Source: Porphyra umbilicalis
Taxonomy: Eukaryota > Rhodophyta > Bangiophyceae > Bangiales > Bangiaceae
Assembly (NCBI GenBank): GCA_002049455.2
Contig: KV918805.1
Location: forward strand, 124,001 to 188,000
Reading direction: 5' to 3'
Length of the DNA: 64,000 bases
Positions 1 to 64,000 of the stretch are shown here, in pieces. A program made the translations under genes and the position numbers. The notes beneath the pieces were generated by a model. The model ran no database searches. It saw nothing but the letters and a program-made list of their open reading frames with translations, and was not told the DNA's origin. Each line of letters begins with the position of its first letter. The first letter of the stretch is position 1.

Positions 1-160
1 CCACAGAACAGGGCCCTCAGGCGGGTATTAAGGAGTTGTCAGCCAAGCACGCGTCGGCAGAGGCTCTTTCCATGGAGGCCAGTCGAGACTTTTCTCGTAC
101 CCCACGCCGCCTGCCCCCGTGCAGTGATGTGTCAGTCCTTCAGAAAACGCGCATGTCTCA

Positions 161-234
161 TTAGCGAAGCTTCCAGTAGGTATCCATTCGTGTTCTCAAC
201 GCTCAGGCAGCCACGTTGCATAGAATGGATGGCC
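161..234 (+). repeat. Dispersed direct repeat, copy 1
   Basis: This 74-bp stretch is nearly identical to 13808-13881 in the same orientation, and similarity stops abruptly on both sides. The first few bases, ATTAGCGAAGCT, also occur near 24425. It looks like a short dispersed repeat or the conserved end of a larger element; no coding capacity is evident. Confidence 0.8.
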
Positions 235-1731
235 CTAGTCGATTTGATGGTCACCCTCTAGGCCATTTGATTGGATGGTCCCCTCTGCACGCCCAATCAA
301 GAATAACCACGTTTCAGCATTCGATGGCTCACGATCGCTCTGGTCCAGATGGATTACACATGCAAGCGATTATATATTCCGCCAAAAGCGTTTACAGATG
401 CCTTCGGGGAACCCCCACGGTACAGTATATACTCCACACCAAGGCCCAGAAATGGTCAGCAGCGCGCCTCTTTGCGGCAGTGTCAGCACTGCCTCTCCGC
501 TCTCTTCCGTCGTCTCGCCATCTTGTCATCTCGCCCCTCCGTCGGGCCTTTCGCACCACCACTCCATCGTCGTCACCGCACTTCCATGCCCTCTCTTTGA
601 CGCGCGCGCCGCATCCGCTCCTTCTTCCGGCCCGCGCTCCGCATCCGCCCCTTTTTTTGCCCCCCCCCCTCCCCCTTTCTTAGCGCCCGCGCGCCGCATC
701 TGCCCCATTCTTTGCCCCCCTCCCTCCCCCCATCCGCACGCTATGCAAGTCGCGCTGTACTCACGATCGTTTTTTTCCTCCATGCGTTCCACGTCTTTCT
801 CCGTTCCCCCCCCCGGCCCCTGCCGGGGTGTTCACTCATCTCTTGTTCATCTCTTGAGGCATCTGCCTGCCTCTGCTGTCGACCTCCCCCTACGTGTGGC
901 GGCGCGCCGGGTGCTGTGCTTGTTTGCTTTGCTGACCATTGCTTTATACTGAGAACCATACGACAAAGATGAAGATATCAAATGGGGACCGACAATGGGG
1001 ACGCGACAACTGGAGAAGAGAAAAAGACAAAGCGACAACTGGGTAAGAAAAAAGGGACCCAACGCCGTGGTGTTCAGAAGAGCAAAGGGACAGGACGACT
1101 AGCCGCAATTACAGTGACGAAACTCGGAATTCTATGACAGCATCGAAAAGACATTCTCCCTCAATGTATTGCTGATCCCCCAATTTTGTCCTCATCGGCC
1201 AAGACCGGGACTGCTTTGTAAAACAGGCCAACCGTTGGTCTAGAACAGCATCAAACAGATGCTGAGTGCGTATCTTCGACGCGCCATTGGCTCTCTAACC
1301 GCCAGGTTCGTGCAGAATTGAAATTCTCCGTTTTCTTGAGATATTCTTCCTTTCTCAGTCGTCTCATGTGGTAAAGTAGCCCAGAGTAGTGAGACCCGAC
1401 ATGCACTGCTGTTGCTCCTCTTGGCCAATCACAAACGTCCCTGCATTCCAGCCTGTGGGGGGCGGCACTCCGGCCGTGGTGCGAACACTGTCTAGCTCAC
1501 TCCCACCTCGGCCGGGACCAGTGCTATGCCTCACAGGCAGTGAGTGTTTTGCGTATGTACGACACGAAACAGTAGAGCACGACAGGCCGAGAACATGTGG
1601 CCATCCATTGAGTCCGTGGAGGAAGGCCACGGCGCGGCAACATATGGACAATGCACATTCTCTTTAGGGACGGAGACGTCGGCATCATCCTGAATAGTGC
1701 AGAATCTCACCAATCGCTGGATGCCACGGAA

Positions 1732-1800
1732 GTGAGGAGCACATGGCATCATTTTTTTCTTCGTTAAATGAAGAAAAAAATGAAGCCGTGTGCTCCTCAC
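1732..1800. repeat. Long hairpin (31-bp inverted repeat)
   Basis: Arms 1732-1762 and 1770-1800 are complementary with only a few mismatches around a 7-base AT-rich loop. The outer ends read GTGAGGAGCACA and TGTGCTCCTCAC, and the inner part is an A/T homopolymer stem. It may be a tiny foldback MITE or a recombination-derived palindrome. No adjacent gene suggests a terminator role. Confidence 0.85.
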
Positions 1801-3385
1801 AAAAAAGAAATGTTCCTCCGACTTCGACTGGGACGAGCACCGTTTACAGTAGGTGGAAACAAAGTGCGAACTGGTGACTGCTAAAGTTTTACGAACTGTG
1901 TGTCTGTGTTCTCACGAAAAGGGGAAGCTTTGCTACCTGGTCCCTGCCCGGGGGACCTACTTGTTTTTGGGACACGCACCATATTGCTGATCCCCGAATT
2001 TTGTCCGTGATCGACCCGAATATGACAACCAAGTCCTGTTTTTCGTCGTGCTGGGGTGGGTGTGGTCTTGACGGCGCAGCAGAAATGCTCGCAAATCGGG
2101 TGAAAAAGAAATCGATGGACGCCAGCCACGCGATCTCGCTTGCTGTGCAACAGGCGAGAGCCGTGGCCGCAAGCGCCCAATCAGTGACGATCATTCCCTG
2201 GCCTTTAGGACAGGGTGCTCTCAAAGTGTAGTGATGTACGCGTACACTTAGAAAAAGGGACTTGCTCTCCCTTTCAGAGGTGGCAGTCTGCATTCGTTTA
2301 CTCAGGGATCTGAGGGCGTGTCAATGTTGCAAGGGTCGCGATGACGCTAAAAGCGAACGGAGTTGCGTGGCTGAGAAGGACTGTCCTACCACGGGGATCA
2401 CTGGGCCCGGACGGCGCCTGCCCCCGTGCTCCCCCCACCGCCCCGAGTTGCGCGCGGCGACCGCGCGCAGCGACTTCCGGGGTTCGACGCGCCCACGATG
2501 ACCCGCGAGTGATCGTGCCTGCGCGCCGGCTTCTGTTGCGGCGACGCGTCGGCGGTTGCTGACGCCAACTAGCGGCGCTGTTAGAGGCACCCCGTCGCGC
2601 GGCGGTCGGTCCCACCCGCCCGCCCGTGCGCCGTGTCGGCCGCCCCGCCCGTCGTGTGCAGGTGCGCTGCGCGGCGGGGTGACGGCCCCGCCCGTGGGCG
2701 TTGCGCCACGCCGGCCGGCCGCCGCCGCTGCGGTGGCGGCGGCGGCACCCGTTTCCCCGCCCCACGCCCCCCCCGCCCCGGCAACGTGGCTGCACGTGCC
2801 CCCGTGCGTGCTCGCGGCCATGGAGCCGGCCGGCGTACCCGGTGTCGATGTGTCGCCCAGCGCGCCACCGCCCTGAAGGCCAGGGTATTGCACGCATGTG
2901 CCTGAAATTGTTTTCCATCTCTGCCCCCGTTGTGTGGTGCCTCGTATCGTGGTCGGTCACGTGTGGGCATTACTTTCTGACAGTCGACCCGGGTCCAAAA
3001 ACCGACCTGGGATCATCTGATGGCCTCGCCACGCGTGTTCGTGTGCGAGATATTTCAGAAAATCTCGGACACGCTCACGTCCCGACTACAATCGTCCCAA
3101 AAGGAGCCTGTTTTGAGCGTAAGTCCTTCGTGAGCGGAACCCGCACCATTTAATCATTACGCACAAAGGCAAGCATGTCCACAGCAAACTGCTCCCCCGT
3201 CCTGCTCCCAACCAAGTGACGCAGGGAAAACCCAATGCAGTAGGCGACACAGCAGTTCGACGGTGGTGTGCGAGGCTGTGGTACCCGATGCGCCGACGAA
3301 CGTAGGTGGCCTGTTGCCAGTCGGGGACAGGTCAGTCGGCAGGGGGGGGGAGGTCTCCAAGCATTAAATACTTTATCATTACCGT

Positions 3386-3487
3386 ACCGAATCATACCGA
3401 CGTGTGAGCATGTGGAAAATACCGTTTACCGATCGGGATACCGACCGTTACCGATTTCGTGTACCGACCGAATTTACCGATCTGCCA
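3386..3487. repeat. TACCG-rich degenerate short repeat
   Basis: The hexamer TACCGA and close variants recur about ten times in 100 bases, some back to back or inverted (ACCGATCGGGATACCGACCG). Clustered subterminal hexamers of this sort are known next to the ends of hAT-type DNA transposons. A shorter cluster with similar wording lies at 60378-60450. No terminal inverted repeat or target duplication was identified, so the assignment is tentative. Confidence 0.4.
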
Positions 3488-4000
3488 ACCTTACTGAGAG
3501 GCCGTCGTCAAGACTGGGCTTAAGACGATTAAACGGCTAGAATGCTTTTGGGCCGTCACTCCGTAGATTTGAATCGCATCCCAGCCACCCCAGTCCGTTT
3601 TGTAAAACAGTGCCACGTTTGGGCGTTTGGGTGTTTGGATCTACTGTATTGGTGGAGACGCTCCAATAGGTTCACAATGGGTCTGGTGCTTCCCATGCAC
3701 TGTGTATCCGCAAGCACAGATATCAGGGAAGTGAGCGCTAACTGATTGGCCCGGACCACGATTCTGGTCGATGATCCTCGGATTTGCGATGCAGATTTTA
3801 TAGGAAGCACAATACGGTTTGCGCTGTCGACGAGGCGTGTGACATTGGGCATCCCTTCATTGGCAGGATGCTCGGCAGTGTCAAGTCATATGAGCTCCAC
3901 GTGTATCGCTGTGGGGTCGGCGCGCCACAGGCCGCAGACGTCGGACTGGCGCCACCCGCCTGGAGTCGTTGGTCGCCCCGGGATCTTCGCCCGGGCAGTG

Positions 4001-4142
4001 GCGACACTGCAGTGTCGCGGCTGGGTACTGAGCGGCAGTGGCGACACTGAGCGGCAGTGGCGACACTGAGCGGCAGTGGCGACACTGAGCGGCAGTGGCG
4101 ACACTGAGCGGCAGTGGCGACATTGAGCGGCAGTGTCGACAC
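4001..4142 (+). repeat. Promoter-proximal 19-bp tandem repeat plus palindromes
   Basis: Six consecutive copies of TGAGCGGCAGTGGCGACAC run from 4029 to 4142, the last with small changes. Just before them, 4001-4018 is a perfect 18-bp palindrome (GCGACACTGCAGTGTCGC). The last copy creates a second perfect palindrome, CAGTGTCGACACTG (4131-4144). The array ends 66 bp before a TATA box and about 240 bp before the start codon of the secreted protein gene. Its placement suggests repeated regulator binding sites, but a neutral minisatellite is possible. Confidence 0.85.
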
Positions 4143-4207
4143 TGAGCGACGCGGGTCCGCCCGCGTGGGGCACCGGTGTGACGAAAGTAGCCGCCGCGGG
4201 CGGGCTC

Positions 4208-4213
4208 TATAAG
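4208..4213 (+). promoter_or_regulatory. TATA box of the Kazal-like protein gene
   Basis: TATAAG lies inside the near-palindrome GGCTCTATAAGAGCC, 174 bp upstream of the ATG at 4382 and directly downstream of the 19-bp repeat array. With the usual 25-30 bp spacing, transcription would start near 4235-4245, giving a 5' leader of about 140 bases. Confidence 0.65.
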
Positions 4214-4381
4214 AGCCCCGATGGTTCACTTGCGGGCGTTGCTCCTGTGTCATCATTGGCATGTACGCGCTCGACAAGACAGCTGCATCCCCCCTCTCAC
4301 CCCGCCCACATCCCGCTCGCCGGCGCGCCACCACTAGCACAGACACCACTTCTCGCCGCTTCCATCCAGCTCGACGCCAAG

Positions 4382-4891
4382 ATGGTCCACCGCGTCATCC
4401 TCCTCGTCGCAGCCCTCTCCCTCGTGGCGGCCGCGGGCTTGACCGCCCCCACCCCCACTGCCGCCGACGCCCGCTACGCCGCCGTCATTGCCGTTGGTGA
4501 CAAGGGCGTGTGGCCCTACTGCGCTGTCACGGGGTGGAAGCCACTCACCCTCCCCTGCCCGCCAGGCACCGTCTGCCGGCCGTCGTGGGTCAACTTTGGC
4601 AGGTCGGCCAGCAATTGCTTTGTGCGCGAGACGCCCCGCTGCTCTCTATCGGCCTGCGCGCGCCGCGGCGCCACCGCGCCCTGCTTCAGAGGCTTGTTGG
4701 GGAAAACGACATGCGGCGCCTACGCGCAGCAGGCGTGTGACAAGCCGCGGGGGTGTCCCACGATGCCTCAAGACAAGCCGCCGGTGTGCGACAGCACGGG
4801 CAAGAGGTGGAGAAACCTGTGTGTTCTGGAGGTGGCTCTGTGCAATGAGGGCTTTGAAGGTGCCACAGGCCCTATTCCTGGGCAGTGCTAA
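4382..4891 (+). CDS. Secreted cysteine-rich protein with a C-terminal Kazal-like domain
   Basis: The protein is 169 residues long. Residues 1-20 form a signal peptide (MVHRVILLVAALSLVAAAG), so it should enter the secretory pathway. The mature part has 14 cysteines, enough for seven disulfides. The last 40 residues carry PVCDSTGKRWRNLC followed by a Cys-containing helix, the PVC-S-G--Y/W-N-C pattern of Kazal-type serine protease inhibitors. The central Cys-rich part is not recognised. I chose ATG 4382 because it opens the signal peptide, although the frame stays open upstream to 4133. A TATA box and a tandem-repeat array precede it. A role in inhibiting extracellular proteases is inferred from the domain only. 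No intron is apparent. Confidence 0.8.
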   Translation: MVHRVILLVAALSLVAAAGLTAPTPTAADARYAAVIAVGDKGVWPYCAVTGWKPLTLPCPPGTVCRPSWVNFGRSASNCFVRETPRCSLSACARRGATAPCFRGLLGKTTCGAYAQQACDKPRGCPTMPQDKPPVCDSTGKRWRNLCVLEVALCNEGFEGATGPIPGQC

Positions 4892-6481
4892 GGGGTGTGC
4901 GTGAGTGGGGCGCTGGTCTTGCATAGGTTTTTCTGTACTGCATTCAGTGGCACCTCGGCCTTACGGCTAGCCCCGACGCTCCGTACTCGACCAGCACTTG
5001 TGCAGGTGAGCGCTGTAGACGCCGGTGGTAGTTGAGCTCTAGTTGGCGACAGGACCCTCACGGAAGGCAGATGTCTACAACAGCAGGCGCAGCCGCCAAT
5101 CTTCGCCCTGGTGGGGACATCGGCCATACCGGCGTCAGCCGCCGTTATCGACGCATTGGGTCATCCAACCACAGCAGCTGTCGATTGGAGGGGGGGAACC
5201 CGCCCCGGCGCGCACTACAATGCCGCCCTGGACGCGCGCCGAGCCAGCAACCGGGCGGGCAGGGTCCCGCGCCGCCGTCACGCCCGCCGCTGCGGCGGGC
5301 GGGACCGCTAAGCTGCGCGGCGGCTGCATGTATGGTTGCTGTGGTCACTGAGGTCCTGCGGAAGGGGGCCCCGACTGGTCAACGTTGAGAAACACCGCCT
5401 GGACGGCCACACAGTATGGCCGTCGCCGCCCATGACGCCCCCGCTAGATTCATATAAATAACAAATAATGATAAAATCCAGTCAGGTGGTGGGCGGCGAG
5501 CAGGCGCGTCGATGGGGCTGGTTCGGACAGATCCAGAACACCAGGATTGAAATCACCAGGGTGCACAAGTACATCTTCACGACCGATGAGCCACGAACTA
5601 CTCATTGCTTGAAAGGTGACCACCCGTGCCTGATGCCATGGCGCAGCCCCTCAAAGCGTGCTGCATCGAGATTTCTCAATGGCGCAGTCGTGACGCAGCC
5701 TCCGATGGATGACGGGCCGATGCCGCGGCAGCTCCACCGCGGACGGGCCCCCATCGGGGCGAACCCTCCACGGGTGCCGCGGTGGTCGCCACCTCGGGGG
5801 CCCTCGGGCTCGTGGCGCGGGGCGTCTTGCGCGGGGGGCCTCCACCGCCGTCCAAAACCGCGGCCCGCGTCGGCTGGCGTGCGACACACGCTCCGCGGTG
5901 TGTCCGCACACCGTCTGCACGAGGCGTCCCTGCCCAGCGAGGACGGCACACGGCTCTGGTGGACCCACACCCGTCGCCACGCCGCCCGCCGCTGCGAGAC
6001 GCGTCTCGTCGGGGCGGCAGCCCCTGGCGCGACGGGTGTCTGCGTGTGGCCCGCCAAACCCGTGTTGCGCCTACAGGCGTGGCGGCCGCACTCCCACGTG
6101 GGGGGCGCGTCAGCAGCGCCGCCGGCCGACAACCCCTCCTCGTGGGGATTTGCCCGACTCGACACCCCCACTCACCACGCGGACGCGGCGTCCACAGGCG
6201 GCGTGACGGGCAGCGCCGCGCCGTAGGTGCGCGCAACACTCGCATCGACCGCCGTGTCGGTCCCCCCTACAGCCACGAGCGCCCCCCGCGTGCGACTGCC
6301 CACACGGCGCACCCGTGCAGGGTACAAGACGCGCGTCGACCGACAGTGGCGGGCGCGTCCGTGGCGGATTGCACGCGGCGACGTCTCGCATCCGCTGTCG
6401 GGCCGGACGATTGCAGCACCCGCCGTGCCGTGCGCGCTTCCGCCCCACCGCTGCCTTTCGCCTGACTGGAGCACCGCCGCC
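4892..6481. other. Intergenic region, no supported gene
   Basis: This holds the 3' flank of the secreted protein gene and the 5' flank of the next gene. An AT-rich patch at 5449-5467 (TTCATATAAATAACAAATAA) could be a TATA-like element, but no convincing frame follows closely. The GC-rich 5700-6480 stretch is open in several frames on both strands with no recognisable protein. Confidence 0.4.
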
Positions 6482-8417
6482 ATGGCCCGCACGTCGCCGG
6501 CAGCGGCGCGGGAAGAGCCACCCCGGAGCGCTTTGCTCGCCCGCATCCTCCACCGCAAGCCGGCGCCCGCAGCGGCCAAGCCGACGCCGTCGGCGACCGG
6601 CAAGGCGGGCGCCACCACCGCCGGTGGCAAGGCGGGCGCCACCGCTGCCGGCGGCAAGGCGGGCACCACCGCCGGCGGCAGCAAGGCGCGCGCCACCACC
6701 GGCGGCGGCAAGGCACGCGCCACCGCTGCCGGCGGCAAGGCACGCGCCAGCGCCGCTACCGACAAGGCAGACGCGGCGGCGGCATCGCCGCCGCCGTCGC
6801 CACCGCGGTCGCCCCTGCCCCGCGCCACCACCAGCCCTGCCGTCGCGACAAAAGCGGCGGCGGCGGCCGCCGGCGACGCGTCGGCGGCCACAAAAGCCGG
6901 GGCCACCACCTTTGCCTTTACCGGCCACGTGGAGATGTCGTCCCGCCGCCCCAGCCGCGGGGGTGGCCCGGCAGAGCGGCGCGTCGCGTCGGCGGCGGCG
7001 GCCGCTTCGGCGGCGGCCACCGCCGCCGCTGCCGCTGCGGCCGGCGGCCGGGGCGGCTCCCCCGCGGGCGACACGGCCGCGCGCGCCGGCGCGTCGTCGC
7101 CGCGGGCGGCGGGATTGGGGAGCGGGGCGTCCACCTCGGCGGGGGCGGGCGGAGTCCGCCCCCGCGGTTTGTCCTCCCCGTCGGCCACGGGGGGCATGGC
7201 GGCGGCAGGGGCGGCGGGGGGGGGGGCGCCAAGCCTGTCAGCCGCTCCAGCAGCCGCTCGGCCGACGGTGGCAAGGCGACGGCGGCCGGCTCGGGGGCGG
7301 GGAGCGCCCGCTCTGGCGGCCGCACGGGCAGCCCCTCTGGTGATGGCGGCAAGGCGACGGCGGCCGGCTCGGGGGCCGGGAGCGCCCGCTCGTCTGGAAG
7401 TCGTGCCGGAAGCAGCTCGGCCGACGGCGACAAGGCGGCGGCAGCCAACTCGGGCGCGGGGAGCGCCCGCTCTAGCACCCGCACCGGCAGCCGCTCGGCC
7501 GACGGCGGCAAGGTGGCGGCCGCTGGCGCGGCGGCCGGGAGCGCCCGCTCTGGCAGCCGCGCCGGCAGCCTCACGACCGGCAGCCTCACGACCGGCGGCG
7601 GCAATGTGCCCATATCCCTCACGCGGTCGGCCCCCCGCCGCGGCGGCGGCGGCAGCGGCGGCAGCAGCGGCAGCGGCCACAGCGGCCGCAGCGACCACAG
7701 CGGCGGCGGGCACGACGGCCGCCGCTGCACCGTCGGCGGTGGCAGCAGCGGCGGCGGCGGCGGCGGCGGCGGCGCGCCCCGCCACCCGCCCGCCGGCCGC
7801 AGCGCGGCCGCCGCCGGCACGAGCCGGTCAGCGGCCGCCCGGTCGGCGGCCGCGTTGGGCGGCTTGTCGTCCCCGCCGCCGGGGCAGCTGCCGCCGCCGC
7901 CCGCCGCAGCGTCGGCGCCGTCGCTGGCGGCGGGCGCCTCAACGGCGGGCGGCACGGGCGGGGGGCGCCGCGGCGGCGCTGCGGGTCGTCGGCGGGCGGG
8001 GTCCCCCGCCGCCGCCCCGGCCCCGCCGCCGTCTGCCGGCGGGCACCCCCCGCACGCGGCGCCGGCGCCGCCGGCGCCGCCGTCCCCGCCTCCCCCCCCC
8101 CCCCCTATGGCGGGGCGCCCCCCCCCCCGCTTCGCCGCCATAGGGCCGGCGCGTCGGGGCAGGCGCCCCCCCTCCACGCGGACGGCGCGGCCGACGACGA
8201 GCTGCCGACGCTCGACGTGACGTCGTCGCCGCGCAAGTCAGACGCCGACGGCGCATCGTCCGTGGTGGCGCTCGCCGCCCCCGCCCTGCCGCCGCCGGGC
8301 ACCACGTACCGGTACGTGCGGGAGGCGCAGACGGCCACGACCAACCGGGCGGGGGACCGCACCGAGCGGTATGAGCGGGTGGAGGTGACGACGACGCGGG
8401 CGTTGCGGGCCAAGTGA
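6482..8417 (+). CDS. Ala/Gly/Ser-rich low-complexity protein with 26-residue repeats
   Basis: I do not recognise this protein. The first part (ATG 6482 to about 7215) has repeated K-AGATTAGG phrases and poly-Ala. From about 7228 a second frame continues with four imperfect 26-27-residue repeats built on SADGGKATAAGSGAGSARS (about 7228-7580). The last 66 codons, in a third frame, end with TYRYVREAQTATTNRAGDR and a stop at 8415-8417. Frame changes fall at G or C runs (7216-7226, and 8092-8105 or 8118-8128), and each continuing frame has the same high-GC codon style. The most economical reading is one gene of about 645 codons with homopolymer length problems. Low-complexity basic and Ser-rich composition suggests a disordered protein; no location is inferred. 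Confidence 0.5.
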
Positions 8418-8611
8418 GGGGAAAGGGGGAAAGGGGGGGGTGGTGCGGGCAGTGCCCGTAAAGGCGGCGCGCAAGGCGCGGCGGTCGGTGGAACAGAGGG
8501 AGGGTGCGGCGCGCACGACCGTGGGCGTCGCCCCGATTGTAGACAGTCTGCTCTGGCGCACTCGCGACACCAGTGGCGTGCCACGCCCGCCGCAAAAGAC
8601 ACGCCCGCGCC

Positions 8612-9104
8612 TTAGACCGCACACCGCCCCTTCACCGGTACGATGCGCAGGCCCGCCCGCGAGGTGCCAACCAGCACCCCACGCGTGTCCACCTGACGTT
8701 TGTGTGGCAATAGCATCCCCGCCGTCTTCCCGCCCTTCCCTCATCCGAGCGTCTCGGCCGCCGCAAACGCCCCGTCGCGCGCCTGGGGGAGAGCCGCCAC
8801 CACCCACCAATGATGGGGGCCCCGAGGTGCGGGCGCCCGCCGACGCATCGCCCGCGAACCATCCGTCGCGCTCCTCGCAACACACCGACAGCATGGCGGT
8901 GCTCCGCCCCGCGAGCTGCGCCCCGACGGCGGTCGCGGCCACCCCGAGGGCAGCTGCGCCGTCACTGGCAGCGTGCAGCGCCGTGTGCAAGTCGCCACCG
9001 ACGTCCAACAGCGACCACACGTCGAGAGGTGCGATGGAACCACAGTGAAACAACAATAATAAAGAATGCACGGTGCAGCCTGCAAACAAAACGGACCACC
9101 TCAC
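8612..9104 (-). pseudogene. Possible minus-strand coding remnant, function unknown
   Basis: The final segment reads QVDTRGVLVGTSRAGLRIVP and ends at a TAA (8612-8614), which looks protein-like. In the same frame upstream lies HHWWVVAALPQARDGAFAAA, separated from the tail by a single in-frame TGA (8741-8743). A third segment in another frame, around 8850-9060, reads DVWSLLDVGGDLHTALHAA and continues plausibly. Together these could be a decayed gene or unrecognised exons, lying just downstream of and on the same strand as the SAM-DUF202 gene. I found no family match by eye. Confidence 0.3.
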
Positions 9105-9147
9105 GTGTCAGGCATAGAGAGGCAAACATGCATCGTGCAATGAGACG

Positions 9148-10976
9148 TCACGCGATGACTGCCGGGAGGGTGAAGAAAACCTGCACACAAATCATGGTGA
9201 TGATGCAGGCAGCGACAAAGTGGAGGATGAGCTGCGAGAAGATGACGCCCGCGAGGTCCGGGTAGAACCTGTTCAACAGGGAAAAGTCAAGGTGGCCAAG
9301 GGAGTGGCAAGCAGAAACGGCGCACGGTGCCATCCGCAAGGAGAACAGAGCAGTGTGCACCAAGACCGGGGCCCACCATGAGCAAGAAAGCCCGACCATG
9401 CCACAGGCAAGCCGGTGACACACCAGCACGACGGAGCGCAGGAAAGTCAGTCATCTGCTGCGCGACATGCGCAAGCATCTGCTTTTCTCACAGCAAAGCC
9501 ATGCAGGCCTCGACGCGTGCACAAACACCGAGGGCGCCATCGCAACTCCCCAAGCCCCGACCGTTGTGGAGGTCCCCCACCCGCCGCCCCCGTCTCCATT
9601 GGCTCCTCCTCGACACTGCAAGGGGAGTGTGTCGCAGCGCCAACGTACTTGGAAGACGCCCGCTTGTCCGAGTCGAGGATGCTTGTGACCTTCAAAAACC
9701 GCCACCCTCCATACACCGCAAACAAGACGCACGCGCCGCAAAACGCCGAGCACGCGGCTAGCACAAAGCGGTACAGCACGTCCTTTTCCTCCTTGAGCTC
9801 GACAAGCGCCAGCCGCACCACCCCCGCCGCCAGGATGAGCTGCTGCACGGCCAGGCGCTGCCACGAGTGCACCGTCCGCACGTTGCTCATGTGGGTGAGC
9901 ATGCGCCCAAATTCGGGCAACGCAGAGAAGGTGCCGGTGACTAGGCCGGCGTGCGGCGTGCCGGCCGTCTCCTCCGAGTTGAGGTGGTCAATGGCGGCGA
10001 TGAGGGCGCGGCGGTGACGCAGCGGCTTGACGCCGAGCTCGTCGCGCAGGTCTTCGGTGGTGAGTGAACGGAGGATGACGCCCGACACAGCGTGGTCGAG
10101 AAAGGCCGGCGCCTGGAAATGCATAGGAACGAAGGCATACACACGGAACGACAGCGAGCATCAACAGTCCAGACACACACAAAGACGTAAAACGCAGGAA
10201 CACAGTGAGGGACACAGCGGGGCGAGTCAGAACGTTGCGAGCAAGACAGAGCGGACCGTTGCAAATCAACACCGCCAAGGTCGCAGCCCACAGCCACACT
10301 CGCCACACAGTGCACCACAGTTATCTGTTCCCCGGCCCAGCACGATGCTGGCCTAGCGTCCGCACTCGGCTCGAGCGAGGTGCGGCCACGACCATACTCC
10401 AATCCCCGCACCATCACCAACTCACTGGCACTCTCTTGTATCCCTCCTTCGACGATGCTGACCCCCCCCCCCTCCCGCCTTGCGGTTAGCGCTTCACACG
10501 TACGTATTCTGGAAACCCGAGGTCCGACACCCACGCCACAACCTCTGACGGCGTGTCCAACGCCGGTAGCTGCACCATCCCCACCCCCCCCTTGGGGTCC
10601 CCGACACTATCATGGGAGCTCCCGCTGTTCATTCCCCCGCCGCCGCGTGGCGACAGCGCCGACGGCGGCGGCCACCACCACGGGCGCGTGCCGCCGTTGA
10701 CGGCCGCCGCCGCGCCGTCGCCGCCGAGCAGCGGCGTGCGCTCGGTGGCGCGCCGCCACGGCGACCACTCGCCCGCAGACGTGGACGGCGAGGCGGCGAC
10801 CGGGAGGGTGAGGTAGAGCGGACGATGCCGAGGGCGCCACGGGACGGCTGGCGGCGGCGGCGACGGCGTGCGGGAGCGGGAGGGGGGGGGGGGGGAGCAC
10901 CGCGCGACCCGGGCGGCGGGGCAATGGGGCTGCCCGAGCGCCGCGCGGCAGGCCAGGGCGCCCACCGGGCGGCCAT
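9148..10976 (-). CDS. SAM-domain DUF202 membrane protein, three exons
   Basis: Exon 1 ends at 10504, exon 2 is 10112-9649 and exon 3 is 9268-9148. Both introns (10113-10503 and 9269-9648) begin GTACGT and end AG, and splicing keeps the frame. The exon 1/2 junction gives VSDLGFPEYAPAFLDHAVSG and runs into LTTEDLRDELGVKPLRHRRA, a textbook SAM domain. Then follow NVRTVHSWQRLA and three hydrophobic helices, the last being LILHFVAACIITMICVQVFF, matching the DUF202 (YidH/VTC-type) membrane fold. An ERTPLL phrase before the SAM domain fits an acidic dileucine sorting signal toward a vacuole or lysosome (inference). The true start is unsure: in-frame ATGs lie at 10632 and 11229, while 10976 is in another frame beyond a 14-G run (10882-10895). 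SAM domains usually mediate protein-protein assembly. Confidence 0.78.
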
Positions 10977-12492
10977 GGCAGCCGAGCCTCGAGTGTGGGG
11001 CGGACCGAGAACGCGCCCCCCCTGCCCCTCTCGCCACGCGGCCGAGCGGGGCCCCCTGCGATCTGGGTCCCTTGCGCCAGTCGCTCCGGGGCCGCAGCGG
11101 CAGGTGACGGCCCCACGTCGCCGCCGTGGGTTCCGCACACGAGCGGTCACGGTGGGCGAGAGCTGCGGGTCGGCAGACTGTGGAGGGGGGGAAGAAACGG
11201 TTGGTGGACGGGAGGAGGGGCGCCTCCAAGTGCCTCGTGACGCAGACCCTCCTCTCTCTGGCACGTCAGGTGCATGAGGACTTGAGGAAGACTTGCGAAC
11301 GTATTTACCCAAATCAACAAACAACGCGCGTCGTATCAAGTGCTAAAGACGCTCGCTTGTCACCCAACTCTGGTGTCTTGGCGTTCGTTCATTATTATCA
11401 ATATTACAGTATAATATTTTGGCCTACTCTTTCCGTTCCTGCCTTGGACACCCGGACCACACTCACGCCCGGGTCACCCGCCCCCTCCATCCGCGTCAAC
11501 CGCACAATGAGCACGCCGCTGGGCGGCACCTGTCGGCCCCCCACGACCACCGACGTGGCGGTCGCCGCCCCCGCGGCCGTCCCCACGTTGACGTACGTTA
11601 AAGCCGGTCGCGACGCGCGCGCAGGCGCCCCCCCCCGCCGCCACCGCCCGCCTCGACGTGGTCGTCGAAGTGGCGTCGGTGGGCGCCGGGTCCCCTCGGC
11701 GGCGCCCCGCCGACGCCGCCGCGCCGTCGGCGGCCGCCCCGCGCGCGCGCGCGCACGCGGCGGCGGGCGGGTGCCCACACCCCCATGCCCGCCACCCCCC
11801 GTCGTCGGGCGTTGGCCGACGCCGCCCGGGGCGCGGGGGGGCGCACGCGGGGGGACTGGCGGGCGGGCGCCCCCCCCCCCCACAGCCCCGCCGCGCCCCC
11901 CGTCCACCCCGCGGGCTGCCCGCCCCGCGCCGCGTGTCGGCGGCGTCGGCGGTGGTGGGGGCGGGGGCGACGGCGGTCCGCCGCGGCGCGCCCCCGCCCG
12001 CGCACGGCACGGCGGGCGTGCGGGGGAGCGCCGCGACGCTCCCCCGGGGGCGGCCGACGCGCCGCCCGCCGCGGCCGCCGCGACCGCCACGGCGGCGTGG
12101 CGCGCCGTGCGGCGCACGCGTGGGTGTGGGCGCCGCCGTCGGCGGCGGCAGCGGCGGCGGCGGCAGCGGCAGCGGCGGCAGAGGCGGTCTTGTTTACACT
12201 GCTGGCACTGTACGGGGCCCGGGCAGGGGGCCATCACCCACCGCCGCGGGTGGCCCCCAGCAGGGCGCCCGGCGGGCGCCCCCCCCCCCGCCGCCGAGCC
12301 CGCCCGCGCCCGCGTGCGCCGCCACGCCCCTGCGCCGCCACCCACCCCCCGCCAGCCGCAGCGGTGCCAGTCACCGCCGCCACCGCCGCCGCCGCCGCCG
12401 CGCCCCCCCCCCCCCCAACGCGCCGCCCATCCACCCCACGCCGGCGCCACTCGGGGCACCCCCCCCCCCCCCCCCCCCCCCTGTGCCCTCCC
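10977..12492. other. GC-rich region with unresolved coding signal
   Basis: Several frames are open on both strands. The minus frame ending at 11404 finishes with ALTYVNVGTAAGAATATSVV and a natural-looking tail, and could be the 3' end of an unknown minus-strand gene. On the plus strand an ATG at 11508 opens MSTPLGGTCRPPTTTDVAVA and meets GTACGT at 11595, the donor form used elsewhere here. Around 12150-12230 a plus reading gives a poly-Ala stretch then EAVLFTLLALYGARAGG. I could not join these into a gene. Confidence 0.3.
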
Positions 12493-12751
12493 TCACAAAC
12501 AGTACCGCGCGCGCTCGACGGAGAAGAGGACCGCGTCGGCCTCGGCCGCCGCGTCCGCCCCCCACACCCGCCCCGTGTGGCCGACGACGGCCGCCACTTC
12601 CGCCGCCGTCGCGCCCGCCCGCACCGCGCCGCGGAGGTGGCTGACGAGCACCGGCGGCGCGCCGCCGCCGGTGAGGGCGCCAATGGCGCACAGCTCCCGC
12701 TCGCGGAGCGTCACGGCCGCCCGCCGGGGGGGGGCGCCCGCCGCACCGTCC

Positions 12752-12794
<43 letters not shown>

Positions 12795-13460
12795 CGGCGG
12801 GGGGTCGCGCGTCCGCCCCAGCAGGCGGCGGCGGCGACGGCAGCAGCGGCGGCGGCAGCGGCGCGTCGGCGCCCGCAAGGACGGTGCCGTAGGCCCAGTC
12901 GAGGGCCCACGCTTCGAGGGCGGGGGAAAAGGCGGCGAGGCGCGCCCGCACGCGCGCGCCCGACCGCCCGTAGACGGCGTCAAACACCGCCTCCCCCGCC
13001 GCCCGTGGCGAGGGTGGGCCGCCGCCGCCGCCGCCGCCGCGCCCGACGGCGCCGCCGCCGCCGTCGCCCGCGTCGTAGACGCCCGTCGACGCGGCGGCGG
13101 CGGCGGCGGCGGCGGCGGCCGCGTCGCCGCTGCGCGCGGCGGCGGCGGCGGCGGCGGCCGCGTCGCCGCTGCGCGCGGCGGCGGCGGGGGGCGTCAGCCC
13201 CGCCTGCTGCACCGCCGCGGCGGCGTGGAGGACGCGGGGAAAGCCGCAAAAGACGACGGACTGGACGAGGGCGAGCTCGTACGCGGCCGCCGCGTGGGGG
13301 GGGGGACCGCCGCGAGCGCCCCGACGGCGGCGGCCACGTTGGTGCCGGCGGCCACGTGGCCGGCGGCGAGCGCGGCGGCGCGGAGCCAGGGGGCGAGCGT
13401 GGGGGGGGCGGGGGGGAGGCCGGCAAAGAGGGCGGTGAGGGCGGGGGTGGGGGCGGTCAT
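12493..13460 (-). CDS. Carboxymuconolactone decarboxylase (AhpD-like) family protein
   Basis: About 322 residues. ATG 13460 opens MTAPTPALTALFAGLPPAPP. After residue ~52 the frame changes at a 10-G run (13296-13305) and continues with ELALVQSVVFCGFPRVLHA, the helix seen in this family (EA-IQ---Y-G-P). A poly-Ala insert follows, then VFDAVYGRSGARVRARL, then LRERELCAIGALTGGG and VSHLRGAVRAGATAAEV, which carry the family's conserved His and the GAT-EV turn. No CxxC of the AhpD peroxidase-reductase type is visible, so it is closer to the CMD/decarboxylase-like branch; substrate unknown. It ends YCL and TGA at 12495-12493. The poly-Ala insertion is a lineage feature shared with neighbouring genes. 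Confidence 0.72.
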
Positions 13461-14439
13461 GGTGGCGTGTGGGGGAGGGGGGGGGGGGGGAGGGGGTGGG
13501 AAGGGCCAAGCCGGGGCGGGTGATGGCGCACAGCTCGGGGACACAGGTAGCTTTATCCTGAGCGATCGAATCTCTACAGTTTCGCGCAACTATGTCTCGA
13601 GCCCGGCTCAAGACATTTTGTGGCCAGATCGGCACCATATTGTCTGTGCCCAATGCCGCGCAGACATAGCTCGGTCAGGGCAATAAAGTCCTTCAAGTTT
13701 CCGACTGACACCGCAAGCGCAGGTGAGAGGCACAGGATCAACCATAGCTGATTCTGTTCATTGAGGTGTGCTACTTTACCGGGTGATGGGGGCGAAGTCA
13801 ACCGTTGTTAGCGACGCTTCTAGTAGGAACCCATTCGTGTTCTCAACGCTCAGGCAGCCACGTTGCATAGAATGGATGGCCATCGATGGATTTCTCGGAG
13901 ACTGCGCCGTGTACGGCTGCTCAGAACGCCCCAGGGTCGTCAACGAGGCGTCACGAAGCGGTAGTTTTTAGGGGGGTCCACATGATTCAGCAGGTGGCGG
14001 CTGTGCGCCTTGGTGGTTGGGGACAGGCACCCAGTCTTGACACAAAAATGAGATATGAGAGCACAATATGGGTGCTACTCGACGTATATGGCGAATATTG
14101 AGGGTGCTTCTTGGGGCGTCGTGAGGGCGTTTTCGCTGCCCAGTGGGGCGTCAGTAGGGCGTCTTTTTCGTCGCGCGCCCCTGACGCCCCCGAAATAGGG
14201 GCGTCGTGTGCAACCCTAGCGCCATGCACTACGTCACAAGCAGTCTATCGACCGGTCACATCTTGTAGAGACTTCTGTGATGTACTTGCAGGCCGCGAGC
14301 ACGGCCACAGTCCGACTCCCTCACAGTAAAGCAACCCTCCCAAAAATCTTCCGAAGTGGCGTAAAATCGAACCTATGAGACGGGAGGCCATATATGTGTA
14401 TTGATAACCTCTGAACCATCCCATATGGGGAGGGCGTAT
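13461..14439. other. Intergenic repeat-bearing region
   Basis: Outside the 13808-13881 repeat there is no supported gene. A GGGGCGTC phrase recurs in direct and inverted orientation between 14110 and 14210, which could be the end of a small DNA element. Base composition drops toward AT relative to the gene island upstream. Confidence 0.4.
13808..13881 (+). repeat. Dispersed direct repeat, copy 2
   Basis: This is the second copy of the 74-bp repeat at 161-234, in the same orientation and about 13.6 kb away, with about six differences. The two copies bracket the first gene island. Confidence 0.8.
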
Positions 14440-15340
14440 AGCCTCGTGTGCACGAGCACTCTGCTTGGTCGACTGGCAGGCGGAAAACACGCCTTGTGCG
14501 GGGATTTGGAACCACATCTTTTGACACTGTGAGCCATTCTGGCGGGTGGTGTCGTCCGTTCTCGAGGCATGGGCTCGGATCCATTTCTTGGAGGCCACGG
14601 TCTGACCACCAGTTACTGCGCACGAGCACTGATCGGCTCTGCATATGTGACCGTCACTCGTCCCTGTGCGTTTCGCGGCAGAGGAAACGCCTTATGCGGT
14701 GATATACAACCCAATGGTTGACACAGGGAGCCATACTGGCCAGTCGATAGTCGTCCGTTCGATCAGATGATGGCTGCGCAGCGGGCCCAGAACCGTCGTC
14801 AAAAGCACGTCTGTTTTTGCCTGTTTTGAGCCTCTTGCAGGTCCATGTTCCTGTTTGAAGAAACAGAATTCCTGTGCAAAAAACAGATCGACCCCCCTTG
14901 ACAGGCTCTCAGAGGCCATCCCATGCGAGGTCCTTGCATATTTGTGTTTGCGAGAACAGGAATCGTTCCTCACTCCGCACATTGCGCCTGCTAGCAGGGC
15001 CATATATGCTTCTCCGTCTCTCTCTCTTTCTGGAAGGGGGAAGTGTATACGTCTTATGCTGTGTCTCTTTTTTTACGAGTAGAGATGCATCTATCCCGGC
15101 GAACAGATGATTTTGGCGCCTTTTCTGGAAAAACCCAGCCTTGACAGAGCCCCAGGGCGGTTTGCAGATAATCTGTTCGTCCGAAAACACGCAAAAGCAG
15201 ACGTGCTCTTGACGACGGTTATGGGCCTGCTGCGCTGGGACCGAGTCCCCCGTAGTCGCCACTTGACCACTCCTTACTGCACGCGATTATTGATGGGTGC
15301 TGCGGACATCTCTTTGTTGAGGGCCAGCCGACGTCGAAAC
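14440..15340. repeat. Cluster of ~200-bp direct repeats with an internal inverted repeat
   Basis: Segments 14481-14573 and 14681-14773 match imperfectly in direct orientation at a 200-bp offset, with shared phrases such as CACGAGCACT, CGCCTT-TGCGG and GTCGTCCGTTC. Segment 14772-14826 is an inverted copy of 15183-15236, both containing the AGACGTGCT-TTGACGACGGTT core. A further direct partial copy begins near 15268. It is not coding and resembles a nested, decayed small transposon or satellite fragment. Confidence 0.7.
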
Positions 15341-15579
15341 TCCCCGGCAAACCGCGTCCTGTGCGTCTTTTTCCTTTATTGACAAGTCCTTACCGTATCC
15401 CGCGCAGTGCAGCAGCCTCCAGGGTCATTGATTAGTTGTGAAAGCGCCTTTCAGCTCAGCCGATATGGAGCAGTGTGACAGATTCAGAGTGGTTGCAATA
15501 ATCGGACGGCGTACGCGGATCAAAAGAGTCACCAGAATCTTCTCAGAGTTGTACAGATAGGCAGACATGGCTTCTCGGC

Positions 15580-16625
15580 CTACAATTGCGCGTCAGTACG
15601 TGACAGACATTCAGAAAATTCTTCGATTACAGAAGAAATTTCGCGCTTGACCGCAGTTTGCTCACCGGGTCGCATTGCGCCAACATCCTGGTCGTGCAAG
15701 CTTCGAGCTGCTTCATATGTTGTGTTCGAAATAATTTCCACGCGCCATTTCAAGACACAGGGGTGGTCTAATTCCAGTACGCAGCTGGATTGCTTCTGAG
15801 TCGCCCCTACATACGCATATGTTACGATGGCAGGACTGCCGACGATGGGGCACTCTTGCTCCGGCCGCCGCAATCTCGGACACACATCGCCTTTGTGGCG
15901 CTATGCCGCATAGCTCATTTGTGCGGAGCCTTGTTGCAGTCCTTCAACACGTCTGAAAATAGTTGCTACAGGGTGGATACGATGTTCTTCAGCACCAGAT
16001 GTATGACGTCATACGGCGCGAAAGAAGACCCGAAGTCGCATGCGTAAGTCATGTGCGGATAGGCCGCCTTGTACGCCGGTTCGGGACACGACATGAGGGA
16101 GTAGCCTCTGTACCCGCTGTCTCGCATCAATCGCTGCGCACAGGCCTTCGACCTGTTCTGCAATCTTTCCGAATTTATGATGTCCACAGCTTAGCTTCTT
16201 GAGGAAGCCATCCGTCAGCTCTCATGGTAGTTCTTGATTTCAAAAATATTGGCACGCGACGCAGGTTTGTCCGATGGCTCCTCGGCTGGAAAGTAGCAGA
16301 GGTTGGAGCGCGCCACCCAGACACCATGAAATTTCTGGAAGCGACTTGGCTGTGGATCATTGCTGCCCTTCATGCCCATCGTCCTGTTGCCACCGGGCAT
16401 GCCCGACGTCAACTGGAGCAGGAAGACTCGAACGTCTTGCGGCCTATCCATTTCCGCTACCTTCAATCCGTGCACCCCGCGCGCCAGCACGTTGAACTGT
16501 TCCATGACAGACTGAGTAAAGGAATCTGGATCCTTTGGCCCTTCAGGACCCGGGGTGGTTGTTATTGGTAGCTTCAAAGCAATGTGAAACCGCGCCGAGG
16601 TGTGCGTACTCACAATGCTTTGCAT
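15580..16625 (-). pseudogene. Tnp2-type transposase, C-terminal half
   Basis: The piece 16625-16215 carries TTTPGPEGPKDPDSF, FNVLARGVHGL and MPGGNRTMGMKGSNDPQPS. These correspond to the family's PGP--PKDLDSFL, L-RGV and DMPA-SK--G-KGHN blocks. In the family the last is followed by a Cys-rich C--C motif, but here it reads SRFQKFHGV and both cysteines appear lost. The piece 16187-15966 carries YDVIHLVLKNIV, equivalent to the family's D-MHL--ENIVP. The piece 15885-15580 is the likely distal part. The frame changes between pieces, and the lost cysteines, indicate an inactive copy. Confidence 0.7.
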
Positions 16626-17380
16626 GACATGCCATCATTGTAAGCCGCTCTCATTCCAGGTTTCGTATCCGTCGGCCCCAAGCTCATGAGGATTTCCATA
16701 GGCGACTTGATGATGCCATTGATGACCAGATCACGGCAAATGTCGATTTCGTAGATATCTTTGAACACTGTTCGCGCCTGCCCGGCGTCAGCAAGCGCGT
16801 CTTTGTTTAGTAAAATCATGTTTCGTCCAATGTCTGGGTCCGCGAGCATTAAGGTGAGCCATGGCACACTCTTCCAGTACCGCGTTATCTTGGCTGGCTG
16901 TTCTTGTGAGTTGCACAACTCAACCTTGCAACAGGGATACGACGCGGCCTGCGCATGCTTCGCTGTGTACGCCCGGCAGCCTTTCCCATGACACTGCAGT
17001 TTCTTCTCCTGAAGGCGCACCGCGTTCTTGAAAAACTTGTTCTGTTTGTATGGTGTCCTATTCTTGAACCCGCTGTGAGTCCTCTGCTTCAGCAAGGTAG
17101 TCAGCGTTTCTTGAGCCAGGTTGTATTCCGTCGCAAAGTTAAACGCCACACAGTATTGGAACGTGTCGGCGAAGGCCTCTGGCGACCAGGATACCCCATT
17201 GGTGGCAACAGCAGCCGGCATGAGGTGCCTGACGTGCGCTTTGTTGGAGACCGCGTGCTGCGCGTCATCTGGGGGCTGAAAAGCGTGCTCATGAAGAAGT
17301 CCAACATCCTCAGCGTCTTCGCCTTCTTCATTGTCGTCGCCGCCATTGAAAAGCGGTAAGTTCTACGGCGGGTCCATGGG
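16610..17380 (-). pseudogene. Tnp2-type transposase, N-terminal half
   Basis: The frame is open from before LPLFNGGDDNEEGEDAED (near 17370) through the ATG at 17221 and ends at 16610. It includes SPEAFADTFQYCVAFNFATE, a CHGKGCRAYTAKHA cysteine module, a second Cys cluster (YPCCKVELCN) and TRYWKSVPWLTLMLADPDIG. In Tnp2 proteins this Cys module precedes the conserved RY-PLIPWL segment. The segment ends in YNDGMSCKAL, close to where the family has its catalytic YNDG/YSDG Asp. A GTGAGT follows at 16613-16608 and could be an intron donor, but no in-phase acceptor was found, so decay is as likely as splicing. Confidence 0.75.
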
Positions 17381-17717
17381 TTGATATTCCTCCTCCAGCG
17401 GCTCTTCACCATCAGTGTCGTTGAATTCCGTCGCCATCTGCGCCCCTGTCTGACGCGCGCCTGTCCACAGCCTATCCTCAGATGGAGTCACCGCTGGTAC
17501 GGTCGAGCACGCCACCGTCCGTCTCCTCGTCTTGTTCATCTCCGCCGGTGTCATGAGCGCTCTCGCTGGCCTCCTCCGCCTCGTCGCCACCGTTAACAAG
17601 ACGAAACAGCGCGCGTGCTTCATCTTCCGCAACCGCGTTATCTCCTCGGCGGCGCCTGGATCCGCTCAGGGCCGTAGTGCTACCACCATGACGGTAAAAA
17701 TTGCCCTGCTTACGCAC

Positions 17718-18122
17718 CTACCGCCAGATGGGTGACGGGATTATAACTCGCAAGTTTTTTCTTATTGCACTCTTAGGGACACGATCTGTTGCAATCTTTG
17801 GCGGTCGGCGCTTCCATCATCGCCCCGACGACCACCGTTCTCACTCACTGACACTCCGCGTCAGTGTTCTGCCCCTGTGGCTACAGCGTGGCCCTCTCTG
17901 GGAGCCGAAGACGCTCGCAGCCAGTCGGGCTGTACCCTGTACTCTCCCCCTTCCCTCCCCCCCCTCAGCCCTGTGCCGGCTGCCATGCCTCCGGCTGGCC
18001 GCCCGGCCCCCAAGGCGGGCGGCGCCGACTTTCACTAGGCCAGGCTCGCCGGACTGCGTCTCGTAGGCCCTCACGGGCTCACGACCAAGGCATTTGCCCT
18101 GCGTTCTAAAACTTCGTACGCA
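17718..18122. other. Spacer between two transposon remnants
   Basis: No gene is supported. A short inverted repeat (ACTGACAC / GTGTCAGT-like) lies near 17850-17875. The segment probably holds the ends of the flanking elements. Confidence 0.35.
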
Positions 18123-19823
18123 CAAGCACGCTACTTCATCCTCAGTGAAGGTGTCGTCGGTTGGCGGGGGCCCCAGCCCTTCTTCACCTGGTGGGAGGAA
18201 GCCTTGTTGGCCAAATTTCTGGCCATCAATGCCACCATCGGCCGGGGGCTCTCTGTTAACGCTCTCTGTCGCCCGCGCTCCCTGTACCTGTCGGAGCTGT
18301 CGGCAGAGCGGCAGGTGGCTGCGCGCAGGCTATTCAACGGCTCCTTGACACCGCGCCGCAGCTGGGTCAGGGGTTTCCTCGGGCGTCATCCCGGGCTCAA
18401 GAATCACCGTGTCAGAAGCCTCGAGGAGGGGCGGGGTCGCAACTCGAGACCAGATGTGGCGGCCAGCTGGTACGCCCTTCTGACCCTGATGTACCGGGAC
18501 TACAATATTGGTTCACCGCGACAAGTTTGGAACATGGATGAGACCCATATCCACGCCTGCACATCGGCTCTGACTGGGCGTAGCAAGATAATCGGCGGTG
18601 TCGGCTTGACCAAGCCGGAGGTGATTCTGCCGCCCTTTGCATCGGGGGCGAGCTCGTGTACGTCGGCATTTTGCGTCTCGGATGCGGGGGTGGTGGCGCC
18701 CGACTTCATCGTGGTGGACGGCCGGGTGCAACGTCGCGCTGACCTACCAGGACGACAGAAAGGAGTACGAGGCGCTTGAGGCCTACCTTAACGACGGGGC
18801 GGTGGTGTGGCGGCGGTCCCCTCCAGGTTTCGATATGCCGTTTGTGACTTCTGGGCTGAGGTATTCGCCCAGTTTGCGCGCTCCTACTTCCTGAAGGAGG
18901 CCAAAAATTTGTCGATCGATGGCGCCAAGCTGCATCTTTCATCCGCTGGCTTGCTCACTCTCCTTCGCGCCAATGTGCAAGTCGTTGCGGTACCATCACC
19001 AATGTAGCATATTCCTCCAGCACTCGACAACAAGAGCGCGCTTGGTCAGTACCAGCCGAAACAACGTTCACGTGTGCGGGACATTACCTTCGAGCGTCGG
19101 AACGGAAGACGTCCATTCAACCCATCGGACCTGATGCGTTGCATTGCTGGAGCTGCGTCAGACGCTCTGAGGGCGGACGCCATCAAGATGGCTTGTAGAC
19201 GTGTCGGCATGTGGCCGCTCGACCTGAAGGTCGTGGGTTTGGAGACGCTGAGCAAGGGAGCTGATACGCCTGATACGGGCATCGTCCTCGAGTTGCTGAC
19301 GCAGCGGTTGATCCCCACGGTCCGCAAGGACATGTCGTGTCCTCGCATCGTCAATGGAACGCTGTCGACGACGGGGCTTGAAAAAGTACTTTCCGCCCCC
19401 GAATGTTTGGGCGCGCTGGAGAGGGAGGTGGCCTCCGAAAAGGCAGGCAAGAACGCAAAGGCGGTCAGCAAGCGCGCCCGGGAGGCCAAGGCTCAAGCAA
19501 GGAAGCTCACAGCCGCCGAGAAGGCTCGTTCCAAGCGAGATAAGGTACAAGCTGCTGAGAAGGCCAAAAGGACAAAGCTGAAGATTGAGTAGCAGGCGAA
19601 GCGGCGCGAGGCGAGGGCCCAACTCGCGCTGGAGGCGGCGCGCGACTGCGGGTGCCGCTTAGGCGCGGCTGGGATGATCGGAACGTCGGCGGCCAAGATT
19701 TGGCGCTGTGCGGTGGCAGCGCGGGCGCGTGGAGCTGGTGCCATGTTGCCAATGCCTTTGCAGGATCGCTGGCGTCTGGTAGTCAAGCAGGCCGCGCCGG
19801 TGGGTGGCAGGCGTCCGTGGTGA
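18123..19823 (+). pseudogene. Pogo/Tigger-type (Tc1-mariner superfamily) transposase, decayed
   Basis: The reading starts in QARYFILSEGVVGWRGP, passes a helix-turn-helix region (SWVRGFLGRHPGLKNHR) and reaches VWNMDETHIHACTSAL, which carries the first catalytic Asp of the DDE_1 domain. PDFIVVDG and SIDGAKLHLSSAGLLTLLRA follow, the latter holding the second Asp (the family's D-H-SH-). The tail has FNPSDLMRCIAGAASDALRA and a long Lys/Ala/Arg coiled region. The frame shifts near 18725-18800 and returns by about 18850. In-frame TAG codons fall at 19005-19007 and 19590-19592, so this copy is inactive. No terminal repeats were identified. Confidence 0.82.
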
Positions 19824-19858
19824 CGTTTGGTTTGTCTTTCGGGTGCGCATAGGGAAAT

Positions 19859-20108
19859 CCCCGCAGCACACTGGATGTGGGAAGAGGGGGGCGGGGGGGG
19901 GAGGGGTGTGGCGGCTGGTCATTCTGGTACCCTTTGGGCCGTCCCCGCTCCACACTGGATTATGGGGGAGGGGGAGAGAGGGAAAGAGTGTGGCGGTTGA
20001 TCTTTTGGGCACCCACTGGATCATCTCCGCACGACACTGGAGTTAGAGAGGGGGGGAGGAGAGAAGGGTGTTGCGGCTGATCACTCGTGTACCCACACGG
20101 TCATCCCT
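19859..20108 (+). repeat. Three-copy ~83-bp tandem repeat
   Basis: Three successive units begin CCGCAGCACACTGG, CCGCTCCACACTGG and CCGCACGACACTGG. Each is followed by a purine-rich G/A run, then GTG(T)GGCGG(C/T)TGATC-like text and a GG-ACCC phrase. The unit is non-coding and lies just downstream of the pogo-like gene. Confidence 0.75.
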
Positions 20109-23100
20109 TCCACCTTTCTGGAACCGAATGCGACGCAAGAGCCGAGCGCAGTGGCGCTATGTTGACCTTCTCTAGACAAGATCGCAGAGACTGTCGTGAT
20201 ACATCCGATAAGAGCTCTCCCGTATTATCAAATACTCCGGTTATCCGGAAGTTTTTCGGACTGTTGTGTGCGATTCCGAGTCGTTTTCATACGAGAGATC
20301 ATTTTGTCAAAACTGGGACAGGCATTTCCTCACGTGCTTCTTCCAGAAAGATGACGGGCGCGCTCCAGCAGAAACGGGAAAGACGGCCTACATCATGTGA
20401 GGCTCCGGAGCACAGGAGTATGTTTTTTTCCCGCAGGGGGTGAGATTAAGCCCACACATGGGGCCAGTTGCAAAAAACTGGGGTCTGACGGGTAAAGTGG
20501 ATGTGATCACCCTTGCCTCCCCCTGTGGATCGACAGATTCTGGAATGTCAGCCTTGTTGTCAACTTCGCGCACGGCGTAATGGGCGGCGCTTGGTAGTGG
20601 CCAATGATGGGCAGCGGCGGTGTGGCGGGACCGCGCGCGGCACCTGATTGACTGCAGGGATGCCGCCGGTGGTGGACTCGGCGGCGCCACGTGGCGATTG
20701 TGACATATTCCTGTCAGCGAACCATCACTGGTAGGAGCTGCTGTCGTCTCGATGTTTGGCCCGTTGCCTACCTGTCGGCGCCGGAGGGCCCTTACCGCTG
20801 CTAGTGCGGCGGGCCTTTGATTTGTTTTTGGGGCCCTGAGCGCGCGGACGCGTGCGCCCTGTGGGGGCCCACGTGGGCACCCGTCTGTGGACCCCTCACG
20901 CCTAGTTAAGACCCAGTGTTCCTTCTCTTCTGGGTCTCCAAGCGAATTGCGGCCCTGGATTGGCTCCTTCCTCAAATACGACTACTCATCTGTTACAAGG
21001 CGGAGTGTCAGGCTCGGTCCACTTGCACACAGTGGGTTTGAGATGCGTTTGTGAAGTTACAAACACGGTGCGACTAGTGGACAGCCGAAGAAAAATGGAA
21101 TGAGAACTGGAGCTGATGCTGGTAAATTTTCATTGGAAATACCAACGTGAGTCAGTCTGCCAGCTCGCGTGCCTGCAACCTGGTCTTCATCTCACCGCAC
21201 AGAAGGCGCCTATCGAGTCCTCGCCTGCGTCGAGCACGGTGGGGGACTATACCCAGCGACCACACTTGTGGCTGATATTCACCAGCAAGCTGTCTACACC
21301 CCCGGCGTCTGTAGCGGTTGATGCCTCCGGGCCACCTAAACTGTGGTTGCGGGTGCTTCTTGCTGGTGGCGCCCGCCCTGACGACGGGGGATGGCTCCAA
21401 AAAGCCAGCGTGTCGGCGACGCTGTCGGTGCCACTTCAACACCTACACTTACAGGCAATCAAAAAGCGGTAATTCAACGCCATCTCCATGACGTCATCGT
21501 TGGGCGCCCTCTCGGCCGTAACGGTGGATACAATTCCAAAGAACAACGTGTCCGACGACGCCGTGGTCGTGCCGGACGTGGTGCAAGGGGGCAAGTCTAA
21601 CGTGCTCATCATGCCCTACGCCGTCGACGGCGCCGCGGGCGTGGCGGGCGGCGCATGAGATCAGAGTTGTGGCTCGCATTGGTTTAACTCGGCGGCATGC
21701 AGTAAGTATAGCGCGTGCTGGCCCGTGTGACGCAGGTGACGTTGTGACGTGCGTCTGGCTCGAAAAAAAATCCTTGAGCCACGCCGTCGCATGTGACGTC
21801 ACAAGGGACGAAATGCAAGGCTACGATGGGTCACACGATCACGACAATCACAAACTCGGGAAGCGCCCACGGCAGTGGATCGGGCCTCAGATTCCGCACC
21901 CAAACATTCAAGCGGAATACAACGTGGATAAGGTCATGCGCTCTCATTTGCCTTGAAGGGACGGTGCGGATGTTCTTATTTCAGGCTGCCTTCACGAAAA
22001 TTGACGTGCACCGAAGTGGCGTCAGGCCTGCTCCAACAGGCACGAAAGAGAAACAGTACCCAGTCGAGCTGAGGTGACCTTTCGCCAGCTGAGGGGACTG
22101 TCGGCTGTAAGGCGCTTGCAAGAGTTCATGATTGCATCCTTCTCATTGGGGGATCGGGTGGCGATTGTAGCCCTTTGATTGGGTGTTCTGGAACAAATTT
22201 CAGTCACCCCGACCTGGTCGTCTATTCGGTGGCGGCGAGAAGTACGAACCTCGGCATCGTATAGATAGAGCTAGGGATAGGGCGAGGGCAAGGGATAGAA
22301 CTTGGTGGTGGCGTTCGCGACGGGGGAAGCGGAGCGGGGGGCGCCGCGGCCGGGTTTTGGCGGTCGCCGCAGGGGGAGCGGAGCGGGGGGCGCCGCGTCC
22401 CTGCCGCGGGCAGTGCGCTTGACAGTCCCCTCCCTGGAGGTAAGGGCGACTTCACCCTTATTTTCCGTGCGGGAACCCAGGGGACGGTGAGCACCCAAAA
22501 CCGGTCCCCTGGCTGCGGTAAGCACACCGCACAAAGACAAAAACAGCCACAACTCCAACTATGGTTATGCTCTCGGGGCGCCCTGTGGCTCATTTTCTTG
22601 CGCTGTGCGCCCTTGTGCACGAGCTGTTGAATCCTGACCTCGCTCCTTCATCAGAAAGCAGGTAGCCAGGGGAGGAACATTGACATACACCTAGCCAGTG
22701 TCCTGCGGAAAGTGGTCCGATCCAAACCCTGGACTGCAAATTCTATCTCGGCATGCCCCGTTTGCCCAGAAGAATGTACGGGGACTGGCTGGAAGCGGTT
22801 GGTTCATAACCAAAATCTTCCCCCCCCCCCTCGGACCCACCCACCGTCCGCTGCAAAGGTGGCGACGGCCGCCGTGCGAGCTGTCCCCCCAGTCGCCCCA
22901 ATGACGGCGAGCGCGTGCCACGCGGTGGAGACGGCGGGGCACCCCAACAGGCATAATGTGAAGGGGCGCGAGAGACTCACCGAAGGAGAACTAAAAGGGT
23001 CTCTGACAAGACCCAAGTCAGGTTGTCCATAAAGTAATTACATAAACAGTGGGGCTGATGGATTTTACAATCAAGAATGATACTTTTTGATACTATTGCT

Positions 23101-23592
23101 GACCTCCAACAAATGGCGGTTGCACAGTGGTTGCAATCATTCAACAGCGTACGTGGACCAATGGAAAAACTAGGAATAACGAGAGTTCCTTACACAGTCT
23201 CCCCGTGCAGCTCTGCGCACTGGAAACGCACATCAGGATCTCAAGAAATCTGAAGAAATTTCTTGATCTCATGCAAAATCACATGTCTGTCCCAGAACCT
23301 TCCCTTCAGGCCCAAGCAAGCGGCCAAAGAATCTCAGGAATTCTCATTGTGGGTTGCAATGGCTCGGCGTGACTCCTACAACACACGTTGATTGGCTTGC
23401 AAGATTACTGACGGAAACTCTCAGCCAATAGTTTGATCGTAGCTTGTCGAACAGCCATTCCTACTTCAATTCTACGCTGTGTCGTCGGCTCAACCTCCCT
23501 TCTCTTTGCAACCGCCATTTTTTGGAGGTTAGCATTAATTTCAGAAAGAAACCATCAATAAAATTATTGTCGAAATCTTACAAGCCTGCATT
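20109..23592. other. Mixed-composition region without supported genes
   Basis: Apart from one short open frame at 21488 I see nothing coding. A 20-bp G-rich phrase GCGGAGCGGGGGGCGCCGCG is repeated exactly at 22329-22348 and 22378-22397. A short GC-rich patch at 22860-22960 reads MTASACHAVETAGHPNRH on the plus strand and could be a gene fragment, but is too short to call. Confidence 0.4.
21488..21658 (+). CDS. Small 56-residue open frame, unknown
   Basis: ATG 21488 opens MTSSLGALSAVTVDTIPKNN and continues through VSDDAVVVPDVV and SNVLIMPYAVDGAAGVAGGA to TGA at 21656-21658. Third-position GC is high, like host genes, in otherwise mixed DNA, and an in-frame stop lies six codons upstream. It could be a small gene, an exon or a fragment of a larger decayed gene. 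No family is recognised. Confidence 0.25.
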   Translation: MTSSLGALSAVTVDTIPKNNVSDDAVVVPDVVQGGKSNVLIMPYAVDGAAGVAGGA

Positions 23593-23704
23593 CAGGAGCC
23601 CTCACCACGCAATTTTATTTCGAAGCACAGGCACAGCACGGACACAGCATGCTGTATCTCGCTATGGAACGTGCTCGGATCCCATCATTCTTTGGCGACG
23701 CGTC
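23593..23704 (-). mobile_element. Truncated copy of the 50.2-kb MITE
   Basis: From CAGGAGCCCTCA to TTTGGCGACGCGTCA this matches the right half of the MITE at 50241-50482, including its right terminal repeat. The left half is absent or unrecognisable. A separate hairpin element starts immediately after it. Strand is nominal because MITEs are symmetric. Confidence 0.75.
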
Positions 23705-23716
23705 ACTGGGAGTCAA

Positions 23717-23854
23717 GTACAGCAGTTCTACGAAAAATCCCGCACTGCAAGTGGCCCAACAGTGTTCCAAATCGGCCTCTGCGGGGACATAGAGGCCGAT
23801 TTGGAACTCTTTTGCGACAGTTGGAGTGCAGCATTTTATGGAAAACGGCAGTAC
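23717..23854. repeat. Imperfect 138-bp palindrome with a perfect 17-bp hairpin core
   Basis: The core arms GTTCCAAATCGGCCTCT (23764-23780) and AGAGGCCGATTTGGAAC (23791-23807) are perfectly complementary around a 10-base loop. Complementarity continues outward imperfectly to GTAC on both sides (23717 and 23854). This foldback structure is typical of a MITE and abuts the truncated MITE copy to its left. Confidence 0.8.
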
Positions 23855-25078
23855 GCCGGTTTCCTGCAGGAGATGCGGTGTTCCGCCCGGGTTTTCTTCG
23901 AGCGGTGGGCGCTGCGGCGGCGGCCGCCGTCGGGATGCTGGCGGCCAGCCATCGGCGCCGCCGTCGGTTGGCCGCAGCTCCTGGCGCGGGGGGGCGCGCG
24001 CGGGGGGAGGGGGGCACGACCGCCACCGGCTGCACCCCCGGCCTGCGGGGCGCTGGCGGCCGTGCCGATGCACGGCACATCCGGAGCGTCGGCTGTCTGC
24101 GCCCATTGGGCTTGGCCCGACCCCCGCCCTCCCCGGTGCTTCCCCCGCGGTCTCCCTGCAACTTGCAGCGCGTGCAGCAGCCGACGCTGCTGCAGCTGCC
24201 GCTGGCCGTTGGTGCACCCCAGGGGGGTGCCCCTCGACCGCGGCGCAGGCCAAGGACGGCCCCGTCGGGGGTAATCACTTGATGTGCGCATGGGCACGGT
24301 CACCGCGGCCACCAAAAACAGCGGCTGCTTCGCCGCCGCCGCCCACACGCACCCGCGCGTGATGCCGCCCGCCCTGTCTGCCGCCCGCTGAGCGACGCAA
24401 TGCGTCGTCCCGCTACTTTCATGTCATTAGCGAAGCTCCTCTGTGAGACGGACACGGAAAGAGCCCCTCCAGCTGTCCCAATAGGGGCGCTGATTGGTCA
24501 GTCTGCCTTGATCCAGGTGGGATGCTTTCCGGGTTCCTGACCGTCCATTCTTACCTCGGAAGCGACACTTGGTCGATCTATTCTTTGTTTGGTGGTTGCT
24601 GGAGGTACACCCCTCACTGCATTCTGCGGATGTCGCTCTGTCGTATTGTGTTGGGAATGGAATTAGATTGAGAATTGAGGGTGTGGTTTCGGCGGTTGCA
24701 GTTTTGGTCTGGAGGCTGTCCCCCCAGCTCGTGCTAGCGAGCCTCCAGTGTGGTGGTCCATTGCGAGGGCTCAGACTGGGTGGGGTGTGTGTGTGATGAC
24801 GGCGATGACAGAATGTGGTCATTTAACGTTTGGTTGTGGGGAGGGGGCGCTGGGGCGCCGCGGTCTGCGATGAGGGGTGAGAGCAATCCCAGCAACGTCG
24901 GCCCCATCTCATATTCGTGACAAGTACCGCCACGTTGCAGAAACGTGTCTGTTTATTCAGGATATGGGGCCAGTCGGCTTCTCTGTCAATGTGATCGACC
25001 TCAATCTGGTCTCCCATGCTCATGACGGAATCCTGCGCGTACAAATCAACTCCGAAGCACAGAAATGGGGCGGGTGGC

Positions 25079-25116
25079 GGACCTACCCCAATCGTGAGGC
25101 AAAATGGGGTAGGTCC
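25079..25116. repeat. 12-bp perfect hairpin
   Basis: GGACCTACCCCA (25079-25090) and TGGGGTAGGTCC (25105-25116) are exact complements around a 14-base loop. No neighbouring gene end makes a terminator role likely. Confidence 0.7.
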
Positions 25117-25419
25117 GTAGTCGGCCCCAACGCTGTCCGTGTTCTCATTGGCCGATCGAATCCACGTATATATCAATTTGTATCGGATTAGAGTCAAACG
25201 TGTTCGGGCACGCCCCTGACCACTTTCGAAACTTTATAGAAAAGATCTGCAATCAATAGCAATGGCGTGGACCTTGGCACGCGAGAGCCGACCAACAAAT
25301 ATCGTCCACTGGGACTGGTCAACAGAGCAGAGTTTTGGTGTCCCGTGATCAAATCATCGAGAGGGTCCTTGTGCGCCACGCGGGTTGCGACTGGGCGGGT
25401 GGTCGGCTGAGCTGGCCAG

Positions 25420-25870
25420 CCCGCCACCGTCACAGAGCGTTAGGAGAGGGCGAGGGTGGTCGGCCGGCCAGATCGGGGCGCCTGGGGCGGGTGCCAGCGG
25501 CTGCTTCAAGCAGGCTCGTGGTCCAGGACCATGCACGGAGCGTCTGGGGGGGGCGGGGTGGGGGATCATTCGGCGCGCTACGTGGCACTGGCCCGCCGCC
25601 GTGCTGCGTTTTGCAGGTCGCAGCCGGTCCACCACCGCCCTAGAGCCCTCAGAGTGGGTGGCGGCGGTTTGCACGCTCGTTCGGGGCGCTCGGGCCACTC
25701 TCACGCTGCGTTATTGGGGTGGGTGGTGGTCCGACACCGCCCACAGCGTGTTTAGAGAGGGGCGGGGGGGGTCGGCGGGGTCGAGGCCCCAGGAGGGTCC
25801 CCCACGCAGCGTTTCTGGGGGCACCAGTGGACCATCGTCGCGCATGGAGGCTTTTGTGCGGGGGGGGGGG
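25420..25870. repeat. Degenerate G-rich repeats upstream of the Harbinger transposase
   Basis: A phrase of the form C-CAC-(G/C)AGCGT(T/C)T followed by a G-rich run recurs at irregular spacing near 25425, 25530, 25698, 25740 and 25800. It may be the subterminal repeat zone of the PIF/Harbinger element that follows. The character is similar to the 83-bp repeat at 19.9 kb but the sequence is not clearly homologous. Confidence 0.4.
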
Positions 25871-26146
25871 GGGTCGGTCCGGCTGCCCGGCGTGCCGCGG
25901 TGCGCCACGCACCGGACCCGTCGACGTCACGCCAACGGTTTCGACACGAGCGGCCCGCATCACCACCCGCGTCCCCGCTCCCGTCCGTCGCCCTCTTCCT
26001 GCATGATCTCTTGGCCTCTTCCGTTGCTCCTGTTACCGTCCTCGGTTTGAGAAGAACGACCCGTGCACCATCTACTCTACTGCACGTTCCCCCCACCTGC
26101 ACTCTCATTTTTATTTTTACCGCACCACGTCTAGCTCGCCACAGCT

Positions 26147-27786
26147 ATGACATCCATCATCCTTTGCGGCCACTCACCGCGACGCTTGCCGCCACCGGCG
26201 TCCGCGCGTGGCCACTACCTTCGACGTCTCCCCGGTGCTCTCGCCACACGCTGTTTGGCGCGTTTGCCCGGGGGCATGAAGCCCCACGAGGAAGAGCCGT
26301 GCCCGATTGCTGTGCTACTGTCTGAGGACGACGGCGCGGCCATTTGCGCCACTTTGCAGGCGCATGTGGCGGCGGTAATGGCGCTGCGGATGCGTGTGAG
26401 TGCGTGGCGTATCAGCCGACGTGGCCACTACCGTGGCTCCCTTCCTGGAAGTCGGCCCAACAAGCAGCGGGACTTCGATGCCGGGCTGAACAGCATTGTG
26501 TGAGATTACTTTGGAGTCGATGGGAAAGACCCTGGCTACAATGAGCACGACTTTGAGACGCGTTTCCGCGTTCCGCGTGCTGTGTTCCGGCGCGTCTATT
26601 CGGAGGTCAAGGACACCCCCTTCTTCCGGCGGCGTGTCAACGCTACGGGCCGCCCGCAGGCGCACCCTCTACAAAAGGTGGTTGCTGCCTTCCGTGTCCT
26701 CGCGTATGGGGAGGCGGCAGACCGCGCCGAAGAGTACGTGCGGCTTTCCCGTTCAACCATCCTCCTTTCGGTCAAGTGTTTGGTGGTATGCATCGTGTCT
26801 AAATGGGAGTCTACCTACCTACGGCGGCCCAACAACGCGGAGCTGCAGACGATCCTGGACCGGAACGCGGAGCGTGGCTTCCCCGGGTGCATGGGCTCGC
26901 TTGATTGCAGCCACTGGGCGTGGCAACAGTGTCCCAGAGGTATGGCGGGCAGCTACCAGACCCGAAAGGGCTCGCGCGGCATCGTTGTGGAGGCTGTGTG
27001 CGACGAGGACCTGTGGATTTGGCACCTGTGTACTGGCGCACCTGGGAGCCTCAACGACATCAACGTGATGCACCAGTCCTCCCTCTACCTCGACGTGACG
27101 GCAGGCCTGTGGCCCCCTCGCAACCAGACCTACACGCTGAGCGGGACAAGTCGCACGCCGCCGTACTACCTGGTGGATGGCATTTACCCACGATATGCCT
27201 TCCTCATGTCCTCGCACCCCATGCCCCCCACTGAGGAGCAAAAGGTCTTTAACGGCCTGCAGGAGGCGGTCCGCAAGGACGTGGAGCGCCTGTTTGGTGT
27301 CCTGACGCAACGCTTCCACATCGCGCTCCACCCTGGGCGCTATCGGTCGGTTAAGATGGTCCTTACCTTCAAGGAGATCTGTACACTGCAGGACATGTGT
27401 GTTGAGAGCCGCCGCGAGGGCTTTTTGAGCCGCCGCAAACGCGCAGAGGGACCTAACGGGGGGGGGGTGCTAATGCTGTGGATGGTGACGACGAGGGATC
27501 TGGGAGTGAGGACGGAAACGGACCTGATGGTGGGCCAGCTGGCGGTGGCGGCAGTGGACATGGTGGTGGGGAGGACGTCGGGGCGGGTGCTGCCGCCGGG
27601 AGAGCTGCACCTGACGGCGCACACGCCGGCGCCAACGCGCTCCTCCTCATTGACCCTGTCAAGCAGCCGCCAGCGGGCGGCATGGCCGCCGTCTTTGACG
27701 CCTGGGGCGGGACTCGCAATGTTGCTGAGCACGAGCAACTTCGTGCTGACCTCACCGCACATGTGTGGAACGACCGTGGTGACTAA
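26147..27786 (+). pseudogene. PIF/Harbinger (plant-type HARBI1-like) transposase
   Basis: The frame starts near 26147 and reads RPNKQRDFDAGLNSIV, then an in-frame TGA (26501-26503), then DYFGVDGKDPGYNEHDFETR without a frame change. The rest is very well preserved: MGSLDCSHWAWQQCP (first Asp near 26902), DLWIWHLCTGAPGSLNDINV, YYLVDGIYPRYAFLMS (second Asp) and RKDVERLFGVLTQRF (the Glu). These are the DDE residues of plant-type PIF transposases. At a 10-G run (27458-27467) the frame moves and continues to LRADLTAHVWNDRGD and TGA at 27784-27786, a C-terminus usual for the family. Its product would excise and reinsert the element together with the Myb protein. Confidence 0.93.
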
Positions 27787-27807
27787 TTGGCCCCGTACCT
27801 TTCGTAG

Positions 27808-27868
27808 AGCGACAGCAGGTGACATACAACGTTTTTTTTTTCCCCGTTGGGCAGGGTTTTTTTTTTCC
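27808..27868 (+). repeat. Left arm of internal inverted repeat in the Harbinger element
   Basis: The segment ending CCCCGTTGGGCAGGG and a T run is the inverse of 28820-28877. It begins about 20 bp after the transposase stop codon. Both arms combine poly-T/poly-A tracts with a GGGCAGGG core. Confidence 0.75.
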
Positions 27869-28182
27869 TTTATTTTGTTGTCTATTGCACGTGAACCAGA
27901 GGGCCAAAGTCGATAGCGCCACGGTGAGAGCCGGCGTGACTGGCCGAGCGCGCAGCTGGAGCTCAGCTTTGTTGGGGGCCTGTGGGGACACCCCGTCGCC
28001 CTCGCTGCCCGCGCGGCCGCCAAGCCGCCGCGTCCACAGTGTCGACGCCGCGTCGTCGCCTCGTCTCCCGCCGCGTGGCCACCAGCGGCAGGCCCGCTGC
28101 ACGCATCGCGCCATGCGCGATACGGAGAGACAGCCGCCGGTCAGAGGCGACCTCGCCAGCGCCGGCGCAACGCCGCGCCCGG

Positions 28183-28520
28183 GCGCTTTCTTGCGGCGTG
28201 CCGCCCTCTGCCGCTTGCGCGTGCTCCCGTCCTGTTCGCCGCCGTCTGCCGCGCGCGCGTGCTTCCTCCCTGTCCGCGACCCGCGCCGCATGCCAGTGCT
28301 CCCTCCTGGCCCTCCGCACTGGCCCACGCGCGTGCTCCCTCGCGGCGCGCCGCCCTGTTCCGCGCGCGCGCGCTCCCTCGCGGCGCGCCGCCATCCGCCG
28401 CATACGCGTGCTCTCTCCTTGTCCGCCGCCCCCTGCCGCACGCGCGTGCTCCCTCACAGTGCGGAGCCCCGATCCACTCGCGCGCGCTCCCTGGCGGTGC
28501 GCCTTTTCGTTTTGCGCGCG
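28183..28520. repeat. 38-bp minisatellite, about nine copies
   Basis: A phrase of the form G(T/C)GCTCCCTC-C-G-CC-CGCC recurs at 28183, 28221, 28259, 28296, 28332, 28370, 28408, 28446 and 28484, a near-constant 36-38 bp period. Since 38 is not a multiple of three, it is not a protein repeat. It fills the spacer between the two convergent Harbinger genes. Confidence 0.85.
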
Positions 28521-28819
28521 CTGTGGGCGTGCGCCCACCACCCCGCGCGCTGGCTCCTGCTGTGGCCGCCCCCCATGCCCGCCCGGCACTGCCCCCGGCT
28601 TTCTCGCCCTGTTCTCCCCGCGCGTGCGAGAGGGGTGCTTTTTTTTTGTTTGGGTGGGGCTGTGGGGGATGGGTGCTGGGGGATGAAGTCTGGCGAGTAG
28701 GGGGGACGAACATTTAGTTCTGACAGGGGGTGGTATTCTCTGATGGCGACGAGTGGTGCGATTGTGTCGCCGTGCCCTTTGCTGCAGACGCAGGCGGCGC
28801 CTGTTTTGCAAATTGGGCA

Positions 28820-28877
28820 GGAAAAAAAAAACCCTGCCGAGTGGGGAAAAAACAACCATTGCTGCGACTATCAACTA
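28820..28877 (-). repeat. Right arm of internal inverted repeat in the Harbinger element
   Basis: This arm, containing CCCTGCCGAGTGGGG between A runs, is the inverse of 27808-27868 with a few differences. It ends about 36 bp from the Myb gene's stop codon, so both genes finish just outside their arm. Confidence 0.75.
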
Positions 28878-28912
28878 ACATGGATGCGCACCCGCATTAC
28901 ACAGTACAGTCT

Positions 28913-30100
28913 CTACAAGGCCTTAGTGCTGTCGGTGGTGCTGCCCTCGTTGCTGTCGTCAAGATCGCGCGTGGTCCGCAGCTTGCGGACGAGGACAGCC
29001 TTCGCTGCCTGCTCCGTGGAGGTCTGTGCTTTGAGGCCAGTCACAGATGCGCGTTGTCCTGGACGCTCCGCCGCGCCAGTCGCCGCCCGCGCCGCCGGTG
29101 CAGACACAGCTGCTGTGGCAGCTGTGCCGGGCGCCGCAGGGGCTCCACGCGCCGGCGTTGCCGGTGCTCCGGCGGCAGGGCTGGCATCTGGCGGCGCCGT
29201 GAGCGACGAGTCGCGCACACCGAGGCCGGCCACGCCGCCGTTCAGCCCGTCCAAGGACTCGTCCACACCCGCAGCCCCCCCCGCACCACTAGTCGACCCC
29301 ACTGATACACCAGCGCTCTGCAGCATCTTGTTAACGACAGCTTGGCGGTAGCGTGCCGCCTCAGGCGTGTTTCGCATCGATGGCGACTCTAAAAAGCAAA
29401 GGGCAGTGCGCTCGTGTTGCGCCGCGGTCAGCTTGGCCAGCGCGTCCGTGCTCGCCTGCACCTGCTTCTTATACTGCATGTCCTCGAGGCGCGCCACTTT
29501 GGCGGCCTTGACGCCACCCGGGCGCCGTTGGAAGCCGCCATTGCTTTTGTTGACACCGCCGCCGCTCCCGCAGCCGGTCTTGTCTTCTGACGTGGTATCG
29601 ACGTCCGTCCCGGAGATCACCAGGTTGGCGGCGCCGCTGAACTTGTCGCTCTGCCGGAGCACACGCCAGCAAGCCACCCACTTGCAGTGCGCCAGCTTCG
29701 CCTTGCGCTTGCGTGTCGAGTCCTTTCGCTTGTCCTTTTCGCGGTCAGTGAGGATAGCGTCGTCCACGTCCAGCGAGCAGAAGCGAGCAACGGCACCGCT
29801 GATGATGTCCTCCTCCGTGAGGTTGCCGGTCGTTAGCATCGCCTTCACAGCCAGGTAGAGCGATGTGAAAGTACTCACACCCGTGCGGATCCGCTTGAAC
29901 TGCTTCTCGAGGGCACTTGTGTTACGCTCCACGCGCATGGGCCCCTTCTTGTGCATCTTGTCTTCCCACACCTTATGCACCGCCGCCCACAGATCATCCT
30001 TGCTCCGACTCGTTCCGTGCGCAGCGTCAGTAGACACATGCAGGTATGCCTCGCAGAGAGGGATGCGCTCGTCATCCGTCCACCCCAAACTCGACCCCAT
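28913..30100 (-). CDS. Harbinger-associated Myb/SANT-like protein
   Basis: The protein is 395 residues long and starts MGSSLGWTDDERIPLCEAYL, a trihelix/SANT-type motif (W-DDE---L--A). It continues LWAAVHKVWEDKMHKKG and NTSALEKQFKRIRTGVSTFT. A second helix group (LAHCKWVACWRVLRQSDKF) matches the pattern of the NAM-associated/Harbinger ORF1 family. The second half is a coiled region (AKVARLEDMQYKKQVQASTD) and an Ala/Gly/Pro-rich tail. In PIF/Harbinger elements this protein binds the transposon ends and brings the transposase to the nucleus. It is uninterrupted, unlike the transposase gene it faces. An upstream Pro-rich frame may be its first exon. Confidence 0.85.
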   Translation of the reverse strand: MGSSLGWTDDERIPLCEAYLHVSTDAAHGTSRSKDDLWAAVHKVWEDKMHKKGPMRVERNTSALEKQFKRIRTGVSTFTSLYLAVKAMLTTGNLTEEDIISGAVARFCSLDVDDAILTDREKDKRKDSTRKRKAKLAHCKWVACWRVLRQSDKFSGAANLVISGTDVDTTSEDKTGCGSGGGVNKSNGGFQRRPGGVKAAKVARLEDMQYKKQVQASTDALAKLTAAQHERTALCFLESPSMRNTPEAARYRQAVVNKMLQSAGVSVGSTSGAGGAAGVDESLDGLNGGVAGLGVRDSSLTAPPDASPAAGAPATPARGAPAAPGTAATAAVSAPAARAATGAAERPGQRASVTGLKAQTSTEQAAKAVLVRKLRTTRDLDDSNEGSTTDSTKAL

Positions 30101-31106
30101 GTTCTTGGGAAGATCGTAGGCTACTGCAGGTAGGGCTGCGGCGGGAACAAAGGGACCACGTGTGGAGTCTATCGGGCCACAGGGACGAGGTGATAGGCTG
30201 GAGGGGGGGGGCTTGAGGCCCCTGCACCGCGTACAGGGAAAGGCTCCCGAGGTCCTGCGGGGTCTGCTGCGGAAACTGCTGCGGCGGCGCGAGCAACCAG
30301 GTCCAAGGCGCGGAGGTGTTCCGCGACGACGTGTGCGTCAGCACCCACTCGTACACTGGCGGCGCTGGATAAAGCGCGCCGGGGTCGCCCCGCCAGGATG
30401 ACTGCGCGCCAGGCGCCAGATGAACGGTCGAAGGGCGTGCAGCGTGTGACGACGGCGGGGCGTCCTCGTACCACCCCAGATGCGACGAGAAACACGGAGG
30501 ACCAGAAGAGGGCCCCGGTGAACGACTAGGCGGGCTCCAAGGGCGGTGATTTTTGGCACCCCCAGGCGGGGACGGGTAGCGTCCGGGCGGGCCAAAAGGG
30601 CCCGGTGGCCGGCGCGGCGAGGTCCACGGGCGGCGGTAGCCACCACCCCGAGGCGGGGACGGGTGGCGCCCGGTCGGGCCAGGAGGGCCCGGCGGACGGT
30701 GCGGCGGACTAAATGGACGGAAGATATTGCCGCCCCTCGGCGGGTCAGGGAGACCTTTTGGCGTGCCAGGCGGGGGGCCCTGCGACCGCCTCGGCGGCGA
30801 GCGTGGCTGGCCAGACGGGAAACCGAGTGGGCGTCGAGGAGGGCTCACAGGCGGCCGGCCGCGTCCACCGCCAGGAGGGAGAGGTCGGCGCACCGGATCA
30901 GGGGGGGCACAATGCCCACCGTCCAGGTCCCAAGCTCCGCGGGGTCGAATCGCGCGCCGTTGTTGGTCGGGGTCCCCAGGGTCGCCACGTCCACGGCCAC
31001 GACCATAGATGGACCGCGGCCGCTTAAGTCGATGCGGCCGCCCTCCATCGTTGCCATCGCCAAAGCCGGGGGGGTCAGGAGGTCCCCCCTGCCTCGCGTG
31101 CGGCAT
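30072..31106 (-). CDS. Proline-rich frame, possible 5' exon of the Myb gene
   Basis: This long minus frame is rich in Pro, Gly and Arg. It contains three imperfect ~30-residue repeats of the type GRHPSPPRGGGYRRPW / GRYPSPPGGAKNHRPW, then WTWLLAPPQQFPQQTPQDLG. Plant Harbinger ORF1 proteins often have a Pro/Gln-rich N-terminus ahead of the SANT motif, so this may be spliced to the next frame near 30110-30140, where several AG acceptors occur. It overlaps the start of the Myb frame in another phase. It could also be non-coding low-complexity DNA. Confidence 0.35.
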   Translation of the reverse strand: MPHARQGGPPDPPGFGDGNDGGRPHRLKRPRSIYGRGRGRGDPGDPDQQRRAIRPRGAWDLDGGHCAPPDPVRRPLPPGGGRGRPPVSPPRRPLGFPSGQPRSPPRRSQGPPPGTPKGLPDPPRGGNIFRPFSPPHRPPGPPGPTGRHPSPPRGGGYRRPWTSPRRPPGPFGPPGRYPSPPGGAKNHRPWSPPSRSPGPSSGPPCFSSHLGWYEDAPPSSHAARPSTVHLAPGAQSSWRGDPGALYPAPPVYEWVLTHTSSRNTSAPWTWLLAPPQQFPQQTPQDLGSLSLYAVQGPQAPPLQPITSSLWPDRLHTWSLCSRRSPTCSSLRSSQEHGVEFGVDG

Positions 31107-33682
31107 GGGAGGTGGAGGGGGGGAGGGGCGGGGGCATGCACGTTGAGATGGTCACAGGGGCCCTCGCAGGTACAGGGAGGGGAGGGCGGGAGGAGGGGGG
31201 CGTTACGGTTCCGTTGGGCGCGTCGCCTCCGAGAGTCGTTGGCACTCTTCCCGCGCGTCATGGTCGGAGGGCGGGGAGGTCGTAACAGTCGGGGGACACG
31301 GATTGCACGGGATAAAGAAGGCGCGAGAGCGGTGGCGCCCCACGGGAGGGGAATCCCGGGGTGGGGGCAGGGCGCCACACGAGCGCTGGCACCAGCAAAA
31401 GGCCGCCAGTGCCGCCCGAGGACGCCACGAACGCACTGCGTCAGGCGCCCACGCGCACGCGAGAACACTGCGATCGGTCCCTCAAATCGCTGTGTGTGGT
31501 TGCGGACCACAACCCGCGTGCCGGCCGGGTCGGCCTACGCCCCGCAGCAATGCGTCGAAAAGCGGATCAGCGCGCGAGCTGCGCCAGGACCCCACATTCG
31601 TCGCTGAGAGTGGGGGACGACAGCCTCCGTGTCCCCTGGGCCTGAGCCTCGCTGGGCAGGAAACGGTCAGGCGGCGGACACGCGCGCACGAACAGTGCCC
31701 CAGGTCGGCCGATGCGGTACCTACGGGGGCGGGGGAACAGACTGGATGCCTTCCGGGCCCGCCCGCCCTGCGACGAGTGGCGCCCGGCGGCCGCCCCGCA
31801 CGCGCGTAGCGTGGCCCACGCCTCCCATACTGACACCTCCGACAGCGGGTCACCGCCTGTGAGCTGCAGGGCACCGCCCGCGCTGCGCAACAGGGGTCCA
31901 GAAACGGACCCACGCGTCGGGGGACTGCCCCAAGACCACAAATCTGAGTATCGTGAGGCGTGCCACTGCCACAGAGCCACAGCGTAGCTCGCCACGCCGC
32001 CTGTAGGGCTCGGCCACCGGGCGACAGCTGGCTGCCAACCGCCTCTTCACGCCCCGCCCACGCACGTATCTGCCCACGATCCGCAGACGGTCCACCTACG
32101 TGCGGCCGACCAACGGCTGCCCGAAAACTTCGCTGAGCCACTCATTGCAGCGCGGCGCCCGCTCGCTGTCCGTCCAGTGTCCCGGTAAATCACGGGATCG
32201 TCCTCTCGTGATGACCCCCGCGCGATCCGCTTTGACTGATTAAAGGATGGCGGATCGATCTCGGTCCAAATCGAGCCCAACCTACGACCTTGGACTTCTA
32301 AAATGCTCCGATTCCACTAAAGCCCGTGGAGGTCTATCTGGATAAACGATTGATTTTCCGCGAAGGCCAATCAGACAGCGCCCCTTCGGCCTGAAATCCA
32401 AGAAATCTTCACGAGAGAGGCTCATGACATCCGCTTTTGTTGGTAGACACCTTCGAGGCCACAACAGCGTCCGTTCCACACAACATGTGAGGGTCCCTGT
32501 CGGGCTTGGACAGCACCTCCATCTGCTCTCAGCATCTACTGACGACACAGGCGCAACCCAGAGTGTGGGTGATCCGCCTTATGCAGTACCCGTCGTCGCC
32601 TGCGGGAGGCCACGGCAACAGATAGCCTTGTTCGACGAACCGTGGCACTTCCACATGTCTTCGCGTTCATCCTATGTTGTGTCGTATTGAGCACAATTCG
32701 GATACGTTCAGCCTTGTTTCGCGAGCTGTCGTTCAATTCTTGGTCTCGTGGCGTGCTTGATTCCGTTTTCGAGGGACTTCGGCCGGGTCCTGTGGTGGAT
32801 CTCCAGTCGACACGGGACAGCTTCGCGATCCGTAGTAACTCGGTCCTTCTCTTAACAGCCAATGGTCCCATTTGGGTCGTGTGTAATCCAGCAACGTATA
32901 CGCTAACGTCCCTTCCGCCATGATAGTTTCGACGGCCGATGTCGCGCAGTACATACCGCCCGTCGGGAAATGGGGCCCCCAGGATAGACTTCCCACTGAG
33001 AGGGCCACACATGTCACCCCAGATCGGGTTAAATGGAAGATGGGGCCGACGTTGCTGGGATTGCTCTGAGGGGGTAGTTTGACCAGGATGAAAAGAGTCC
33101 TGGACCAAAGCGGTTTCTCAACCAAAAGGCCGGCAGAAAAGGGGGATTGGGTGCCGGGGGACTGTCAACAACGGCGGGGAAGGACGTGGGTGGCGCCTGA
33201 TAGCTCCGACGGAGAAAGCGGATCTTTGGCCAACGTGGCGACAAGAAACGTGCTTGGATGCTTCTCAATAAGTATTTATCGGTTCACATTGGCGTGTAGT
33301 TCTTGTAAAAGGCGTTTGCACGAGCTTCCCTAACAGCCCCCCCTGCCGCTGGGGGGGGCTTCTATTGATTTAGTTTCGAAACGTTCAGCTTTAGCTTTCA
33401 ACCTTGATTGTTTAAGTTTGTCAAAGTTTGGAAAACAGCATCCCGTTGTTGATCCGCAGCGGCCGCTGCGCAATGCGGTGCGCCTGCCTCGCTGTGACCG
33501 TGGCCGTCTGCGCCGTGTGTCGCGCCCACTGTGCCCTTGGCGGCGGGACGACAACGCTGCGCCGGCTCACGTCTGGCACCGCTCGTACCCCCCCCGTCGA
33601 TTTACACCGTTTGGTACATCTGTCTGCTTCCGCCCCCATCTCCCCATCGCCGTGCCCGCACCTGTGCGCGCTCTCCCCCACC
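31107..33682. other. Intergenic region before the Kelch gene
   Basis: I see no supported gene. 31200-32100 is GC-rich and open on both strands without recognisable domains; 32150-33400 is AT-richer. The last 200 bp before 33683 are the 5' leader or promoter of the Kelch gene, with no clear TATA box. Confidence 0.4.
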
Positions 33683-35326
33683 ATGGGCAAGAAGGACAAG
33701 AAGAAGCAGGGCCTCGGCGCCGCCAAGACCGCCGCCAAAGCGGCCAAGAAGGAGGAAAAAGCCGCCGCCGCCGCCCTCAAAGCGTCGGGCGAGGACGACG
33801 TGGAGGCCATCCTCGCCGACATCCTCGCCGCCGAAGCCGCCGCCGTCGCCGTCACCGAAGCCGTTGCCGTCGAGCCGCCGACGCCCCGCGTCAATGGCAC
33901 CTTTGTGCCGCACCCGTCGCGGGATGGGGAGCTGCTGCTCTTTGGCGGCGAGCACTTTGACGGCGCCCGCACGACCTTTTATTCCGACACGTACACGTAC
34001 GCGCCCGCCAAGGGCGTCTGGTCCCTGTACACGAGCCCGACGCGGCCGCCGCCGCGGTCGGCGGCGGCCGCCGCCGCCTACCGCGGGCACCTCTACCTGT
34101 TTGGTGGGGAGTTTGCGTCGCCGTCGGGCGGCCAGTTTCACCACTTTAAGGACCTGTGGCGGCTCGACGGGGCGAGCATGGCGTGGGAGAAGCTCGAGCT
34201 GCGGGGCGGGCCGACCGCCCGTTCGGGCCACCGGCTGGCCGTCTCCAAGGGGCGGCTGCTGGTGTTTGGCGGCTTTTACGACACCCTCCGAGAGACGCGC
34301 TACATGAACGACTTGCACGTGCTCGACTTGACGGCGGACGAGCTGGTGTGGTCCACCCCGCCAACGACGCCGACCGACGTGGTGCCGTCCCCGCGGTCGG
34401 GCTTCCAGTGGGTCGTCGACGACGCAGACGGCTCGGCGGTGCTGTATGGCGGCTTTTGCAAAGCGCCGCCGCCCAAAAAATCCGGCCGCGCCCACGCCGT
34501 CGGCAAGGACAAAGCGGCCAAGGCGTCCAAGGGCGGCGCCGCCATCGCCGCCGCCATGGCCGCCGAGGAAGCCTATGACGGCCGCGGCACGATCATGACC
34601 GACGCCTTTCGCCTGCGGCCGGATACGCTCAAGTGGGGGCGGGTGAAGAAGGGCGGCTACGCGCCCGCCGCGCGCGCCGGCTTTGGCCTCCACGCGTACA
34701 AGCGGCTGGCCGTCCTCTTTGGCGGCGTCGAAGACGAGGAGGGGGAGGAGGAGCTCGTCAGCCGCTTCCACGCCGACCTGTTTGCGCTCAACTTGGACCG
34801 CGGCAAGTGGCACCCGCTGACGCTGCGGCCGCCAAAGTCGGCCAAGGCCGCGGCGGCGGCGGCGGCGCGGCGCAAGCGCCGCAAGGGCCGCCGCAAGGGG
34901 GGGGGGGGGGGGGGGGGGGGGACGCTGCAAAGAGTGGTGGCGGCGACGACGCGGGCGGCGTGGATCGGGAGGGCGGCGGCGACGGCGACGGTGACGCTGA
35001 CGGCGGCGGCGGCGGCGATGGAGGCGGCGGTGGCGGCGGCAGAGGCGGCAGCCATGACGACGACGACGATTCCTCGTCCTCCTCCTCTGACGAGGAGCCC
35101 GAGGAGGAGCCCCCCGCCCCCTGCGGCCGCTTCAACGCCGGCACCGCCATCCTCGGGAGCACCCTGTACGTGTATGGGGGGCTCGTCGAAAAGGGCGACG
35201 TGGAAGTGACGCTCGACGACGTGTGGTCGGTCGACTTGGCGCGCCTCCACGGGTGGACGTGCGTGCAGCCGCTCTCCGCGGCGGCGTCGGCGTGGAACGC
35301 GTCCGACTCTGAGGGCGACGGCGGCA

Positions 35327-35357
<31 letters not shown>

Positions 35358-35778
35358 GGACGACGGCGGCGGCGGCGGCGGCGGCGGCGGCAATGGCGGC
35401 AGCGGCAGCGACGACAGCGAGTCGGCCGCCGCCGCCGCCGTCGCCGCCCGCTCCCGCCGCTTTGCCACCCTCCGCTCCCGCCTCGTTGCGGCGGAAGACG
35501 GGTGGACGCCCCGCCCGTGCGAGCCCCTCAAAGCCTTTGCGGAGCGCACCAAGCCGCACTGGCTCGGCCTCGCGCACGAGGCGCTTGGGGAGGGCGGCAA
35601 GGCGCTGCGGCGGGCGGCCTTTGACTGGGCCCGCGTGCGCTACGAGGAGGTCCGCCCGACGCTTGTGGAGATGGAGGCGCTGACGGCGGCGGTCGAGGCC
35701 GAGGCGGCGGCCGAGGCGGCGCTCGCCAAGGCGGAAGCCGCCGAAGGCGCGTCGCGCAAGGCGCGGAGCCGCCGGTGA
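33683..35778 (+). CDS. KLHDC4: Kelch-repeat protein, KLHDC4/Kel3 orthologue
   Basis: About 698 residues. The start MGKKDKKKQGLGAAKTAAKA is the diagnostic N-terminus of KLHDC4/Kel3, and ATG 33683 has a CACC context. A Kelch propeller follows: ELLLFGGEHFDGARTTFYSD, HLYLFGGEFASPSGGQFHHF, RLLVFGGFYDTLRETRYMND, VLYGGFCKAP and LAVLFGGVEDEEGEEELVSR, over residues 68-390. A 25-G run (34897-34921) interrupts the frame. The next frame resumes with an acidic/Ser stretch and a last blade (LYVYGGLVEKGDVEVTLDDV), then poly-Asp and a C-terminal DUF4110 region (PHWLGLAHEALG, RYEEVRPTLVEMEAL). Architecture matches animals and fungi from end to end. The molecular function of the family is poorly known; propellers bind protein partners. 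Confidence 0.92.
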
Positions 35779-36840
35779 GTGGGAGGGGGGGGGGGGGGGG
35801 GGGGGGGCGCGGGGGGGTGGCTGGCTGCTCGCGCCGCGACTCGCCGCGCCCCGTGGCGGACGACGCGGGGCGGGGGGGGAGCGACGCCGCCCCGCGTCGC
35901 GGGCCGTGTGCTGCGCTTGCGCGCCGCGCCGAGCGGTCGCCGCGGGCGCGCCGGCCGGGTGCGGTCGGGTGCGGCGGCGGGGGGGGGGGGGGGGGGGGAG
36001 GGAGGGACCGCCGCCCGCCGCCGCGACGCTGGTCGGCACCTGACGCCCGCCGGGGCGCCGCGCGTCATGCCACCGAGCGCCGGACATTGGCGGGGCGGAG
36101 CGGGGGTCGGCAAACGCCCATGACGGCGGGGCGGTCGGCGCCGCGGGTGCCCCCCTGCGCGCGCGCGCGCGCGCCGCCGTGGCAGACGCCCGCGGCTGGG
36201 GCGTCTGCCGCGGGCGGGTGGGGGCGTCCCCCCGTTTGCGGCCTCGGGTAGGTCGCGGCCAAGCCGCGGGCGCGCCCCGCCGTTGGTGGGGCGTGTCGAC
36301 GCGCCGCCGGCCGGCTGCGCGGCGGTCGGTCGGCCGCGGCCGCGGCGCAGGGCGCGTGGCCACCCGGTGGCCTCACGCTGCGGCGGCCGCCGCCCCGCCC
36401 GTCTCGCGGCGGTGGCGGCCGAGCCGCCGCCGCCGCCGCCGGCACGGTTGGCAGCGGGCGCGGCTGTGCCCCGTGCGTCTTTTTCTTTTTTTCCAGTGTT
36501 TGTGAATGCCGGCGGTCGCCACTGGGTGGCGTGCTTGGCGCGCCGCCCCCACGCCGCCGCCCCTACGCAACACTGCCATGGTTGGCGCGGCGCCACGGTG
36601 TCGCCTTTCCGCCCCATGGCCGCTGCGCGACAACACCCGGTCGACAAGGAGGAGCACCCAAAAATCCGACACACCACCCCCGACCGCCCGGCGGGGCGGG
36701 ACCCCCCACCCCCACCCCCACCCCCACCCCTACCTCGCGCGTGACGCTCGTCGCTTGCCCCGCCATCCACCCCGCCCGCTCCCCCCCCCCCCCCCCCCCC
36801 CTCGCCCCGTCCCCGCCCCCCCCCCGACAAGCCCCGCCCC
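35779..36840. other. Convergent intergenic region
   Basis: This separates the 3' ends of the Kelch gene (+) and the Ala-rich secreted protein gene (-). It contains long G runs (35786-35806 and 35980-35998), a C run (36780-36800) and (GC)n microsatellite. No gene is supported, and the long minus-strand open frame through here is an antisense artefact of GC bias. Confidence 0.5.
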
Positions 36841-37595
36841 TCACAGGTCGTCGGCGGCTTTGCGCGCGCGAAAGGCGGTTGCGCGGAGCACGTCTGCCTC
36901 GGCGCGGACGCGCTCTGCGAGCCCGCGCGCCGCCTCGGCGGCGCCCCGCTCCGCCGCCGCGCCCGCGCGCGACGCTTCCGCCCACGCGCGGATGCTCGCC
37001 GCGAGGGCGCGTTGCACCTCCCCGACCGCCCGCCCGATTTCCGCTTCCGCGCGCGCCCGCTCCGCCGCCGCCCCCGTCGGCGCCGCCGCCGCCACGGCGC
37101 GGCCGGCCGCCGCCACCGCGTCGCGGGTGGCGGTTGCGAGCGCCCCCGCGCCGCCGCCGCCGCCCGCCAACGTCCAGTCGGGGACGGCGGCGGCGCGGAG
37201 GGGGACGGCGGTGAGGGCGGCGCCGACGGCGGCGGCGCCGCCGCCGCCGTTGCGCAGCGCGTCGGCCGACGCGCGGGTGCGGTCGGCGGCGGCGCGGACG
37301 ACCTCTGCTTGCGCGCGCGCGGCGGCGGCGGCGGCGCGGGCGGTTTCGGCCTTGGCGCGGGCGCCTTCGGCGGTGCCGCGGGCGGCTTCCGCGCGGGAGC
37401 GGACGAGCGAGGCAAAGGCGCGGCGGATCTCCGCGCGGCCCCGCTGCACCTCCTCCACGGCGCGCGCGAGCTCGTCGAGGAGGGGGGGGGGGGGGGGGAC
37501 GCCGCGGCCGCCGCCGCCGTCGACGGTGCCACCGCCGTGACGAGCGCGAGGAGGAAGAGGAGGAGGGCGGGGAGGGCGCGGCGGCCGCCCGCCAT
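36841..37595 (-). CDS. Secreted Ala-rich amphipathic alpha-helical protein
   Basis: About 251 residues. ATG 37595 opens a clear signal peptide (MAGGRRALPALLLFLLALVT, then AVAPSTAAAAA). At a 17-G run (37482-37498) the frame changes to LLDELARAVEEVQRGRAEIR. The rest is almost wholly Ala/Arg/Glu heptad-like helix, for example ERARAEAEIGRAVGEVQRAL and RVRAEADVLRATAFRARKAA, ending DDL at TGA 36843-36841. The long repeated amphipathic helix resembles apolipoprotein-, LEA- or S-layer-like structural proteins in composition only. It should enter the secretory pathway or, in an alga, possibly a plastid. No family is recognised. Confidence 0.62.
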
Positions 37596-40500
37596 GGTGG
37601 GGGGGGGGGGGTGGTGGCGTTGGACAGAGGGGATGTAGGGGGGAAGGGGGGTGGGGGGCGGGACTGTGGAGTGAGCAGGAAGCGAGCGAGGGACAAGGGA
37701 CCCAGAATAGCCAGCGCGGGGGGCGGGGGGAGTGGACAAGAGCGGGCGCGGGGAGTGGAAGAGAGCGGGCGCAAAGGGGGCGCGCAGAGGGTGGGGCGGG
37801 CGGGGGTGCGCGCGCAGCTGCCGCCGAGCGGGCGCTGCCGCCCGTGTCCTCTGCAGACGCTCTTGTGCCGCCGCCGCCGCCACTGGGGGGGGGGACGGGG
37901 GGGTGGCGGCGGTCGGCGGGCGGGGCAAAGCGGCAGTCGCCGCGACCGCACTCGCGGACGGGCCACGCACGCCGGCGCTGCCGACGGGGGGGGGGGCGAG
38001 AGGGGGGGGGGGGCGGGGGGGGGGGGGGTTGAGGCGGCGGGAGGGGGGGGGAGGCGGGGGAGGGGGCGCCGCCTGGTGCAAGCCCCGCCTCCCCCGCCCC
38101 CGCGTCGCGCGCCCCCCCCCCCGACGGAGCGGCCCAGCGGCGGCGGGCGGCGGCGCTGCGCCACGCCGAGCCGCGCCTGGTCGCCGCCCGCCCGGCGGCG
38201 GGCGCCCCAAACGGCGCCGCCCGCCGCCCGCGGCGACGGGGCGTGGCGGCCACGGCGTGGCGACGTGGCGGCCGGTGCCGTCGTCCCTGCTGCCGGTGGC
38301 GGGGCACCCCCCACCCCCGCCGCCCGGCCGACCGGTGCGGGCGCGCACGCCCGCCGGCGGGTGCGGCAGCAACACCCAAGCCGGGGGGTGGCTGCCGGGG
38401 GGTGGCTGCCGCGTGGCACCCGACCGCGGCCGCGGGCGTCGGCAGGCGCGGCGCGCCCGCCCCGCCGCCGCGCCCCGCACCGCCGGGGGGGGGGGGCGGG
38501 GGGCACCCGCAGCGGGTGGTGGGAGGGGGGGGGCGGTTCACGCCTCTCCCCAGCGACGCCGCGGCGTCGCCGCCGGCCGGGGGTGGCGTCTGGCGACCGT
38601 GGCGGCCGTGCCAGCCGACCCGGCGGGCGGGGGCGCCCGTCCCACCGGTGGGCGGGGCGCGTGAGTTGGACGGCCAGACTCGTTGGAGAGAGATCCGCTG
38701 CCGAGTCGTTGGTGAGTCGTCGGCGGCAAGTGAGGCGGCCGCACCGCCAAACCCGCCGCGGTGGACGCACTGGAAGCACGGGGGTTGGTGTCGGCCTCGC
38801 GCGGCGCGCCGCCGTCGAGATCACAGTCGCGGTGGCCGCCCACCACAACTACCGACGTATTTGTGTTGCACAAACGGTACTTTCACACAACGTAAAAGTA
38901 CGCGTGTTCCGGGGATCGGGTGGATGCGTTACGCAGCCACGCGTGTGCTGGTTTCATCTCGCGGGCTCGACAGGGGGCTGGCGGAACCACGCTGATTCCG
39001 CCTGTTCCTGCGCGACAGGTGGGGCGCCGGCCGATGTGTCGGCCGAGTGGAGCCAGTCGGCCGCGCCGGATCAGCTCGTCAGGCTGCCACCCAGCCAACG
39101 GACGGTTAGGCTGGCCCGACCCGCTCCATGCGGGGCCATGCGGGGCCACCTCTTGCAGCGCGGCACGCGCGGGCTCGTGCCAAGCTGCCGCCCCCAAATT
39201 TTGGTTGGTTCTCGCCGACTCGGCACGCCCCCGCCCCCCAGCCGGCCGTGCAAGGCCCTTGCCGCTGCGGCGGCGCTGCCCGCGCCGAGCCCACCGCCAA
39301 GGTGGGACAACGCCGCGCGCCGCGAATTTCAAATGAGGCTACTTTCAGACGCGAGGTCCCGACACGGGGCGGCCACGAGAAATCGCCTGCCCACGTGGTC
39401 CAGCGGCAGGCGCCGCCGACCGCCGCCGTCCGCCGCCCCCCCCCCCCCCCCCCTCATCGTGCCGCGTATCGGCCTTGGGCCCGACACGAGGCGTGGCGGA
39501 GTGCCCACGCCAGACCCGCCTCGTCCGCCGTTTGGGCGGTCGCACACCAGTCACGACAGCGCCTCGTCTGCAAGCGGGGGGCCACGGGGGAAGAAGGGTG
39601 CTCGGGCGCGCCCGCGCCCCGCCGCTGGTGCGGACGCGTGCCCCGCCGCCCAAGTGACAGGCGACGCTGTGGAGGCGTGCGGGCGTCGGGGAGGAGGGGG
39701 GGCGTGCCGTCTGCAGACGCCCGGTGGTGGGCGGGGCCCACCGGGCGCGGTGCGCGCGCGCGCGCGGGGGTCCCCCCGTCGGCCCCCGCCTGAGGCGCGT
39801 CAGCGGCCGGTGCAGCGGCGGCGGCGGGTGTGTGGCGTGGCACCACCGCCACGGCCCCAAGACCGTGTGTGCCGCCCACCCACACGCACGCGGCCTGCGG
39901 CCTGCTCCCACTCTCGCCGCTCGGCCGACCACCGTGGCTGACCAGGCGCGGCCCTGCCAGCACACTCCACCCGGCGGGGGAGCGGACCGCCCGCCCACCC
40001 ACACCTCACCCACACCCCCCTCTCACACTGGCCCCGGGGGGGGCAGGCGGCTTGCAGCGCGGCGTGCGGCTGTATGCCACAAGGGAGAGCAGGCAGCACG
40101 CGGCAGCGCGGTCCGCCGCGCGCGCGCGCGCCGCGGGGTGAGGCGCCCCCCTCGCTGTCCCGCCCGCCGCCGCCGTCCTGGCCGCGTGCTGGGGAGAGGC
40201 CCGCCGGGCCCTGCCGTCCCCCACCGGGATTTGGCGCGTCGCGCCCGCCGCCCCGCGCCGCCCGCTGCCGCGCGGCGCGCCCCCGCTTGTCGCGCCCCCG
40301 CTTGCGCCGCGTGCGCCCCCCCTGCCGGTGGCCCCCCGCGTCGCCCGCCGCCGGTCGCGCTCGGGCGCCCGGCCGCCCCCGCGCGCGCGTCCACCTGTCC
40401 GCCGCCCCGCCGCGTCCGGCCGCCGCGCGCGTCGGCGGCCCCGCCGCGCGCCCGGGCACTGTACAGCGGCGCGCGGGGGGGCGTGGGCGTGACGGTGGTG

Positions 40501-40986
40501 GCGGCACGGCGTCCCCGTCTCCTCTCTCTCCTGCGCACCCACCGTGGAGGCGGGGCACGCCGTCGGGCGTGTCGTGGCTTCCCCGCGCGCGTCGTGGCGT
40601 GCGCACGGCGCGACGCCCCCGCGCGCGTCGACGCCCCCGGCGGCCGGCTGTGCCGATCGCTTCGCGCGTGCGTCGTCGACATCTTCGTGACGCGGGGAGG
40701 GGGGGGGGGGGGGGGGGAGGGGTGCTGACGGTGGGTGGGCCGGCGCGACGCGGCCGACTCGTGCCGCACGGGGGTGGCAGTGTTCCGTCGTTGGTGACGG
40801 GAACGCCGGCTGGGTCGTGTCGGCTCGTTGCGTACGGCCGCGGCCACGTCGTGCGGTGGTGTGTTGGGTTCCCCTGGCTTTGCTGACTGCCTTGTTCCTG
40901 CCTCTGTTCTCCCTCGCTGCCTAGGCGGCAGTGCGTGGTGACGGCCGGGAACCCGGTGTGGGGCGGGTGACCGGCCCGCACCGGCC
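37596..40986. other. Divergent 3.4-kb intergenic region
   Basis: This lies between the start of the Ala-rich protein gene (-) and CYC8 (+). It is extremely GC-rich with many G/C homopolymers, so many long frames are open in all phases; none shows a domain. 38830-39330 is less GC-rich. The 40.0-40.98 kb part is probably promoter and 5' leader of CYC8. No TATA box was found. Confidence 0.45.
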
Positions 40987-43900
40987 ATGGCGCAAGCGCC
41001 ACATTTTGGTATTCCCCCGGGGGGCGTGCGGCCGCCCCTACGGCCCCTGGCGCAAGGTGCGGGATCGGCCGCGGCGGCGCGACCGGCGGCGCTGCACCAC
41101 GGCATGCCGGACATGCCGAGCGTGCAGTATGCAACATTGCAACAGCGGCAGATGCAGCAGCATGGGCACGTGCAGCAGCAGCAGCTGCTCGCTCAGCAGC
41201 AGGCGGCGCAGGTGCAGGCGCAGCAGCAGCAGCAGCAACAACTGCAGCAGCAGGCGCAGGCGCAGGCGCAAGCACAGCGCATGCAGCACCTTCACCAGCA
41301 GCAGATGCAGCAGCAATCGCAGCAGGCTCAAGCACAGTCCCAGCAGGCGGCACAAGCCCAGCGGGGCTCGCTCGGTCTCGCGGCTCACCCGTCGCAAGCC
41401 GCGCAACAAGCGCAGCAGCTGCAGCACCAAGCTCAACACGCGCAAGCAGCGGTGGCGGCGCAACACTCGCAGCAGCTGGCGCATGTGCAGGCGCAGCACG
41501 CGGCGCAGCAGTCGGTGCAAGTGCAACAGGCGCAGGCGCACGCGGTCGCGCAGCAGCAGCACGCGGCGCAGCTGCACGAGGCGGCCTATGCGGAACAGCA
41601 GCAAATGCTGCATGCGCACGCGCAACAACTGCAGCAGCAGCAGCAGGCGCAGCAGATGCAGCAAGCGCAGCACGCGGCAGCGGTGCGGGAAGCCAACCTG
41701 CACGCGCAGCAGGCGGCGGCGGCGTCTGCCAAGATGTCTCCTGAAGTGGCGGCCGCCGAGACGCGCCTTTCCCAGGCCAAGGAGCGCCTCTGGCTGCGCA
41801 TTGGCGGCATGCGGTCGACCTTTGGGGACGCGGACGGGGCGCTGGAGGCCTTTCAGGCAGTGTTGCAACACAACCCAGTCAACGCCACGGCGCTGACCCA
41901 AGCCGCGACGGTGTTGGCCAAGCAGGAGCAGTATGGTTTGGCGGAGAACCTGCTACAGCGGTCCCTCGCCGTGCAGCCCGCGTGTGGGGAGGCGTGGGCG
42001 GTACTGGCCCACTGCTACGTGATGACTGACCAGCTGCAGCCGGCCTATTTGGCGTACCAGAACGCGCTGTCCTACCTGCCAAACCCCAAGGACCCGACAC
42101 TGTGGTATGGTATTGGTACGTTGCGCGTTGTATTGGGCTCTATTCATTGCTTGTCGTGCTTTGTTTTGTGATGTTGTTGCTTCTTGTCCGTTGACGCCTC
42201 CACATGCTCGTGTTTGACAGGGTGTCGTTTGTTTCAGTACTGACATCTGTTCTGTGGATCCTGCGCTTATTATGTGGCTCTCCCCCCCTCCTCTGTGCTC
42301 TTTGTTTGGGATAGGCCTCTTGTACGACCGATACGGTTGGCTCAACCACGCATTGGAAGCCTTCAAGTCTGTGCTTGACATCGCCCCCGACTTTGAGCGC
42401 GCCGACGAGGTGTGTTTCTGCATGGGCATCATCTTCAAGGAGCAAGGTGACTACAAGAGCGCGCTCGAGTACTTTGATCGAGTCGTTGCGGCTGCATCAC
42501 CGCCACCGCCGCTAAGCAGCGCCGACGCGCTTTACCAGATTGGGCTGGTGCACGACCTGACGGGCGACAAGCCGACGGCCGAAGCTACTTTCCGCCGGGC
42601 GCTGGAGGCCAACCCCTCGCACGCGAAGTCTCTTAATCAGCTCGCCTGGTTGAGGCATCTTGCTGGGGACGTGGCGGAGGCGTTGGAGCTGCTACACCGG
42701 TCGGTGGAGGTGGACGGCAACGACGGTCAGGTTTGGTATCTCCTCGGCCGCGTCCGCATGACCCGTCGCGAGTACCGAGAGGCGCACGAGGCCTATCAAA
42801 AGGCCGTCTTCAGCGACAGCCGCAACCATGTGTACTGGTGCTCGATTGGCGTGCTCTACTTCCAGATGGGGCAACACAAGGACGCGCTTGACGCCTACAC
42901 GCGAGCCATACGCATCACCCCGAACGTTGGAGACGTATGGCTGGCGCTGGGCCGTTTGTACGAAACATGCCACCAGCCCAACGATGCGCTGGACGCGTAT
43001 GGCCGCGCCTTGGACTTGTCGCCGGGCGACACGGCCATCAGCACGCGGCTGGACCTCATCCGGAACTACATGGAAACTGGCGGTCCCCCGCCGGCGTTGC
43101 CCGACCCGCCTGCGGACGGACCGTTGGCAATGTCGGCCATGATGGCCGCGCGCACGGCGGTTGCATTTGGCCCAGGCGGTGGTCCTGTGCCTGGGGCTGC
43201 CGTGGGTGGTGTGCCTGCGCCGGCCGCCGGCTTTGGTGCGCTGATGCAGTCGCAGGCAGCGTCAACACAGGCCGACCTGGCCCCCGTGCAGGCCCTTGTG
43301 GGCCGGTCGGACGGGCCAGCGACCGCTGGCGGGGCCGACCAGGGTGATGATAGCGACCGCGATGCCGAGCACCAGGCTCCTGCTTTGCGCCCCTTGGGTC
43401 GCCAAGACCTGTCCCGTAGCGGCTCCCTTCACGCCGCGGGTGATCGCGGATCGGCGTCGGCCAACGTGCAACAGCGCGGACCTGTGTCGGCAGTGGGCGA
43501 GGATTCGGATGTTGTTCCGGTGGCTGTCAACCGTCACCCACCGTTTGCTCTTGGGTCCACTGGGCCCCAGAACGACCATGGGCCTCCACCTGGGCCGATG
43601 CAGCGTCGAGAGGTTCCGCCACCTCACGGGATGCAGGCGTTGCTGTCGCCGATGGGTCGGGAGCACCGGCGACCAGAACGGCAAGAGCCGTCTCGACCGG
43701 ACGCCTCGGCTGCGGAGAAGTCTTTCCGTGGCTCCGATGTGGACGGTCGGGGGGCGCGGGCACCGGACGGACGGCGGCGGCCAGAGTCGATGGTCGATGC
43801 CAATGCTGAAAACCAAGAGCGGCTGCCGAGCCTGGCCGGCTCCAAGCGGGGATCCCGGTCGGACCTGCGTGACAGGACGGTGCCGCCGCCGCCAAGCCAA

Positions 43901-46900
43901 GCTCGGCGACCAAATCACGGCGACGCGGAACCGCCCATGGCGGACGAGCGGGCGTCTCCTGCTGCCAGGCCTGAAGGGAAACAGAGGGTGGATGACCGCA
44001 ACCGCGTTCGGCAACGTCGTCGGGAGCAGCCTACAGAGGGGCGGGATGCCCCTGAGCGCGTCGGTCACGGCGCGCGCGAGCGGAGCTGGGAGGAGAAGGA
44101 GGCTGCGCGGGACCAGCGGCGGCGCGATGGCGGGCGGGATGGGGGCTCCAAGCGCGGTCGCTCGGACGGCGGTCGCGCTCGTGAGCCTGTTCGGCCAGCA
44201 GAGGTGGGTGAGTCGCACTCGTCCTCCTCCAAGTCTTCGCTTGGGCAGCGACCGGTGGCGGCCTCGGCATTACGTGGGCGTTGCGCGGACGTCGTGCCGT
44301 CGGACCCGACTGCCCGTTCGCTGCCGCGCCTGCAGTCGCTGCCCGCTGCGCCTGGCCGGCGTTCCCCAGCCGCAGATGCTGAGACCGTCGCTCCTGGCGC
44401 TGTCGCTGCCGGTCGTGTCTCGAATGCGACACGGCCAACCAAGCCATCCGGCGAGGCGGCCGGTGCTGACGATAAGCTGCGAAACATGGACGCGCCTCCT
44501 TCCCACCGGGCCAAGCATGGCGGGAGGAATGCGTCGCGGCCAGCTGAACCGTCTGTGCCAGACGCCACCGCTCGGGAGGATGCACCGGAGCGTGCCCGTC
44601 GCACCTCGTCGGGTGCCGCGGATGACTCCATGACGTCCTCCCAGCGGAGCGGTCTAAGTGCTCTATTGCTGTTTGGGACAGGTAGCCGCCGTGGAGGTCG
44701 TTCACCTACGCGGGGCCCTATTTCGCCACCGAAGACGACGACGGAGCACGCGCAAGCGGCGGACTCGGATGACGAGGATGAGGAGGACACGCCGCTTATG
44801 GAGCGGCAGCGGCAGCGGCACAACAAGCAGCAGGGGCACTTGCCAGAGCGGCGTGTTCCCCCGGTCGAACCCGCTGCTTGCCGCATGGATCCGAACGGGC
44901 CTGAGAGGAGCCCGCCCGTGATGGAAAAGGCATTTGGTGTTGGGCGTCTCTCTGGGGGTACGGGGGTCAAGCCAATCTCTCCCGGCCACTCCCGGGACGT
45001 GTCGCCGCGGAGCGGCACGGCCTCGCCTCGGCCGGCTTCGGGCTTCGCTCCTTCCGGCAAGGATTCTCTGGACAGGGGAATGGGTGTCGAGCCTTTTCGC
45101 CCAGTTGGTGTCCCGGCCAAGGTATCGTCTGGGCAGACCGTGCTTGCAGAGCCATCAGCGCGCGTCAAGGGCAAGGGCGTTGAGCCCCCGTCGGTAGCTG
45201 TAGCGGTGCCTCCTAAGCGGGTGATGGGTGGCCCGGCTGCGGCAGACGGGCCACGTGCCAAGGCGGCACTGCCCGGCAAGCCCGCTCCTCCTCGGCGGAA
45301 GAGCCGGTCCCCCACCAAGCCTGCGGACAAGCAGCCTAGCAGCAACGACGACCGGATCGACGATGCCCCCGGCGCTGCCTTCAAACATCCCACGGAGATG
45401 TCGCTTGCGGAGGCTCCGCCGTCGGCGCCCGAATCCCCTCGCCGGCGCCGGCCACCGGTGAGTCCGCTGCAGTCGCCGGCCATGCGGCCAACGGACGAGG
45501 CGCGCAGTAAGGAGCAAGCCGCGCCTTCCTCTGCTGAGAAGTCCGCACCCGGGCTGGCCGACATGGACGACTCGGAAGCCCACGTCGCTTCGGATGACGG
45601 TGCGGGAGCTGCTGAAGCAGACGATATCGACGTTGAGCGGTCCCCGTCGTCGCCGGCCCCCGCTGAAGGCCCTGCTGTGCGGCCTGCCGAGGCAACGTCG
45701 CCCGCTACCGGTCCACGTGCCGATGCGGCTGGCCCCCCGGCGATGGAGTCGTCGGTGCGGTCGCCGCCTGCTGCCATGCTCAAAGACGCCACAGCTGCTA
45801 CTCCGAAGCGCACGTCGACGTCTCCGCCCAAGCGCAAGACGTCATCACCGGCGGCCGCAACTCCTTCCTCGCTGAAGCGTTCGTCTTCTCCACCGAATCG
45901 CGCAGCTGTGGTGATGCCACCTCCAAAGATGAGTCGCTCTTCCTCTTCTCCGGGCCGTGAAGCTGGCGAGATGGTAGAGTCACCAGAGAAGGGAGCTGCG
46001 TCAACTGACAAGGAGGCCACGGCGGCGCAGACGGCGTCTATTGGCAAGACGGCACTCCGTGGACCCATCTCGCCACCCAAGTCTGATGGGAGTGAAGTCG
46101 ACTCTCCAGACAAAGTCGCGTGTCATGCTTCGTCCGCGTCGCCGTCAAAGGCGGCTCCTGAACCGCACGCCTCACCCCTGGCCACTGGGTCCCTCGCGGA
46201 CAGGCCACCTACCAAGAGGCGCAGCCCACCGCGGTCGCCATTGCCGGAAGCTGTGCGGACACCGTCTCCGCGGGCTGGGCCCGCTGATGTGGCCCCCAAG
46301 GCCAACGGGCGTCTGGAGAAGTCGTCCGCCTCGCCGCCGTCAGGTGCTGTGGAGGACCCACCCGCTGTCCCGGTCGCGAAGAACGCGTCTCCTCCGAAGG
46401 CTAAGAGTAGTGCAAATGCCTCCCTTGGTGTGACTGTCGGCGGCGCGCCTGGCGCCAAGGGTGCGGTCAAGACCGGCGGTCACGCACCGAAGGAGTCCCT
46501 GTTGTCTAAGGCCAGGTCGTCCGCCGACCCGGCGCCGGGGACCGGAGCGCCGGCTTCACCCGAGGCTTCTAAGGTTGGTGCACCCGATGACCAGACCGAT
46601 GCACCTGACGGTGTGTCAGCCAAGGCTGTTGATGAGTCTGCTAAGGCCAACGGGCCTGCCGTGTCCAAGTCCGCTGGCGCGGCGCTAGATGGTACCGTGT
46701 CTGACGAGCCGAGCACCTCCTCGCCGACGGATGGGCGGTTGCCGGAGACACGCCCGGAAGGCACCAACGCCGGGAGTGCGGCTCGGTCTGTCGCTCCCCC
46801 GCTGCCACCGCTTCCCCCAGCGCGCAAGAGTATGACGTCGACGCTCCGCCCGGTCCGGTCCCCTGGTTCATCCAAGAACGCTTCTGCAATCAAGACGCCC

Positions 46901-47698
46901 TCCCTGCTGCTGGGCGCCAGCCTGCCTGCGTCGTCCGCCACGCCGGCCACACCGATCAAGCGTGCGACGCCGCCGCCGTGGTGGGAAGCGCCGTCGGGTG
47001 GCAAGAGCAAGGGCACAGGGGCAAAGGGCGGTGGTCTGGGTTTTGCGGGCCGAGCCGCCGGCGACTCCAAGGATGCTGCGGACGGTGACGCGGCGAAGAT
47101 GTCTGCGCCAGTCAGGGCCGACGATGGCAAGGACAGCAGCAGTGGCGGGAGCTCTCGGCCGAGGCCAAGTCTCAGCTCCAGAACAACGATGGCTCCCCCC
47201 GCGCCCAAGGCGCCGCTGCCCCCGTTGACAAGCGGCGATGGTGGCAGCGAGCGGGGCCACAAGCGGGTCCGCAGCAACGACGGGGAGACCAGCGGCAAAT
47301 GGCGCGACGCGCCTGCGGCTAAGAAACGGCCAAGCGGGGACCGGGACAGCGGCTCTGCCCACGGCGACGCGTCGGGGTCTAAGGACCGGTCTGGTGACGC
47401 ATTCGCTGCAGCTGGAGGCTCCCCGACACGGGACGGTCGCGCATCCCCGTCCGGGTCCCAGCGTGACACACCGTCAATGTCAAACAAACCATCATCACCG
47501 TCGATGCGTGGCGCCTCCCCGCGTTCCCCTCGGCGAGACGGGCGCCGCGATTCGGATCGCAGCCGTGACCGCGACCGTGATCGCGGGGACCGGGATGGGA
47601 GGTCCCGGTATCGGTACGGGTCGGACCGCCCGTCTCACTCGAGCCGTCGGGACCGCGGACGGGGCGAGCGCGTGACGAAGGGGGACGCGGACCCATAA
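40987..47698 (+). CDS. CYC8: CYC8/SSN6-type TPR corepressor subunit
   Basis: Exon 1 is 40987-42115, the intron 42116-42314 (GTACGT...ATAG) and exon 2 42315-47698, giving about 2170 residues. Residues 45-255 are Gln/Ala-rich. About ten TPR motifs span residues 262-628, including GALEAFQAVLQHNPVNATAL, DPTLWYGIG joined by splicing to LLYDRYGWLNHALEAF, and VWLALGRLYETCHQPNDALD. The block order and the LWYGIG-LYDRYG junction are diagnostic of Cyc8/Ssn6 and the TPR part of UTX. No JmjC domain follows, so Cyc8 is the better name. The remaining 1540 residues are disordered, Ser/Pro/Ala/Lys-rich, with SPPK/SPTK phrases and an Arg-Asp/Arg-Ser-rich C-terminus. In yeast, Cyc8 pairs with Tup1 and represses transcription through DNA-bound factors in the nucleus. 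Start: first ATG before the Gln-rich tract. Confidence 0.93.
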
Positions 47699-47885
47699 TG
47701 TTTGTGGAAGCGGTGTTGTATGTGTGTCGCATGTGTGCCTCTGTGTCAAAAGGCTTCGGCCTCGTTGTTGTCTTGATTTGAAGCGAAGGTTGTTTGTTGC
47801 GTTTGTAAACTCTTGTTGCAGCAACGGCGCGCTTTATGTACACGTGAGTGGTTGGACCGCACCGCACTAGCAGGGGGCGAGCAAG

Positions 47886-50069
47886 TCACCACCGGGGAGC
47901 CTGGAGCTGACGCTTGGACAAGTCGGATTGGAGCGTACCGGCCAAGGCCTTGGCCGTTCGCGCCCCGTCCACGTCGAGCTCCCGCTGACTGGTGCGCTTC
48001 GTGTTCTTGACGATGCGGATGCGTGTCGTGACATCGCTGACGTCCTTTGCCCACTGCTCGGCCACCTCCACGCCGGCCGCCTCGTCAGCCGCCGTCAGCA
48101 CAACGGACGTGGTGCCACGAGCGGGCGCAACCGCAGCCTCCCCCGATACGGATAGCAGCCCAACGCGGACGCTGAGGATGGTGGCGGCGAGCGCGCGGTT
48201 CACCACCCCGCCGCCGTTGGTCGCCACGCCTCGCACGCCGTCAGCGCAGCCCGTCTGCTGCAGGGCCGTGTGCAACAAGCCGGCCGCCCCCCGCACATCG
48301 TCTTTTTGGGCGCACAGCAGCGATTGAGCAAAGGCGACGGCCGCCTCCACCTGCACGTTCTCGCCCGCCGGGTCAGCGGCCGGGGCGTCTGCCGCGCCGC
48401 CGTCCGCGTGGGCAAAACTGGCCACCGGCCGCCCCGTCAAAGCCGAACCGTGCACCGCCGCCATGCGTTGCGTGTCGAGCAGCACGCCCGCCGCGGCGGA
48501 GCCCTGCGCCACGACCTCCAGCCGCTCGAGCGCATCCGACGCTGCCTGCGAGTTGCCAAGCAGCGCCAGGTACTGCCCGTGCAGCAGGAGCGTCGCGGCC
48601 CCGCACGCGGCTTTGGCGGAACCGTCGGAAATGCATGCCGCGAGCGCCCCGGCGGCCTGCACAAACGGCGCCGCGGCGGAAAAGCCACAGCGCGTCAGCT
48701 CGCAGCGCGCAGCACCTTCGAGTAGGGCCACCGCCAGCGCCAGCTGGCAGTCCTCGTCAAACACGCCCAGCGACTTGGCCGCCAGCGCCGCCATGAGCGC
48801 CCGAGGCTCCTCGGCGGGGGGTGGCGCGGGCACGCCCACCGCCTTGAGCGCCGCCACGGAACGGACGGCCGCGCCCCGCGGGTCACTGCCACACAAGGCA
48901 GTCGCGGAAAAGTGCGTCAGCAGCGCCCGTAGCGGGCGCAGCGACAGCCAAGCCCACCGCGAGCGTGGCGGTACCGCACCGCCGGCCGCCACCCGCTTGG
49001 GCTTGACGGCCGCCATACAGGCGTTAAAGGCGGCACTGTGAGTGGCTGCCGCGGCCACGACCGCGGGGAAGGCGCCCCGCCGCAGGTCGACCACCGCACG
49101 CAAGGCGAGCATCGCCACCCGCATCACGACCGCTTCCGCATCGTCCACCACAGCCGCCGGGCGCAGCCGCTTGGTCGGCGGCGAGCCATCCCCCTCGTCG
49201 GCTGCCGCCGGCGCGCCGACAGGCGGCATGACCGCGGGGGCGCCCCCCCTGGCGCCATCCAGAATGGCCTCCACCGCCGCCAAGTCGGCCGCCACCGCCA
49301 CCATATCGACGGCCGACGCCGTCTGCGCAAGGCGCAGCTGACACAGGCCCAGCAGGAAGCCACACGCGGCGCGGTCATCGCCACGCCGCTTGCACTCGCC
49401 GGCCGACTCGGCCGCCACCGCCATGGCCGCCGCCGGCGCGGAGCGCGCCTGCACCGTCACCGCCCGGCCGCGGAGGTACAACCACCACGCCCACCGGTCG
49501 ACGTCCCCGCCGCCACCGCCGCCACCGCCGCCACCACCGCCCGCGGCAGCCGCCGCCGCCGTCGACGGCGGGTCGGCGTCGCGCACCACGCGGTGGGCGC
49601 GGGCGAGGATGCGGAGCACCCCCCGCGCGTCGCCCGTGCGCGTGTACACCTCCTCGGTCAACGCGAGCGCTTCAAGGGTCAAGCCGAGTCCCCCCGCCAC
49701 ATCCCGGAGCAGCAGGCACGCTTGCTCGGTGTTGTGCCGCGCCCGCGAGAGCGTCGGCATCACACCGGCGGCGGCGGACGCGGCGGCGGCGGCGGCGGCC
49801 GGCCGAGAAGACGACGCACCACCACCGTCGCCGCCGCCGCCGACGGCGGGCGCACCCAATGACGAGTCCCCCCCAGGCACCGCCGACGGCGCGGCGGTGA
49901 GGGAGTGGAGGAGCACCTTGGCCGCGTCATTACGCGCCGCCGCCCGCGCGAGGGGCTCCCCGTCCCCGAGCGCCGCCGCCTCGTACGCAAGCGCCGCGGC
50001 GCGGGGGCGGCCGGCGGCGGCCAGCCCCGCCCCGAGGTGCACCAGCGCGGCGGTGCTACCCGCCGCCAT
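47886..50069 (-). CDS. Alpha-helical (TPR-like) repeat protein, possibly MAU2/SCC4
   Basis: One exon, 727 residues, convergent with CYC8 with 187 bp between stops. It consists of Ala/Leu-rich helix pairs such as ARHNTEQACLLLRDVAGG, DRWAWWLYLRGRAVTVQ, CGFLLGLCQLRLAQTA, LRALLTHFSATALCGSD and LLLHGQYLALLGNSQAASDA. The tail is basic (IRIVKNTKRTSQRELDVDG). The arrangement of degenerate TPRs, with an N-terminal HNTEQACLLL helix, recalls the cohesin-loader subunit MAU2/SCC4, but I cannot see a decisive motif; other TPR-type scaffolds are possible. The start at 50069 (MAAGSTAALVHLGAGLAAAG) is the first ATG. A MITE sits 172 bp upstream of it. There are no homopolymer breaks. Confidence 0.6.
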   Translation of the reverse strand: MAAGSTAALVHLGAGLAAAGRPRAAALAYEAAALGDGEPLARAAARNDAAKVLLHSLTAAPSAVPGGDSSLGAPAVGGGGDGGGASSSRPAAAAAAASAAAGVMPTLSRARHNTEQACLLLRDVAGGLGLTLEALALTEEVYTRTGDARGVLRILARAHRVVRDADPPSTAAAAAAGGGGGGGGGGGGDVDRWAWWLYLRGRAVTVQARSAPAAAMAVAAESAGECKRRGDDRAACGFLLGLCQLRLAQTASAVDMVAVAADLAAVEAILDGARGGAPAVMPPVGAPAAADEGDGSPPTKRLRPAAVVDDAEAVVMRVAMLALRAVVDLRRGAFPAVVAAAATHSAAFNACMAAVKPKRVAAGGAVPPRSRWAWLSLRPLRALLTHFSATALCGSDPRGAAVRSVAALKAVGVPAPPPAEEPRALMAALAAKSLGVFDEDCQLALAVALLEGAARCELTRCGFSAAAPFVQAAGALAACISDGSAKAACGAATLLLHGQYLALLGNSQAASDALERLEVVAQGSAAAGVLLDTQRMAAVHGSALTGRPVASFAHADGGAADAPAADPAGENVQVEAAVAFAQSLLCAQKDDVRGAAGLLHTALQQTGCADGVRGVATNGGGVVNRALAATILSVRVGLLSVSGEAAVAPARGTTSVVLTAADEAAGVEVAEQWAKDVSDVTTRIRIVKNTKRTSQRELDVDGARTAKALAGTLQSDLSKRQLQAPRW

Positions 50070-50240
50070 GGCGGGGAGGGGAAGCGACGGTGCGCCGCGG
50101 CGGCCGGTCGGCAGGCATGCTGCTGCGCGGGGACGCGGTGCCGCTCAACGGGTTGGACGTCAGGCCTGCACAGCCGCAGAGCAGGACAGCGGCATGGTCA
50201 CTCAGGCGCGGTTTGGCTCTGGGTTGCGAGATTCAACAAA

Positions 50241-50482
50241 ATATGGCGCGTCGCCAAAGAATGATCGGATCTGAGAAACGCTCACAGCAAGTCACAGCAG
50301 TTCACAGCAGCTCACAGCACAGAATTTAAAATTGCTGTGATCGTCCTTGCCTCCCACAGAGCCATCCAGGAGCCCTCAGCATGCAATTTTATTTCAAAGC
50401 ACAGTCACAGCACGGTCACAGCATGCTGCAACTTGCTGTGGAACTTGCTCGGATCCGATCATTCTTTGGCGACGCGCCATAT
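50241..50482. mobile_element. Intact 242-bp MITE with perfect terminal inverted repeats
   Basis: The ends 50241-50271 and 50452-50482 are perfect 31-bp inverted repeats. Taking the outermost TA as target duplication, the element proper starts TGGCGCGTCGCCAAAGAATG and ends with its complement. TA duplication points to Tc1/mariner/pogo mobilisation. The interior contains TCACAGCA-type short repeats (50279-50325 and 50395-50425). A truncated relative lies at 23593-23704. It inserted upstream of the TPR-like gene. Confidence 0.9.
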
Positions 50483-52010
50483 CTGAGGAGACGTTTTCTT
50501 CAGGGTAAATTCATATAACTGAAAACGCGTTCGCGGAAATACCCTGGACTTGTTTACAACGTGCGAAGCAGCCGCCGACGACCAGCCCACGCGAACCACC
50601 CCCCTCGCGCGGCCGCGCATCCTCGGCAAACAAGCCACCGCCAACGAGCACCGCCGCCGCCGCCGCCCACGCCGCCGCCGTCACCGCCGCGCCTCCCCCC
50701 CCCAGAGACAAGCAGACGAATATCCCCGCACCTCCAGACGTGCACACCGCCGCCGGCGTACCGTCGCACCCGTCCCGGTCGTCACGGCCGCGGCAGTTGG
50801 GCGCCGCCGCCGCTGCCGCAGGCAGGCCGCCGTCAAACTCCGCGCCGCCGTCCGCCGCCGGCGCGTCGGTGGCGGTGCGCACGCCCGCTAGCGGCGGCAG
50901 AGGCGACGGTGGGGCCATGGACCACAGCCCGCCGCCGCCGCCGCCGCCGTCGCAGCCACCACCCGTCGCAGTCGCGGCGATGGCGGGCACGACAGCGGCG
51001 GCAGCCGCGGAAGGGGAGGCGGTTGTGGCGCTGCCGGCGCCCTTCCCCGCTCCCAACAGCGGCGGAGCTCGTCCACCGTCAGACAGCGGTGGGGGCGAGG
51101 AGTGGGGGGGCACCTCAATGGGCGGGGCCGCCGTCAACGCTGCCGCCGCGTCGGTGCGGGGGCGGCGGCGCCTCGGACCATGCCACATCGCGCGCGACGG
51201 GCGGTGCGGCCGCCGGCGGGGACACCCACACGCGCGCGCGGGGGGGTGGGTGGGGCTGGTCGCCTCGTCGGCGCGGCGGCCGACCGCGCGCCGGCTGTGT
51301 TGGTCGTGGTCGGTCGCACACCGACGAATGCGCGGGGGTTGTGGCGGGCGTGTGCGGCCGCCGCAGTGGTGACCCCGACGATAGCGGTGGTGCGGCCGTC
51401 GCCAGCTCCCCCCGGCCGTCCGGGAGCCCTCTCCTCCAGGACGATGGGTCGCGAGCGTCTGCTTGAAAATTCGAACAGAATGTGCCTTGGTTGTCCCGTG
51501 GAGCACCATCGCCGGACTTAACCAGAAAATACAGTCCACGAGTCTGACCAGATCGACGTTTCCGGGGGTCTGAACGCACTACCCTCATTCTGAGGCAACT
51601 GACCCGGACATCCTACAAAAAGCGACGTACGGCGTCCGTATGACCGCGGCTGACATGCTACAAACGAGAAAAGCTACAGAAAGTGCTGGACGTATGTTGC
51701 GCACCGAACCATGCCCAAAGGACCCACAGCAGTGATCGATACACTGCGTACCGCCCGAAAAGGTGTGCACACGGGGCCAACCGCAAGTACTCCCGCGCGT
51801 GGACTGGAGAAAAAAAAAAGTTATGTGTGTGACCCCATGCGCATGTTGATAAGTACCCTAGACTAAAGTCCAGGGAATTATCGTATAAAAACCAAAATAT
51901 ATATAGCCGCTACATGCTAAGACTAGCCTACAAAACCAAGGGGACGGACGCGCGAGAAGAAACGGCGTCGCACCCGAGCACCGCGGTGCGTCGCTCGAGC
52001 GCCGACCCCG
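50483..52010. other. Intergenic region with an unresolved GC-rich frame
   Basis: 50560-51470 is GC-rich and open on both strands. The plus reading from 50740 contains GGAMDHSPPPPPPPSQPPPV, and the minus reading contains CTSGGAGIFVCLSLGGGG; neither is recognisable. 51500-51920 is AT-rich, with an A run near 51810 and TATATATA near 51897, and probably contains the 3' end of the nuclease gene transcript. Confidence 0.4.
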
Positions 52011-53203
52011 TCACTTGCCCCGGCCTTGACCGCCCACCACAGCCGACGCGTCTGCCGTCGAGGCGGCTGGCGTGGCGCCCGCCGCCGCCGCCGCCGCCTG
52101 CTCCTTGGCCGCCTTGGCCGCCTCCCGCTCCGCGCGGCGCGCGGCGCGCCACGCCCACGGCTTGTCAAAGCCGTCCTCCTTGACCCACACGCCCACGTGC
52201 GCCGCGTGGGCGGCCGCCTCCTCCTTGACGTACCGCTTGGAGTAGTCGACGTAGGCGAGGGCGTGGCCCTGCGACACCATCCACCCGTTGAGGTCGACGA
52301 CGCCGGGCTGGCCCGCCTCGGGCACCCCGCCGCCGCCGCCGCCGCCGTCGGCGGCGCCAGTGACGGCCGCCGGCGGCGCGGGCGCCGCCGCGGGCGCGGG
52401 CGCGCCCTTGGCCACGGGCGGCGGCCCGGCAGTGGCGACGGCCGTGGGCGGTGGCGACGGCGCCGCGGCGCCCTTGACAGGCGGCGCCCCCACCCCCGCC
52501 CCCACCCCCGCCCCCGCCCCCGCCCCCGCCCCCGCCCCCGCCGCACCGGTCGACGACGCAACGGCGGCGGCGCCGCCCTCCTGCACGACACAAATGCCGA
52601 CAAAGCGGCCGTAGCGGTCCCGCGCGCGGCCCGCACACGTGACCGGGCGGGCCCCAATCTTTGCCACCAGCGCCTCCTTGGCCGCCACCCCACACGCGTA
52701 CGCCGTGCCGCCCGCCCCGTTGCACTGCTGCGCCGTCTCGGGCGCGTCAATGCCGAGCAACCGCACCCGCGTTTGCCCAATGACGAGCGTGTCCCCGTCC
52801 ACAACGCGCGCGGCGCCGGCCACGTGCTCGACGGGCGCGGGGGCGCGCCGGCGCGGCGCCGTCGACGTGCCGCCGCCGCCGCCACCGCCGCCGTCTGCCG
52901 CCGCGTCGGGGGGGGACGGCCGCACGGGGGGGGGAGCAGCGCCGGCACGCCGCCGCCGCCCGCGCCCGCCTCGGCCGCGCCCGTCAGCGTCGGGGCGGCG
53001 GCGGCCGCCGGCGCCGCCGCCGCCGCCGGGCGTGCCGCTGCCGCCGCGGGCACCGGCGACGCGTCGGCGGCGGCGGTTGCCGCGGCGGTGGTGGCGGCGG
53101 TCGCCGCCGCCGCCGCCGCCGCCGTGGGCGCCGCCGCCGTGGCGGGCGCCGCGGCCGCCGCCGGACCGGCGGTGGCCGCCCAGAGGAGGAGCCCCGCCGC
53201 AAG

Positions 53204-53258
<55 letters not shown>

Positions 53259-53554
53259 GCCGGGGGGGCGCCCGCCCGCCCGCCGACGGCGGCGGGCGCG
53301 CCCGCCGCCGCGGGGGCGCGGGGGGGGGGGCGCCCGCCCGCGGCGGCGGCCATGCGCGCCGGCGGCGGCGGCGGCGGGCGCGCCGGTCGGCGGCACGGGG
53401 GGAGGCGGCGGCGGCCGGCGGCGGCGGCGGCGGTCGTGAGGGGCACACCCGCGGGTAGACGGGTGAGCGCGGGGGGGGCCACCCACCCGAGCGCCGCCGG
53501 CGCCGGCGCCGACGCCGACGCCGGCGCCGACAGGGCGGCCGGGGGTGCCGCCAT
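52011..53554 (-). CDS. Staphylococcal-nuclease-domain (SNase/thermonuclease) protein
   Basis: About 514 residues. The N-terminal part, from ATG 53554, is Ala/Pro-rich with one hydrophobic segment (TLAAGLLLWAATAGP), a possible membrane anchor or targeting signal. After a frame change at an 8- or 9-G run (52908-52915 or 52926-52934) comes the SNase fold: RVVDGDTLVI, TRVRLLGIDAPETAQQC, YACGVAAKEALVAKIG and DRYGRFVGICVV. The Asp, Arg, Asp, Glu and Arg that correspond to D21, R35, D40, E43 and R87 of staphylococcal nuclease are all present, so Ca-dependent nuclease activity is likely. The domain is split by an ~85-residue Ala/Pro/Gly insert, then resumes LNGWMVSQGHALAYVDYSKR and AAHVGVWVKEDGFDKPWAWR. 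Plant and cyanobacterial SNases share the Q-C---YACG feature. Stop at 52013-52011. Confidence 0.88.
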
Positions 53555-53901
53555 GGCCGGCCGGTCCGGTCGGGGCGGGCGGCGGGACGGGGACTTGTGG
53601 AGGGGCACGGCGCAAGTCGACGAGGCGGCGACTCGACGCGCGTCGGGCGGGGGGGGTGGATTGCAACAAGGCAGGGCGCGCGAGGGACGGACGCCAACGA
53701 GGGAGCCGGCCGGGAAGAGGAGGGGACACACCGCGGCGCGCGGCGGCCGCACCTCGCCGCACCCCGGGGGCGGCTCGGAGGGACGTTTGACCGCACCCCT
53801 GCCGGTGGCCCTCGAAAAATCTGCGACAGGGTTTGTCTCAACACACGGGGGAGAACCCTGCGCCACACGCAATCACGGGGCGGTGGGACCGTCCCCAATT
53901 G

Positions 53902-53936
53902 CCATGATCGTCGGCCCGGCAGGAATCTCCATCGAG
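53902..53936 (+). repeat. Left member of CATCGA-associated inverted repeat
   Basis: CCATGATCGTCGGCCCGGCA and the following CATCGAG are matched in inverse orientation at 55514-55551. Both members border tracts with many copies of TCGATGG/CATCGA (53935-54020 here). They may be the two ends of a 1.65-kb non-autonomous element. Confidence 0.55.
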
Positions 53937-55513
53937 AAGGATTCTCGATGGGGCTTCGATGGGCCTTGAGAACCCCATCGAGGCATGCTTTCGATGGATC
54001 TTCGATGGACCTTCGATGACTGTACGCCGAGGAAGCCGGCTCGGAAGCTCCAGTCTCATAATTCGTTGCTCGTAACGGTCGCCAAAAAAGGCTTGTCCAA
54101 TAGCGTGAGTGTTCTATGCATGAGTTGAACGCTAAAACTATTTGACCAGGGCGATTGTATTGTGTACTTAAGATCGGTCGAGCGTGATTGCAATTAGACA
54201 GAGAGAGGGCATTCCCCGACAGCACGGCACCACCCGACCCCGGCACGCCCTCCCGACCCCGGCACGCCCTCCCGATACCGTTGCCTGCGCCACGCCACGG
54301 GGCGGGAATGCTCCCCCGGCCGCTCTGTCACCGGGGTCTGCGACCACCCCCGCGCGCTTCTTCGCCCCAGCTACGCCGGCGGCAGGTTGCCAGGCGATAC
54401 GGCGGCGGTGGTCGGGCTGCCGTCGCCGCTACGCCGCATGGCGCCCCGTTCGTGGAAACGGTCCGCCCGTCGAGAGACCCCTACCCGCCCGATACGCTCC
54501 CCGCGAAGACGGCTTGCGAGCCCGTCGCCGACGGCGACAGCAAAAGACGAGGGCCGGCGCGGCTGCCGACGAGGGGGCGGACGCGCCACCGCCGCCGCCC
54601 GCCGGACCGGACAGGTGCCACAAACGGTAGCGCACAAGCACACTAACACCCGCACCCCCCTTCCCCCCCACGTCGAGCGTGTGGCGGCTGCGGTGCTATG
54701 CCGCCGCCTGGCGGGAGTCCCACCTCGACCGCGCCACCGCTGCACGGACCACCGGCACGTCGGACGGGAGAAATGCCTTGAGGGCGCGCGCCCATGCCAA
54801 TGACGCGGTTGTCGGCCATGGCGTGCACCGGCGGGGAGGTGGCGGGGCACCCCGCCGCCGCACACGCCCGGGGGGGAAAGGGAAGCTCCTCCCGCCCGAG
54901 TCCTTCGCCGCCACCGACGGGGGCGGCGGCGACCGCTCGGGTGGAGACGGTGTGGGTGGTGGGGGACACGGCGCCCCAGGGGCCGGGCCGCCCCTTAGCA
55001 TGCCCGCCCGGCAGGGCCAAAGACGCGCAAGCAGAGACTGCCCGCTACAGTGTAAAACCGAGCCTTGCTGGCGGCCATCTCTTCGCGAGCGATTCTCAGT
55101 CATCTAAGTCACGACGGTTCGCACTTGCGGCCTCGCTCGTTACCTTACAACGTAAATCAAAGACCTCGAGCAGGTAAGCTCGTCGTGGATACCGCACCCT
55201 GCTGATGACATTGCCTGGGAATTCCAGTTCCAGTGCCTTCCACAGTAAGCAGCATAGCTGTCGGAGCCCTTATCCAAAGCGTACAGTAGCTGGACCAATC
55301 ATTCGCGGAAGAGCCCGTGCACAGTGCACAATGAAACGGCGGCCGAGTCTCGAAGTGTAGTCTGTCGGAAAGAAACGCACGTGGTGTTGGGTTCTTGTCA
55401 GTGGTTGTTCTGCATCGGTCGATGCACTTCGATGGAGGCTCGGATGCACCCAAAAAAGCCCATCGAATGCCGCCTTCGATGGCCGATGCAGCCCGATGCA
55501 TGCTCGATGCATG

Positions 55514-55551
55514 CTCGATGCGATTTCCTGCCGGGCCGACGATGGTGCTGG
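55514..55551 (-). repeat. Right member of CATCGA-associated inverted repeat
   Basis: CCTGCCGGGCCGACGATGG here is the inverse of the 53902-53936 phrase. The adjoining 55415-55520 tract has about ten TCGATG/CATCGA motifs, including a duplicated CATGCTCGATG. Confidence 0.55.
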
Positions 55552-56725
55552 ACAGGCTGCAAAGTGGGGTTCTGGGGAGCCCGCCGCCTGTGGGGTCCTG
55601 GACAGGCCCCACGCCCAGCTGCGTGGCCCATCATTGACAATTTCGACCACGAACAAATCGGGCCCCGCGCCCCCGCCGTCTCGACCGTTGATCTGACGAC
55701 ACGTCGCAGGGGAGCAGTTGGCCACGGCTGACGGAAACCGCACGAACCAGCCCGGCATTCGACGCGAAGGGGAGCGCCGCCGAGCTCGGGCGTCTGGTGG
55801 ATGGTCGGTTGGGGGAGCGGAGCAGACGCGCGGCAAGACCCGCGTGGGCGCATCCCGTGGGCGTGGGCGGGGGCGGCGGTCCCGGCAGGCCAGGCATCAC
55901 TCGCGGGCACCCCCCGCGTCGTCCTCGGCCCGCTACTGTACGGTGTCACTGCCCCTTGTTGTTGCTCCTCGTCGCGCCGCACTTGCTGGGGAGCTCGGGC
56001 CCACACACGCCACGGCGGCGACGTCACTGGTGGTGGCGGCGGCGGGTCTGGCGCGACGCCAACAACCACCGGGTGTTGCGCGTGGCGGCTGCCAGTCACA
56101 CGGCTCTTGGGGACCCCAGCGGTCGCACACGGGCCGCTGCGATTTTGGTGTGGGTCGCGATTCCCACGCGCGCAACCCTCCACCCACGCCGCTCCCTGGC
56201 GCTCGGCCACACCTCTTCTTGGCGCGATTGGTTTGAGCTGCCGTGCCTGCGAACGGGAGCTTTCCGGGCCCTTGGCCGCTCGGACCGCCCGCTGCAGCGG
56301 TGTTCCTTGCTGGGAGCGGTGCTGGTGCCGGCGCTGCCTGCGGGTGCCGCTGTCCCGGCGGTCGCGGCTACCCAACCGCGCCTCCGCTGGGGCACGTGTG
56401 GCTTTAGTGACTCACACGCGGCGCGCGCATTGTTGGTGTCGGCCGCTTCCGCCGTCCTCCCCAACAGGCGCCCCCGCGCGTGTGCACCGCGGCCGCCGGC
56501 GCGCCCGTGTCCCTCGGCCCGCCGATCGGCACGCCGCCGTGGGGGTGGGGGCGCACCGCTCCGCCCACGCCCCCGCTTTGGCCGGGCCCGCCGTCCCCGC
56601 CCGCCCCGCCCCAGACACTGGCGCGGTGTGGGGGTGGGTGGCCGCCTCGGCAGAGTGGGAGGGACGACGGCGACGGCGGTGGCGGCGGCGGTACCAGCGC
56701 CGGTCGTGCACACCCCCGCACGCCC

Positions 56726-57926
56726 ATGGACGGCGGTGGTCAGCGGGCGGTGGTGTATGGCTACTCGCCTATACCCGGGGCGGTCGCCGCACCTGCGGCG
56801 GCCGCCGCGCACGCCAGTGGCGGGTCGTGCATGCCCGGCGTGCCGCCGGGGAGTTGCTGCTTGAGTCTCGACTTGCCGTCACCGCCGCCAGCGGGGCGGC
56901 AGCTCCCCGTCGACGCACCCGGCGTCCTCGCCGCCGACGCTGCGGCCGCTGCGGCCGCTGCCGCTGCTGCCTCTGCGGCAGCGGCGGTGGCCGCGTCGGG
57001 CGGTGTGGCCGCCCCCCCGCCGCCCCACCACCGGCGCAGCTCGGCAGCCTCGCGACTGCCCCGACGGCGGGCCACGCAACCCCCCCCCCCCCATCTGCCC
57101 CCGCACCGGCGCGGCGTGTCCCGCCCCCTCGGAGCGCAAGCGGGAGCTCGAGCGCAAGCGGCGGGAGCTCATCTCGGAGCGGCTGCTCGAACTCGAAGCC
57201 GCCGTCGGCCTCCGCCCGTCGGACGCGGACCGCGCCGGCAAGCGCATCGACAAGGAGGCGGTGCTCAAGGCCGCCCTCGGCTTGGTGCGGGGCCACAAGG
57301 ATAGCCTCGCGGGCATGACCGCCACCGCCGACCGGGCGATACGGGAGGCTGGCGAGCTGCGGGCGGAAAAGGCGGAGCTGCGGGCGGACAAGGCGTACCT
57401 GCGGCGGGAGTTGGATACGGTGCGGGAGGAGGCGCGCCGCCTCCGCGCCGACAATATCGCGTTGTGGAAGACGTGTCGGGCGGTGGGGGCGGTGGGGAAC
57501 CCCAAACTCAGCCACCTCCTCGGGCCCGCCACGGGGGGGGCGGGGATGGTGGCCGCCGCACCGCCCGCGGGTGGCGGCGTTGGGGGCGCGTTGCGAGCGC
57601 CGGGGGGCAACGGGGGCGGCGCCGCCCCGGGGCCACTGGGCGGCGACGCTGCTGCCGCCGCCACCATCACTGGGGGCGTCGCGCCCATGGTGTCGGCCGA
57701 CGTGGCCGCTGCCGCGACGGCGGCGATTGACGGCCTGTTTACCGGCCGCTTTGGCGGCGGCGTCGGCGGTGTCCCGGGTGGCGGCGGGGGGCTCGACGAC
57801 CCAGCGGCGGCCGCCGCCGCGGCGGACGCAATCGCCCAGTTTTTTAAGGACGACATGGTGCCCGCAGAGCTGGGGCTTGATGCAAAGGACGACCACATGG
57901 GCGCCGACGTTGCGCACTGCCCATGA
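56726..57926 (+). CDS. bHLH-leucine-zipper transcription factor, ILR3/group IVc-like
   Basis: About 400 residues. ATG 56726 opens MDGGGQRAVVYGYSPIPG and a low-complexity, poly-Ala N-terminus. A 13-C run (57080-57092) breaks the frame. The continuing frame gives the bHLH: basic region KRELERKRRELISERLLELE (the Glu-Arg-x-Arg-Arg needed for E-box contact is intact), a loop, then GKRIDKEAVLKAALGLVRGH. A coiled zipper follows directly (ELRAEKAELRADKAYLRREL). The bHLH plus ELKAEKNELRDEK-like zipper is the layout of plant ILR3/bHLH104-115 (IVc) factors, which regulate iron and metal homeostasis; that role here is inference. The C-terminal half is Gly/Ala-rich and ends in an acidic segment (IAQFFKDDMVPAELGLDAKD). 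Nuclear. Confidence 0.87.
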
Positions 57927-58826
57927 GGCGCTTGGTGACGCCGAGGTGCGAGGTGGTCCGTGTTGCAAGGTGGGGGGGGTCACCCTAGGTGGGGGCGGTG
58001 CCCTCACGACACTGGTCTCCCCGCGTCGGCGCTGCAGGCGCGCCGGCGAGGGGATTCGACCCGCCGCGCGTGCGGGGGCAGAGCGGTGGGGATGCCGCGA
58101 CGCCCCTGTGCAGCGCTGGCTTTTGGAGACCACCTCGTTGCCGCCCGCATGGCGTGGCGTCGGCTCTTTGTGGCTGCCGCTTCGCCCCTGGCGGTCGCTG
58201 CCCGCCTCCGTGACGGCCTCCACACTTGAGCCACTAGGGTTGGGCAAACGACTGTTCCCGCACGGCCGATGGCGGCGACTGCTGCCGCACTTTGTGCAAC
58301 ACAATTGGTGCGCTGGTTCCTCTTCCACGTGGTCCTGCATTCGGCCGGCTGCCACCGTGGCTGCCCACATGGCAGGAAGCACGGGTTGGGCGCGGCTGGC
58401 CGACACCCGCCATGGCATGTGCGGCACTGGGCAGGCTGGCTCGCAGGCCTCGAGTTTTGGTGGTCTTGGTGTATGTGGACGTAGTGCCGGTCTAACCCTC
58501 ATTTGTTTATAATCCATCGCTGTCTGTGCAGCACCTGTGCTCCTCCCCTCAAGATCTTCCTTTGCGTGTGAGGTGTCCCTTCCCTTGCCCCATGTACACT
58601 TTTTTTGCCATTGGCTTGTTGCCGACCCGACCACGGGTAGGGGCTCGTCCGCGACGCGCGCCGCTTCTGCTTCTCGACCTGCGCTCTAGGTCGAGCAGAG
58701 GCGCGCTGCGCTCGCTCAGTGTCTGTTGCTTGGTTTCGAGGCGTCTGCCCGTCACGCCCAGAAACGACCACAGATAAAATGTGTCTTCATTTAGGGGGGC
58801 CCCCGTCTCGCGTGGTCTCGCCGCGC
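57927..58826. other. Convergent intergenic region
   Basis: This is the gap between the bHLH gene (+) and the carbonic-anhydrase-like gene (-), whose 3' ends face each other. CTAGGGTTGGGCAAACGACT at 58236 resembles a hAT-type terminal phrase, but no partner end was found. Nothing coding is supported. Confidence 0.4.
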
Positions 58827-59551
58827 CTAGGCCACCTCCCAGACCAACCCCGTCGTCGCGTCGTACATGGCACCCACAACGACCACATCCCCACATAGGC
58901 ACCCTCCCCGCAGCCCCCCCACCGTCGACCGCACCTGCGCCGCGGCGACTGCGTCGGCGACCGCGCGGCCCGCGGGCGCGTGCACGCCGGCAGCACCACC
59001 GACGGCGGCGGCGCCCCCCCCCCCCCCCCCCCCCCACGGCGGCCACGTGCGGCAGGAGCACGTGGCGGAGCATCGCCGCCCACGCCGCCGGCTCGTCTCT
59101 GTCGGCAGCCGGCTCGGCGGCGGCGGCGGCAACGGCGGCGGCCGCCACCCCGCACCCCGTGTGGCCGAGGACAACGACGAGGCGGGCGCCCGCGGCGGTC
59201 GCGGCCGCAACCGCCGCCGCGCCGCCGCCACTCGCCTCCACGTGCGGGCCGAGGGTGCGCACGTCGACGAGCTCCCCGGGGGGGGACCCAAACACCGCGT
59301 CGGCGACGGGGGCAGCGTCAGCGCACGAGATGACGACCGCGCGGGGGGGGGGATTGGGGGGCCAACGGGGGCCCACGCGGTGGGGGGGGGGGGGGGGGGA
59401 GCACCCGCCGGGACGCCGCCGCGAGCGCGTTGGCGCGGAGCAGGGACGTCCACACTGCCTCGCCCGACAAGCTAGGGGCGGGCGCAGACAGCGCAAAGAG
59501 GTCAGGGGGGGAGGCCGCGTTGCGGGCGCCGCCGCCTGGAGCGATGGTCAT
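58827..59551 (-). CDS. Divergent beta-carbonic-anhydrase-like protein
   Basis: About 241 residues in three frames joined at an 18-G run (59382-59399) and a 22-C run (59014-59035). The start MTIAPGGGARNAASPPDLFA at 59551 leads to LFALSAPAPSLSGEAVWTSL. The second part is RAVVISCADAAPVADAVFGS, GELVDVRTLGPHVEASGGGA and ARLVVVLGHTGCGVAAAAVA. The third part is GGCLCGDVVVVGAMYDATTG with a stop at 58829-58827. The order and spacing match beta-CA: CxDxR, (R-AGN), GH--CG, then the strand with V-GA-YD--TG. The zinc-binding Cys, His and Cys are retained. The Arg of the Asp-Arg dyad is replaced (CADAAP), and the usual RNAGN reads RTLGPH. Canonical CO2 hydration may therefore be weak or lost. No clear transit peptide. 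Confidence 0.8.
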
Positions 59552-61043
59552 GGTGAGCGGGGGGCACAGAGTGCCAGCTGCGAGGGACGCGGATGGCCAA
59601 GCGAGGTTGGACAGGTAACGCGCGCGACCGGGTACAGGTGGGACTCGTGGGAGACGCCGAGACGCTGTTGACATGGTCGACGGCCACCATACCGGCCCGT
59701 GCCGACCCGCGCCGACCCGTGACACCCGCGCATGCGGGGGGGTGGGATCACCCCCCTGTGCGGGCCGCTTCCGCGGGGAAAACCCCCACTGCAGCCCTAC
59801 ACCCGAGGCGGGGCGCGCAGCTCCACGCCCAGGCGCGCGGCCGGACCCCCGCCGTGTGGGCCCGAGCCTCGTTTGCCCCTGTCTTGATCGCAAGCCGTGA
59901 CCTCGCCAGCCTCGGAGCGATCCGTGTGGCGCGGCGAGCTCGCCACAGTCGCGCGGGCGCCTGCACGGGTTGGCCACCGCCAGTGCAGGCGGGGCGGGTC
60001 CTGGCAGGGCCCTGACAGCCTGTCCAGAGGTCCCTGCACGGACGCCAAGCGGCGCCACACACCCCCGTCCTTGCGCGGCGAGCGGACGCAATCTCCCAAA
60101 ACGCATCCACGCCTGCACTGTAGTGTCCCTGACGAGGGCCATCAACGGCCCTGTCGCCGTTATGTAGCGGTTCCACTGGCAACAGCGCCACCACGCTCGC
60201 GAAGTGGAAGCAGACCCTGCGCCGACAAGATCGTGCTTGTGGGCCGGCGGCACTCGGGCGGGCTCGTGGGTCACTACCGTCCATCCGTGTCTGCGCTGCG
60301 CGTTTTCATTGGCTTTGCAGCCTTACATTGCAGTCCACCAGTTTCCTTTACATTTGACAGCCTACAGGCGAAGCCCTGAAACTAAAATTGGTGTGTACCG
60401 AATGTTGCGATTCTGGAAACTGTTTCCCGATCGGTATACCGATTAAGCGATTTTGTGCCGAGATCTTGGTGGTTTACTCTTGTAGAAAAAACTGTGAATA
60501 GGTGGGATGTGTGGTTGGAGCTTCACTCGCGTTTCGCACCCTCTCTCGCACACTGCAACGGCCACCACATGACCTCGACCGTACCAACCGCTCGCCTGGG
60601 CACTCCACCCGACCAGCGCCACGACCTCGACCGTGCCTGACCTGAGTGAGCTTGGACCCGTCCTTTCGCCCCCGCGTCAAGGATTCTCCTGCATGCCAAG
60701 CCACGCCATTTCTTCCTCACGCATCAAGACACACTAACTGACAGCAACCTGCTGGCTCACAATGCTGCCACACAATATTAACACGACTCAAAGGAATCTT
60801 GATGGCGCAGAAGTTGCGCAACCGCCAGACTACCCACGCCCAGTTCAGGTGGCTCTTACGGGTCCGTGCATGACACCCTCGATACGAAAGTCCGGCAGCC
60901 ACGTGCGGCTTTCTGACAGGCACCCAGTTATTGGGGACGCGTCCCAAATAAAACCGCCCTGAGAGCGTCTGAGGCGTGGTGACGCTTAAAGCTGTTGCCG
61001 ACTTAGTGACCTGGCCTCCGCGCGCGCACGCTCCGCTCACGTC
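59552..61043. other. Intergenic region
   Basis: No gene is supported. 60378-60450 has TACCGAT-like words similar to those at 3.4 kb (CCCGATCGGTATACCGATTA). The segment 60717-61043 precedes the transposase and may contain the left end of that element. Confidence 0.4.
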
Positions 61044-63410
61044 ATGTGCGCTCCTCCCACGGCTGTGGACGTACGTCCAGTCCTCCCCCAGGCCCGCTCT
61101 CCATCCTCATCCGACCTCTGCCAGGCGTTTCTGAGCGACCTCCGGTCTGGACGAGTTGGTAGGGAGGCTGACAAGGTCGTGCTGACCAAAATTGCGAGCA
61201 CCCTTTTTCTGCCGGGTGCTGGCCGCGAGATACGTCTGACACACTGCAACGGGGTTGTGAGCTTATACTACAAGCGAGCCTTCCCGAGGAAGGTCCTTGT
61301 GCGGAAGAGCCAAGCAAGCAAACGTCTCGCTGCCTAGCGCAGAGTGGGGGATGCCTGCGGCTCCCGGACGGCCTCGGAGGCGCCGGTTGTCGCCAGAGAT
61401 GTCGCACCAAGCACCAATCGGCGCGACGGGCTCGTCGGTCGGGGCACAACTGGGCCTGCTCGTCTCTCGGTCGAGGAGCAAGTGGGCCTGATTTGTAAGA
61501 CAGGGGTCAGATTTGGGGCGTGGAACAAGATCCGGCTGGCGTTTGGCGGGCAACGGATCGAGTTGGCGAGCCTATCGGCGTTGCGCCGGGCGCGCCGCGT
61601 CATGTTAGAGCGGCCATCCAAGCAAGTGGTGGTGGACAGCACCGGCGCCCACCTGACGAGCCTGTCGGATGCCGTCCAAGAGAAGGTGTCCTCCCTCTTT
61701 TGGTCTGACGAATGGGTCGAGCGGTACTTGTATGATGCCTCGCTCCGATCGGTCGAGAAGATTGGTGGGTTCGAATCTCCTCCTCCGGAGAAGCCCGGTG
61801 GGTCCAGCGGCGTCTACCCCCGAGGTGCAGTTGTCCCTCGGGCTCGACAAGGGGGGGTCCCCCAGCTCGGTGAAGATTGTGGCGGGGATTCTCAACCAAG
61901 CTCACCCCAGTAACCCGGCTAACACGATCCTTGTGGCTGTGTGTCCGACCGAGAAGGACAGGTACCAGGACCACGCTGCGATGCTGGAGCGGCACCTGCC
62001 CGAGCTCGACGGGCTCATGCGCGAGGGGGTGCTTGTTGGAGCAGCGCGACGGTCTATTCGTCTTTTTTTGACTGGCGACCTGGCCGCTCTGTGCATCGTG
62101 TTCGGTCACGAAGGTCCCAACGCGACGCAGCCCTGCCTGTGGTGTAAAAGTACCAAGGCCCCCAGCATCAGGCACACCAGCCTTGACGATGCCTTTGGTA
62201 CTATGCAAGGGCTCACGACGCAACGCACCCTCCGTGATGTGGAGCACCTGGACTCGAGGCGTGCCCGCGATTCCAACTTGCCGAAGGGGATTCAATTGGA
62301 GCACCTCTCGATTGAGAGCAGGCCACTTTTTGTCATATATCCGCGGCTGATCGTCGTGATTCCACTTCATGCTACGCAAGTCGGCACGTCGCGGCTGCCA
62401 CGTCTGGCCATCGAGTCCGTGACTGTAGCGCACACGCCGGCCAAAGGGGACGCGTTTGCTGCTGAGTTGAGCGAGAAGCTGTACCAGGAGGTTGGTGTGG
62501 TGCCAGTGCCCTATCACGGCGAGATTCTCATCGGCAGGGACTGCCACAAAATCGCCGAGAAAACGACGTAGTCTGCCGCTTGCTAGAGAGCCTCTTGCCC
62601 CCTACCAAGCTTGCCGCCCACCAACGGGCATGGCAGCTTTGGAACGAGGTGCGGGGCGTGCTGAACATGGGTGCCGTCGCGACGGAGGCGGAGATGAGCC
62701 AGTTCCGGTTGGACACTGTCGCTGTGGCAACGCACCTCAAGACAAGCTTCCCTTGGCTGTATGTCTCGCCGAAGCTTCACACCCTCCTGTGTCACGCAGC
62801 GGATGTTTTGAAGCTGTTTGGGAGCATCGGCCTTTATGGTGAACAGGGCCTGGAGGCCTGGCACGGGACCTACAACCACGCACGCGACCGCTACCCGGAA
62901 CCAATAGAGGCGGAGAGGGCAGCTGGGTTTGTCCGAGCAATGGCTCTCTCCAGAGATGCAAGCCCCGCTGTCCTCCGTCGACATGCTCCACGGCGGAAGC
63001 CGGCACATTCGGGCGCCCGACGTGCGGCCAAGGTTGATGACAAGCGGCGGCGGGACAACAAGCATGTTGTGGAGGAGACTGAGTCGCTCAAGGACAAGGC
63101 CAAGCGCGAGAGAGAGAAGTGGTCGGGTAATTTGTGGGTGGACGCGGCGCGCACCATCCGGACGTATCAATCCAGGCGTGCGATCGTCGGCAGCCGCGCC
63201 CACCGCATCTCAGCCTTACCGCCACATACTGTCACTTGCATGAAGTTATCGCCACTTGACATGGGCTGCCTCCCAGGCAGGCCACTTGACAGCCTGACAT
63301 CAACGGCCGGCTGTGTCTGGCACCCGTGTCGGGTGGTCAGACACACCGTCACAGACACCGGGCCCACCGCCCTGACACTGTCGTGTCCGGCCCATGTTTC
63401 ATGCACGTAG
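61044..63410 (+). mobile_element. DDE-type transposase of a large-eukaryotic-element family, decayed
   Basis: The reading begins MCAPPTAVDVRPVLPQARSP and stays in one frame through a TAG at 61335-61337 to GGFESPPPEKPGG. It moves one frame near 61800-61825 to EVQLSLGLDKGGSPSSVKIV, IRLFLTGDLAALCIVFGHEG and PNATQPCLWCKSTKAP. It returns to the first frame near 62555-62561 and reads SPKLHTLLCHAADVLKLFGS and IGLYGEQGLEAWHGTYNHAR. The D-KGG, GD--L, PC-WC and GEQ-LEAWHG signatures are shared by uncharacterised eukaryotic transposons. The layout (acid residues, CxxC, then a His-rich helix with Glu) recalls RAG1/Transib and KDZ transposases, but I cannot fix the superfamily. Ends and inverted repeats were not found. 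This copy is inactive. Confidence 0.8.
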
Positions 63411-64000
63411 CGTTATTCAGCATTTGAATTCGACCGAGAGAGAAGGATGGGGGCCACTTCACTATCCGGCGAATTATTTCACAATTCGAAATAGGGGCTC
63501 TGGGCACCTCACTGGAGCCTGCAAATGGAGAAAAGCTTTCGCACACTTGCACAGTAACTCTCTGCCAGTGAGTAGGCTAGCCACTTTTCCTCTCATGCTC
63601 TTCCTACCGGCCGATGACGTTCCAATTTTTGGCGACTGGTACTAAGCTGGGTTGTGGAGAACATGGAACAGTAGCGCTCTTATTTGTGAGCCTCTCTTAC
63701 GGAGTTGGTCACTGTTGTCTTCTTTTTTTTTAATACCGTCTTTCACCGGCTGATGCGTTAGGAGTCTAGTTAGAAACGTCTGTCTTTCTTAGATGAGGAT
63801 GCGGGGGTTACATTCCTAATGTCGCAAAGGTATAATACTTCATTTGCCGAAGTCGTTGCAAAATACGCGGAATAGAATGCACAGTATCATGCTGGATGAG
63901 GTGGATGAAAGTTCACATGACAGTATGACGTCAGACCTGGCGTGTTGCCAATGGCATCTCGCGGACGTTCTCATCTCAGACGCGCGATGCGTAGCTGTCC
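63411..64000. other. AT-richer trailing region, no supported gene
   Basis: I find no open frame with recognisable content and no repeat matching elsewhere in the window. A T-rich run lies near 63722-63733. Confidence 0.4.

Follow-up and report, generated by a model that had tools for sequence, protein, structure and literature searches.

Frame changes at long G/C homopolymers in Porphyra umbilicalis genes are best explained as probable length errors in the assembled sequence

Introduction

Homopolymers and reading frames have been linked in more than one setting. Genes of Buchnera and Blochmannia carry frameshifts within homopolymers, where poly-A transcriptional slippage operates. On the technical side, long-read errors are described as mainly homopolymer indels, with deletions associated with homopolymers (PMC12007338), and the published account of P. 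yezoensis, a relative within the Bangiales, gives PacBio data polished with Quiver (PMC7423979). Our literature search, which drew on partial texts, found no paper on homopolymer frame errors in Porphyra.

Here, we examine a 64,000-nucleotide stretch of the P. umbilicalis assembly (the window), in which a first-pass annotation had claimed that coding genes change frame exactly at G/C homopolymers, through either assembly error or real variation in tract length. Our sequence-based analysis suggests that consensus length errors at genuine long G/C tracts are the best explanation of these frame changes, a reading to which we give a probability of about 0.8.

Results

Long G/C runs and their abundance

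The source genome is very GC-rich and red-algal, and its unusually numerous long G/C runs look genuine in themselves. The closest structural match to its plastid apcA is 5tjf, from a Gracilaria. The window holds 35 runs of at least 10 nt, against a mean of 4.0 and a maximum of 9 expected from a local order-2 Markov model (30 replicates), and genome-wide there are 10,194 G/C runs of exactly 10 and 3,792 of exactly 13. Every run listed in the first-pass annotation is present where it had been placed.

Frame changes increase with run length

Our main assay is a leave-one-locus-out codon model applied to 296.5 kb, in which 45 of 353 run sites were assayable. Where an assayable site has a run of 10 or more, the frame changes in 16 of 24 cases, compared with 25 of 489 run-free control positions. 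All seven such sites inside the window change frame, while outside it nine of 17 change frame and eight keep it. The rate climbs with run length (Spearman 0.49, p 0.0007, over the 45 assayable sites): the frame changes at 1/8 sites where the longest run is 7, 3/8 at 8, 2/5 at 9, 5/10 at 10–11, 3/5 at 12–14, and 8/9 at 15 or more. Earlier versions of the frame assay agree in direction with this result, and the dose-response backs the proposal that run length is the cause. The 16/24 at runs of at least 10 matches the two-thirds expected if length were random modulo 3; the 8/9 at runs of at least 15 exceeds it, though not significantly (p 0.29).

Of the 67 frame changes called by a separate decoding model, 23 have a run of at least 8 no farther than 25 nt away, against 8.7% expected; for the other 44, which are away from such runs, decoding noise, introns, or other causes may be responsible. 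Chance as the cause of frame changes at runs is ruled out by the run-length assay, the decoding enrichment, and the excess of runs over the Markov model. The wording that frames change “exactly at” runs proved too strong, given this share of decoded changes near runs and a change point in the Kelch/DUF4110 gene described below that can be placed no more closely than about 34880–35055. Strong frame changes also occur at a few runs of 7–8 (locus L035 at 6556 and locus L031 at 628), a length at which a consensus error is less expected.

We also looked at the direction of the implied length change. At runs of at least 8, 16 changes have the sign expected of a missing base and five that of an additional one (p 0.027 at the loosest threshold; the stricter thresholds give 12:5 and then 7:5, which are not significant), and the run-free controls are balanced, with 12 one base short and 13 one base long. 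The tendency is seen at runs of 7–11 (10 short versus one extra), and runs of at least 12 show no one-short bias (7:4, p 0.55).

Sites within the window

Ten runs had been put forward as firm sites of frame change, and eight of these (7216, 8092/8118, 13296, 27458, 34897, 37482, 52908/52926, and 59014) change frame in the leave-one-locus-out assay; those at 57080 and 59382 do so in a less strict assay. On the plus strand, the coding frame passes from f1 to f0 at a G11 run (7216..7226) and from f0 to f2, net across both runs, at C14 and C11 (8092..8128). For these two sites the assay's best strand is minus, and the open frames with a natural end read on plus. On the minus strand, a G10 run (C10 on the coding strand; 13296..13305) separates f2 from f1 in a gene whose C-terminal part matches CMD slightly below the Pfam cut-off. 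Another G10 run, on the plus strand (27458..27467), lies in a transposase gene (PF04827) and shows a frame change in the main assay. At 37482..37498 (minus), a G17 run (coding C17) stands between a signal-peptide-like start in f2 and an Ala/Arg/Glu-rich body in f1 that has no Pfam match. At 52908..52934 (minus), G8 and G9 runs (C on the coding strand) stand between an Ala-rich N-terminal part in f0 and an SNase domain in f2.

The C13 run at 57080..57092 (plus) lies between an Ala-rich N-terminal part in f1 and an HLH match below the Pfam cut-off in f2; its change appears in the less strict assay and in the three-frame view, and the site falls outside the assayable rows of the main assay. The run at 59382–59399 also falls outside those rows, and the less strict assay gives a change there: it is part of a pair of runs, G10 and G18 (coding C; 59343..59399, minus), upstream of the carbonic-anhydrase domain, and the evidence there is codon score only. 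A further case had been thought likely at a G14 run (10882..10895, plus). We could demonstrate no frame change there, as no clear signal crosses the run in any frame on either strand.

Conserved genes broken at runs

Three conserved genes appear broken at runs: METTL5, the Kelch/DUF4110 gene, and carbonic anhydrase. METTL5 (locus L019) has residues 4–108 in one frame and 129–207 in another, around runs, and what we take to be its NPPF motif is encoded immediately behind them; the second piece gives no Pfam match. In the Kelch/DUF4110 gene, a G25 run (34897..34921, plus) lies between Kelch repeats in f1 and DUF4110, with a weak further Kelch match, in f0. Among the window genes, we looked for further copies of this one and of the transposon described below; we found no second copy of this gene, the other 139 matches being partial and 67–100% identical. 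The beta-carbonic-anhydrase domain contains a run of C22 on the plus strand (coding G22; 59014..59035), and the gene, on the minus strand, passes from f1 to f2 there. A single frame covers domain positions 1–87 of 156, and joining both frames with X over the run covers 1–155 of 156, at a score just 2.7 bits above that of the first piece alone. The second piece (60 aa) is not recognized by Pfam on its own; the domain runs on directly behind the run up to the domain end.

Other loci are less informative. Both tested pieces of L017 and the first piece of L016 have no Pfam match, and the last piece of L016 has a sole match, below the cut-off, to an unrelated family. A GT61 match in L016 (26.4 bits, cut-off 27) is located between two run sites with no counterpart across either run, and so does not constitute two-sided evidence.

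The first-pass annotation had also contrasted these genes with CYC8 and a TPR-like gene, described as having neither a long run nor a break. The longest G/C run is indeed 7 both in the CYC8-like gene and in the neighboring gene on the minus strand, and the point about run length survives for that reason. The CYC8-like gene, however, does change frame, across an apparent GT-AG intron (approximately 42116..42314, plus; splice ends read by eye) with TPR matches on both sides, and a run is not the cause.

Tract lengths among transposon copies

The transposase gene at 27458..27467 belongs to a transposon family whose copies allow tract lengths to be compared. Its coding tract is pure in 14 copies, with G11 in eight, 10 in four, and 12 in two. 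G11 is the length that joins both frames, the printed length at 27458..27467 is G10, and pure tracts are never more than one base from the in-frame length. Copies with 22 and 24 substitutions keep exactly 11. Divergence is no higher among off-length copies than among those with the in-frame length (p 0.20 including one edge copy, 0.30 without it; n=14), and at pure 5′ tracts we detected no rise in length deviation with copy age (p 0.55–0.73, nine copies), although with 14 and nine copies a weak effect could be missed.

If miscounting affects pure runs alone, interrupted copies are expected to be more uniform. A 5′ tract length of 13 was found in 3/9 pure versus 7/9 interrupted copies (p 0.15), and a coding tract length of 11 in 8/14 pure versus 3/5 interrupted copies (p 1.0). 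Across six aligned copies (about 2,030 columns), all but two of the internal length differences fall within homopolymers. Some true length change (slippage) exists in transposon copies: two decayed ones, whose tracts are interrupted, lack one base, and another carries an additional C. A repeat family near 22820 was unsuitable for such a comparison, since none of the other matches listed begins before query position 106 and most begin no earlier than 131, which puts their starts beside the run or behind it.

Discussion

The reading that we consider most probable is that thousands of long G/C homopolymers would be genuine, many of them within or beside genes, where the run would encode Gly or Pro whichever frame is read. 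The consensus of the assembly would miscount these runs, often with one base too few at lengths of about 11 or less and with errors of either sign at greater lengths, and each miscount would shift the printed frame and make an intact gene seem broken at the run. A minority of frame changes would be introns or true slippage in decayed copies. We infer that the miscount is technical and absent from the DNA itself. Of the two causes offered in the first-pass annotation, assembly error is favored over real variation by the breaks in conserved genes, the one-short tendency at moderate runs, and the lack of a detectable age effect in the transposons, the last from small numbers.

Could the tracts instead truly vary between cells or clones, in the manner of unstable microsatellites, so that any one printed length would often be out of frame? 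Long G/C tracts are abundant genome-wide, tract length differs by one base between transposon copies, and some of these one-base changes look genuine, all of which fit such instability. We nonetheless regard it as unlikely. Even where a copy has 22–24 substitutions, its pure tract departs from the commonest length by no more than one base, no increase with divergence was detected (in 14 and nine copies, where a weak effect could be missed), and the conserved genes would have to be broken in the dominant state of the sequenced individual. That the runs sit within introns and are removed by splicing has a precedent in the apparent intron of the CYC8-like gene. Splicing, however, predicts no sign bias, against the 16:5 seen at runs and 12:13 in controls (weaker at strict thresholds), and homologous protein is encoded directly beside the runs: the carbonic-anhydrase domain resumes directly behind its run, as does the presumed NPPF motif of METTL5. 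As a general cause, introns therefore seem highly improbable.

We consider it similarly far-fetched that the printed lengths are right and that tracts lie out of frame in many genes, with minus-one ribosomal slippage or polymerase stutter restoring the protein and selection on frame relaxed. A frame that looks one base short is also what minus-one slippage, or the insertion of a single base into the RNA, would call for, and under relaxed selection about two-thirds of long runs are predicted to change frame. However, the in-frame length is the commonest one in the transposon family (8/14), a large share of genes would need such recoding, and the transcriptional homopolymer insertions in E. coli and Buchnera, in the portion of the study available to us, were all in A or T runs, G/C runs there being few and short (PMC5574713).

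If consensus length errors are indeed the cause, the run-length assay implies that this assembly will show many genes as split or truncated where they contain a G/C run of roughly 9 nt or longer. Care is then needed when the assembly is used to argue for gene loss, pseudogenes, or unusual domain composition. The thousands of long G/C tracts, many of which lie within coding sequence or next to it, do look real and are unusual; as expected mutational hazards, they are worth measuring.

Each of the closest known systems shares some features with this one. Poly-A slippage in Buchnera and Blochmannia resembles it in placing homopolymer frameshifts within genes, but the tracts here are G/C, and the available text of the cited bacterial study reports no G/C insertion (PMC5574713). 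Bacterial phase-variable homopolymer tracts, as far as the accessible part of their description goes, are likewise G/C tracts out of frame within genes (PMC8808543); here, however, the affected genes are conserved ones of housekeeping type, and in diverged transposon copies no pure tract varies by more than one base. Homopolymer indels in long-read assemblies, on the partial account we draw on, share with our sites their tie to homopolymers, a lean toward deletion that at our sites holds only at the loosest threshold, and the fragmentation of genes (PMC12007338), and differ in that the runs here are almost all G/C, unusually long, and numerous.

Abundance of long G/C runs

The assembly examined comprises 83.8 Mb in 665 contigs, with the window at G000:C45:124001-188000. 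GC content was 64% in 200 kb sampled from 20 contigs; the accessible text of two papers gives 64-70% for Bangiales genomes and 37-57% for other red algae (PMC7423979, PMC8752119), which points to a Bangiales-like red alga. Contig C665 is plastid, since 10 of the 11 phycobilisome-family matches lie on it, and its length of exactly 185,000 bases suggests that it was cut. All the G/C runs listed in the first-pass annotation were found in the window, which holds 35 runs of at least 10 against a mean of 4.0 under a local order-2 Markov model. Genome-wide, runs of exactly 10 number 10,194 and those of exactly 13 number 3,792, and 15 of 20 sampled pieces contained at least one run of at least 10. Judging from sequence comparison, long tracts are probably a genuine property of this genome, since copies of a transposon family keep nearly the same tract length despite many substitutions. 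In the 296.5 kb sample, coding segments carried runs of at least 10 less often than the remaining sequence did at equal GC, up to 80% GC, a comparison that is biased since segments stop wherever the frame changes.

Frame changes and run length

Frame was assayed with a three-periodic codon model, initially trained on open segments and then re-trained with the tested locus left out and all letters up to 300 nt from any G/C run of at least 7 excluded. Runs of at least 7, merged if less than 45 nt apart, gave 353 sites in the 296.5 kb, 32.5 kb of which had been picked for run density; 45 sites carried sufficient coding signal to either side of the run and 308 were dropped. Among these 45, the frame changed at 1/8 sites with a longest run of 7, 3/8 with 8, 2/5 with 9, 5/10 with 10-11, 3/5 with 12-14 and 8/9 with at least 15, compared with 25/489 run-free control positions. 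For runs of at least 10 this amounts to 16/24 (Fisher p 6e-14), and to 13/21 and then 9/13 under stricter thresholds; long runs in frame occur too. The frame changes of the printed sequence are thus sound and tied to G/C runs, as the first-pass annotation had proposed, and the effect extends beyond the sites chosen there, because runs of at least 10 changed frame in 9/17 cases outside the window (Fisher p 2e-7 vs controls) as well as in 7/7 within it. A separate decoding placed 23 of its 67 same-strand frame changes no more than 25 nt from a run of at least 8 (8.7% expected), the remaining 44 having other or unassigned causes.

Several particulars of that proposal need revision. The Kelch/DUF4110 gene does change frame, but the point could lie anywhere in about 34880-35055 rather than exactly at the run, and 10882-10895, put forward as a further case, showed no clear frame change. 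In the CYC8-like gene, cited as unbroken, two different frames are separated by an apparent GT-AG intron of about 199 nt (about 42116-42314, splice ends read by eye); TPR matches flank it on both sides, and its removal joins WYGIG to LLYDRYGW.

Continuation of a domain or signal peptide across the run, proposed for every case, was seen at part of the sites. In the Kelch/DUF4110 gene, one frame gives strong Kelch matches ahead of the G25 run, and a different frame behind it gives DUF4110 (47.6 bits against a cut-off of 27) together with a further Kelch match that is weak and below its cut-off; a gene of this make-up goes by the name KLHDC4. For the carbonic-anhydrase domain, the part before its run covers profile positions 1-87; joining the second frame to it, with X in place of the run, extends coverage to 1-155 of 156, a read-through that gains only 2.7 bits. 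At the other proposed sites the evidence was a domain on one side or codons alone: SNase, HLH and CMD (the latter two under their cut-offs), the signal-peptide-like protein at 37482 and the gene at 6.5-8.4 kb. The SNase match (52500-52580) breaks off at position 59 of the 107-position profile, close to a repeated GGGGGC stretch, and that frame yielded no match to the remainder of the domain. Outside the window, METTL5 at locus L019 is split: residues 4-108 are recognisable in one frame and residues 129-207 in a second, and the stretch separating them contains runs of 10 and 12. At L034, RRM_1 matches in different frames lie either side of a G8 run, the second at 18.8 bits (cut-off 20.7). At 4127-4891 the window also has an open frame that combines a signal-peptide-like stretch with a Kazal_2 match slightly below the Pfam cut-off.

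Tract length in transposon copies

The transposase gene at 26504-27916 (PF04827, PF13359) holds the run at 27458; PF04827 matches before the run, and the second part is common to other copies. Genome-wide, a 311-base query gave at least 21 matches covering at least 280 bases (40 of 55 candidates scored). The tract is pure in 14 copies, with 11 bases, the length that joins both transposase frames, in eight, 10 in four (the window copy among them, and two close sisters on contig C88) and 12 in two. Of the others, one carries G11 and an additional C, five have an interrupted tract (three totalling 11, two totalling 10), and in one further copy the tract has been lost. Exactly 11 is kept in copies with 22 and 24 substitutions, and the 14 pure copies show no detectable excess of age in off-length over on-length copies (p 0.20 or 0.30). 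The C88 copies, L046 and L047, are near-identical, about 20 kb apart and both one base short, possibly an inherited real deletion.

A second tract of this element lies upstream of the open frame. Of 19 matching copies, 18 were compared at it, the remaining match stopping short of the tract. Nine pure copies have 12 (five), 13 (three) or 14 (one), with no detectable age effect (p 0.55 or 0.73; n=9), and nine interrupted copies total 13 (seven) or 12 (two). Across about 2,030 columns of six copies, length differences outside homopolymers amounted to one 3-base event and one 1-base event, the latter common to two copies. Per-copy codon differences were 9-35 of 319, 66/102 changed codons were nonsynonymous, so that amino acids change freely, and the frame is open as far as the G tract in 5/6 copies. 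At a T tract of about 10 (column 2034 of the L038-L043 alignment) copies differ by one base, and the effect may therefore extend beyond G/C.

Cause of the frame changes

We consider the frame changes best explained by a consensus that miscounts the length of long but real tracts, with a probability of about 0.8. If mutations were accumulating, transposon copies should deviate more than genes under selection; their off-by-one rate (6/14) is close to that of the genes' 10-11 class (5/10), a similarity that, in small numbers, points to a technical rate. Tract length that is unstable within an individual seems unlikely: copies do differ by one base, and yet the pure tracts compared have moved little over evolutionary time. 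Correction of out-of-frame tracts at the RNA or ribosome level is very improbable. Strong frame changes at L035 6556-6563 (run of 8) and L031 628-634 (run of 7) fit consensus error less easily.

The 16/24 changed at runs of at least 10 fits a random length modulo 3; the 8/9 at runs of at least 15 lies above that rate, a difference that is not significant. At runs of at least 8, one missing base would account for the downstream frame in 16 cases and one extra base in 5 (p 0.027), a ratio that is not significant at stricter thresholds (12:5, then 7:5). By run length, missing to extra was 10:1 at 7-11 and 7:4 at 12 or more, with 12:13 in controls. Among known systems, long-read error is described in the accessible part of one paper as producing homopolymer deletions through cautious length calling (PMC12007338).
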